Positions 1 to 64,000 of a stretch of 64,000 nucleotides of DNA are shown one piece after another (the first letter of the stretch is position 1; every line of letters starts with the position of its first letter). This DNA is from Tetradesmus obliquus (taxonomy: Eukaryota; Chlorophyta; Chlorophyceae; Sphaeropleales; Scenedesmaceae), in the NCBI GenBank assembly GCA_030272155.1, contig CP126201.1:1966501-2030500 (forward strand). Reading direction: 5' to 3'. The translations under genes and the position numbers were made by a program. The notes below the pieces were generated by a model. The model was not told the origin of the DNA. It saw only the letters and a list, made by a program, of their open reading frames with translations, and did not search any database.

Positions 1-1066
1 GGGGCAGCAGCAGCAAGCACAAAGGGACCAGCAGCAGCAGCAGCAGCAGCACCGACACCCACATTGCTGCTGACAGAAGGTGCTGCTGCTCCAGCAGCTG
101 CCATCACTGATGGCAGTGGTGGCAGTCCAGAGTTTCCTGCAGTGTCCCTGCAGTGCTGCGAGCCTGCCTGCTTGACAGCTGGCAAGCCACAGCAGCAGCT
201 GACACTGCAGCTGCATGTAAAGAAAGGAGCCACAGTCGGCAGCAGCAGCAGCAGTCGCCTCAGGTGCAGGCTGGTTGCATTCCAGGATGGTGCAGCAGTG
301 CTTGATACGGAGGTGACGATGCAAGGCAGCAGCATCAGGTGAGGGTGGCCCTGTGACGTGCCACCATCAGATTGGTACAGAGCACAGTCAGCATAGGTGA
401 CAGCTGCCAGCAAGACGCGATCGTGGGGGGTCGCGCGGTCTTAGGTCAGCAATCAAGATCACCGGCGTCTGTCATGGCCTGCGGGTTTTTGCAGGCTGGC
501 TTTGCAGCCTGACCGTGCAGTAGATGTTGCTTTGACGCACTGCCAGTTGCAGTAGAACCACATAATTCGGAGGGCAGGAGTTCAGCTTTGAGGCACAGCA
601 GTTATCTTCTGAAACTAAAGACCTGCTGTGCAGCGCCGCGTGTGCTGCATGTGTTCTCAGTCCTCTGCTGCTGCTAAGCTCCTACTGCCCCTGCTGCTGC
701 TGCTGCTTCTTCATGCGTGCTCTTGTGCTGTCAGTGTTGCGCTGCCCCAGGTGCAGGCTGGCGTGCTGCATGTGGGGCTGCTGCCAGCCAACCCTGATGA
801 TGACAGCAGCAGCAGCAGCAGCACTGGTGCCGCTTCCAGCAAACCTACTAGCGGTGGCCTGCTGCTGCTCACACCGATGCTGGTGCTGCCGGCAGCAGCA
901 GCTGCAGAGCTGCAGCAGCACTGGCAGCAGGCAGCAGCAGCAGCAGATGAGGCAGGTGCAGCTTGCAGCCTGAGCTCTGCTTGGGATCAGACACTGGGCC
1001 CGCTGACTACAGACATTGCATATGTCATGTCAGCCTGTAAGGACACCAGCAGCTGGCCCAAGCCAA

Positions 1067-1100
<34 letters not shown>

Positions 1101-1317
1101 GGACCAGCTGCCAGAGGGTGTGCGTGCAGTGCTGCAGCAGCTGCTGACTTACCTGGCGACTTGTGGCATGTGGGCAACTTTGCAGCTGCTGGTAGACTGC
1201 GCAACAGAAGCAGCAGCAGCTGCTGCTGCCGGTGGTGCTGCTGTTGCAGATCAGGGGACAGCTAGCAGGTGCAGCAGCTCAGCAGCAACAGCAGAGATCA
1301 CACTGGCAGCAAGCTGC

Positions 1318-1350
<33 letters not shown>

Positions 1351-2859
1351 GTTGCATGCCAAGATGTCGGCAGCTGCAGCCGCAGCAGCAGCGGCCCTCT
1401 AAAGCCATCAATGCCATTAGCAGCAGCGGCAGAGGAACATGCCAAGCTGAAGCCTGGCCAGTCACCACAGGCGCAACACTACTCAACCAGCAGCATTGCA
1501 GCTGTGCCTGCTGCCTCACTTCTTTGGGGCTTCCAGAACCGCCAGCTTGAAAACAGCTACCAGGCGGCTGCATTCAGCAGCTCCAATGCACTGGATGTGG
1601 CATCAGTGGTGTATGCTGCTGCTGTCGGCTTGAGCTGCTACAACAATAGGAGTAGCAGCAGCGGGCAGCAGCAACAGCAACTGCTGCAGGTTGATCCAGG
1701 GCTGCTGTTCAGGAGTCAGGTTGTTGCTGTGGTGCTGTGTGTGGCAGGGCCGGTTGCGGTGCTGCTGCACAGGTGGCGGGTAGCAAGGAAGCTGCAAGCA
1801 CTGTGGCAGCAACAGCAGCAGCAGCAGCAGGTTGTTACAACAGCAGGTGACAGTGCACAGCATGCCTGCAGGACATCTTTGAATAGCTGCGCAGGTGTCT
1901 CTGCAGCACCAGCAGCTGGCAGCAGCAGCAGCAGCAGCAGCAGTGCGGCGCTGGCAGTGCAAGCCGAGCAGCTGCTGGTGGCTGCTGCGCACACAAAGCA
2001 GCAGCTGCTGCTGTGCTGGACTCTGCTGGTGCTGTGCTGGGGGCTGCTGGTGCTGCTTGGCGGCTGTGGGCTGATTGCTGAGCCATTTGTGGTGACAAAA
2101 CAGTGGAAGCAGGTTGGGTGGGCGGTTGATGTTTCGACCGTTGTGGCGTTTGCGCTTAAAGGGTGGATGAACCAGGTGGGTAGGACCCTGTGTTTGAGGG
2201 TGGGTGTTGTTGAGGGTGTCGACCGTTGCAAGTCGCAGCAGCGGCTCATTGCAAGAGCGAGCGTAAGCGGAGGGAGCAGCTTGTATTCCAAAAGTGGGTT
2301 GATTTCAGCGACACGACTTTTGCATAAAGTGATGAAGCTGCAGGCCCTCACCACTTGCTGCTGCTGCTGCTGCTCCTGCCCTTGTTCCTTCTGCCAAGTA
2401 GATGCCCACACACTGATTTCCGCCGTCGCTGCTGCTGCTGCCGCTGCTGCTACAGGTGCCCATCCGCTGGTTCCTGCCACTGCTGGCAGCTGAGATCTTG
2501 CCATCAACATGGTGCTGCCGCCACTGCTGCTGCCGCTGCTGCAGGTGCCCGTCCGCCGGTTCCTGCCACTGCTGGCAGCTGAGATGCTCATCAACGTCCT
2601 AGGAGCCTTAAAGCACGGCCTGCCGCTGCCGTGGCTGCTGCCCATGAACACTTGCTGCTGCTGTTGCTGCTGCAGGTGCCCATCTGCTGGTTCCTGCAGC
2701 TGCTGCTGCAGGCGCCAGTTGGCTGATTCCTGCTGCTGCTACCTGTCGTGGTCGCTATGCACCTGCTGCTGCTGCTGCCCCTGCAGTTAACCATCCGCTG
2801 GTTCCTGCCTCTGCTCAGCAACAAGACACTCATCAATATGCTGCGGCCGCTGCCGCTGC

Positions 2860-2907
<48 letters not shown>

Positions 2908-3422
2908 AGGTGCCCATTCGCTGGTTCCTGCTCCTGCTCGGCAGCGAGATGCTCATCAATGTCCTTGGGGCCCTCAAGCACGGCCTGCCGCTGCCGTGGC
3001 TGCTGCCCTCAAACACTTCTGCAGCTGCTGTTGTTGCCGCAGGTGCCCATCTGCTTGTGCCTGCCGCTGCTGCTGCAGGCGCCATTCGGCTGGTTCCTGC
3101 TGCTGCTACCTGTCATGGTAACAAGAAACCTGCTGCTGCTGCCCCTGCAGGTGCCCATCCGCTGGTTCCTGCCCCTGCTCGCCACTGAGATGTTCATCAA
3201 CGTTTTGGGGGCCCTCAAACACGGCCTGCCGCTGCAGGTGCCTATCCGCTGGTTCCTGCCTCTCCTTGGCAACAAGCCACTCAGCGGCATGTTGCTGCTG
3301 CTGCCACTGCTACAGGTGCCCATCCGCTGGTTCCTGCCCCTGCTCGGCAGCGAGATGGCCATCAACGTCCTTGGGGCCCTCAAGCACGGCCTGCCGCTGC
3401 CGTGGCTGCTGCCCATGAACAA

Positions 3423-3476
<54 letters not shown>

Positions 3477-3811
3477 AGGTGCCCATCTGCTGGTTCCTGC
3501 CGCTGCTGGGCAGCGAGACACTCATCAACATGCTGCTGCCGCTGCTGCCGCCACTGCTGCTGCTGCTGCTGCTGCTGCAGGTGCCCATCCGCTGGTTCCT
3601 ACCCCTGCTTGGCAGCGAGATGGCCATCAACGTTCTAGGAGCCCTCAAGCATGGCCTGCCACTGCCGTGGCTGCTGCTGCGCTACAGCTGCTGCACGCTG
3701 CTGCCGCTGGCACTGTTTGGGCTGCAGCAGGTGCAGGGCAGGGCGCGGTTTTGTGTGCGGCATGGGGTGCGGGTGCAGGGCAGGCTGCTGCCGCTGCCAA
3801 GCTGGGCTTAG
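1..3811 (+). CDS. 3' part of a large algal membrane protein gene (partial, 5' end outside window)
   Basis: Exons proposed: 1-340 (already open at the left edge), 735-2175, 3581-3811. The first ends in a phase-2 donor (GTGAGG at 341). The second has a pyrimidine-rich acceptor at 734 and ends at GTGGGT with phase 0. The last starts after a CTG tract and ends at TAG 3809-3811. The frame is continuous, giving KGWMNQ joined to VPIRWFLPLL. The protein is rich in Ala, Ser and Gln runs and has several hydrophobic stretches in its second half (LLFRSQVVAVVLCVAGPVAV, LLLCWTLLVLCWGLLVLL, the VPIRW exon), so a multi-pass C-terminal membrane region is likely. It resembles, from memory, the large algal proteins annotated as polymorphic-outer-membrane-like; no catalytic motif is visible and the function is unknown. 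The final exon has about ten upstream copies, so the choice of the last one is inferred from its stop codon and longer reading frame. Confidence 0.55.
2454..3580 (+). repeat. Tandem 5'-edge copies of the terminal exon of the membrane protein gene
   Basis: About ten diverged copies of the terminal exon's beginning (coding VPIRWFLPLLGSEM and a following NVLGALKHGLPLPW) precede the real exon at 3581. Copies start near 2454, 2544, 2674, 2789, 2909, 3040, 3150, 3236, 3316 and 3478. Most are preceded by a CTG tract ending in CAG, so each keeps an acceptor-like site. The longest tracts are about 2861-2909 and 3425-3478. Confidence 0.85.
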
Positions 3812-3989
3812 GGTTTGTGTCCGGGTGACATTCGTGTGCTGCCAAGTGCTTCAACATATTGACAACATGTGTGCGTCCTTGAATGGTGACTGGCTGGCTG
3901 GCTGCTGCTTTGTAGCTGACGCGGCAACAAAGCGTTGAAGTTCAGCTTGGTTGCTGTGCGCCAATCTGGGGGTGTTGCCGCTGGAGCTG

Positions 3990-4790
3990 GTTAGGGCTGC
4001 AGCAGGTGCAGGGCCGAACACGCTTATGTGAGCGGCATGGGGTGCGGGTGCAGGGCAGGCTGCTGCCGCTGTCGCAACATGTCTAGGGTGCGGGTTGGCG
4101 CGGGCTGGTGTTAAAATGCGACTGCCCTCAAGCAGGGCAGTTCATGCAGCTGGACACAGGGGCGCGGGTGGTGAGCTGAATGCTGCCACTGCAACAGAAT
4201 GCAGCAGAGCTGGGCTTGGTGTTTGAGCCTGGTTGGCAGTACTGCTCAGGCTGTCAGTGTGACGGTGGTGCCAGTGGTGGTCATCATGTTGCCATTTCAG
4301 CCATAGGGAGGTTGCCATTTCAGCCATAGCAACGTCGCTATCGGCCGGGCCCCACAGGAGCGGCTGAAAGAACAGGAGAAGGTGCGGTGATGGTGTGGAG
4401 ATGATGTGTTCCAGTGGTGATGTGAGAACCATTGGGTGTGGGTGGAGTGCAGGCTGCTGCCGCTGCCCTCTGGTTATACTTTTGAAAAGTTTGGGGACGT
4501 GTTGTAGGAATAATTGCTTTGCGCGCTGGGGTACTGTGCAGCACATGTGTTTGCGGCATGGGCTGCGGGTGAGTGGCTGGCATGCATGCAGGCTGCTGCC
4601 ACTGCCGGGCTGGGCTTGATGTTTGGGTTGGAGCTGGTGCATCTGGATGTGCTGTAGGTTTGATTGCTTCATGCCCTGTGAAAGTTCTACATGCTGTGTT
4701 TGTGGCAGGATGGGGTACGGATGATTGGCTGGCATGCATGCTGCACTGTTTGCAGTCAGTGCTGAACTGGGGTCGAGGCTGAAGCCTTGT
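3990..4790 (+). repeat. Decayed 3'-edge copies of the same terminal exon, downstream of the stop
   Basis: Sequence matching the last 80 or so bases of the exon (GCATGGGGTGCGGGTGCAGG and CAGGCTGCTGCCGCTG) recurs around 4005-4075, 4430-4470, 4550-4625 and, faintly, 4700-4745. These copies lie downstream of the stop and carry no long reading frame. Confidence 0.65.
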
Positions 4791-6918
4791 GTTGCTGGGT
4801 TATCAGACTGGAAGTTTGTTGTCAATGGGGCTTGCTGCAAGGATTGGCTGGACGTTTGAAGTGCGGCGCAAGAGCTTTGATGGTGGGTTGCTTGCCATGT
4901 TGAACTGCTCACAGCCAAGGAAAAGCATCAGCGCATGCATGATGAAAGTAGGGGTGTGCTTTGGGCGTAGCAGAGATGAAACACAGCTGCAGTGTCAGAC
5001 GCAGTGTGTGGAATACGCTGTCAGATCGCGTGCGCGTGTGCGTGTTTGTTTTTCGTTGATCTGCAGGCCCAAATGTGGGCAAGACTGTACGTTTTAGAGG
5101 CTGAGGCAACATAAATGTTACAGCAGGTTTGGTGTGCTGTCGATGCCGTTGAGTTCTAGTTGTTGTGCGCAATTGTGCTACCGGGGTACACTTGATAGGC
5201 GACAGCTGATTGCTTGTTGCAGCACCTGGCGTTGGGGATGCCTGTCTGCGCCATGCATGAAAACCTTGGCCGGAAGATTGGGGGCGGTGTCATTGGGGGC
5301 GGGGGGCGTCAATCGATGTACATGCCTCACAGGTTTGAGTTTGCAGCTGGTTGACGTAGAGCGGCGAATCATCTGGCAGGTGTCCGCTTTTTGCTTGCAT
5401 TTTGGTAGCAGATCTGTCTTCTGACGATAACGTCAGTATGATTAATGGTGGCAAGTAGCTTGGACTGCGTGTGTGCGCTATGTCACTTGCTTCACTTTGT
5501 CTGGCTGTGGCTGGCAGCATGATGCTGTTCTTCAGTGCCAAATTGTGCACACAAATGGCATTCTCGCAAGGAGATGAATTGGAGCAATGTGCACAAAGAT
5601 CTATGCTGAAGTGGCTTGGCTGCTGTGTGGATTGCTGGGGAGGCTTGCTGTGCATGATGCGGATATCCCTTGCTTGATATTGATTCTTGCCATGTACATG
5701 TGCTGGTAGCGCTGCGGCACATGTGCTGGTAGCGCTGCAGCAGCAGGCTGCTAGTTTGTCCTAATGCTGGATGGCTGAGTCAGCCTCAGGCTGACTCAGA
5801 GTTCTGCAGGGCCATGCTGGACTTGACTTCGCTGGTAACAGGGCGAGTGGCACTGCTGTGTGAAGGTGTCGTTTGACGTTGGAGTTTGCAGGGCGTTGAG
5901 GGTCAAAAGGTGTGCGCATGCACTGATACGCAAGCTGTTTGCTGTCACAGCTGTGATGGCTGCGGCTTCCCAGCCACAGTTGTTCTTGCGTAGGTTCAGC
6001 CGGCCGGGACCCCGCGGGGTTGTTGCCCTTGATGAAGATGCAAGGGGATGGTGTGCTTTTTTTTGTTATTAGGGGGACCGAAATCCTACTGGCTAGTCAC
6101 ACGCAGCAGTCAGGCCAACTTGACGGCAGGGAACACAAAGGCGATGCCTCCACCAGCAAGACACGTCTGGATGGTTTGACTCTGCTGGCTGGCTGGCAAT
6201 GCTTGCTCTGACATAGGCGTGAGAGTGGGGCATTGTTGCTGGCTATAGCATAGAGCTTTGTTGTTTATTGATGTTAGAGGGGTGCACTTATGCTGGCTAG
6301 CACCATGGTGTTTGAACGGCTGAGCGTGGCATGCAGCAGTGCTACCGGCGGGGATGGCACGCTGCTCTTTGTAACAAAGTGAGCTGCTTTCAGCTGCTTG
6401 GTGGGTTGAAGTTACAAGTCATACGCATCAGAAGCAGGCAAGCCTGCTTGGTAGCAGCTTGTTGATCGGTTGAAGCTGTGACGTCATAGTTGAAAAAAGC
6501 TCTACAAACCTTGGTACTACACGCTGGACGCTGCAGCAATGTAACATTGTAACAAAGCTTGGCAATCCTTTCAAATCCTCGCAAATATCAACAGGTTAGC
6601 GAAACTGCATCGGGCACAAGCCCAGCGAGCCGGTGCTCCACTCAAGAAACAAATTGTGGCTCTGCACACTAGCCCCTGCAACCATGTAATGTTAAATCAC
6701 TGGTGCAATTCTTCCTGTTTCTCATGTGCTCTGCCATGCACATCGAAGCAGGATGTGACTCAGATACATCCAGCATTCAATGCCGGTGCTGCCTTACTTG
6801 CATACCCATGCATTGTCAAGGCACCGCGCCAGCAGGACTTTCACTCAAGCAAACCTCCATCAAGGCACAGGAGCACCACAGCTACATGTTTTCTGACACC
6901 AGCTTAGGTCCACTGCTT
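4791..6918. other. Intergenic stretch, no gene recognised
   Basis: This is the space between the convergent membrane-protein gene (+) and helical-repeat gene (-). Open frames here are short, show no family resemblance and have no consistent splice structure. A T-run lies near 6058-6065. I see no RNA gene. Confidence 0.5.
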
Positions 6919-9292
6919 TCATGTCAAAACTGCTTTCATGTCAAAGCTCTCTGTCAACAACTTGTGCAGCTGCTCTGCAAGGTCAGCACTGCCGCTGCCT
7001 GCTGATCGCTGCATCAGCTGCTGCACAGCATCTGTGCTGAGCTGGCACAGCAGTGCTGCGCATCCAGCACTGCCCTGCTGCACAGCCGCCTGCAGCAGCT
7101 GCACCACAGCTGTGCTGCTAAGCAGTGCTGCTCCTGGAAGCTTGAGGATGTCCTGGGTGATGGCAGCACTGCCCTGCTGCACAGCTGCTAGCAGCAGCTG
7201 CTCTACGTTACTGACGTCAATCAGCGCTGCTGCTGGCAGGCGGCAGAAATCGTCCACACACCGCGTCAGTCCAAGATTCACTGACGCATGCAGCAGCTGT
7301 GACACAGCCTCCACACTTAGCTGCTGTGCTGCTGCCAGCCTACAGAGGCTGTGCACATGTCCAGATAACAGGTCGTGGTCGCCAGCTCCCTTCTCTACTG
7401 CAGTCTGCAGCAGCTGCAGTACCTTGTCCGTGCTGAGCTGCTCGACTGCTGGCAGCTTCAGCAGGTAGAACGTGCACTCTTGCCTGCCCTGCTGCACAGC
7501 TGTTTGCAGCAGCTGCACCACAGCGTCAGTGCTCAGCTGCTGCGTTGCAGGCAGCTCTCGCAGCATACATGTGAGGCAGTGCTCATCGCCATGCACCACA
7601 GCAGTCTGCAGCAGCTGCAGCAGATCTGCAGTGCTGAACTGCTGCGCTGCAGGCAGCTCCAGCAGCAGCTCAGCGCATGTTGACCTGCTGAGCAGCGCAG
7701 CTGTTTGCAGCAGCTGCAGAACCACGTTTCTGCTCAAACCTTCTGCTGCTTGCTTGAGCTGATACCACTCCCAATGCAGCCGCTCCATATACACGCTGTT
7801 GCCGCTTTCTAGAGCAACAGCTATGAGCATCTGCAGCAGCACCTCCAGAGTAGGTGCATTCATGTGCTGCTGCACCAACCGCAACCCCAGCATGTAGCTA
7901 GCTGCATTTGCGTGCTGGCGCCTGGCTGCTGTGGAGAGCAGCTTGCGCAGCAGCTGCGGCTCCGCTGGCAAGCTTCGCGCTGCTACGCCTGCTGCTGCTG
8001 CTGCTGTTGAAAGGAAGATGCAGTTCATGGCTAGCTGCAGTAGATCACGCGTCGTGAGGTGGGGCTGCAGCTCCCTCAGGAATAAAACCTCCTCACGGCG
8101 AGTCTGCACTTGCAGGCACAGGAGAGTGCAGGCAGAGAAATGAAATTAAGAGAGGGGAGTTACATGTGGGTCCTGGCACCGTCTTGGATGGTATGAGCCA
8201 CAACAGGTTGAACACAGGTCTGAGACCAGAAAAGGAGAGTGAGCACCGTAAAACACAATGTCACAGCAGTGGGCAACTGCCAGGTGAGGTGGGGCTGCAG
8301 CTCCCTGAGGAACGAAATCTCTTCAAAGCGAGTCTAGCAGCAGGCACAGAAGAGAGCAGAAGGAGACAGCGCATGCAGAGAGATCAAAACGCGTTGCTGC
8401 AGTGGCGAATGGAAGGCGATTCAAGGTAGCAGGCTGTAGTAGCCCCTGCTGTGGGTGCTGCACTAAGAACAGTCTGGTCACTGCCTGCCATGCTGTCGAC
8501 AGATCAAAGCTTAGGTAGCTGTGCTGGTGTCTGCTAGAGGAGCACATGATGTATGGTCCTTGCTGTTTATTAACAAGGATTGCATAGGGACATACCGTAC
8601 AGTGCTGTGGTGCGTAGTATCAAGAGCTACTATGTGACGGCAGACTGAAGCCAGCTGTGCCACCCTAACCAAGATGTATGCTGAGATGCAGCTATGATGC
8701 AGATGCATTGCCTGCAGCTGTTGTGTGCTGAGGTACTTACCGCTGGCTGAATGCTTGGGCAGCAAATGACCACTGCAGCTTCTGGCATGTCAGTCTGCAA
8801 GCCCAGCTCCTGCTGAGCCTGCACCCACACCTCCACTCCTGCCACCATGCTGTGTGCTGCATGTACCAGCTGCACGTAGGTCACTGTTACTCCAGCTGCT
8901 AGCAGCTGCTTCGCCCACTGCAGCGGAGGAGCAGGGATTTGCAGTGCGCGCTCAGCCACACCAGCAGCAGCTGCTGCTGAAGGCGTATGGCCCAGAAGCC
9001 ATGTGACTGCCAGCAAGCGCTGCGCCAGCGCCTTTCCAGCCGGCCTGGCATCAGCAAGAGTTGCTTCTGCTGCCTCTGTTACTCCCAGTGGTGCTGCTGC
9101 GCCTACTACTGCTGCAGATGCAGCAGCTGCTGCATCTAATGCATCCAGCAGCATGCTACCATCCTTCGGGAGCAGTTCAAGGCTGATGCTTCGAAGCTGA
9201 CGGCTGCTGGCTGCAAGGCAGGCCAGGCCCTGCAGGCCCAGCTGCTGGCAGCAGTAGGGCAGAACACGGAACAGTGCTGCATCGCTAGGCAT
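6919..9292 (-). CDS. Alpha-helical repeat protein with F-box-like N-terminus (two exons)
   Basis: Exon 1 is 9292-8741 (donor GTAAGT, phase 0) and exon 2 is 8103-6919 (acceptor CAG before ACTCGCCGTGAGG). The total is 578 aa. The start at 9292 (MPSDAALFRVLPYCCQQLGL) is chosen because the paralogue at 13751 begins at the same place; the frame is open further upstream to 9505. Residues 1-50 (LGLQGLACLAASSRQLRSI) resemble the helix pair of an F-box. The C-terminal 390 residues carry about eight 34-36-residue repeats of the type LLQTAVQQGxxxCxxxLLxLPAxxxLSTDxV, recalling ankyrin or other two-helix repeats. It is probably a protein-interaction scaffold, perhaps a ubiquitin-ligase adaptor; this is inference. 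The same architecture occurs at 13751-16090 in inverted orientation. Confidence 0.7.
8285..8338 (-). repeat. Copy of the 5' edge of exon 2 of the helical-repeat gene
   Basis: On the minus strand this intron sequence reads AG, then ACTCGCTTTGAAGAG, then a stretch coding FLRELQPHLT, matching the start of exon 2 at 8103. It lies upstream of the real exon and keeps the AG dinucleotide. Confidence 0.75.
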
Positions 9293-9803
9293 CAAGTACT
9301 TTGCTGACAGCACTTCAGGCAGTGCTGGAGTGAAGTAGCCAGGCAGTAGCGATAAAGTATGAATCTTGCAACGGCTGCGTGACTTCAGGACGATTGGTGG
9401 CCTGCGAGCTGCTGGCAGGCCAGTGAATCCGACCGGGTAAACACCCTGCAGCTGCAGTCTGAACCTAAAACCGCGAAATGGAAGTTGAAGCGCTGACACA
9501 CCCATACATACATGGAAACATAAAACGTACTACATTAAATCTAAAAATTTGCATCGCTGCTCGCTCATCCACGCCTGCTTGCGGTTGTAGTGACCTTCAT
9601 AACAGGTTCTCACGGAGCTGTCTGAATCTGCCAGCCTGGATAGCATCTTCAGGTGCATAAGTGCCTTACTCTTACGACTGCTTTGTTGAACAGCTTGACC
9701 TGCGATAAGTCACACAGTGTGTCTGAAAGAAGCGCATAAGAGAATTACGTCAGCAAGCGCCTCGAAAGCATCAACAGCAAGCCTCGCTTCCTCCGCATCG
9801 ACA
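9293..9803. promoter_or_regulatory. Divergent intergenic region between helical-repeat and LURP-one genes
   Basis: About 510 bp separate the two divergent start codons, so both promoters should lie here or in 5' leaders. The part near 9440-9505 is also conserved upstream of the paralogue at 13530-13600, which suggests a leader or an N-terminal extension. I see no clear TATA box. Confidence 0.4.
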
Positions 9804-12268
9804 ATGAGCGGGCCATACAGCGTTCCTCCTGCAGGCTATCCAGCCTCGAACGGCATGCAGGGGCATCAGGCAGCAGCAGGGCCCCAGTTTGGCATGCATG
9901 CAGCAGCAGGAGCTGGCTACTACCCTCCAGCGCCACAGCCTGGCCTTGGAGGGTACCCAGCACAACAGCAGCAGCCTCAGCAGTATCAGCAGTATTATCA
10001 GCCCCAACAATATCAGCAGCCTCAGCAGTACCAGCAACCGCAGCATTATCAGCAGCAGTACCAGCAACCCCAGCAGTACCAGCAGCAGTACCAGCAACCC
10101 CAGCAGCAGATGCATCATGGCGGCAACAATAGAGTTGTGGGTAGGTGCAGTGCTTGCATGCATATGTGCTCATAGGGTCTGCATCTTGCAGCAGCTTGTT
10201 TCACCTGCTTTCTGTTGGTTTCAAGTCACCTGGCGTACCCTGCACTGCTAGCAGTGCCTCGACACTCACACATGCACATGCGCATAACCTTCTGCTGCTG
10301 CTGCAACTGCTGTTGCTGCTGCCCTGGGTGCGCAGTGGTGTCGCCCCAGTTCTGCATGCCTCAGCAGACCGTGCTGGTGATGCAGGAGCAGGCAGGCTTT
10401 AAAAGCGACGACTTCACCATCACCGATGCCACAGGTGTGTATGTGTGTGTGTGGTAGCACGTGCTGCGCAATGCATGACAAAGCATGGGTGTAGTGCTCA
10501 AAGCAGCAGGAGTAGCTGGAAGAAGCAGAAGATGGAAGTGCTGCATGCACCTGGCTGCACACATATGCAGCTGCTATTCTTTGGCTTGCTGGCATGAACA
10601 CCAGCATCAGCAGCACACCTGCATGACCTGCAACCTGCATTTTGCTTGGCTTAGGATTGCTGATGTTGTTAGTGTCAAAATAGAGCAAGCCATGTCCCCC
10701 TTAATAATTAATAGCCGCACTCTGTCGCACTGAACATACATCCCAACATTTGTGCTGCCGCCGCTGCATTTGCCGCTGCGATTGCTCCCAGGCCGCCCTA
10801 TCTTCAAGCTGTCTGCTGCTGTGTTCTCCATCGGCAACAAGCGCCAGCTGCTGGATGCCTATGGCACCCCTCTACTGCACATGGAGCGCAAGATGATGAG
10901 CCTGCATGGCACCTGGCTGCTGCTGCGGCCTAGCGATGGAGCCAAACTTGCCGAGCTGAAGTCCTCCCTGATGTCGCTGACACCCTGTGAGTCCCTTGTA
11001 CACCGTTCTGTTGTTGCCCGAGTGCCATGGAGTATGTGGCGGTGCATCTGGTGCAGGGTTTGGACGCCAAAGTGTGTGTTATGCGCCTGTTTGGCGGCGC
11101 ATGCTGTTGTCGCATTGTGGCGCGCATATGGAGCTCAAGATGATGAGCCTGCATGGCACCTGGTTGCTGCTGCGGTCCAGCGATGGAGCCAAACTTGCCG
11201 AGCTCAAGTCGTCACTGATGTCGCTGACACCCTGTGAGTTGCCTGCTACATTACATACTGCTACATCAAATACACTGTGCTGCATTGTTGCTCTAAGACC
11301 TATGCAATAAAGCATTCAAGTACCAAAGGCATTGCTGCCGTTTCCCTGACATTTATCTGATGCCTGTCTGCTGCCACCCCTGCTGCTGCTGTTGCTGCTG
11401 CTGCTGCTGTTCTTCCGTGCTGCAGCCATCAAGGTGTACTTGAACGATGGGGACAAGGAGCCAGACTACGTCATCAAGGTGAGTTGTTGTGGCTTGATGT
11501 TGCTGTGGCTTGATTGGTGATTTGATGATGTGATTATATGATGGAGACAAGGAGCCAGACTACGTCATCAAGGTGAGGCAGGGCCCATTGCTGCTACCTT
11601 GCACCAGACACAAATTTGCACGGCCCGTAGGCTTTTTGTTGACCTGCCGCGCGCGCCCGCACATGTGTTATCCTGCCTGAGCTTTGTGATGAAATCAGCC
11701 TGTTTTCCACACTGTAGAGGTGGCTGACGCACTGCTGCTGCTGCTGCTGCTGCAGGGTGACTTCCGCAGCAAGCGCTTTAGCATCTGCCAGCGCACCCAT
11801 GGCAGCGATGTGCCCATCGCACAGGTGCAGAAGGAGAGCCGCTTTGCCAATAGCACTGCCTTCCTCATGTGAGTCCCCGGCTAGCGCAGCAGAAAAGGCG
11901 TGCAGGGTATTTGACAATTTTTACAAATTTTTACAAACATGCCTAGCTGTACTTGCATGCTGGTGTGTACATGTAGTACTAGCGCTGTACGTTTCAACCG
12001 TTGCTCGCTGTACCCAACCACTGAGAACACCAGCATGTAGGGTCTGTCGTTACCATTTTAAGAAGTCACTGCCTGAAAGCCTTTGCGTGCGAGGATGCTG
12101 ACATCAGCTGCCGCCGCTGCTGCCACTGGCTTGTTTGTTACCTGTCCCAACAGGAGCATGGTGACTGATGCTCAGAAGTACTTTTTGACGATCGAGCCTG
12201 GCGTGGATGCCGCCTTTGTGGTGGCACTGGCCACACTGTGCGACGAGATCTACAATGACAAGGAGTGA
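9804..12268 (+). CDS. LURP-one-related (DUF567/LOR) protein with Q/Y-rich N-terminus
   Basis: Six exons: 9804-10140, 10336-10434, 10792-10986, 11426-11478, 11756-11868, 12154-12268; 912 nt, 303 aa, all phases agree. Residues 1-112 are low complexity, rich in Gln, Tyr and Pro (repeated QQYQQPQQ), a prion-like tail. The rest is a LOR domain: FKSDDFTITDATGRPIFKL, LDAYGTPLLHMERKMMSLHG, IKVYLNDGDKEPDYVIKGDF and the closing YFLTIEPGVDAAFVVAL. This family has the tubby-like beta-barrel fold with a central helix; plant members are tied to defence and membrane-lipid binding, but the role in algae is unknown. I took ATG 9804 because it begins the composition typical of the tail; an in-frame extension reaches 9717 without a strong start. 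Family assignment is confident. Confidence 0.9.
11126..11240 (+). repeat. 3'-edge copy of LURP-one exon 3 in the following intron
   Basis: A near-identical copy of the last 105 or so bases of exon 3, coding MMSLHGTWLLLRSSDGAKLA to LTPC, with its GTGAGT donor, lies in intron 3 downstream of the real exon (10792-10986). Confidence 0.9.
11539..11580 (+). repeat. 3'-edge copy of LURP-one exon 4
   Basis: The end of exon 4 (coding GDKEPDYVIK) and its GTGAG donor recur about 100 bp downstream in the next intron, almost unchanged. Confidence 0.85.
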
Positions 12269-12400
12269 GGAGGAGTGACAAGGGTTGAGGCTCATCGCTG
12301 GCTGATGCTTCACTGCCTGACGAGATGTACAATGACAAGGATGACAAGCAGTGATAAGGAGTGAGGAGCGAGGCTCAGCGCTTGCCGATCCTGCAAGTGC
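12269..12400 (+). repeat. Copy of the LURP-one terminal exon end beyond the stop
   Basis: The stretch coding DEIYNDKE plus stop and about 50 bp of 3' sequence recurs at 12319-12400 as GACGAGATGTACAATGACAA followed by a similar trailer. It is a duplication of the gene's 3' end. Confidence 0.75.
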
Positions 12401-13520
12401 ACGTAGTATTGTGGATGCTGCAGTGTGACAAGGACAGGGCGTGGTACCTGGCGGCATAGCACATGCTTCAAGGGATTTCGCTTGTGCCATAGCAATCTTG
12501 TATTTGATCAGAAGCTCATAGTTGATGATGCAGTTGATGCGGCGCCACAGTCAGCTATGCTTTCAATGCAATTGATCATTGTTTTACTGATTGGAGCTCC
12601 TGCCCGGAACGTTCCAACGTAAACTGTTTGTGAAAGGGCTTTTTTCGAAACGCCGCCTATATATGAGATAAAAACAGTAAATATTACACATAGTCCTCTT
12701 CTATAGAACTGTTGATGTTTTATCCAAGCCGCATGGCATGTGCACTGCTGCCAACTTGACTGCACTGTGATCAGCAGCAGCTGCTACTAGCACCTTGGGT
12801 GGCAGAGGTAACTGTGGCTGGTAGTGCCTTGTTTGGCAACAGTGGTCAGCCCTGCACAAATACTCAGTGTGGTACTGGCACTGTTGGCGTGGCACCCTTG
12901 TTGAGGAAAGCAGCGGCTCGCTGGGCTGATCAGCCAGGCATCATGATGCCTGTATGTGGCAGGAGCTTCCAGCAGAATCTGCCATACTATGCACCAACTG
13001 GCTGGTTGATTTGGCCCATGCCTTCTTGCACTGCAGGGTGACAGCTTCAGGATGCATATGATGTCATCTGCAGTGCTGAGTGTGTAAATATGCATGTGTA
13101 TGACCCTAGACAGATTTACATTGGTGCTGATGTCATCCAAGGGCTGATCTTGCCCTGATATTGTTGTAGGCATAAATCTGGCGTGTGTCTGGTTCCTGCT
13201 GCGACCAGCGTGCCTACGTCAAGCGAGCATGCCAGCCAGCCACGAATTTTCAGGATGGGTCTGGTACTGTCGTGCAACAGGACACAGCCTGTTTCTGAGC
13301 CGATCATTGAATTATTGGGCAACTACCTGATCCACAACCACTCACTGTATGTGAGCATGATGCTCACATGGCATGATGCAAGCCAGTCAAACCACGGCCT
13401 TTGCACCCTCATCAAGTGCAACCACCCCTGCTGAAACTACAGAAAAAACAGAATATCAATCCGTTCTTCGACGCTTTATTCACAATTATTTTTGACATGT
13501 CAGTGCTCGGACCTCGTACT
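12401..13520. other. Intergenic stretch, no gene recognised
   Basis: Only short unrelated open frames are present, with no splice-consistent coding. It probably holds the LURP-one 3' region and the leader of the decayed paralogue that follows. Confidence 0.45.
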
Positions 13521-13750
13521 CTTTGGGATCGCAAATGTTCAGCTTCATTCGCGGTTTGAGGTTCAGACTGCAGCTCCAGGGGGTTCAGACTGCAGCTCCA
13601 GGGTGCTTACGCCGGATTGGCAAGGGGCTGCCAGTAGCTGCAGGGCACTCTTCGCGCGGAAAGCATGTAGCGCGCGTGTGAGGAAAGCCATTGCAGTGTC
13701 AACTGCCTACTGCTCGTCTACACTTTGAACTGCGTTCGACAACTTTGTTC

Positions 13751-16090
13751 ATGTCTGGCGACGCAGCAATGTTCGATGCTCTGCCGTGTTGCTGTCGGCA
13801 GCTGGGCCTGCAGGGCCTGGCCTGCCTGGCAGCCAGCAGCAGGCAGCTGCGAAGCATCAGCCTTGGACTGCTTCTAAAGGATGCTAGTATGCTGTCGGAT
13901 GCTTTGGAAGCAGCTGCAGCTGCATCTGCAGTTGCAGCAGCAATAAAAAGCACCACCACCACACCCACTGCAAACAGAAGATGCACGACAAGCAGCCCTC
14001 GCTGATGCCAGCAGCGCTGACAAGGTGCTGCAGCAGCACTTGATGGCTGTCACCTGGCTGCTCATACTACCACAGCAGCAGCTGCAGCAGACGTGGCTGA
14101 GCGTGCACTGCAGATCCCAGCTGTGCCGCTGCACTGGGTGAAGCAGCTGCTAGCAGCTGGCATGATAGAAACCTATGCGCACCTGATACAGGCAGCACAC
14201 AGCATGGTGGCAGGAGTGGAGGTGTGGGTGCAGGCACAGCACGAGCTGCGCTTGCACACTGACATGCCTCCATCTGCAGCAGCCATCTGCTGCCCCAGCA
14301 CATGGTTAACAGTGAGTGGCTTGGCACACAGCAGCTGCAGACAGTGCATTTGCTTGGTGGCTTCATTTTAGGCGCTTAAGCAAACAACACATTTGAATTG
14401 CATTCTTCAGCAGTCCTGGGCACTGTTCACAACAGCCCCGCACCACACATCCCAATCTGTTCCCTTGTGTATATGGTAGGGACCACACACCAGTAACCTA
14501 TGCTCCCCATGGAAGAACAGCACACGTAGCTGGGCTCCTTAAATGGGTTTCGACAACATGGCAGGCAGCGACTAGTCTATTGCCAGAGCAGCGCCTACAG
14601 CAGGAGCTGTTGCAGCATGGGCGCTGCTGGTTTAAGTGCGTTGCAGTTGCCCTATGCAGTGATGAGTTTGTGTCGCTGCCTGCGCTCTCTTATGCCGACT
14701 GCAGACGAATGGCCCTTTGGGACCTCGCTGGAAGGAGTGGAGGGAGCTGCAGCCTCACCTCACCACGCCTGAGCTGCTGCAGCTGGCCATGAACTGCAGC
14801 ATGCTTACAACAGCAGCAGGCGTAGCAGCGCGCAGCTTGCCAGCGGACCTAGAGCCGCAGCTGCTGCGCAAGCTGCTGTCCACAGCAGCCAAGCACAAGC
14901 ACGCCCGCGCAGCTAGCTGCATGCTGGGGTTGCCGTTGGTGCAGCAGCACTTGGATGCACCCACGCTGAAGGTGCTGCTTAGGATGCTGATGGTGGCTGT
15001 TTCAGAAACAGGCGACAGCAGATACATGGGACAGCTGGCGCGGCAATGGAATTCACTGAGGCCAGCAGCAGAAAGCATGGCCAGTGATGTGGTTCTGCAG
15101 CTGCTGCAGACAGCTGCGCACCTCAGCAGCTCACCATGCACAGAACAGCTACTACGGCTGCCTGCAGCGCAGCAGTTCAGCATTGAAGACGTGAAGCCGC
15201 TGCTGCACACTGCTGTGGTGCATGGCGAGGAGCACTGCTTCGTTTTGATGCTTCAGGAGCTGCCTGCAGTAGAGCATCTCGGCACAGTCACTGTGGAGGG
15301 GCTGCTACAGACAGCTGTGCAACATGGCAGGTACTTTTGTGCCTACTTTCTGCTGGGGCTGCCTGCAGCCGAGCTCCTCAGCACTGGTGAGGTGCTGCTG
15401 CTGCTGCAGAAGGCACTGCGGAAGGGAGCTGATATGCCCAAGCACATGGCATGGCATGTATGCTGCCTCTTCAACCTGGTGTGGAGGCTGTTGACAGAGA
15501 TTTTTCTATTAAATTAGCATGCGGCATGTAAGTATGCTGTAGGTATGCCGTGCTGCAGCTGCTGCATGTGGCAGTGAGGTCTGGCATGAAAGGCTGTGCA
15601 GAGGCGTTCTGCCGGCTGCCAGCAGCAGCATTATTAGGCAGCGATGAAGTTGCGCAGCTGCTTTCAGCGGCAGCTAAACGCAGTGCTGAGGCATGCATAA
15701 CACCACTGTGCAGGCTGCAGGGAGCAAGCTCACTGAAATTTTCAGGATGAGATCTGGTAGTTTCTATCCTTTCCAAGGGCCGGTCTGCGTTGCTTTTTTC
15801 TCTGCCCAATGCACCTGTCATTGGCTCCCCAACGGGCGAAGTTACTTGTTTACCTTCCAAAATGTGAACAGCAACGCAGTAGCACAGCTACTGCAAGCAG
15901 CTGTAGAGCACCGCAGCCCAGGTTGTGTAGGGAAGGTCATAGACTTGCAGCCAACAGCAGAGTGCTGCAGGCAGTTGCCAGCAGATGCAGTTTCAGCGCT
16001 GCTGCATGCGGCAATCAAGCACAGCACCTTTGAGATGACACCCAGCCATTCAAAAACATGGTGCTGGCCAGAGCACCAATGCACCTCCCT
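13751..16090 (+). pseudogene. Decayed paralogue of the helical-repeat gene, inverted relative to 6919-9292
   Basis: It opens with MSGDAAMFDALPCCCRQLGL, then LGLQGLACLAASSRQLRSI as in the minus-strand gene. The frame breaks near 13970 and again near 14090, where AERALQIPAVPLHWVKQLLA resumes in a third frame. The second-exon equivalent runs from about 14718 (GPRWKEWRELQPHLTTPELL) to a stop at 15517. Further repeats follow in other frames at 15550-15750 and 15850-16050, separated by insertions near 15485-15545 and 15735-15855. With at least three frame changes a functional product is unlikely, although extra introns or sequence errors cannot be excluded. Confidence 0.7.
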
Positions 16091-16784
16091 CAAATTCCTT
16101 TGAACCGCAAGCTAAGGTAACTTACCTTGAAGCTATCATTACCTCGCAGGCCGCTGATCGGCAGCAGGCACCACATGGTCCCGGCTCTAACTCGATTGTC
16201 CTGATCATCAACATCTTCGTCATCCAACAGGTTAACATCAAGCCATAGCACATTTGCCATCAGGCCACGCGCCCCAACGCGCAAACGCCATCACCGAGCA
16301 TACACGTATTTACTGTGACGCCTCCCAGCTGGCAGCATAACACCAGACTTTGCATGTGCTGCACGAGCACAGATGCATCTGCATGGCTGCCAACCCTACC
16401 ACACATGCCCAAAGCTGCTTACACTTGAGACATTATAACAGCACACAGCACACAGCCTAGCATGGCTATTTGAAAAAGGGTTCTCACCTGGAACTCAACA
16501 GCCCTAGCAATGGATCTGACATAACCATGGGCAATCCAAACCATCCTCTCCTTCCAATACTCGCTATGAACATGCACCGAGCAGTGCTCGGCAGAAAATC
16601 ACTGACAACAAACACATGCTGCATGCGTTGCGCAAGCACAACCAACTGCCTTGCAGCATGCCCACGCCTGCACGGATACTCGCTCTTAGTGCACTTAGGC
16701 CTTCACAACAAGTGAACCTGGCTGTTTCAACTCAGCAGTCTGTGCAACACCACAATCTCACCAACCACATGCATGCCTGCACAT

Positions 16785-16863
16785 GCGGGACGAAGCCAGA
16801 TCCACCAGACGTGATGTCAACAAGACTGCTAAGGCTGCTGACCCCCGCACACGACACCGGCAG
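16785..16863 (-). repeat. Copy of the 3' end of the amino-acid permease gene
   Basis: On the minus strand this reads like the last 80 bases of the permease coding region (SCAG..SSL, DI-SGGSGF) in diverged form. It lies just downstream of the true stop at 16881, another terminal-exon echo. Confidence 0.8.
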
Positions 16864-16880
16864 TAGCCATGCTCGCGTCC

Positions 16881-17279
16881 TCAAACTGGAGGCCCGAAGC
16901 CAGACCCGCCAGACTTGATGTCCGCAATGAGGCTGCTCACGCTGCTGAACAGCCCCGCACACGACACCGCCAGCGATAGCGGAATCACCAAATGGCACAG
17001 CCACAGCTCGCCGCGCCACATCTTCCCGCCAAGCAGCTTCAGCGCAAACCAGCACGGCAGCGTGTACGCGCACACCAGGTATGTCGAGGAGGCCACAATG
17101 CCCACAAGGCTTGAGAAGTAAGGCAGGAACATGCTCACTAGCCAAGAGTATGAGACGACAAAGGCAGAGGTGAGCAGCCAGCGCCAGCGGCAGTGCTCGG
17201 AGGCGGATCGGGCATTGGCGGAGCCGGGGTGGCCGGCTGCACGGCCTACGAGCACCATGAGGTTGTGCGTCCTGTGGGG

Positions 17280-17314
<35 letters not shown>

Positions 17315-18102
17315 CAAGGGGAGTTGGCAGGAGGGCAGCAGGGTAAGTGAGGTGGCACATGCGTAAGGTGTGCAGCGCTGCCGGCTTGCAGGGCGCTGGG
17401 GATTGCTGAGCGGAGACAAACTGTGTGTTGTGATGCTGTTTCTCTGCGCGTCTCGGGCAATAGCTGCTGCTGCACCCATGCAGCAGCCAGCTGGCGCTCT
17501 GTACTGCTGTACCGCTGGGCTGTGGCAGCAACCAGCCAGCTGGGGCACTGTGATACTGGACTGCTAGGCTTTCACAGCAAGCACGTGAGGTCAGTGCTGC
17601 ACTGCTGCTCACCAGACATTGAGGTTCACCAGGTACTGCGCAAGCGCCTGCAGCAACACACAAGGGCACAGCAGCAGCGCACGTGAGACAGTGAGGCGGG
17701 CAGCAGCTGGTGAGCGCCATGTAGCCAGACACAGACATAGCAGCAACAAGCATAGCCTGTGCCTCATGTTGCACAAAAATGCTGGCCATCCTGCTGCACA
17801 GCCCGCAGCGCTGCTGCAGCTGGAACCCACAACAAGCACTTATCATGAGTACAACCCCTGCTGCTGACCCCCAGATCTCAAGCCCACCTGGATCAGGATA
17901 CAGCCTGCTGCTACACGCGCCAAGGGGTTCTCCCCAAGGCTGAAAATGACAATGTCGGCCACGTCATGCCCCTTGGACCAGTAGCCGGCTGAGGCCAGGC
18001 CCGCGTACAGCGCGGACATGATGACCGTGCACACGTTGATGGCTTTTGGGAACTCGCTTGGCTGCTTCATGTCTGTCATGAGCTCGGTGAAGGCAAACCT
18101 GC

Positions 18103-18144
<42 letters not shown>

Positions 18145-18967
18145 TGTGGGCATACTCATGTTTAAAACATTGTGTGTGAGCTGCAGCTGGCATGATGCCT
18201 GTGCAACAGTTCGCGGGCGGGCTCAACCGCACGCAAGTCAGCGGCGTGTAGGCAGCAGCTAACGAGCTAAAGAACAAAACCAGAAAGTGTTTGTGAGCCG
18301 CGTGTCACCCAGCTTGAGGCGGCCAGATGCAAGTCGTGACAGGCATGCGATGGTTGTGCATCACAGTAGCTGCTGAGCAGTTCATCACAGAGAGTACGCT
18401 GAAGTCTGACAACAGCAAGCACGAAGTTACTATCGTTTGATATGTTCTCACTGGCCACCGTACGCAGATACAATTTTCAAGCTGTCACTGCTGTGAATCT
18501 CATCAAAGCCGGCAAACTGTTGTGAAGTGTACTCACTGGCCGCCGTATGCGAACACCATGTTAAAGATGGCCACTGCTGCTTGTACAATTACTGCCAATC
18601 TACTAACAATACTGGAGGTTGCCACAGCACGCACGATCAGCAAGGTGCTCACTGGCCGCCGTACGCGAACACCATGTTGAAGATGGCCACAAACTGGCGC
18701 TCACAGCCAGCAAGCCAGACTTTTCATTCAAACATACGCAGCTGCAGCTGAGGACATTATTCAATACTCACTGGCCGCCGTACGCGAAGACCATGTTGAA
18801 GATGGCCACGAACTGCCGCTCGTAGTTGCCGCTGTTGCGCACTAGCTCCGTCTTTGCATTGGGATCTGGGTCGCTCAGCAGCTGGTAGATGACGATGCCA
18901 ATGGCCACAAGCTGTGCGCTGGTGCCTGTCATGAAGAACCAACTGAGCTCAGATAGCGCCCGGATCT

Positions 18968-19010
<43 letters not shown>

Positions 19011-19111
19011 TGGTGCTATCAGTAGCTGGTAGATGACAATGCCGATGGCCACAAGCTGCGCGCTGGTGCCTGTTATGAAGAACCAACTGAGCTCAGATAG
19101 CGCCCGGATCT

Positions 19112-19154
<43 letters not shown>

Positions 19155-21677
19155 TGGTGCTATCAGTAGCTGGTAGATGACAATGCCGATGGCCACAAGC
19201 TGCGCGCTGGTGCCTGTTATGAAGAACCAACTGAGCTCAGATAGCGCCCGGATCTGCAGCAGCAGCAGCAGCAGCAATGGTGCTATCAGTAGCTGGTAGA
19301 TGACAATGCCGATGGCCACAAGCTGCGCGCTCGTGCCTGTCATGAAGAACCAGCTGAGCTCAGACAAGGCCCGGATCTGCGCAGCAGCAGCAGCAGCAGC
19401 AGCAGTGGCAGCACATTCATGGCGACAAGTTCAGATGACGGCAGTCAGGCAGGCAGAAGGTGGCCACGAGCTGCGCGCATGAGCCTGTCATCATAACCAG
19501 TAGATCTCGGACAGCGCCTGGATCTGCAGCAGCAGCAGCAGCAGCAGTTGCTTTCAGCTATTAGAGTGACAGACCTTGGCCACCAGCTGTGCGCTGGTGC
19601 CTGTCATGAAGAACCAGATGAGCTCAGACAGCGCCAAAGCTGCAGCAGTAGCAGCAGCGGCAGCGGCAAGGATCGATCACCCAATAGCAATCAGCACTCG
19701 GTGGGCTGAAGTGAACATCAATGTGCGCAAGGAAACTGTGCCCACAACACCTCTATTTTGTCCCGCTGCCCCTTTTGATTGCCCATCTGAAGCCTCCTCT
19801 TTTCAAAAACTCCTGTGCATGCCCATGTGCACAGCACGGCAAGCGCTGCAGGTACACACCTGCGTGAAGAGGCCAGCCATGACCAGCACCGCCAGCCGCC
19901 ATCGCCAGATGATCAACCAGCCAGCTATAGGTAAAACCCTTTCCCCAACAAAAAAAACAGCAACACCAGTACATACTGTTAGGTACACACCTGCGTGAAG
20001 AGGCGTGCCATGACCAGCACTGCCAGCCCGCACTGCCGCATGGGCGGCGCTGAGTCACCCAGCGCATGCTGCAGGCTCTGCGTAGCTGCCAGGTGCAGGA
20101 TGACACAGCCAGCACTGCTAATGTGTGCACATGCATGTCAGCAGAAGCACTGCCAGCTGAAGCAGGCCCTGCCCTGCCAACAAAGACAAGCAAAGTAACA
20201 ACAAATGCCGCCAGCTGTGCTATATCTTATATGCAAAACTGAACACAAAGACACACACCTGCGTGAAGAGGCCTGCCATGACCAGCACTGCCAGCCCGCA
20301 CTGCCACATGGGCGGCGCTGAGTCACCCAGCGCATGCTGCAGGCTCTGCGTGGCTGCCAGGTGCAGGATGACACAGCGCGTGGCATCCAGCGAGTAGATG
20401 ATGACATAGACGATGGTGCGGCCCTTCTTGCCTGCTGCCTTTTTGCCTACATCCCCAAACAGCACTGCGGCAAGCAGAAGCGCCCCAGTATAACAGCGCA
20501 AGGACGCAGCATGGACACATCGCAACATCAGAGTAGGTGTGAGAGGTGCAGAGCAGTTGATGAAGAGTCTGCAGTATGGATGACTGATAAGTAGGGTGCT
20601 TGAAGTAAAAGGCAACTGGTGTTTGGCGTTGCATGTGCGTGTGAGGTCGTGCATCGACTTTCCTGCAAGCATGCCAAGACCGTGCATAATGCAGGCAACC
20701 AAGAAGACGCGAAACCACACGCCACAGGCAGCACCTGCTGATAAGCTGGGTTCCACGACACAAACACAGCACCAGCCAACCCTGCAGCTGTGTTGTAACT
20801 GTTAGTGTGTTATAACTCTACCTGCGTGGGGCACCGCTGCATACAGCCTGGTAAACAGAGATCCGGAGTATGCTGTGCTGAGCGCCAGCAGCACAGTGAT
20901 GGCTGCAGGAACAGCAGCAGCAGGCAGGCAGGCAGCTGTGAGCAGCCTGATGTAAACAGGAAGCTGCATAGCCCATGAGCAGTAGCGGCTGATGACCAGC
21001 AAGACAGCAAGTTGCAATGTACTCTGACACGGTCAGCAGCATTGCTGCCTGGCCTGGCCAGGAGTGAATGCCAACAGCTTGATAGGGCGCAGCACGAACT
21101 AGTGAATTACAGGAGCTGTGCGACATCTGTTGTTGTAGCATCTATTGCATTGGTTGACAGTATCTCAGCACTCACCAAGAGCTGGGATCCACCCAAGGCG
21201 AGCATATGCGCTAGGGAACAGCCACAGCCCCCAGCCCAGCTGTAGCGACAGCAGTGCTGTGGTGGTCTGCTGCCAGCTGCAGCGGCTCACACCATGCTTG
21301 GTGTGGCTGAGAACCCTGCGAGGAAGAGAGCCGGAGTCTGTATGATGACTTGCAGGACAATGTGTGGTTTAGGCCATGCTGTAGCTTGGCTCTGGTGCTG
21401 CTGCTGCTGTTGACGCTGTTGGTGAACGGCATCTGATTGCAGACTGCTAGCTAGCTTCATTGCAGGTGCTTTGAAATGGTGTAGCTCAACTAATTGGCTT
21501 TAATTGCTCGGCGTATGGGCCCCGCATGGGCTGTGGTGACATTGCATCTCACCTTGCAATCGCATCCTCCTCGCAGAACTCCTCTCCTTCAGGACCATCA
21601 GAAGCCGATCGTGTAATCAATGGTTCTCGTACATCTACCTCGACATCCACCGGGTCTTGCGGGGCTGCTGACTGCAT
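16881..21677 (-). CDS. Amino-acid transporter, AAAP family (Aa_trans), eight exons
   Basis: Exons in transcript order: 21677-21553, 21315-21176, 20902-20822, 20464-20259, 18965-18772, 18098-17888, 17647-17613, 17271-16881; 1383 nt, 460 aa, phases agree throughout. The N-terminus is a short acidic cytosolic tail (MQSAAPQDPVDVEVDVREPL). Membrane segments follow: the first around QLGWGLWLFPSAYARLGWIP, then ITVLLALSTAYSGSLFTRLY, VLFGDVGKKAAGKKGRTIVY, the SLDATRCVILHL segment, LSWFFMTGTSAQLVAIGIVI, then FAFTELMTDM leading into the second half. These match the secondary amino-acid/auxin permease family, which imports amino acids with protons; substrate unknown. Introns 4 and 5 hold many exon copies. 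The stretch between exons 4 and 5 (18966-20258) is mostly such copies. Confidence 0.92.
18528..18690 (-). repeat. Two 3'-edge copies of permease exon 5
   Basis: The exon end coding ATFN-like MVFAYGG with its GTGAGT donor recurs at about 18533-18566 and 18650-18690, downstream in transcript order from the real exon end at 18772. Both donors are intact (plus-strand CTCACTGGCCGCCGTA). Confidence 0.88.
18966..19650 (-). repeat. Tandem 5'-edge copies of permease exon 5 with CTG-tract acceptors
   Basis: Three long copies of the first 80 or so bases of exon 5 (coding IRALSELSWFFITGTSAQLV) precede the real exon. Their acceptors lie at spacings of 144, 144 and 123 bp, each after a CTG tract ending in CAG. 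Shorter or decayed copies lie near 19480-19530 and 19575-19640. The frame is open through the whole array from 19367 to 18768. Confidence 0.92.
19856..20110 (-). repeat. Two 3'-edge copies of permease exon 4
   Basis: The end of exon 4 (coding GLAVLVMAGLFTQ) and its GTGTG donor recur at about 19856-19910 and 19983-20110. The second, longer copy extends back through LQHALGDSAPP-like sequence. Confidence 0.9.
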
Positions 21678-22388
21678 GTTCGCGCAGTTCGTTTGTGGCT
21701 CACAGCTGTGATGAACGCATCACCAGCATCTGCTGTATGCTTGGGAGGACCGTCTGACACAACGTCGCTCGGCGCAGTGCGAAGATGACATGGCACTCGC
21801 ATGTCACCCTTTTTCCGTTCCAGGTTTGACAGGTGTGCAACCCTGAGCTCTAACCTGCTCCAATTCCTCGTCATGTAAATCTCCATCAGTGTTTCTAAAA
21901 TAAAAGATTCAGGACACCGATGCCTGCCTCGGAGATCCGAAAGTAGGGTGGGTGAAGTCTTGCACAGTTTGTCTGGCAGTACCAACTGGCCGTAGCTCTT
22001 GCCATGTCCGACGATGTTCAGCCATGAGTTTCAGTTGAAAATTTCGTAGTTAAAGCTGTGGGCCAGAGGCACAGCCTGTGACATGCTGCACAAGTTCATG
22101 TGATGAAGGCCAGTCACATGACCGGCAGGGTGACCCTGCCCAACAGGGCAGCATCACGCTATGGCCTAGCAGCATGAACCATCAGCCGGGGCTATGCGCA
22201 CCTTATGTTACAAACTGAAAGACACAGGGACTGCTGCAGCAATTCCGCAGTAGTGGAAATAACCGAAGGGGAGGGTAAGAAAAGCGACTGCTTTGATCCA
22301 CACCCTGAATGCCTGTGAAAAGGCAGCTTTACGCATGGCAAATGCACCACTGCCTGTCCTCCTGCAAGCACAGCACACTCAAACCAGC
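21678..22388. other. Intergenic stretch between permease start and coiled-coil gene end
   Basis: About 700 bp that should contain the permease promoter and leader and the 3' region of the upstream minus-strand gene. No coding or RNA gene recognised. Confidence 0.45.
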
Positions 22389-24414
22389 TCAGCTGCTGCG
22401 CCATCGCCTCCTTTGGCCACTGCCCTGCCGCACAGCCCTTGATACCAATTGCCCCTGCCACTGCACCTGCAGCAACCTGCGCCGGCCCCCAGCCGCCTTG
22501 TCTCCTGCTGCACCGCTGCCAGCAGCTGCTGCAGCCGCGCCACCAACAGCACTACCTGCACTGCCGCCACTGCTGCTGGCAACGTCTTTCACACGTGGCG
22601 TTGCCTCTACCAGATCGCTCAGTGCAGCAGCAACGGCCGAATTGCTGCGCACTGCCGGCGTGCCGCAGCCCTCGCCGATTTGAATGCCCAGCTTTGAAAG
22701 GAAGCACAGCGCGCCCTTTTGCTCTCCCCTGGCTGACGCTGCTGCGCGCACCACTGCGATGAACAGCACCAGCAGCACCAGCGAGCCCAGCACCAGCAGC
22801 GGCACCAGGCCCTTGCGCTGCCTGCAGCACGGCAAGCAGCAGCAGCAGCAGCAGCAGTGCAGGCACGGATGGCAGAAGTGGCAGTCAGTTAACATGCTTA
22901 TTGAGTAAACACAGCAGCTTGTCACCTTGATGAGGCTGGGATGATTCTCACCTCCACATGCACCTTACAGCACGCATGCTTGCAATAGCATTCCTACAGC
23001 CAGCTAGTCACTGCTGCAGCATGCCATCAAGCCCTGGGCCATATCACTATTCTTCCTGCAAGTCCCTAGCCAGAGCTTCTGTAGCTCTCAATGCTGCAGC
23101 TGCAACAGCAGCTGCACCATCCCGTCAAACTACACAAGCAACAGAGACATGTTTCCACTCACCCATCGAGCCGGCTCAGCCACCGGTCCAGCATGCCTCC
23201 AAAGCCAGCACCTGGCACAGCAGCAAACGTCTTGCCCCTGACCCTAGGCGCCCCCAAGCTCGCAGCCCCTGCATCTTCTGTGTGAGAGCCTGCACTGCCA
23301 CCTCCCATAGCCACTCGTGCTGCCTCTGCAGCTATGCGGGCTTTAAGGGATGCATTCTCTTCCAGCAGGCGTGCCTGCTCCTCCCTGTGCTGCCTGGCTG
23401 TTTGCGCGCAGAGGTCCTTGTAAGCATCGAATTCTCGTTGCAGCTGCACCTTCTCCTTGGCTATGGCTGCCAGGTCAATGGACAAGTCCTGCAAGGAGGA
23501 ACAGCAGAATGCTGCTTGGCAAACGTGTGCCCAGGCTATTGACATCGCTGAACTGCAGTGCTCTGCACGCTTGCATGCATGTACGTGTGCATGCATGGAA
23601 AGACAGCGCTGCTGCTGCCACCGGAACAGTACTGTGCAGCACAACCAGCTGGCGCGCACTGCTACATGCTCAGCCTGTATTCAGCTATCTTTCACGCTAT
23701 TATGCTGCCTGTTGACCCACACAACTCATGCGACATTGGGGTCGATCGCTGTTCTGCATCTTCTGAATACTAAACACTAAACACTTATTACATACCTCTG
23801 GGTCTTCAGCCAGGTAGCTGCTGCGCTGCGTGCTGCTGCGCAGCCTGCTGAGGTCCGCCTGCAGCTCCGACAGCTGTGCTGCATGCTGCGCCTCTGCTGC
23901 TGCCAGCGCAACCTCTGCCTCAGCTGCTGCAAGCGCCCGCGCCTCCTCAACAGCGCGGTCCCTGCAGGACAGAGACGAACCGGATGCGCAGCCATATCCC
24001 CCTTCAAGGTAGCTGCCAGCCAGACAGCAATGCTGTCTGCTGAGCGTGAGCAAGTTGAGGTCCAGGCTCGTGCTGTCACCTTGCGTCTTTATGTGTGATC
24101 CACTTTTGCGGCAGCTTGGTTTGGCAGCCCCTATTCTTGACTTATACCCGCTGAGCAGCGCCACCGGCATCTGAGCTCCGATGCACTGCCTCACAACCCA
24201 TATGCTGCATGCTGCTAGCTCCTGCAGCTGCTGCTTGGTTGCTCAACCCCCACCTGTCTTGCTGTTGAGACAGCAGCTGTTGCTTATGTCACAGCACGCA
24301 CCTTTCGTGCTGGTGATGCAGCAGCTGCTGCTTCAGCGCCGCTACCTCTGCCTCCCGTGCTGCTAGCTCCAGTGCTGACCGTGTCTTCAGCTGAGACAAT
24401 TCCTGCAAGCAGAC

Positions 24415-24453
<39 letters not shown>

Positions 24454-25837
24454 TCCATGTGTTGAGGCAGGCTTTAGCGCTGCTGCAGCAGGCACAGCGC
24501 AGCTGACACACACAAACAGCAGAGCCAGCAAGGCAGGCACACCATGCTCAGGCGCGGCGCGCGTGCAGATGCAGTGGCACTGCTCTTGCAGTGCCTTGTC
24601 TGTGCTTCCATGCAGCCTGTCTGCTTCGTGGCCTGGCCACGCTTCCTGTCCCCTGTTGCATCCCCTCTTGCATCGCTTTCTGGACTACAATCTGCCTGCA
24701 GGCATGGCTGACGACATTCACTGATGTAGGCACAAGGAGCATCTGACTTCAAAATATAAGGGCTGCAGCAGCCCACCTGCAGCACCCGCTCCATCTCTTC
24801 CTCTGCAGCATCTGTTGCTGCTGTGCGGCCTGCAGCGTCTGCCTCCGCCTCCGCTGCTTCGCGCTCTGCTGCTGCTGACAGGGCATCCTTGAGTGCACGC
24901 TTCTGGCTGGCAAAAAGCCGCTTGCTCTCCTCAAGTTCCTGCAAGCATACACGTAAACAGCGGCAACAGTGGTTGAGATTGACTGGGCGGCTAGTTTTGG
25001 CTGTCCATGCCAGCGAAAGCATGCCCAGACTCCTCTCCTCAAGTTCCTGCAAGCCCTCCAGGAAAAAGCAGCTACACAAATTTACCGAAGGTGCTGTGTT
25101 TGGGCTGCCCATGCCAGAAAAATGCATAGCCTACAGTCCTGTACAAGAAACCTAACAAATGATCCACACAGGCACCTGCTATGCCTTGCAGGACAGGCTG
25201 GGCTAGTATCCTTGCACGCACAGCAGCATCGGGCAATGCCTGTCTAGCACCTCACCTCTGTGCGCTGTGCAAGCGTGAGCTCCAGCTGCAGCACAGTCTG
25301 CTCCAGGCTGCGAATAACTTGATCCTTTGGCGCTGCAGCTGCTGCAGCAAGCTCTGCCGCGCGCTGCTCTGCCCACTTCTCCTGCGCTGCCTTGTCTGTC
25401 ACATCACGCTTTGACAGAAGTACTGCCTGCAAGCATGTTTGGTGAAATCGGTTGTAAGCAGGAGCATAACTTGCAGCTGTTGCACGTGGTGAAAGGTTGT
25501 GTCCACATCACGCAAGCGCACCAACAGCAACAGGTGGCACGTGAGTTTGCTGGCGTAACCCATCTGCTGCTGCTGCTGCGTCGCTGAATGCCTGCCGCGT
25601 ACCTTCGCTGCTAGATCCTTCCTGGCTTCTGCCAATTCTTTCTTCAGCGTAGCTACCTGAGGATAGCAGCATACTTGTTAAGCAGTCGGCCATGCCAGGT
25701 CACACGCAGCTGCTGCTCAGCAAGGGCAGTTGTACCTGCACCTCCAGCTGCCTGTTCTTATCCTCTGGCTCCTGCTCCTCCGCCTCCTCTTCTTCTTCTT
25801 CTTCTTCAGGAAAGCCCCAGTACATGGTGCCGTCCAT
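22389..25837 (-). CDS. Coiled-coil protein with a single C-terminal-half membrane helix, eight exons
   Basis: Exons: 25837-25736, 25656-25603, 25426-25256, 24938-24777, 24402-24302, 23961-23796, 23488-23163, 22821-22389; 1515 nt, 504 aa, phases agree. It begins MDGTMYWGFP followed by an eight-Glu run. Residues about 35-300 are long heptad-type helices rich in Ala, Glu, Lys and Gln (LEQTVLQLELTLAQRTEELE, AAREAEVAALKQQLL), predicted coiled coil. A transmembrane helix, LVPLLVLGSLVLLVLFIAVV, lies near residue 366. The last 115 residues are Gly/Ala-rich with a basic end. The layout recalls golgins or other membrane tethers, but the tail beyond the helix is longer than in typical tail-anchored golgins. 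No specific family recognised. Confidence 0.75.
25012..25060 (-). repeat. 5'-edge copy of coiled-coil gene exon 4
   Basis: Minus-strand TTGCAG followed by GAACTTGAGGAGAG repeats the acceptor and first codons (ELEE) of the exon starting at 24938. It lies upstream of the real exon. Confidence 0.8.
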
Positions 25838-26290
25838 GGTGGCAAACTGGTGTGCTGTTGCAACACGCTGAGCTAGACAGCAGAAGAGAACACCTGAGAC
25901 TTTGGTGGCTGGGTACCTAGGGACCGTTGCGGGCCGCACAGGGGTTCGTTCCTAGTTCGGTTCGCACACAGCTACGATTCGTATTGTCTTTGCTGGTAAG
26001 TACATGACGAGCCGAGCGGGTTAAACGGCAGGTCACCGTACAGCACAGCTTGAGCCAAACTGCCAAGGATCTTAGAGGCACAGCAGCAACAGATATCGTC
26101 CGTGTCGACGTAATTGAAGTTTGGACGGGAAGCAGCAGCTTCTTGCATCGATTGGTTACGTGGTGCGCCCTGACCCTGCAGGTCACAGGGCATTCACCAG
26201 TGACAACTGCAGGCCCTGAGGGATGTCTGCCTATGCACTCGTAATGGCTCATCTCGGCTCCATGAACCTGATGTGATTGGCAGCAATATA
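25838..26290. other. Upstream region of the coiled-coil gene, nothing else recognised
   Basis: Sequence between the coiled-coil start codon and the LRR-gene terminal-exon copies. It should hold the coiled-coil promoter. No coding recognised. Confidence 0.4.
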
Positions 26291-27030
26291 GTCACACACA
26301 AAGGTAGCTGAAGAAGCAGACCGGCTTGGTCGTCTTGGCAAATGGGCTGTACATGTCGCGACTGCATGCAGTGCTCATACCCATCGCCCTGAGATATGCA
26401 GGCAGCCTGTGCCTCACCACTTCAAGGTTTGGCAGCTGCATCACAGCCATGTTGTGCTTGCAACTTGGCGACTTATGCCACACTACTGCAGTGACTGTAC
26501 ATGCGTAGCTCACAACCGCAGACACACCAGTACTGGCCGTCACACAAATGATGACAATATTGACATGATGGTGCTGGCATGATGTCATGATAGCTATGCC
26601 TTCCACGCTCAGCCCACAGCAGTGGGCTCTTCATACACCCGCATACAACAACGTTGCTGAAAGCTGCTTGCGGGTGTGTGCTGATTGTGGTGCTGTTACG
26701 GTGTGGCTCCGCCTGCAAATGCCACTGCCTCTGCAGCCTCAACCGCCAGCATTGCCTGTCGTCCCCGCTCTAAGCGCTTACGTAGCAAGCAGCTATTGCA
26801 GATGCACGTGTCTGCTGACCACACACCATCCCTGCGCTCAGCCACTCCACGGAACTTGCTCCTCATCACTTTGAGGTTGGACAGCCGCATCACAGCCATG
26901 TTGTGCTTGCAACTTGGCGACTTGTGCCACACTACTGCAGTGACTGTACATGCGTAGCTCACAACCGCAGACACACTGGCCATCACAAATGAAAACAATG
27001 AAAACAGCATTGACATGATGGTGCTGGCAT
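26291..27030 (-). repeat. Two extra copies of the LRR-gene terminal exon and 3' flank (about 450-bp unit)
   Basis: The end of the LRR gene, coding WHKSPSCKHN onward, is repeated with its trailer at about 450-bp spacing. Copy 1 (26934-26696) still encodes a nearly unchanged C-terminus through KRLERGRQAMLAVEAAEA to a stop. Copy 2 (26485-26292) diverges after CKHNMAVMQL. Both begin at a CTGCAG acceptor-like site. Confidence 0.88.
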
Positions 27031-27144
27031 GACATCATGATAGCTATGCCTTACACACTCAGCCCACAGCAGTGGGCTCTTCATACACCCGCATGCAACA
27101 GCGTTGCCGAAAGCTGCTTGCGGGTGTGTACTGATGTGGTGCTG

Positions 27145-28767
27145 TTACGGTATGGCTCCGCCTGCAAATGCCGCTGCCTCTGCAGCCTCGACCGCCAGCA
27201 TTGCCTGTCGTCCCCGCTCTAAGCGCTTACGTGTCAAGCAGCTATTGCAGATGCACGTGTCTGCTGACCACACACCATCCCTGCGCTCAGCCACTCCACG
27301 GAACTTGCTCCGCATAACGTTGAGGTTGGACAGCCGCATCAGAGCCATGTTGTGCTTGCAACTTGGCGACTTGTGCCACGCCAGCTCCATGCGTGGGATG
27401 TGTGCAATGGCAGCTGCTCCTGCCGCACTTGTCGCTGCTGCAAAGCCATTATGAGACAAGTCCAGCAATAACTCGCGCAGCTGCGGCGCCTTGCTGCCAA
27501 TGGTCTTCAGCAGTACATCGCACAGCAGGACACGCACCAGCTCTAGCCGAGTCAGGTGCGGCATGCCTGCGAGCGCAATGCCCCACTGCTGAGCCTGCGC
27601 CTGCGCTTGGCGCTCTGCTTCACCAGGCAGACCCTCGCCCGCCCAGCACACATCAGCTGGTGCTCCAGCGTCTGTGCTGAGGTTGCGTAGCGCTGTGAGG
27701 CTTGATAGCTGGCTGAGCTGCCCTGCAGGCAGCGGCCATCGCGGGTGGTGATCACCTTGTATGATGTGCAGCGCTGTGAGCTGAGTCAGCGTTGCAACAG
27801 CTGCCAGCCCTGCAACAGCAGCAGCAGCAGCGAGAGCAGCGGCTGTGTCAGCAACAGCATAGGGATGAGCAGAGTGCTGTGCACTAGCAGCGCGGCTAAG
27901 AAAGATGTGCTGGTGCGGCTGGTCAATCTGTGGCTCGTGCAACAGCGCATGCAGCAGCAGCGGCGTTCAGCATTGTTTGGCAAGTGCACAGAGATGCTGC
28001 ACTGGTATCACAGGGCATGACACAAGTTTGGCAACAACAGAGATTCGATGTTGGTGCGCATGTTGCCGGAACATCATAATAAGGTATAGCAAACACTTAC
28101 ACTTGACTTGGTGCTCTGGTTGACATACGGTTGGCACAGTACACTCGAGCACCCTCAAGTAGGGCAGCTGAGCAAGCGCTGCCATGTGCTGCGGCTGGTA
28201 GCGCACAATGCCCCCAACGTGCTCCCACGCCCAGTCGACTGATGGCCTTCCAACGACCCTGCCTGAGAGTGTGGTGAACGCCGGGCAGTGCAGCAGCAGC
28301 TGCTGCAGCTGCTTCAAGTGCTGCGCAATGGTGAGCAGGTCGCAGGAGCTGTGACGGCAATGAGACAGGTCCAGCACTTGCAGCTGTGGCAGCAGCGGCA
28401 GCACTGCAGGCAAGCACAGGCAAGGATCTGCTGTGCTAGGAAGCTGCAGCCGCAGCTCCTGCAGGCTGTGCAGCTTGCTAAATGGTTGCAGAAGTGCTAC
28501 AGCTGTCTCCTGGCAGCTGTCCTGTTGTAAGTCAACTTCCAGCAGCCTGGCGTGCGCAAAGGCAGCTGCCTGGCGGCCTGCTGCTGTTGCGGCATCTGCA
28601 GACTCTGGCCATGCCATGCGCAGCTTCTGCACGTGTGCGCCGAAAGAATTGCTCCATGTTTTGCAGACCAGCCTGGCTGTCAGCAAACTGCCAAAGTCCA
28701 GGTACTGAGGCAGCACCTGAAGTGTAGCAGCGAGCGCAGTGCCTTTGCTCAACTTCAACGCAAGCAA
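27145..28767 (-). CDS. F-box/leucine-rich-repeat-like protein (two exons)
   Basis: Exon 1 is 28767-28101 (donor GTAAGTG, phase 1) and exon 2 is 27809-27145 (acceptor after a CTG tract, TTGCAG); 1332 nt, 443 aa. The N-terminus (LQVLPQYLDFGSLLTARLVC then KTW) is like an F-box helix. Leucine-rich segments follow: LHSLQELRLQLPSTADP, LPLLPQLQVLDLSHCRHSS, LTQLTALHII, MPHLTRLELVRVLL, APQLRELLLDLSHNGF. The C-terminal 90 residues (WHKSPSCKHN to the stop) are basic and cysteine-containing and lie in the part that is duplicated downstream. Such proteins usually select substrates for SCF ubiquitin ligases; here that is inference. Confidence 0.72.
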
Positions 28768-29399
28768 GCTGCACCGCTGCTGCTCAATTCATCCCCGGAT
28801 CGTGAAACTTTTGGCATGCATCATTTGTGAGTGTGAACTTCTTTCTAAACACGCAGCAATCACTGTGATCACCTGCAGCAGCTGTGATGGTGCTGCCCAG
28901 CTGATAGAAGCTGGGGCGAGGCTACACTCCATATCAGCAGTCTTTCAGCTCCACGATAAGAATCTGCATCCTATTGCCTTATCTCACTACAATCAACAGC
29001 ACAACACGAGCCACATGTGTCGCACAATTCACCGATGTCCGGTGAACTTATTTCGGCAGTCACAGGGTGTCAAAACAACTGTTGAGAGAACAAAACGCCT
29101 GGAGTGCGCCAAACACAACCATTTGCTGAGGGCAAGGCAACGAGCTGTTCCAGGTTCAACCCTGCCAGGTTACAAGGCCATTAGGGTTGTGGAGAAGTTG
29201 TGCTTCCTCTCTGGGGTTACCGCGGACTCAAGCACTCGAGTTTCCAGCAAACACAGCTGTATAAGCACCAAAGCAAGGCACTGACTACCGCCTGCTGCTT
29301 ACATGGCTGAGCTGCTGCCTCACCACATGAGATGCTTGCCACAAGAGGGCCTCAATGCAGTGAGTGCACCTGCTGCAAAGCCACGCAGCACTGCTTTGC
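28768..29399. other. Intergenic stretch, no gene recognised
   Basis: It lies between the LRR gene start and the 3' copy of the sulfotransferase. It should contain the LRR promoter. No supported coding. Confidence 0.4.
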
Positions 29400-29612
29400 T
29401 CTATTTGCGCTGCCCGCGCTGCAGCCACGTCCGTCCCACCGCCACCCCCGCAGCTGCCAGTGCAGCTGCAGTGCAAGGACGCCGTACGTCAGCGCTGCGT
29501 TCAGCCGCTGCACGACTCGTGCAGTTGAACTGCAGCTGCTGCCGCCACTCCTCCCTGTCGTCAATGTGTGGGAAGGGCTGCTGTGGCACTGCCTGCAAGC
29601 TCGCCGCACTGC
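29400..29612 (-). repeat. Decayed copy of the sulfotransferase terminal exon
   Basis: On the minus strand this matches the last exon from the QQPFPHI-D-REEWR segment through RLNAALTYG to LQR, but with small indels that break the frame. It lies immediately downstream of the true stop at 29619. Confidence 0.82.
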
Positions 29613-29618
29613 TGTTTT

Positions 29619-31208
29619 CTAGCTACGCTGCAGCCACCTGTGCCCCAGCGCTACCCCTGCCGCCGCCAGCGCAACTGCAACCGCAGGAATTCCATACGTC
29701 AGCGCTGCATTCAGCCGCCGCATATGCTGCAGCCGCTGCCGCCACTCCTCCCTGTCTTTGATATGTGGGAAGGGCTGCTGTAGCACTGGCTTGCCCAGAA
29801 AATTGCAGAGCGGGCCCCAGCCCTGGCTGACCTCAAACACCAGCAGCCTGTCAGCCGGCACCACCTGCAAATGCAACCACAGGAGAGGAAGGCACAGCCG
29901 TTGTATTGTCCACATTCGCCAGTGCTGAGAGCACTGCTCTTTCAGCAGCTGCACGCAAGGTGGCAGCTGGCACCACCATGTCGAGCTTGCTTGCAGGACA
30001 GCCAAGCTGGCAGCAGCGCTTTCCTGCAAGCTCCCCCGCATGTGATGTATGTCAGCAGCTGAGCGCTCGCTGGCAGGCTGCCAAAATTCAAGGTGCCAAA
30101 CAAGGTATCCTGCGTGCCACGCATTAGAATGCACAATATTGTGCAGTGCGTCCTTAGGCGGCCTTAGGCGGGCTGAGGGGCTGCTTTCCTGCAAGCGCAC
30201 CTGCATCACCTCTTGGATGTGCTGCTTGAACAGCTCCTTCGCCCTGTGGGGGTCGTCAGGAAAGCAGCCCTGCGCAACATGCAGCAACAGAGGCAGTGCA
30301 CAAAGTGCAGGGCCTTGCAAGCCCCTGGCAAAGCCACTTGTGTGTGCATTTGTGCGTTTCCAGTGTACACCTGTGCTGCCTGCCGCTGCCCCTGCAGCAC
30401 TCCAGGTGCTGCCAATGCAATACACATGAAGTGGCACACGCTGTGTGTGTCTTCAGCACTACATCATATGCAGCTGCAGCCCAGCAAATAACTTGCACTA
30501 GGTTCTCAGACATGCTGCATGCATTTGCCAGGCCATAACAGCCTATATTGAACAAATGATTTGAAGCATGCCCTAGCAGCGCCACACATGCATGCATGTA
30601 TCGTGATGTGATGTGACGTAACACAACAGCGAGCCTCAGCTGCAGCTCGCCCTCCCACACCACCCGCCGCACCATGTCATTACTGCGCCCTGGCATCAGC
30701 TGCTTGTGGACAGCCGACACATACCAGGGCAGGTTGCTCATGGCCTGCACAGCAGCAGCAGCAGCAGCAGCAGCTAGGTTGACTGGCTGGAAAAGCAGAT
30801 GGAGCAGGTATGTTGCGGTGGTGGCACGAGGCGCTGCTTTCAACTCAGCAAGCAGCTACACTACATCCTCTCTTCGGCTTCATATGCGTGGCAAGGAAAA
30901 CATGTTTCATCACATGCCGAACAGCGAGAGCACCGTCAGCATTGTGCTGAGATGCTCAGCTGCAGGCCTGGTTTGTAGCTGTGACGGTGCGTGGCTTGAG
31001 GAGCAAATGTGAGCAACACATTCCAGATCCAGCACTGCAATCGTGGCGATCCAGATCCGGTGCGCCTGGAGTTGCAAGCAAGCAGCACTACTGCAGCTGG
31101 CAGCAGCTGCGCCTCAGGTGCAGGTGGGTCACCTGGCTCATCTGCCAGACTGTCTCCTTCATGCTTTCATACCACTTGTCGGGGTCGCGCACAAACAGGA
31201 TGACCTGC

Positions 31209-31246
<38 letters not shown>

Positions 31247-32224
31247 TTTTGAGAGAGAGGCTCAGCCTGTACCATGCCAGTCAGCCGTCCGCCTACAGCT
31301 TGTTCACACCATTGGGGCTAGTATGCGGCATTATGCTTAACACTGATATGCCTGAAGCTTGCCCAAGCAGCTGCTCAACCCACAGCTTTACCCAGCAGCA
31401 GCGCACCTTTGCGTCTGGGTACAGCTCCACTAGCTGCTTATAGAATGCTGCAGCAGGCCAGTCAGTGCAGGCCTTGTAGCCACAGCCCTCAGCAGCTGCC
31501 TGAAGTCAACAGGTTTGCCTGGGGCGGCGGCAGCAGCAGCAGAGCAGACCTCAAGCAGCGGCCTGGGAGAACACTGGGTGGCCCTTGAAGTGAAGCACGC
31601 AGGCGAGCTCTGTCCAACCTGGACCAGCTGCATTGCGTGCACATTGATGCCAGCCAAAAGTCACATGATGCGGCATACTTTGTGCAAGAGAACGTTTAGG
31701 TGACCAGGCGATAACAGTCATGCCCGATGCCTGTCATTCATGTCAATACAACCTCTGGCTGGCGTGCGCTGCCAAGACCAGCTGCACTCTTGCTAGATGG
31801 TTTTATGCTGGCAGCACACAACATTGCCGCCGCCCTTGCTTGGTAATCAAGCCTTGAAAGTGTGTAGCCATGCATTGTATTGTTTAAAATCGTCATTTTG
31901 CGTGGATGCCTCACCTTCTGCTGCGCGCACCCATTGTGGTGCATGCCATGGGTGCTTGAAGCACTCCATCATGTGGTAGCAGGGCAGCCCTAGCTCATCA
32001 AGCGCCACCTGCCGATGACAATTACATCACGTGCAGCTACAATAAGTGTGACAGGTGAAACGCCTGAAGCTGCGGTCTTGGCGTATGCACAGCAGCTGAA
32101 TGGGTGCTGTTGCTGTTGCATGAACAGCAGCAGCAACCATGTGTTGTCCTTGTGCCTTGAGCTGCGGCCTCACTTTCAGCGACATTGTGCCAGTGCGACC
32201 CCATCCAGCACCGATGACTTCCAT
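29619..32224 (-). CDS. Sulfotransferase family protein (Sulfotransfer_4 type), seven exons
   Basis: Exons: 32224-32174, 32008-31915, 31495-31407, 31204-31133, 30744-30628, 30269-30201, 29864-29619; 738 nt, 245 aa. It opens MEVIGAGWGRTGTMSLK, which carries the 5'-phosphosulfate loop (GWGRTGTMSLK) used to bind PAPS. Then LGLPCYHMMECFKHPWHAPQ, DWPAAAFYKQLVELYPDAK and the 3'-phosphate motif VILFVRDPDKWYESM. The late part contains DRLLVFEVSQGWGPLCNFLG and a hydrophobic C-terminal segment near YGIPAVAVALAAAGVAL, probably a membrane anchor. The reaction would be sulfate transfer from PAPS to an unknown acceptor. The exon 5 donor (GTTGTG at 30627) is weak and is the least certain junction. A broken 3' duplicate lies upstream at 32864-34218. 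Confidence 0.85.
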
Positions 32225-32863
32225 GTCTGCTTAGTTCAAGCAATGAGTGCCTCGACAACTTTCAGTTGGCTTGCACTACGCTGCAGTGTGATGCGCCCTT
32301 GTGCTGTCACAGCATCAGCTGCTGCTCATATTCGTTTACAATATCCGTTGTTGTTCTTACTGCGGGAATGCGGTAGGCTAAAGCTGGCGTCGCAACCGAC
32401 TGACTCGGACTGGCTATACCTCGGACGTAACCTCGGACGTCCGAATGCCGCTTTGTACGCCCGATGTAGCCTCGCACACGGCCAGGGTGCAAACAAATAC
32501 AACACAAAACGTTTTTGAACTGCAAACACCAGCTAAAAGCATCAAATGCCCTGCCGGTACCAGTGCTGTCCTGTTACATGCTCGAACGGCCTGCTGCTGC
32601 TGAGCTGGCAATCGACACATCTGCAAACAAAGCCCCATGCGCATCATCATAGACACACATCAAGAATATATCGTCAGCTTGAGGTCATTTGCCACTCTTA
32701 ATCCAGCACTGGGCAAACTGCTGGTGTGCTGGCTTGCCATCTCAGTCAGCTGATCATCCACAGTTTGCAGCGTCAACACATTGACAACATCAACACATGT
32801 GCTTTTGGCCTGTCGGATGAGCGCTGTACATGATACAAACAGCGTATATATCACTGCTGTGCT
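32225..32863. other. Upstream region of the sulfotransferase gene
   Basis: About 640 bp between the sulfotransferase start and the stop of its broken duplicate. No coding recognised; expected to hold the promoter. Confidence 0.4.
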
Positions 32864-34218
32864 CTAGCTGCTCTGCGAGCGCTGCAGCCACAGCCGCCCC
32901 ATTGCCACCCCTGCCGCCGCCAGTGCAACTGCAACCGCAGGAATGCCATACGTCAGCGCAGCATTCAGCCGCCGAATATGCTGCAGCCGCTGCCGCCACT
33001 CCTCCCTGTCATTGATGTGTGGGAAGGGCTGCTGTGGCACTGGCTTGCCCAGAAACTTGCAGAGCGGGCCCCAGCCCTGGCTGACCTCAAACACCAGCAG
33101 CCTGTCAACCGGCACCGCCTGCAAGACAAAAAAAACAGAAAATTGAATATAAAGTGGCTGTTGCGGCAAATGATTGCTGTAGTAATTAGAGCACTGATCT
33201 CTCAGCAGCTGCACGCATCATGGCAGCAGAGCGGGGCCTGCCCTGAGTATCTTAAACGCCACAGCAGTTTGTCAGCCGGCATTGCCTGCAAGCGAATTGC
33301 GGCCCAGGTCTAAGGTTGCAGGACAGCTGACAGCAGCATGCACGTCCAGCTTTGTTGTCTGTCAGCAGCTGCACTCATTCTGGCACTTCTTCTTAGACAG
33401 TACAGCAGGTATTTTGTATCTGTCACCAGTAACATAAGTGTGCTGACGAAGACAAGCCTGCTATCAGGCCTGCGTTGGCCTTGCTTTCCAGCGCACGCCT
33501 GCCTCACTTCTTGGACAACAATGCTGTGTATTGCTTTTCTTTGAGATACCTGAGACTTTTGCTAGAAAAACGTGTAAATGATTGATTGACCTGAGACTGC
33601 TTATGTACATATTGCAGGCCAGAGGCAGCCCTGCATGCTGGCGCACCTGCATCACTTCTTGATTGTGCTGCTTGAACAGCTCCTTGGCCCTTTGGGGGTC
33701 GTCAGGGAAGCAGCCCAGCGCAACATGCAGCAGCAATGACGGCTTTGAGGCTCATCAGCACAGCAGTGCACACAATAGGCTGGTGCTGGAGGCAGCTGCC
33801 AATACGGTGCATTGGCAGTGTACTTGCATACTTCTTTGTGCATTAAACGTACTGCTCATTTGCGCCTTTCTGCTGGCCTTGGTTTGAGAACGTCCGGTCA
33901 AAGTTGAGGGAACAAGATGCATCTGGCGCAGGGCGCTTGTCAGTCCCTGAGCCTTCAATTGCATCAGAGTGTGCATTGCTGCCATGCCAATAAGCGCTCT
34001 CACTTGACTGACCTGCTGGTGGTATGTTTGATGTGCTTCGCAATAACGCGGTGGCTGACAGCTTACACCCTATAGCTACGCCCCAACGCTTTTTACAATC
34101 AATTTCACCTTCACATCTCCATCCCATATGAGCTTGTGCACCATGTCAAGCTTGCACTCCTGCCAGGGCTGATCAGCCTGTGCACAGTTGACACATACCA
34201 GGGCACACGGCGCATGGC
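32864..34218 (-). pseudogene. Truncated duplicate of the sulfotransferase gene (exons 5-7 only)
   Basis: Three exon equivalents are present: 34218-34097 (AMRRVPWYVSTVHRLISPGR), about 33718-33650 (GCFPDDPQRAKELFKQHNQE) and 33118-32864 (AVPVDRLLVFEVSQGWGPLC to LQRSQSS and stop). The first is 122 nt instead of 117, a frameshift. The second has lost its acceptor: the intact gene reads GCGCAG before GGCTGC, this copy reads GCGCTG. Exons 1-4 are absent, so the PAPS-binding loops are missing. An additional copy of the exon-7 5' edge (AMPADKLL) lies near 33270-33300. Only the last exon is still clean. Confidence 0.8.
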
Positions 34219-34920
34219 CTGCACAGCAGCAGCAGCAGCAGCAGCAGCAGGTCACCGCAGCAGCAGCAGCAGCAGCAGCAACGCAGCCTGACCGGCAGAC
34301 GCCACATGCATCATGGCATGATGCTGGATATTGTTGCTGCATGCTGCGGATTCGCCCGTGCTCGCAGAGCTCAGTGTCACCGGCACTAGAGAACTTCGGA
34401 AAGTTACTGTCACCAGCAGCAGCAGAACCTACAGAGCAGCAGCACCCGCAGACACAGCTGCAGTGGAAATAATCAAACGCCGGACGCATTTACTTGATCT
34501 GCTGTCAGCCATATAAAACAGCATGGCCTTCTCGGAGGTCATCGAACCGTCCGCCAGGCCCTGGCTGGGGCAGCACAGGCACGCATTGCTGCATCATGCG
34601 CGGCAGGCAGGAGGCCCACACACAGGTTTATTGTGTTGTCCGACGCGAACACAGCCCGATTTTCAGCAATTTACAGGCTCACTGCGCAGCAACAGGATCC
34701 ATCAACGTCACCATCATCTTCAACATGTTGCTACTCACGCCGTAACCAGCAGCGCCAAGCACTGCGACTTTGCATCAAGCGAGTTCAACGCCTTCGACCA
34801 GCAACTCTTCGTGCAGCAAATCACCACGGGGATCCCGCCAACCGCAACTGCTGCAAGATTTCGCACGCAAACATCTGTCACGGCAGCTGCTGCTGCGACC
34901 TCAGCAACAACCTTGCTCAG
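34219..34920. other. Intergenic stretch with short CAG tracts
   Basis: It lies upstream of the broken sulfotransferase and downstream of the oligopeptidase B stop. CAG runs at about 34226-34280. The long open frames on the plus strand here lie opposite the peptidase 3' region and show no family resemblance. Confidence 0.4.
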
Positions 34921-48100: not shown

Positions 48101-50367
48101 ACCTGCAGCTGCAACACAGAGAGGTCTGTTACAGGGGTGGGCAAGCAGCAGCAGCAGCAGCAGCTGTAGTTAGTGTTTGTTACACATGGGGGCCAGGCAA
48201 TTCCAGCCTCTTGAACTGGCGAATCATACCAGCCAGGTAGGGTTTCAAGTCCAACTCCGTCCACCACCACCATTCCGACGGAACAGCAAGTCTGCAGCCT
48301 CACTGCCCGCCTAGCAGCAGCGAAGAAGAAGAGGGGTTACACGGTGTGCACAGGCAACTACGTTGCAACGAACACCCGAAAATCTGGAACGCCGCAGATG
48401 ATTCAGCAAAACAGGCTGTCACTCAAGAAGACTCCTAGCAGCAGCGGAGAGAGGTCGGTTACAGGGGCGGGCAAGCTATCGCCCTAGAGCGAGTCACTTG
48501 CCCCTCTTTCAGCTCACATATCATGAGAACCCGACAGCAAGCCACAAGCAGCAGCAGCAGCAAAGGGTTGACAGTCTTGCACTCAGCCAGCTTCCTGGTT
48601 CACTCTGTACAGCGATCCGCCTTAGCTCAGCTGGTCAGAGCGCACGGCTGTTAACCGTGAGGTCACCAGATCCTGGTAGGCGGGGTCAAGGCCGCGCGAG
48701 AGAGAGGTCTGTTACAGGGGCGGGCAAGGTATCGCCCTAGAGCGAGTCACTTGCCCCTCTTTCAGCTCACATATCATGAAAACCCGATAGCAAGCCGCAA
48801 GACGCAACCAAAGTAAAAATCCAGAGGGGAGAGAGGCTTGTTACAGGAGAAGGCAAGCTATCACCCGAGAGTGAGTCACTCGCCCTACTTTCAGCTCACA
48901 TATCGTATGAACTTGATAGCAAGCCACAAGACGCCACCAAAGAAAACTCCAGAGGCGAAGAAGAGAGGTTACACGGTGGGCACAGTCAACTACGTTGCAA
49001 AGAACACCCGAAGATCTGAAACGTCGCAGATGACTCAGCAAAACAGGCTGTCACTGAAAGGAGACTCACCCCAGAAAGTCTCTGTGTGTGTGACTCGACA
49101 CATGGCCTTGCAAGCAAAGCCGCCAGTCACATCACACGCAATGTTGATGCTAAACAACAGAAGGACTAGTGTAATCAGTGTCAGTGACAGCAAGCTGCAC
49201 TTCATGCAGTGCAGCGGGCGGGCTGAATCCACAGACCAGTACCCACCAGCAGAAAAACATCTGGCAGGCGGTGGCCTGAGGCGACACACTGGGAAGGAAG
49301 AGCAGAGAACAAGCCAGATGCTGTAAGGACCGTACAACTACATTTTGCAGCAGTTATACGGGCAACTCACAGCTCCTGCAAAGCAAGACGGCTAGCTCCG
49401 GCGTATCAGAAGCACACAGGGAAAGCAAGTACATGCAGTGAAAAGAAGGCCATCACCGCCGCACCACACACAGAAGAAGAGGGGTTACACGGTGGGCACA
49501 GGCAACTACGTTGCAACGAACACCCGAAAATCTGGAACGTCGCAGATGACTCAGCAAAACAGGCTGTCACTCAAGGAGACTCGACCCCAGAAAGTCTCTC
49601 TGTGTGTGTAACTTGACATATGGCCTTGCAGGCAAAGCCGTCAGTCACAGCACACGCAGTGTTGATGCTAAACAAAGGCAGGACTAGTGTAAACAGTGTC
49701 AGTGACAGCAAGCTGCACTTTATGCAGTGCAGCGGGCGGGCTGAACCCACAGAACAACACCCACCAGCAGAAACACAGCCTGGCAGGCGGTGGCCTGAGG
49801 CGACAAACTGGGGAGAGAGAGCAGAGAACAAGCCAGCTGCTGCAAGGGCCGCACAACTACATTTTGCAGCAGCGATACACGCGCGCGAGAGAGAGGTCTG
49901 TTACAGGGGTGGGCAAGCTATCGCCCTAGAGCGAGTCACTTGCCCCTCTTTCAGCTCACATATCATGATAGGCGAGAGAGGTCTGTTACAGGGGTGGGCA
50001 AGCTATCGCCCTAGAGCGAGTCACTTGCCCCTCTTTCAGCGGGAGAGAGAGAGGTCTGTTACAGGGTTCAGCTCACATATCATGAGAACCCGATAGCAAG
50101 CCACAAGATGTAGCCAAAGTAAAACTCCAGAGGCATCTTGCAGCCCCTACCTCCCCATAAACCAACAAGTACATGCAGTGCAGCATGTGCGAAGTGCAGC
50201 ACGAAAAGCAGCAGGGATAGGCACCACACACAAACCATTACCACGGAACACAGTATGCCAGGCAATAAAAGGCTCCAGAGGCAACGCTGCTGCTGGCGTG
50301 TGGCGCGCAGCCTTCTCAGCAGTGTTCAGCACAGTATTGCATGGTCTCAGCAGGGGATGTAGCTCAG

Positions 50368-50400
<33 letters not shown>

Positions 50401-51662
50401 GGGGGATCGAAGCCCTCCATCTCCAAGTCACATGACACAACCCAGTGCAAAGTACACGTGGCTATGGCTGCGGGCTGTGCACAACCAGCAGAGGTCATCC
50501 ACAATCTCACGGATGACTCTCCAGGTTGGTGGCAGAAATGAATGAATGACTGAATGAGCTACGCATGGCGTGTTAAAACTCGCCACCCGCGTAAGTTAAG
50601 GGAGGGGGTGTGTGTGACGATGAGGATACCCCATGCGCCTTCACACCTCCTACCATGGTGGCAGAAATGACCATTTTGCAAGCTGGTGCTGCTTCATCTG
50701 CAGGCTGACTGCTCTTGGTGCTCACCACGGCCTGCCAAGCGTAGCTTTTGGCACAACATGAGCCGCAACGTGTGGCCATGCTGGTGTCTGCCTCCTGGAT
50801 GCGCGCCCTGCATCTCCTTGTACAGCATAGAATTCTGTGTTACCCGGCCCACTCCTTTCTACTTGCACACACTCCACTGAAATCAAAAATTACCATTTTC
50901 ACCAATTCAAAAAGCTTCGCACCTTGTGGCTACGCTGGTGTCCTCCTCCTGGATGCGCCCCCGCATCTCCGTGTACAGCGTCACCCAGCCAACTTCAGCC
51001 AAGACGCATTCACAGAGCATTTCACTTCAACCAGTAACAATACAACAACTTTTACAAATCATTACAAAAACCACACCTGGTAGCCACGCTGGTGTCCTCC
51101 TCCTGGATGCGCGCCCGCATCTCCGTGTACAGCGCGTCCTGCAGCTGCTGCGTGTCTGCCATGGCTGCAGCCGTGTACGCGTTCTCCTCCTTCAGGTACG
51201 ACAGCACTGCAAGATCCTTGCGCGCATCGTCCCGCAGCCTGCAAGCAGGCATTTGCAGAATGTTAGGGACTGTCATTTTTCCATAATACAGTGAGAAACG
51301 ACAGCACAGCATGTCCCTGTGCTCATCATCAAGCAGCCTGCAGGCAAGCAGGCACGGAAGAGACACAGTCAGGTGCGACAGCACGGCAGGCATCCTTTTG
51401 ATGTTTGCCACGTGCTGTGCGGTGCGGTGCTGTGCCAAACTGGGGATGCAGAGCAAGCAGCATTGCATCCTCACCAGTAGTAGTCGTCTGTGCGGGTGTC
51501 GTTGTGCGTGACCAGCTCCTTAGGCTGCTTGGTGGGTGTAGGAGGCACCAGCACGCCTGCAGGTTTCACATACAGCAACACGACCCACGTTCGAGCCGCC
51601 ACTTTGCTGTGCATGAGCACGGACAACATCTGCGGAGACTGCAGACTACCAGTCAGTTGCAT
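34921..51662 (-). CDS. Oligopeptidase B-like prolyl oligopeptidase family serine peptidase, 19 exons
   Basis: Exons: 51662-51475, 51238-51077, 47993-47807, 47188-47099, 46625-46527, 45675-45586, 44385-44231, 43144-43009, 41087-40892, 40280-40188, 39998-39916, 39654-39566, 39323-39220, 38636-38542, 37264-37090, 36564-36477, 35973-35920, 35631-35527, 35035-34921; 2304 nt, 767 aa, all phases agree. N-terminal domain: [58 protein letters not shown]. Propeller: [58 protein letters not shown]. Hydrolase: [38 protein letters not shown], nucleophile Ser in GRSAGG, Asp in [10 protein letters not shown], His in GAGHFS. It cleaves peptides after basic residues. The first 35 residues could be a targeting peptide; an upstream exon cannot be excluded. 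Exon 8 encodes a Ser run from a CAG-type repeat. Introns hold about 45 exon-edge copies. Confidence 0.93.
36815..37045 (-). repeat. Two 3'-edge copies of the catalytic-serine exon of oligopeptidase B
   Basis: Copies of the exon end coding [20 protein letters not shown] with GTGAGC-type donors lie near 36815-36905 and 36945-37040, downstream of the real exon 37264-37090. Confidence 0.9.
37330..37600 (-). repeat. Two 5'-edge copies of the catalytic-serine exon
   Basis: Copies near 37415-37340 ([20 protein letters not shown]) and 37580-37505 ([19 protein letters not shown]) lie upstream of the real exon. The first repeats the GRSAGG nucleophile motif and keeps a TTGCAG acceptor. Confidence 0.9.
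38637..39070 (-). repeat. Three 5'-edge copies of the [12 protein letters not shown] exon plus a long CAG tract
   Basis: Copies ending near 38750, 38877 and 39061 encode [15 protein letters not shown] or [15 protein letters not shown]. Acceptor AG is kept in each. A CAG run of about 25 units occupies 38891-38966. Confidence 0.9.
39656..39719 (+). repeat. CAG/CTG microsatellite, about 21 units
   Basis: Uninterrupted CAG repeat abutting the acceptor of oligopeptidase B exon 12. On the coding strand it is (CTG)n directly before CAG. Confidence 0.95.
40555..40750 (-). repeat. Two 3'-edge copies of oligopeptidase B exon 9
   Basis: Copies of the end coding [15 protein letters not shown] with GTAAGT or GTGAGT donors occur at about 40555-40605 and 40690-40745, downstream of the real exon end at 40892. 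Confidence 0.9.
40750..40858 (+). repeat. 18-bp minisatellite of CAG/CAA units
   Basis: About six head-to-tail copies of an 18-bp unit, GCAGCAGCAACAGCTGCA, lie between the nearest exon copy and the real exon 9. Confidence 0.9.
41088..41690 (-). repeat. Five 5'-edge copies of oligopeptidase B exon 9
   Basis: Units of about 115-120 bp repeat the exon start ([20 protein letters not shown]), each with an acceptor AG at about 41202, 41322, 41435, 41551 and 41671. The last is the most decayed. Confidence 0.92.
41915..42930 (-). repeat. Six 3'-edge copies of oligopeptidase B exon 8
   Basis: The exon end coding [16 protein letters not shown] and QQT recurs with donors near 42848, 42539, 42408, 42268, 42052 and 41918. 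Every copy keeps the GT donor dinucleotide (plus-strand CACCGTCTGCTG). One copy has been interrupted by a mobile element at 42708-42820. Confidence 0.92.
42698..42830. mobile_element. Short mobile element (about 113 bp) with 10-bp target-site duplication
   Basis: The element at 42708-42820 is flanked by exact direct repeats AAGCCCACTG (42698-42707 and 42821-42830). It shares GAATGAGCTACGC, AAGTTAAGG, GATGAGGATACC and CCTCCTACCAT with the second copy at 50542-50656. A sister exon copy near 42233-42290 reads straight through the equivalent position (AAGAAGCTCACTGCCA), so the empty site is visible. There is no coding capacity and no clear terminal inverted repeat; it is a SINE-like or MITE-like non-autonomous element. 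Confidence 0.82.
43300..44100 (-). repeat. Four 3'-edge copies of oligopeptidase B exon 7
   Basis: Copies near 43303-43400, 43541-43630, 43772-43865 and 44000-44095 encode [20 protein letters not shown] and RIQDVEYR. All four keep a GT donor (GTAGG or GTGGG). Confidence 0.93.
44386..45112 (-). repeat. Six 5'-edge copies of oligopeptidase B exon 7 with CTG-tract acceptors
   Basis: Each copy encodes [17 protein letters not shown] or a variant and follows (CTG)n CAG. Acceptors lie near 44501, 44586, 44702, 44836, 44979 and 45103. Some tracts are interrupted by CGG units. A 25-unit CAG run at 45108-45182 ends the array. Confidence 0.93.
45676..45975 (-). repeat. Three 5'-edge copies of oligopeptidase B exon 6
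   Basis: Copies of the start coding [12 protein letters not shown], each after CTTGCAG, at about 97-98-bp spacing upstream of the real exon at 45675. Confidence 0.93.
46130..46526 (-). repeat. Three close and one decayed 3'-edge copy of oligopeptidase B exon 5 (102-bp unit)
   Basis: Copies of the exon end coding [11 protein letters not shown] with GTGAGTGGC donors repeat at exactly 102 bp (46525, 46423, 46321, 46219 region). A degraded fourth lies near 46120-46160. The frame stays open through the array. Confidence 0.93.
46626..46925 (-). repeat. Two 5'-edge copies of oligopeptidase B exon 5 (124-bp unit)
   Basis: Copies of the exon start ([12 protein letters not shown]) with their upstream intron sequence repeat at 124 bp, with acceptors near 46749 and 46873. 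Confidence 0.92.
47255..47300 (-). repeat. 5'-edge copy of oligopeptidase B exon 4
   Basis: Minus-strand CTGCAG then GTGGGATGCTGCGAGACATC repeats the acceptor and first codons (VGCCETSP) of the exon at 47188. Confidence 0.9.
47575..47665 (-). repeat. 3'-edge copy of oligopeptidase B exon 3
   Basis: The exon end coding [17 protein letters not shown], with its GTGAGGG donor, recurs about 230 bp downstream of the real exon end at 47807, slightly diverged. Confidence 0.9.
48030..48115 (-). repeat. 5'-edge copy of oligopeptidase B exon 3
   Basis: Minus-strand CTGCAG GTACGAGGGCTACTAC resembles the real exon start (YQGYYYYTR), followed by EEGQQY-like and HCRR-like codons with small indels. Confidence 0.88.
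48324..50110. repeat. Nested repeat cluster with conserved hairpins inside oligopeptidase B intron 2
   Basis: Two families interleave. One (GAGAGAGGTCTGTTACAGGG) contains a hairpin, GGGCAAG...TCGC...GCGA...CTTGCCC, seen at 48469-48503, 48722-48757, 49911-49945 and about 49994-50030, and decayed at 48851-48884. The other starts GGTTACACGG and reaches AACAGGCTGTCACT; it occurs at about 48335, 48969 and 49484, the last two as part of a roughly 515-bp tandem duplication. No protein-coding capacity is evident. Confidence 0.82.
48616..48685 (+). tRNA. tRNA-Asn-like gene (GTT) with collapsed T-loop, probable pseudogene
   Basis: It folds as acceptor TCCGCCT/AGGCGGG (7 pairs, one G-U), D arm GCTC/GAGC, anticodon arm CACGG-CTGTTAA-CCGTG with anticodon GTT, and T stem ACCAG/CTGGT closed by only three bases (ATC). 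The normal seven-base T-loop is missing. It lies antisense in intron 2 of the oligopeptidase gene and abuts a hairpin repeat unit. Confidence 0.65.
50353..50425 (+). tRNA. tRNA-Ala (anticodon CGC)
   Basis: 73 nt without intron: acceptor GGGGATG/CATCTCC, D arm GCTC/GAGC around AGTTGGTA, anticodon arm CGCGC-TTCGCAT-GCGCG, variable AGGTA, T arm GGGGG-ATCGAAG-CCCTC, discriminator A. All stems pair with two G-U pairs in total. It decodes GCG alanine codons. It sits antisense within oligopeptidase B intron 2. Confidence 0.93.
50528..50670. mobile_element. Second copy of the short mobile element with 14-bp target-site duplication
   Basis: The element at 50542-50656 is bounded by exact direct repeats GGTGGCAGAAATGA (50528-50541 and 50657-50670). 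It aligns over its whole length with 42708-42820 at a rough 75-80% by eye. Confidence 0.82.
50750..50985 (-). repeat. Two 3'-edge copies of oligopeptidase B exon 2
   Basis: Copies at about 50765-50830 and 50925-50985 repeat the exon end coding [18 protein letters not shown], in diverged form, downstream of the real end at 51077. Confidence 0.88.
51300..51345 (-). repeat. 5'-edge copy of oligopeptidase B exon 2
   Basis: Minus-strand CTGCAG GCTGCTTGATGATGAGCAC gives LLDDEHRDM, resembling the real exon start LRDDARKDL at 51238. Confidence 0.85.
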
Positions 51663-51956
51663 GCATGTGGGGCTGCTCCTGCTGCTCTGTACGCAGGGCA
51701 GTGCCACCCGCTTGAAAGGTGGCAGGCCCGTCCTTGCAGCTGCATTAAACCATACAGGCTGACATCAGCTTTCTGCAAGCTACTCTGTAGTATGCGCTGC
51801 ACAAGCAATGCATACATACGTCATTCCGACCACACTGTTCAAAGCCAACATCCCTGCCTGCAAAGTAGATCCCTGCAAGCTCGGCTCATTGCTCAGGCAA
51901 ATTCCTTGTTGTGAAAATCAGCCACATGAAGCTGCTGCTGCTGCTTATGCTGCTGC

Positions 51957-52848
51957 TTATGCTGCTGCTGCTGCTGACGCAAGCCTGCACGTTTCTGACT
52001 CACTCAGCCTAGCATCCTCTAGGCCGCTGCCTGCGCCCTGCAGGTAGCTGGCAGCCACAGTCAGCAGCCTCCGCTTTGCATCATCGTTCACGCCTGCAGG
52101 ACACAACATAACAGGACGCCGCCAGTGGCTGAGGACAGTACAGCAGCGCCAGCAAAGTGCTGCTGCTTGCAGGAAACAGGCCTGTGGGGTGCCGGGTTCC
52201 AGCAAAATTATCGTGGCTGCAAGCACGCAACTCCGCTGTCGCCAAAGATAAGGTTGTGTAATCGACAGAGTTACGTGCATTCAACAGCTGCAGTGCAAGA
52301 GCAATAGACCCCACTCAGCTGCCAATGTGATGTCGTTTCGGATTTAAAAGTGCTCATCTGCAAGGGTCAGACTTGCTGAGAAGCACAATTGCAACAGCAT
52401 GGCAGGGAGCTGGCTTTGCCGCATTGCTCACCGCGCTTTGGCCATGCCTTGAACACATGCTGCTGGCCATGGCTGATCAGGCTCTGTGCTACGCGCCGCT
52501 CCTGCAGCACACCAGCACCGCAAAAGACAATGTATCAGCAGTGTTGCACATCAGCTGCTGCCACGCAAATTGTCGCACTGGATTACAGTCTGCCGGAGCC
52601 ACAGGGGCATGCTGCTTATGGCTGGGCTGCTGGAGGCTGCAGCAAAATCTATGTTTGCCAGCAAAGCATCTGCATCCTCTGCCTGCGTGTATAGCATATC
52701 TCCTTGCAGGCGCTGCACCTCACTATGCACCACCTCCTGCATTCCCCAGGTAGGCTGCAAAAGCGCATCTTGATGTTGACAGATCTGCTAGCAGCAGTGT
52801 GGCTAGCTTTACCTCTTTGCTCATCCACTTGTAGTTGCTGCCCAGCAT
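51957..52848 (-). CDS. Small unrecognised gene, tentative exons
   Basis: Three blocks have coding character and splice sites. The first is 52848-52813 (MLGSNYKWMSKE, donor GTAAAG; the exon may extend back to an acceptor at 52876). The second begins at about 52718 and codes VQRLQGDMLYTQAEDADALL then ANIDFAAA. The third runs from about 52096 to a stop at 51957 (GVNDDAKRRLLTVAASYLQG then AGSGLEDARLSESE). The donor of the second block was not resolved. No family recognised. These could instead be leader exons of the oligopeptidase gene, but its N-terminus is already complete without them. Confidence 0.3.
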
Positions 52849-52876
52849 CTTCCTGGTTTGAAACGTGTTGGCAGCC

Positions 52877-53564
52877 CTGCGGCAGCCCACAGCACAGCAG
52901 GATGCTTACAGCAGGGTGGCCACAGGAGGCTTAGTTCCTGCGGTGTTCTCTGCAGTCAACAAAGTCAAGCATCGAAAGGCTATCCTTGCTTCAACAGACC
53001 CAGATCACGTCAACAACCTTGACATTTGAGACATATGGCAGGATCACCTTCCCAGGACATAGCCTGCAACAACTCCGGCTGCTCCCACTACAGCAGTTGC
53101 CTGACGGTTCTGGGGCATGTTGTGTGTGATGGCTGGCAGCAGCCACACAGCACTGAATACAAGGATCAGCAGCTCAGGTACAGCCAGCACTGCTGTTGCA
53201 AGTCAGATCAACCCTTGTGTGGCCAGGTGAGAGCAGTGCACTACTGTACTGCCATCACGGGCGCACGACAGCAAGGCTTTCGACAACGCTAACCAAGAAA
53301 CGATTTCAGACCATTCACGATCTTGGTGGGTGCTACGGCTGCGGCGTGGGCGCCAAGGGAGTGACATGTGCCATGTCACTCCGCTCGTGGCCCTACTTGG
53401 GGGACAGATCACCACCTCCTACCTGGACACGCAGGCAAGCACGGTCAAGTTGGAAATACCGGAAGACTTTCAGCGTTACTGATACGTGGACCACCTCATA
53501 CCACACATATCTAGGATCGCTAATGGTTGAGCAAGCCCGTGGCCGAGCCATCTAAACTGATAAA
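52877..53564. promoter_or_regulatory. Divergent intergenic region upstream of TerC
   Basis: About 690 bp between the TerC start codon and the minus-strand tentative gene. It should carry the TerC promoter. No coding recognised and no obvious box elements. Confidence 0.35.
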
Positions 53565-56500
53565 TTGAACAATATGCAAGCGTCGCTTGCGCAGCGGCAA
53601 TGCGTGCATACCAGGCAGCAGTGGGGCTCTGCTTCACACCACCACCAGCAGTGCTCAGGCAGCCAGCTACGACTAGCAGCAGCTCCTCTCGGCAGCAGCT
53701 TAAGACAGCAGCTAAAACGGCAAAGATGTAGCTTAGGTTCTGGGTGTGTGGCGCGCTCGGTGCCGGAGAAAACCCAAGAGCAGCAGCAGCTGGGCAGTAG
53801 CATAGAGCAGAATGGCGCACCTGCGGAGCCACCCCGCAGGCAGTTCATTACTGCAGACGCCATGACAACCATGCAGGAGGAGCAGGAAAAGGAGCTGAAG
53901 GCAATGACCTCAGACATCCCCGTGCGGGAGCAGCGGTTTGAATGGCTGGCGTTCTGGGTCGCTGCAGCAGTGGCGTTTGGTGCAGGCATCTGGTGGGTTG
54001 TGCTGGAACCATCTGCTTGCAGCCGATACAGCAGCAGGGACACTTGCAGTTCTCTCAGCCATAGGATCATGCATGTGGACATGTGTTCAAAGCAGTTGCA
54101 GGAAGCACTGTGCTGAGCTCAGCAGCGCAATCTTGCGGTGTGCGCTGTACTCCTGTGCATCTCCTCCTACTTGCAGCGGTCTAGTATGTGCGCTAGCAGG
54201 TCTGGCACAGCGGATCTTGATAACTGTCAGCAATGAATGCCCTTTTAGTTGTGTCCGAGCTGAGCACACCAGCGTGCACACAATGAAGCACAGGATCAGC
54301 ATCAGGCTTTTCAGCAACAGCTGTGTTGTCTGGTAAACTTGTTTTCCTGCAGAGGGTGTTATTCATGCAAAGGGTGCTGTTCAGGAGCTACAGAACGGCT
54401 TCCCTGTAGCACCGTGTATGCTGTCCAGCTGTGCACCTGTTTCGTCAGGCAGTCTACATGCTTTGTGGGATTTGGTCTGAACACACGTGGAGGACAGGGC
54501 AGCGGCGCAGGAGTACTGTGCAGGACCTGCGGCCTTACCAGCAATATGGTGCTGTCTGTCTGAAGCTGTGCTGTCCTGCAAACGTGCTGCATGCCTGCAG
54601 GTATGTGGAGGGCAGCGAGAAGGCGCAGGAGTGCTTTGCAGGATGCCTGTCACACGTGTGCTGTGTGGATGAAACTGTGCTGTCCTGCAACCTGTTGTTT
54701 TTCTTCCTGCAGGTATGTGGAGGGCAGCGAGAAGGCGCAGGAGTACTTTGCAGGATACCTGCTGGAGCAGTCGCTGAGCATTGACAACCTGTTTGTGTTT
54801 GTGCTGGTCTTCAATTACTTCAAGACGCCACAGGCAGCGCAGCCCAAGGTGGGGTGCAAGGCAGCATGTAGCTTGCAGGAGTCTGTGGGATGCCGCACAG
54901 GCTGCACAGCAGGCAGTTTGCAGGAATGCGTTGGTGCTCATGTGTAGCGGTAGGTCGGCGCTTTGGGATGGCGCAGGTGGGCAGCTGCGTGCACCACTGG
55001 CGGTCCTTATGCAGTGCATCCGCTGTAGCACTCAGTGGCACAGCAACACAGCTAGCAGCCATGCCAACAGCAACATGCCTGCAACATCAGCATCACACTT
55101 GTGACGATGCAAGATGTGCTGCATTGCACATCTCGTTGCTGCGGCGATTGCCAAGCGCCATTGCGACTTGAGCACCATGTGCCAACCCCTGCACAAGTGC
55201 ATGTGACTGTTGCTTGCTGGGTGCCTGGTCATTGCTTGTTTGTCCTGGCGTACACTTACCGTCGAGTAGGTAGCTCTGACAGGCTTGTGTTTCCCTGCAG
55301 ATCCTGACCATCGGCATCCTCTCGGCGGCCGTCCTGCGCGGAGGTATGTAGCTAAAGGACCTGCCTTTTCATCACATGTTGATGCTAGCACTAGCATACC
55401 CACTCGCTGCATCCTGCTGCCTCTTGTGCCTCTGCGCCTCCTGCACCTGCACCCGCAGGTGCTCACGTTTGGTATCATCACAGCTGCTGTGCTGCGTGCA
55501 GTGATGATCCTGCTGGGCACGGAGCTCATCCAAAAGTTTGAGCCCCTGCTCATCGGCTTCGCGTTCATCCTGCTGTACAGCGCGTACGGGCTGTTATTTA
55601 ACGAGGAGGATGACGACGACGACCTGTCAGATAACGCCATCGTGAAGTTCTGCAGGAAGGTGGGTGCAGTAGACGTATGTGTTGAGTTGATGGGTGTAGT
55701 AAGTTATCTGCCGACCATGCAGCAGAGAGCGCACTGCCTGGCCATGGGAGGGTGTGAAGTCCGGTTCTCAAACAGCAGCCTGCACATGTCGTACGCGTCA
55801 CGCCAAACAAAGCACGCAGCTGCTTTTGATCACATTGTATGTTGTGCTCCTGTGTTGCACTGCCGCATCCCTGCAGTCGCTGCCCGTGAGCGATCGCTAC
55901 GCAGCACGGGACGTCTTAACCAGAGGCTCTGCAGGCTGTTGCTCATTGACTCATTGACTCACGCGCTCTGCACCTCTGCTGCATACCGTGCCGCTGTGTC
56001 TCCTTCACGCCTCGCCTGCAGCTGCTGCCTGTGAGCGACCGCTACGACGGCGTCAACTTCTTCAGCACAAACTCGGCAGGCTATTGCTGTCATTTAACAA
56101 TTCTCTAAACGTATCCTGCTGTCGCTGCTGTACTTCGTGCTGCACCCTGCAGCTGCTGCCCGTGAGCGACCGCTACTACGGCGTCAACTTCTTCACTGCC
56201 AAACCCTCCGTTCAACAGCTACTGCTGGTCCTCACCAACTCACATGCTCTGCCTGTTTCTGCTCTCTTCTGTGCAGCTGCTGCCCGTGAGCGACCGCTAC
56301 GACGGCGTCAACTTCTTCAGCACAAACTCGGCAGGAGTGCGCGTGGCGACGCCGCTGCTGCTCACCCTGGCAGTCATCGAGCTCAGTGATGTCGTGTTTG
56401 CAGTGGATTCCATTCCTGCGGTGTTTGGCGTCACGCTGGACCCTTTCATTGTGTACACCAGCAACATGTTTGCCATCCTGTCGCTGCGGAGCCTCTACAG

Positions 56501-56702
56501 CTTTGTCAGCACCGTCATGACGGAGCTGCGGTTCCTGGATAAGGCTGTCGCGCTGGTTTTAGGGTTCATTGGTGTGAAGATGCTGCTGGAGTTTGCTGAC
56601 GTGAATATTCCGACGGATGTGAGCCTGCTGGTGGTGGGGCTGACGCTGGGCGCTGGCGTGGGGGCGAGCATACTGCTGCCAGAGGAGGAGAGCGAGTCGT
56701 AA
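53565..56702 (+). CDS. TerC family integral membrane protein, probably chloroplast-targeted, four exons
   Basis: Exons 53565-53992, 54713-54848, 55459-55659 and 56277-56702; 1191 nt, 396 aa, phases agree, stop TAA. The first 70 residues are Gln, Ser, Arg and Ala rich with few acidic residues, like an algal plastid transit peptide; a second Met lies at 53574. The membrane domain has the family signatures SIDNLFVFVLVFNYFKTPQA, ITAAVLRAVMILLGTELI, an acidic loop with five Asp (NEEDDDDDLSDNA), and ELSDVVFAVDSIPAVFGVTL. TerC/Alx proteins are manganese or other metal-ion transporters; the plant TerC protein acts in thylakoid biogenesis, so a similar role is likely. Introns 1 to 3 hold upstream copies of the following exon. 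Confidence 0.93.
54483..54660 (+). repeat. Two 5'-edge copies of TerC exon 2
   Basis: Copies at about 54483-54535 and 54600-54655 repeat the exon start (YVEGSEKAQE-FAG). The second keeps CCTGCAG immediately before GTATGTGGAGGG; the first is more decayed. Confidence 0.9.
55299..55341 (+). other. Exon-like copy of the start of TerC exon 3, diverged at silent sites
   Basis: CCTGCAG is followed by 43 nt coding ILTIGILSAAVLRG and then GTATGT. The real exon 3 starts VLTFGIITAAVLRA. Of 14 codons, 10 differ at the third base while the residues stay similar. It has both an acceptor and a donor. Including it would shift the frame of exon 3 (43 nt), so it is not a simple cassette. Confidence 0.6.
55875..56215 (+). 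repeat. Three 5'-edge copies of TerC exon 4
   Basis: Copies at about 55876-55935, 56022-56085 and 56152-56215 repeat CTGCAG and the exon start coding LLPVSDRYDGVNFFSTNSAG. The middle one is almost identical to the real exon at 56277 over its first 64 bases. Confidence 0.93.
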
Positions 56703-59700
56703 CGTGTTATATATTGCGGCACATGTGATGTGGCACATGTGTTGATGTGGCCGGGGCACAGTTGACATACGGTGGCGGAGGAATGAACTTGTCACCTGAT
56801 GTGTTGGTGTGTGGAGTGTGTGCTGGGTGGGTTGGTCAAGATGCTCATGGTGAGCGTCCAAGGTGTCACTGCTGGGCCGTGTGTGAACTTCAGGGTGGTG
56901 ATCCTGAAGTTCATGGTGACAGGCTCGTCAAGGCAGGCAGGGCGGGCCTTTCAGCTGTTGTGACAGTTGACTATGGCTTGCAGTATGTGGCCTTGGAGGA
57001 GCGAAGGTTGCAGTTGCCACTGTTTAGTCATCAGCTGGGTGATGTGGCACTTCTATTTCACCAGCATTGCAGTGCGAGGACCAGGTGGCGCTGTCAGAAC
57101 TTCTGGGAGCGGCTGTGTGGCACAGTGCTGCTGAGCTGGTGCACTGCTGCTTGCATTCGGCCCGGGCAGATGTCTCAGCCGTGCGTGTTTTCAAGGCACG
57201 CAGTTCCGCGGCTGACCTGCTCGCTGGGCAGCTCACTGTAGTGTGCGTCCTGCAAGCGTGTTTGTTTGAAGATGTGCCTGCATCGCGTCTCCAGCCTGGC
57301 GCATGCTGCGAGTGCGTTGCCAGCTGCATCGCTTGCAGGATGCATTTCAGTATCATCAGCTGCCCGCCCATGGCCTGCCCTGGGCCTGTGAACAGCCAGC
57401 AGCAGCCTTGTTGGTATGTGGCTGCAGCTTGTGGTTGGTTAACGTCAATGCACTTGGTTGATGGGTGATAATGCTGCGTGGGCTGCTGTTTGTGCTGCTT
57501 GCATTTTTATGTATGGTGGTCTGCGTGCTGCAAGGGTGGATCAAACTGCTGGCTCTTCTGCCCGCCACGTTGATGTGGCAGTCTTGCAACGCTGCGCGGT
57601 GACGGTATCCGTTAATATGTATTGTTTCAGCATGAGGCTGGCTCGCACAACGCATCGCTGAACCACAGCAGCAGCAGCAGCAGCAAAGGTTCATTGCAGT
57701 GTGCTGATGTTTGCTATTACTGGCCACGTGCCTGCACTGTTTGCGGTGTCTGTGGCAGTCGCACAGTAGCATCACTTACGCTTGCCTGGCAATTTTTGTT
57801 ACCCGTGCATCTCAAATCCAGGCTGGTCTGCTGTCATTATGGCTTGCTGCTCCTTGCAAGTTGTGTTGTGCCTGGGGTGGCGGCTACTAGCCCACATCGC
57901 ATGTGTGCCTGATGTGTCAATTGCAGCAGATCGCCAGCAGGTGCTGGCTCGTACTAGTTGCTGATGCAGCAGAGCACATGCTGCAAAGTTTTGGCATTTC
58001 ATGCACTTCCAGCCTTGGCATGTGCGTGTGCAGGGTCAAGGCTGTCGAGCACCCCATGGCCCTTGGATTTTGCTGCCTGGTTGACTGTTTGACTAGCTTT
58101 GCATGCGCCTCACGTTTTTGCAGGGTGAGTGCGTCTGCCCGGTCCATGGTTAGGTGCATACCACATGCTTGTGGCGAGACAGTCAGCAGCAGGCAGGGTT
58201 ATCAAGGGCACTGCTGGCAGCAGCAGCAGCAGAGTAAAAGTTTACTCGTGAACGATTGCGGATACCCAGCCGGATAAACCTGTGTTGGAGTTTACTCCGA
58301 GTAATACACCGTTTACACTGGGTAAAGGCCAGAGTACGTAGTTACCCGCCAGGGTAAGCGGATACCCGCCCGAGTAAACAGGGCGCCGGGTTTACTCCGA
58401 GTAAAGCACCAGGTAAAGCCCCTAATCCGGGGTAAACAGCCGGGTAAAACCCCCCTGGCGTTGGTAGGGTTGGTACGTGGCTGCTTTATGTTTCAATGTT
58501 GTCTGGCTTCTGCTGGTACTGCACAACATCAGGTTGCAGCTGTCATTGTCTGATCTTATTATAATGGCCACAGCTGGTGCGGTCATGTGTACCTGTTGGT
58601 TGCTGAATGTACAGCGTGGCACTAGGGCGGAATCTCAGTGGCAACGAGGATCCCACTGCAGCGTCGCGTGTACGCATGTAAGTGTCATGCGGTGAAGTCA
58701 CTGTTACAACGTGTTTCCGCGCCTTGAACTTGTCTCTTTTCGAACTGTGCCAGAAATAGTGCGCAGTGAAAGACCTTGACATTGACCGCATGCAGTCACT
58801 TAAGCTTGCAATCATGTAAGCAGCACAGTGACCGTCAACTCCTATCAGCACAATGGATCACGTTACCGTAACGCATGACGCGCTCAACTAATTCGCCATC
58901 CCGCTGTCAACACAACACATCAGCACTGAGACACATGTGCACAGTCCTTGCCGATCAAGAACAGAGACGCTGTTGCTCTAATATGTTGTAGTTGACCGAC
59001 ATGGTCAACGTAACAGCCTCAACCATGCAACCTGCCTTGCTGACTGCAGGTGGGTCAGACATCTGTTGTCTTGCCAGCACAGAAAATCAACCTGACAAGG
59101 CACAAGGCTGACACAACTCACCCCCATCCCCACACCCAAAAACATTGCTGACACCCTGCATTACCAGCCGTGATAAAAGTTCGGAGGTTATGGCTAGGAA
59201 ATAAGGTCATGCGTACAACACAAGGCCTGCCGTGCTAGCTGCCTTGTTCTCGACACTGGCACCTCAACATTGCCTTGTGCTTGCTTGCTGCATCGCCTTG
59301 CACTGCCTTGGTTGCGCATCCAAAATAAAGCACATGTGCACAAAAAGCCCTGCTGGCCCAAGGCAAGGCATAATGCAGCAAAACAACACACAAATGCAGG
59401 CAGGGACAAGTCACAGGCAGCTGGCACATCTGATATGAGTTATGAGAGAGCAGCAAAACATGAGGATGGCGTACAGCAAAAGGCAAATGCAGCAATGCAT
59501 GCCTTCCGAAAGGCAAAGCAGGTTGCACCGCCTGCACCTCGCCAGCAGCAGCAACAGCAGCAGTCAGGTTACTGAAGGCTGCTGTGCATCGCCCGCTACC
59601 ACCGATCCCTACGTGCAGTTGAGCATAGCACGCACACCAACATGCACTTGCAGCATGTGGTATGGCAAACACAGCCTCAACTCCCGCCAGAAATCGTGCG

Positions 59701-60767
59701 CGCTGTCAATCAAGTCAATCGGGTGTTCGGCATATGGTGTGCTTCTGCACGCATGCTGTGCCGTGCAAGCACCACCACACCAAAAGACGAGCAAACAAGG
59801 ATCAGCCACCACACCTGGCAGCAGCACGCTTGCAACAAAGCTCCAGGCAGCTCAAAAGCGAAATGCTGTTGTGGCATCTGCTGCCACAACACCAGCTGCC
59901 TGCTGACATCAGGCAGCTATCAAACCAAGCAGTTGCACCGCACTTTCATTACTCCAACACACCCAGCCGTGAGCCAGCCTGGGCATGTGGCGGTCAAACT
60001 CGCCTATTACGCATTGAACAAAAAACCACACCTGCCAACCTTGCCAGCTGCCAAGCATGCATCAAAAGATGACATGCATGGCAGCACATACACAGGCAAA
60101 GCAGCACTGACAGACCTGCTGCTTGTCCTCCTGCAGCTCCTCACCACCAGCCCAACGCTGAGTCAGCCGTTAGGTTTCAAACACAACACCACCGCCTGCT
60201 TTCACACCCCAACAAGTCATCGGAAAATCGGAGAGTCCATCCCGAAATGCAAAACAGCAAACCCCCTGCAGCGCGCCTGCCCGTGATCGGCCTGAATCCT
60301 TCACATCCCCAACGCTGCGTCCAGTCAACACACCAACCTGCGCAGTCAACACACCAACCTGCGCCGAAAGAGTCTACCATGTACATAGTAGCAAGTAGCA
60401 ACAGCCGTCCAGACACCGCCACCACCAGCAACCACCAACCGCAGCTTCCCCACACCACGCTTCACATCCAACTCCACCCAAAACGTTACTCCACCCCGGC
60501 TGCTGGCAGCATGACAACCACAGCCCCCCAGTCAGCACACAATCGCCCACTTCCCACCCCTGTACCGTACTCAGCAGTTGCACAGCAGGACGCCTCAGCC
60601 CTCTTCAAAACCTCCTCAGCCAAGCAGCACCTCCAGCGCCGGGCTACCAGCCAAACACAGTCAAACAAACAACAAACCCCCATTCCTGCACACGCGGCAT
60701 CAAGCCGCGCCGCCAGTCCAACCAACTACGAATCCTCAGATCTCAAGTCTCAGACCAACCAGACTGC
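56703..60767. other. 4-kb intergenic region between convergent TerC and JmjC genes
   Basis: It contains only short or compositionally odd open frames, none with family resemblance or splice support. The long plus-strand frames near 59640-60820 are Pro/Thr/Ser/Gln-rich read-through of low-complexity DNA. The one structured part is the GTTTAC cluster at 58230-58450. Confidence 0.5.
58230..58450. repeat. Cluster of short inverted GTTTAC/GTAAAC motifs
   Basis: About a dozen copies of GTTTAC, GGGTAAA or GAGTAAA fall within 220 bp, including near-palindromes such as GTTTACTCCGAGTAA (twice) and GCCCGAGTAAACAGGGCGCC. The stretch is AT/GC-mixed and free of CAG runs, unlike its surroundings. Confidence 0.7.
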
Positions 60768-61345
60768 TCAATCCACGAGCTCTGTGTCAAGAATTCTAGA
60801 CCGCAGCGTCAGCAGCCGATAGCCGCCGGGCTTGCCACTGCAGCCATGCACCCACTGTGTCCGCACGCCCACCAGCGCCCCAGGGGCCTCCTCCCAGGTG
60901 TCTGCGCTGGGCCTGAACAGGCCGTCCCGCCCCTCCTTGAGCCAGCGCATGACCAGCAGGCCGCGCTGCTTGGGCTTGGCATCACTGCGGCAGCAGCAGT
61001 TACATACAAAGGTGGATCAGTTGCATGTCTGATGTGTATGTGCCTCCTCCTTGAGCCAGCGCATGACCAGCAGGCCGCGCTGCTTGGGCTTGCGTCACTG
61101 CAGCAGCAACGGGGTGTGGGTATCAGCGCACACTTGTAGTACATGTTGCAAGTGACATGTAGCGCCACTGCGGCGCCGCGCGCTGATGAATCTTGGTCGA
61201 AAAAGGCATGCAGGCACCTCCAGCCAGCACTAGCGCTAGCACTGCAGTGCACCAACCCCATAAGGCAGCTGCATAGAGAGAGCACCTGCCACCCTCAGCA
61301 GCCAACCGACAGCGCAGATGCACACACACCAGGCCCACAGTCAGT

Positions 61346-61438
<93 letters not shown>

Positions 61439-61739
61439 CTCAGCACCTGCACCATGTAAAAGTGCTTGTTGCCCCTGTCCTCTCCAATGATGACCTGCGG
61501 CGCCTCACCCGGAGGCGGCCCGCCTGCAGCAGCAGCAGCAGCAGCAACGCCTGCTGCCGCTGCTGCTGCTGCCAGCTGCCCGCCGCTCTGCAGCTTGGCC
61601 CGGCTTGCCCTGGGGCTGTCTGGCGCTGCTGCTGCTGCTGCTGCTGCTGCCACGTTTGTGCCGCTGCTGCTGCGGCGCCGAGTGAGCACGCCTGGAGCTG
61701 CTGGTGCTGCTGCAGCTGGAGGCTCGTGGATTGGCGTCA

Positions 61740-61791
<52 letters not shown>

Positions 61792-63005
61792 AACTGTAGC
61801 AGCCTCTGCATGGCCTGACAGGTCCAACACGTGCTGCTCGTGCTTGAAGCCTGCCGCTGCTGCTGCTGCTGCCGCTGCTGCTACGGGGTGCTGGTGGTTG
61901 CAGCAGGGTGAGTGGTGCTGCTCGAGGTCGAGATGCTGTTCCTGCTCATGCTTCACATGCTGCTGCTGCTGCTGCTGCTCCTCTTCATCGTGGATCAGCT
62001 GCTCAGACTGCACATCCTGCTCACTGCTGTCTTCAGCAGCAGCAGCAGCAGCAGCCTCCGCGCGCGCCCGCATCGCAGCTGCTGCAGCAGCAGCGCGCTG
62101 CAGGGACTCCGCAAGCGTGTCAGCCTTGTTGATAACACGCGCCGGCTTCGCCTTGCGCATTGCTGCTGTGCTTGCCTTCTTCACGCCGCTGCTGCCAGGC
62201 TTGCTGCCTCCCCGCTTTGCTGCGCGGTCGTGCTGCACAGCCAAGCGCGCACGGGCCTCAGCCGTCGCATGCGTGCGCCGCATCTTGCTGGCAGCAGCAG
62301 CAGCAGCCATGCTGGTCTTCGTCTGCCGCGGCCCCTTGCGCGCAGCCGCATCCGCAGCAGTAGCCGCTGCTGCAGCGCCCTTCTCCGTACGCGAGCGCTT
62401 GCTCTCCCTGGCATCGGCTGCAGCAGCAGCAGCAGCGCTGCGCTTGCTGCTGCGCCGGCCGGTCTCGCCCTCTGCAGCGCCGCTGCTGCTGCTGCGGCGC
62501 CTACTCCCCTTCCCAGCCGCACCACCCCCTCCTCGCCGCCTGCCCCTGTTGCTGCCTGAGTCAGCCTCCTCAGACTGAGGCTCATCCTCATCATCACTGC
62601 CTTCTTCCTCACTTGATGACTCATCCTCTTCCTCCTCACTCTCTTCCTCGTCACTGCTGGCGCTGCTGCCACTGCTGCAGCCAAAGAGCCTCATGCTGAG
62701 GCGCACGCCGTCATTGAGTGCGTCACACTTGCAGCGCACCACGTTGCGGCCAACTTCAACCCACTCCTGTGTGGCAAAGTTGACTGCCTCTGCACAGTTG
62801 AAGCCCAGGTTGTAGCCGGCGTGGTAGGCGCCTGCGTTGAGCACGATGAACTCGTTGGGCTCCTGCTTGGCCTGCAGCACAGAGCAGCAGCAGCAGCAGC
62901 AGCAGCAGTTGTTGATTTGATTCATGTGGTTGTTCACTCAGCACAAAATCCTCTCTTTGCGCTCCTGCTTGGCTTGCAAGTAAAGTGAAATAGCAGCAGC
63001 AACCT

Positions 63006-63036
<31 letters not shown>

Positions 63037-63522
63037 TGATGATGATGATACGAGGACAGAAGGAAGGCAGGAGGAGCCCAATGGACAGCGGAGTTTTCCG
63101 GTGCTAGCAGCTTGTTCAACACTTCAAAGAACACCTGACTGTAACAGTAACAGCGCTGCCCACCTGAATGTACTCCACGCCGTAGTTCTTGTGCGTCGCA
63201 GGGCTGAGCAGGATGTCCTTGTGGCGCATTCAGTACACTAACAAAAGGCCTGAGCACTGCGAAACAACAGGTAACAAATAAGTAACAAATCATATTACAA
63301 AACCAAGCGCACCTGCATGTACTCCACGCCATAGTTCTTCAGCGTCGCCGGGCTCAGCAGGATGTCCTTGTGGCGCATGAAGGCGCTGCAGTGCGAGTGC
63401 AGCTCCGGGAACATGCTGGCGCACATGCGCTCAAACTTGCCGCGGTCCTTGGGGCTCACGCAGTACCACACCTTGGGCGCGCCCATGTGCAGGTAGTTGA
63501 TGCTGAACAGGTCAGCGTCCTC
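60768..63522 (-). CDS. JmjC histone lysine demethylase, KDM4/JMJD2-like (partial, 5' end beyond window)
   Basis: Three exons: 63522-63313, 62871-61439, 60984-60768; phases agree, stop at 60768. The first starts at EDADLFSINYLHMGAPKVWY; its leading Glu matches the iron-binding Glu of the KDM4 HxE motif, so the partner His should lie at the end of the preceding exon, outside. The second iron His is in NAGAYHAGYNLGFNCAEAVN. The family zinc ligands are retained: Cys in HSHCSAF, His in MRHKD, and CKC in VVRCKCD. The catalytic core should remove methyl groups from histone lysines using iron and 2-oxoglutarate. A 400-residue acidic, Ala/Gln/Ser-rich linker follows, then a conserved-looking end (KHFYMVQVLR, RGLLVMRWLKEGRDGLF). 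The N-terminal JmjN is not seen. Confidence 0.9.
61030..61105 (-). repeat. 5'-edge copy of the JmjC terminal exon
   Basis: Minus-strand CTGCAG then TGACGCAAGCCCAAGCAGCG repeats the exon start (DAKPKQRGLLVMRWLKE) with a one-codon change, upstream of the real exon at 60984. Confidence 0.9.
61343..61436 (+). repeat. Dinucleotide and tetranucleotide microsatellite (ACGC)n(AC)n
   Basis: Plus strand shows repeated ACGC then about 27 AC units up to the JmjC donor. On the coding strand the donor GTGAGT runs directly into (GT)n. Confidence 0.95.
62940..62985 (-). repeat. Short 5'-edge copy of JmjC middle exon
   Basis: Minus-strand TTGCAAG then CCAAGCAGGAGCGCAAAGAG resembles the exon start AKQEPNE at 62871. 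The acceptor has become AAG. Confidence 0.65.
63165..63240 (-). repeat. 3'-edge copy of the JmjC exon ending YGVEYMQ
   Basis: The end coding MRHKDILLSPAT and KNYGVEYIQ-like sequence recurs downstream of the real end at 63313, with a diverged donor region (plus-strand CCACCTGAATG). Confidence 0.9.
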
Positions 63523-63584
63523 CTGCGATGACGAAAAGCAGTAAAACGGGGGTTGACTCAGGCTGTTGCGGAGATAGTGCAAGG

Positions 63585-63870
63585 CACCAGGCGCGCCCAT
63601 GTGCGGGTAACAAATCAGTGTCCTCCTGCAGAGCGGCATATGGTTTGAAATGTGTTGTTTGTCAGTTGTGGCAGCAGTACCAGACCTTGGGCGCGCCCAT
63701 GTGCAGGTAATTGATGCTGAACAGGTCAGCGTCCTCCTGCAGATCGGCATCGTAATACATACAAGCATTGTGATGGTATAGTCTGGGTTGTGCAGGGTGG
63801 CCAATTGCTTGCCATGTGCAGGTAGTTGATGCTGAACAGGTCAGCGTCCTCCTGCAGGGCGGCAGATGTT
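63585..63870 (-). repeat. Three 5'-edge copies of the JmjC EDADLFSINYLH exon
   Basis: Copies with acceptors near 63629, 63740 and 63856 repeat the exon start. Two encode EDADLFSINYLHMG or EDADLFSINYLHM exactly; the nearest to the exon is shortened. Confidence 0.92.
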
Positions 63871-64000
63871 GACAGTGCATGTTGTTGTAATGCTGCAAAG
63901 CACTTGTGCAAAGCACTTGTGCAGAGTCCAAATGGCACAATGCAGCAGAGGTGCACAGCAGTACAAAGCAGCAGGAGTGCGAGTCTTGAGCAAGGATGCA

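Follow-up and report, generated by a model that had tools for sequence, protein, structure and literature searches.

In many genes of the green alga Tetradesmus obliquus, exon ends were found to recur in the adjoining introns as additional and apparently dead copies, together with the associated splice sites. Within the 64 kb stretch analysed here (designated the window), ab initio gene models that were self-trained on the same sequence under study yielded 51 families at splice junctions and 98 distinct partial copies of exon edges, where copies were counted as distinct if located at least 70 nt apart. These 98 copies are spread over 12 gene models, some of which represent pieces of one gene; the preliminary description had put the number at roughly 90, in nine genes or more. 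Alignments revealed that the repeated units span exon and intron, including the splice site. Among the families listed, the copies mostly possess a splice site on a single side, and a few arrays resemble whole-exon copies (e.g. L022 2513-3150).

Many of the arrays are located on the minus strand. An oligopeptidase B exon is associated with an acceptor array at 45639..45974 (real site at ~45675; upstream copies at 45771, 45866 and 45963; period of ~96), and two older families correspond to C-terminal oligopeptidase B exons (36812..37584). The same strand contains a donor array at 46117..46561 (real donor at ~46526; copies at 46424, 46322 and 46220; period of 102) and further acceptor arrays at 46569..46943 (real 46625; copies 46749 and 46873), 41016..41675 (real 41087; five copies upstream; period of ~115) and 38583..39074 (real ~38636; copies 38749, 38875 and 39061), the last with homology ending near the splice consensus. 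Donor copies were observed at 40546..40959 (real 40891; copies 40694 and 40556), where all aligned differences are third-position, and at 50764..51134 (donor 51076; copies 50922 and 50768). Exon-copy arrays span 41894..43075 (donor and acceptor edges; period of ~134), 43301..44344 (period of ~228) and 44332..45100 (with CAG/CTG runs; spacings of 84 to 139), while single acceptor copies occur at 47164..47308 (real 47188; copy 47292) and 47927..48116 (real 47993; copy 48102), and a pair with an offset of 228 at 47565..47894.

Also on the minus strand, an amino-acid transporter gene carries donor copies at 18529..18821 (real 18771; copies 18652 and 18536), in which the exon matches and the spacer does not, and more exon-edge arrays are present in transporter-like sequence at 18875..20377. 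A JmjC-like gene model contains an acceptor copy (60932..61108; real 60984, copy 61097), a sulfotransferase-like gene model an old donor copy (29417..29791; 29637/29428), and exon EDADLFSINYLHMGAPK and its neighbour both acceptor and donor copies (63158..63864). Another acceptor copy lies at 8054..8359 (8064/8294); the intron of the inverted paralogue of this locus (14222-14690) was without a detectable copy. On the plus strand, exon VPIRWFLPLLGSEMAINVLGALKHGLP forms a 12-member array with CTG runs (2455..3677), a LURP-one-related gene carries donor-edge copies at 10877..11577 (10986/11233, both called as exons, and 11478/11572), and the donor copy at 12234..12366 (12264/12341) has lost its splice dinucleotide. 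Two exons of a TerC gene are preceded by acceptor copies, i.e. YVEGSEKAQEYFAG at 54487..54761 (real 54712; copies 54600 and 54482) and LLPVSDRYDGVNFF at 55861..56335 (real 56276; copies 56152, 56021 and 55876).

Outside the window, 18 other 10-kb stretches (C1-C3) were sampled, from which L017 (all N) and L021 (a satellite-like array that alone supplies 28 of the 30 inverted pairs less than 2 kb apart) had been excluded. A further 65 copies were found in 8 of these 18 stretches (range of 0-26 per 10 kb), including a doubtful L014 copy that sits 1.4 kb from its partner; the pattern, previously claimed to be genome-wide, is thus seen beyond the window too. Family density correlated with the simple-repeat fraction (rho 0.65, p 0.002) and did not significantly track CAGCAG/CTGCTG density (rho 0.37, p 0.12), so that the suggested link to a mutational signature of CAG-rich genomes is weak.

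Local copies are almost invariably direct. Self-BLAST of the window returned 162 direct versus 11 inverted pairs, and those less than 2 kb apart at 50 bits or more comprised 145 direct and no inverted pairs. At 45 bits, 127 of 671 exon-edge 72-mers matched a direct copy no more than 1.5 kb away (352 matches direct, 0 inverted), compared with 8 of 124 exon-interior 72-mers that served as a control. Position relative to the exon was scored for those exons (321 of 414) that have 40 nt or more free of local duplication. At 45 bits, copies of 5' edges of these anchored exons were located upstream in 33 cases and downstream in 3, and copies of 3' edges downstream in 42 and upstream in 2, with none inverted; at 36 bits, the corresponding counts were 45 up and 3 down, and 47 down and 3 up, with 2 inverted. 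The reported rule that 5' copies lie only upstream and 3' copies only downstream is therefore obeyed by 75 of 80 matches at 45 bits, the five exceptions to 'only' lying in the 10986/11233 pair (both called exons) and in the L022 3558-4309 array. As this rule follows geometrically from direct duplication, it does not on its own point to a special process.

The informative part of the pattern is instead the excess of families at junctions. A predicted junction was located within 62 of 80 families (65 after adding exon-seeded families), and 65 junction families compare with 7 intron-only families (65/72), where approximately 1:1 is expected by chance; copies are thus far from equally frequent wholly inside introns, just as inverted copies are near-absent. 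As 61 of the 65 junction families derive from five rich loci, the excess rests mostly on these. Among young families the excess is smaller than overall (15 junction and 4 intron-only, 15/19; p 0.005 or 5e-5, depending on the definition of the unit). This family-level test was used in place of per-pair null counts, which gave a smaller excess (acceptor plus donor, 42 observed vs 17.5; intronic, 37 vs 49), because the latter scored copy-copy pairs within introns as intronic. In the 18 sampled stretches, coverage by local direct copies was 0.11 at acceptors and 0.14 at donors, compared with 0.04-0.05 at 150-300 nt into introns, and climbed again to 0.095 and 0.14 at 300-400 nt into long introns (~70 introns in the sample).

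It is quite possible that such an excess arises without any junction preference or exchange between copies, i.e. that neutral tandem duplications occur anywhere, exonic ones are purged and those at junctions stay visible for longer, half of a junction unit being compared with a conserved exon. Exon-only families are indeed depleted (2 observed vs 11.5 expected), and most intron-only and intergenic families display similar offsets. Introns are short (collapsed median of 273 nt) and units are ~120 long, so that a random placement in the junction-or-intron class would overlap a junction about half of the time. The persistence of the junction excess among families of at least 95% identity argues against this neutral explanation, as do the codon-position data described below.

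The spacing between copies was 110-140 bp in 101 of 200 cases, with no frame preference among the 200 spacings (modulo 3, 71:72:57). Tandem exon duplication with alternative splicing, in which the copies would be complete in-frame exons, was rejected on account of these frame counts and the mostly one-sided splice sites of the families listed. Among the 96 of 212 copies that match beside the junction, a choice that favours intact sites, the splice dinucleotide was kept in 90 and lost in 6, the latter fitting neutral decay. Spacers were compared for 152 adjacent pairs (spacing of 60-300, exon of at least 20 nt and spacer of at least 30 nt): 77 were homologous to the neighbouring unit (z>4) and 45 were not recognisably so (z<2). 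Pairs with unalignable spacers include some whose exon parts are 97-100% identical over 33-41 nt, an outcome not expected from a simple, recent tandem unit, and some pairs repeat only the exon edge and the splice consensus, the spacer beginning with a donor or ending with an acceptor. The original proposal of junction-straddling tandem duplication stands insofar as the copies are direct and arose repeatedly over time, whereas an intact duplicated unit does not account for every case, given the 45 of 152 pairs without recognisable spacer homology. Six pairs qualified for inspection of breakpoint microhomology.

Codon-position, nearest/farthest and four-gamete counts left out the 2455-3677 array, junction-unannotated families and short-homology copies. 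Changes private to one copy were distributed 60:59:88 over the three codon positions, i.e. near neutral, whereas changes common to several copies were mostly third-position (6:5:45; Fisher p 6e-6 when overlapping families enter a single time, twins being subtracted by hand; p 4e-5 when the L022 3618 family is removed). Coding constraint acting on the copies, considered as the cause of the third-position bias, was dropped after this split. In the class with non-homologous spacers, real and copied exons differed by 14:13:64, a third-position bias too strong for a neutral copy next to a constrained exon, and first/second-position divergence was ~3.5% even though the spacers are unalignable. Both this low divergence and the contrast between shared and private changes argue against purely neutral duplication. 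Four-gamete conflicts, for which overlapping donor/acceptor twins were also left out, are easier to reconcile with it: they affected 19 of 50 site pairs, mainly in the L022 3618 family, whose gene model is uncertain, and 4 of 14 remained without that family. Shared sites were contiguous in 4 of 19 (chance expectation of 3.3). The nearest copy was less diverged than the farthest in 20 clusters and more diverged in 13, with 2 ties, a weak trend that does not support reading the arrays as a time series in which the nearest copy is the youngest.

The best reading of these observations, which we place somewhat on the probable side, is recurrent local duplication that leaves dead copies, with some exchange of sequence with the working exon. 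Small direct duplications recur in genic DNA, half of them with copies at the favoured spacing. Where a duplication crosses a junction, one copy would stay attached to the exon and match the proteins of relatives, and the other would become an additional exon end within the intron, complete with a splice site. This split is seen for the oligopeptidase B and MRS2 genes, where the copies tested were absent from conserved proteins of relatives, and presumably applies elsewhere. Splicing would then have to take the outermost site. Left alone, the copies evolve almost neutrally, as the private changes show, while the third-position character of shared variation suggests that it passed through the working exon, either by copy-exon exchange or through origin from differing working alleles. 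With such exchange, the exon-derived part would remain recognisable despite decay of the intron part of the unit, which would go some way towards accounting for the accumulation at junctions. Given the near absence of inverted copies, slippage during replication or unequal exchange between direct repeats is the probable mechanism. More tentatively, and in our judgement rather improbably, junctions may be favoured for duplication and decoys may exchange with the working exon, such that intron length, synonymous variation and splice-site choice co-evolve; if so, the spliceosome would pick the outermost among equally strong sites as a rule.

Copied splice sites are as strong as real ones (median acceptor scores of 6.0 vs 6.3; median donor scores of 6.6 vs 6.7), and with such look-alikes close by, the cell must tell real sites from copies. 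This strength, the low first/second-position divergence in one class and the annotation of one copy as coding in T. obliquus protein P0001 would fit copies that function as alternative exon ends or as selected regulatory decoy sites. Such a function is nevertheless unlikely, considering the near-neutral private changes, the lack of a frame preference, the mostly one-sided splice sites of the families listed, the absence of the insertions from relatives and the paralogous intron without a detected copy. Likewise, for the suggestion that copies may feed new splice variants there was no evidence of splicing-in, and multiples of three are not favoured among the spacings (71 of 200).

P0001, which is 97% identical to the oligopeptidase B encoded here, contains the 46749 copy plus spacer as an insert, and serves as a warning for annotation, as this published model treats a copy as part of the coding region. 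Any other oligopeptidase B copy in this genome has at most 79% identity, and P0001 is therefore best read as the orthologue of another strain rather than as a second copy, which renders an assembly error unlikely, as had been argued from divergence between copies. Collapse of two haplotypes or misassembly, setting allelic exon edges side by side, would account for the often synonymous differences between copy and exon, as among alleles, but is very unlikely in view of P0001, the many families of at least three copies, the single favoured spacing and the exclusively direct orientation. Introner-like mobile elements with long target-site duplications, called to mind by exon edges and splice consensus repeated around a non-homologous spacer, are the least credible explanation: the 77 spacers homologous to their neighbouring unit oppose it, spacers matched elsewhere in ~254 kb only via CTG-type low complexity among the matches listed, and the repeated part measures tens of bases, above usual target-site duplications, which are shorter.

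Recurrent local duplication with dead copies and some exchange, if genome-wide, would provide numerous natural experiments, each with a real site ~120 nt from an almost identical decoy, and hence a direct test of splice-site choice. It would also display intermediates on the way from duplication to decoy and possibly to a new intron, for which the papers found argue from single cases or small sets. Small duplications within coding genes are also known in which exons or entire introns are duplicated. Zhuo et al. (PNAS, 2007) reportedly described whole human introns that had arisen from tandem arrays; as in their case, tandem copies near introns offer alternative splice sites, although the copies seen here are partial exon edges on a fixed side rather than whole introns.

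Single cases of the event are already known, and a genome-wide pattern of this type was not found in the literature searched, mostly outside subscription papers and preprints. In a potato RdRp gene (PMC4974935), one tandem duplication across an intron-exon boundary created a new intron. The event type is therefore already in print. The potato example represents one event in one gene and yielded a new intron, whereas the window contains 98 copies in 64 kb, donors included, and without evidence of use. Introners (PMC9860276) are likewise a large-scale source of splice-site-bearing sequence, but copy themselves into many genes, whereas the copies described here are local and gene-specific among the matches listed. 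In the model of Rogers, as presented in PMC2891723, introns are gained via tandem duplication of exonic proto-splice sites, with cases in Drosophila. The pattern in T. obliquus resembles this model in that a local direct duplication copies splice signals; in the Rogers model, however, an exonic unit that carries a proto-splice site generates a new intron, whereas the unit described here crosses a junction that is already present and makes the intron there longer.

Self-comparison and exon-edge searches revealed that direct local repeats are plentiful in the T. obliquus sequence sampled, with inverted repeats nearly absent except in a single 10-kb stretch, L021. This stretch (C2:4500001-4510000) carries direct and inverted repeats densely over ~7.5 of its 10 kb, is satellite- or transposon-like, and was kept outside the counts. 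Besides the window, the sample comprised twenty 10-kb stretches of contigs C1-C3, from which L021 and L017 (all N) were dropped, leaving 18 stretches or, with the window, 19 loci. The assembly of the window holds 104,662,953 bases in 17 contigs; GCA_030272155.1 is described as 104.70 Mb in 17 contigs with a GC content of 56.5% (PMC12571836). A hidden Markov gene finder, seeded with 17 window peptides and then retrained, produced 50 models with 300 or more coding bases each; they contain 364 introns and zero internal stops, and their consensus sequences are CAG/GTGAG (donor) and TGCAG/G (acceptor). Among the seven model proteins scanned, Pfam supported identities as sulfotransferase, JmjC, TerC, LURP-one, amino-acid transporter, VPS28 and SNF2, while oligopeptidase B matched a solved structure across residues 3-718 of 738.

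Across the 19 loci, the local direct repeats grouped into 80 families, and a predicted junction lay within 62 of these. Exon-edge searches identified 94 junction families with 306 members, corresponding to 212 positions of echoes, i.e. partial copies of an exon edge and its splice site within a neighbouring intron. When a separation of 70 nt or more was required, the distinct copies numbered 98 in the window and 65 in the other stretches, where they were confined to 8 of 18. The preliminary description held that copies of 5' exon edges lie upstream and those of 3' edges downstream. As the real member of each family had been defined as the last acceptor or first donor, this rule was tested separately, using exons anchored by unduplicated sequence and local direct matches at 45 bits, and it held for 75 of 80 matches. 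A direct duplication spanning an acceptor places its partial copy upstream, and one spanning a donor places it downstream, so the rule confirms the proposed duplication; it does not indicate a special process, since any direct duplication gives the same geometry.

Spacings between copies showed a main peak at 110-140 bp (101/200) and a second hump at 225-275 bp (32/200), without frame preference among the 200 spacings, which count donor and acceptor twins of one array twice. For acceptors, the median reach of ungapped homology between real member and echo was 44 nt on the exon side and 16 nt on the intron side; for donors it was 41 and 7 nt. Spacers were homologous in 77 of 152 adjacent pairs and not homologous in 45, and no mobile family was found for them among the matches listed. 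Of 96 echoes matching next to the junction, 90 retained GT or AG and 65 scored as splice sites no more than one unit below the real site, or better.

When arrays were collapsed and one unit per family was placed at random within its own locus, 65 of the 72 junction-or-intron families touched a junction, compared with 51% expected (p=1e-12); with the homologous segment as the unit, the expectation for all families falls to 36%. This excess is in part a visibility effect, because exon-derived sequence remains alignable. Families of at least 95% identity are a fairer, though small, test: 15 of 19 were at a junction, where 48% (p=0.005) or 33% (p=5e-5) would be expected, depending on how the unit is defined. 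In the 18 stretches, coverage by local direct copies peaked at junctions, a set that includes echoes called as exons by the gene finder, dropped to 0.04-0.05 in the intron at 150-300 nt from the junction and climbed again at 300-400 nt, in the ~70 longest introns. Junction families occurred in 8 of 19 loci, with 61 of the 65 in the window and four stretches (L009, L022, L023 and L026). Across these loci (n=19), family density was correlated with the content of simple repeats (rho=0.65, p=0.002); neither CAG/CTG hexamers (rho=0.37, p=0.12) nor GC (rho=0.20, p=0.42) gave a clear correlation.

Related proteins indicated which copy is real. The echo-free oligopeptidase B aligned with its relatives along their length, except for seven residues added by the model near the 51-kb exon and insertions particular to single relatives. 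It was 97% identical to P0001, the annotated T. obliquus protein OEZ85_005766, 88% and 75% identical to two Scenedesmus proteins, and 76-79% identical to three further proteins. P0001 is most plausibly another strain's orthologue, since the next best oligopeptidase B exons within this genome (C9) are at most 79% identical among the 26 matches listed. A second oligopeptidase B gene lies at G000:C9:2282308-2284996, its exons being 60-79% identical to the window gene. P0001 as annotated carries an echo-derived insert that is absent from the aligned relatives and probably reflects misannotation or an isoform: a 38-residue peptide, immediately preceding one of 18 residues, equals the translated window copy at 46749 plus spacer. 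This copy, coding in P0001 by annotation, is thus probably older than the divergence of the two strains. The gene model containing oligopeptidase B also includes an intron-only local repeat array (48118-50134), with offsets of 85 to over 500 and many repeats over 90% identical. An MRS2-type magnesium transporter, encoded at positions 335-4601 of L023, has five acceptor members. Its raw model contained a 54-residue insertion at an echo, missing from all four aligned relatives. No Tetradesmus-named match occurred among 120 of 175 matches listed, so this gene may be missing from annotations.

Changes were assigned to codon positions (1:2:3) in the 35 families that offered two or more usable copies. 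Private changes of one copy were distributed 60:59:88, those separating the real exon from all copies 13:9:35, and those common to some members 6:5:45. With overlapping families counted once, shared changes fell at 31 third and 7 other positions, against 79 and 110 for private changes (p=6e-6); without the L022 3618 family, shared changes were 24 third and 5 other, and private ones 78 third and 108 other (p=4e-5). Base composition did not account for the third-position excess in pairwise differences. Shared sites showed no order along the array (contiguous in 5 of 41, 6.0 by chance), and all four combinations occurred in 19 of 50 site pairs. Fifteen of these 19 pairs belong to L022 3618, a family with an uncertain gene model; leaving it out, the figure is 4 of 14. 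We read the echoes as dead copies, the common variation having passed through a working exon, either through exchange or because the copies arose from different alleles. In the class with non-homologous spacers, real and copied edges differed at 14:13:64, a stronger bias than a neutral copy next to a constrained exon should give, which argues against the simple version of this reading.

The window also holds an inverted paralogous gene pair (6919-9292, minus strand; 13582-15629, plus strand), 74-77% identical across stretches of 700-800 nt. An acceptor echo was detected in the minus copy only; where the plus copy has its counterpart of the 8064 exon, the intron gave a best match of 13 nt, within the shuffled-sequence range, and no echo was detected. 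Duplicated exons at 29626-30289 and 32880-33735, ~3.3 kb apart, are 92-93% identical. Beside this exon identity, aligned intron sequence is reduced to one 40-nt stretch, from which intron turnover here seems fast.

No earlier account of a genome-wide pattern of exon-edge echoes was found in the literature searched, while the type of event is already known. In Drosophila, duplication of proto-splice sites has been described (PMC2891723). The potato case, as reported in PMC4974935, resembles that of T. obliquus in that a duplication crosses an intron-exon boundary, the potato event being a single one.
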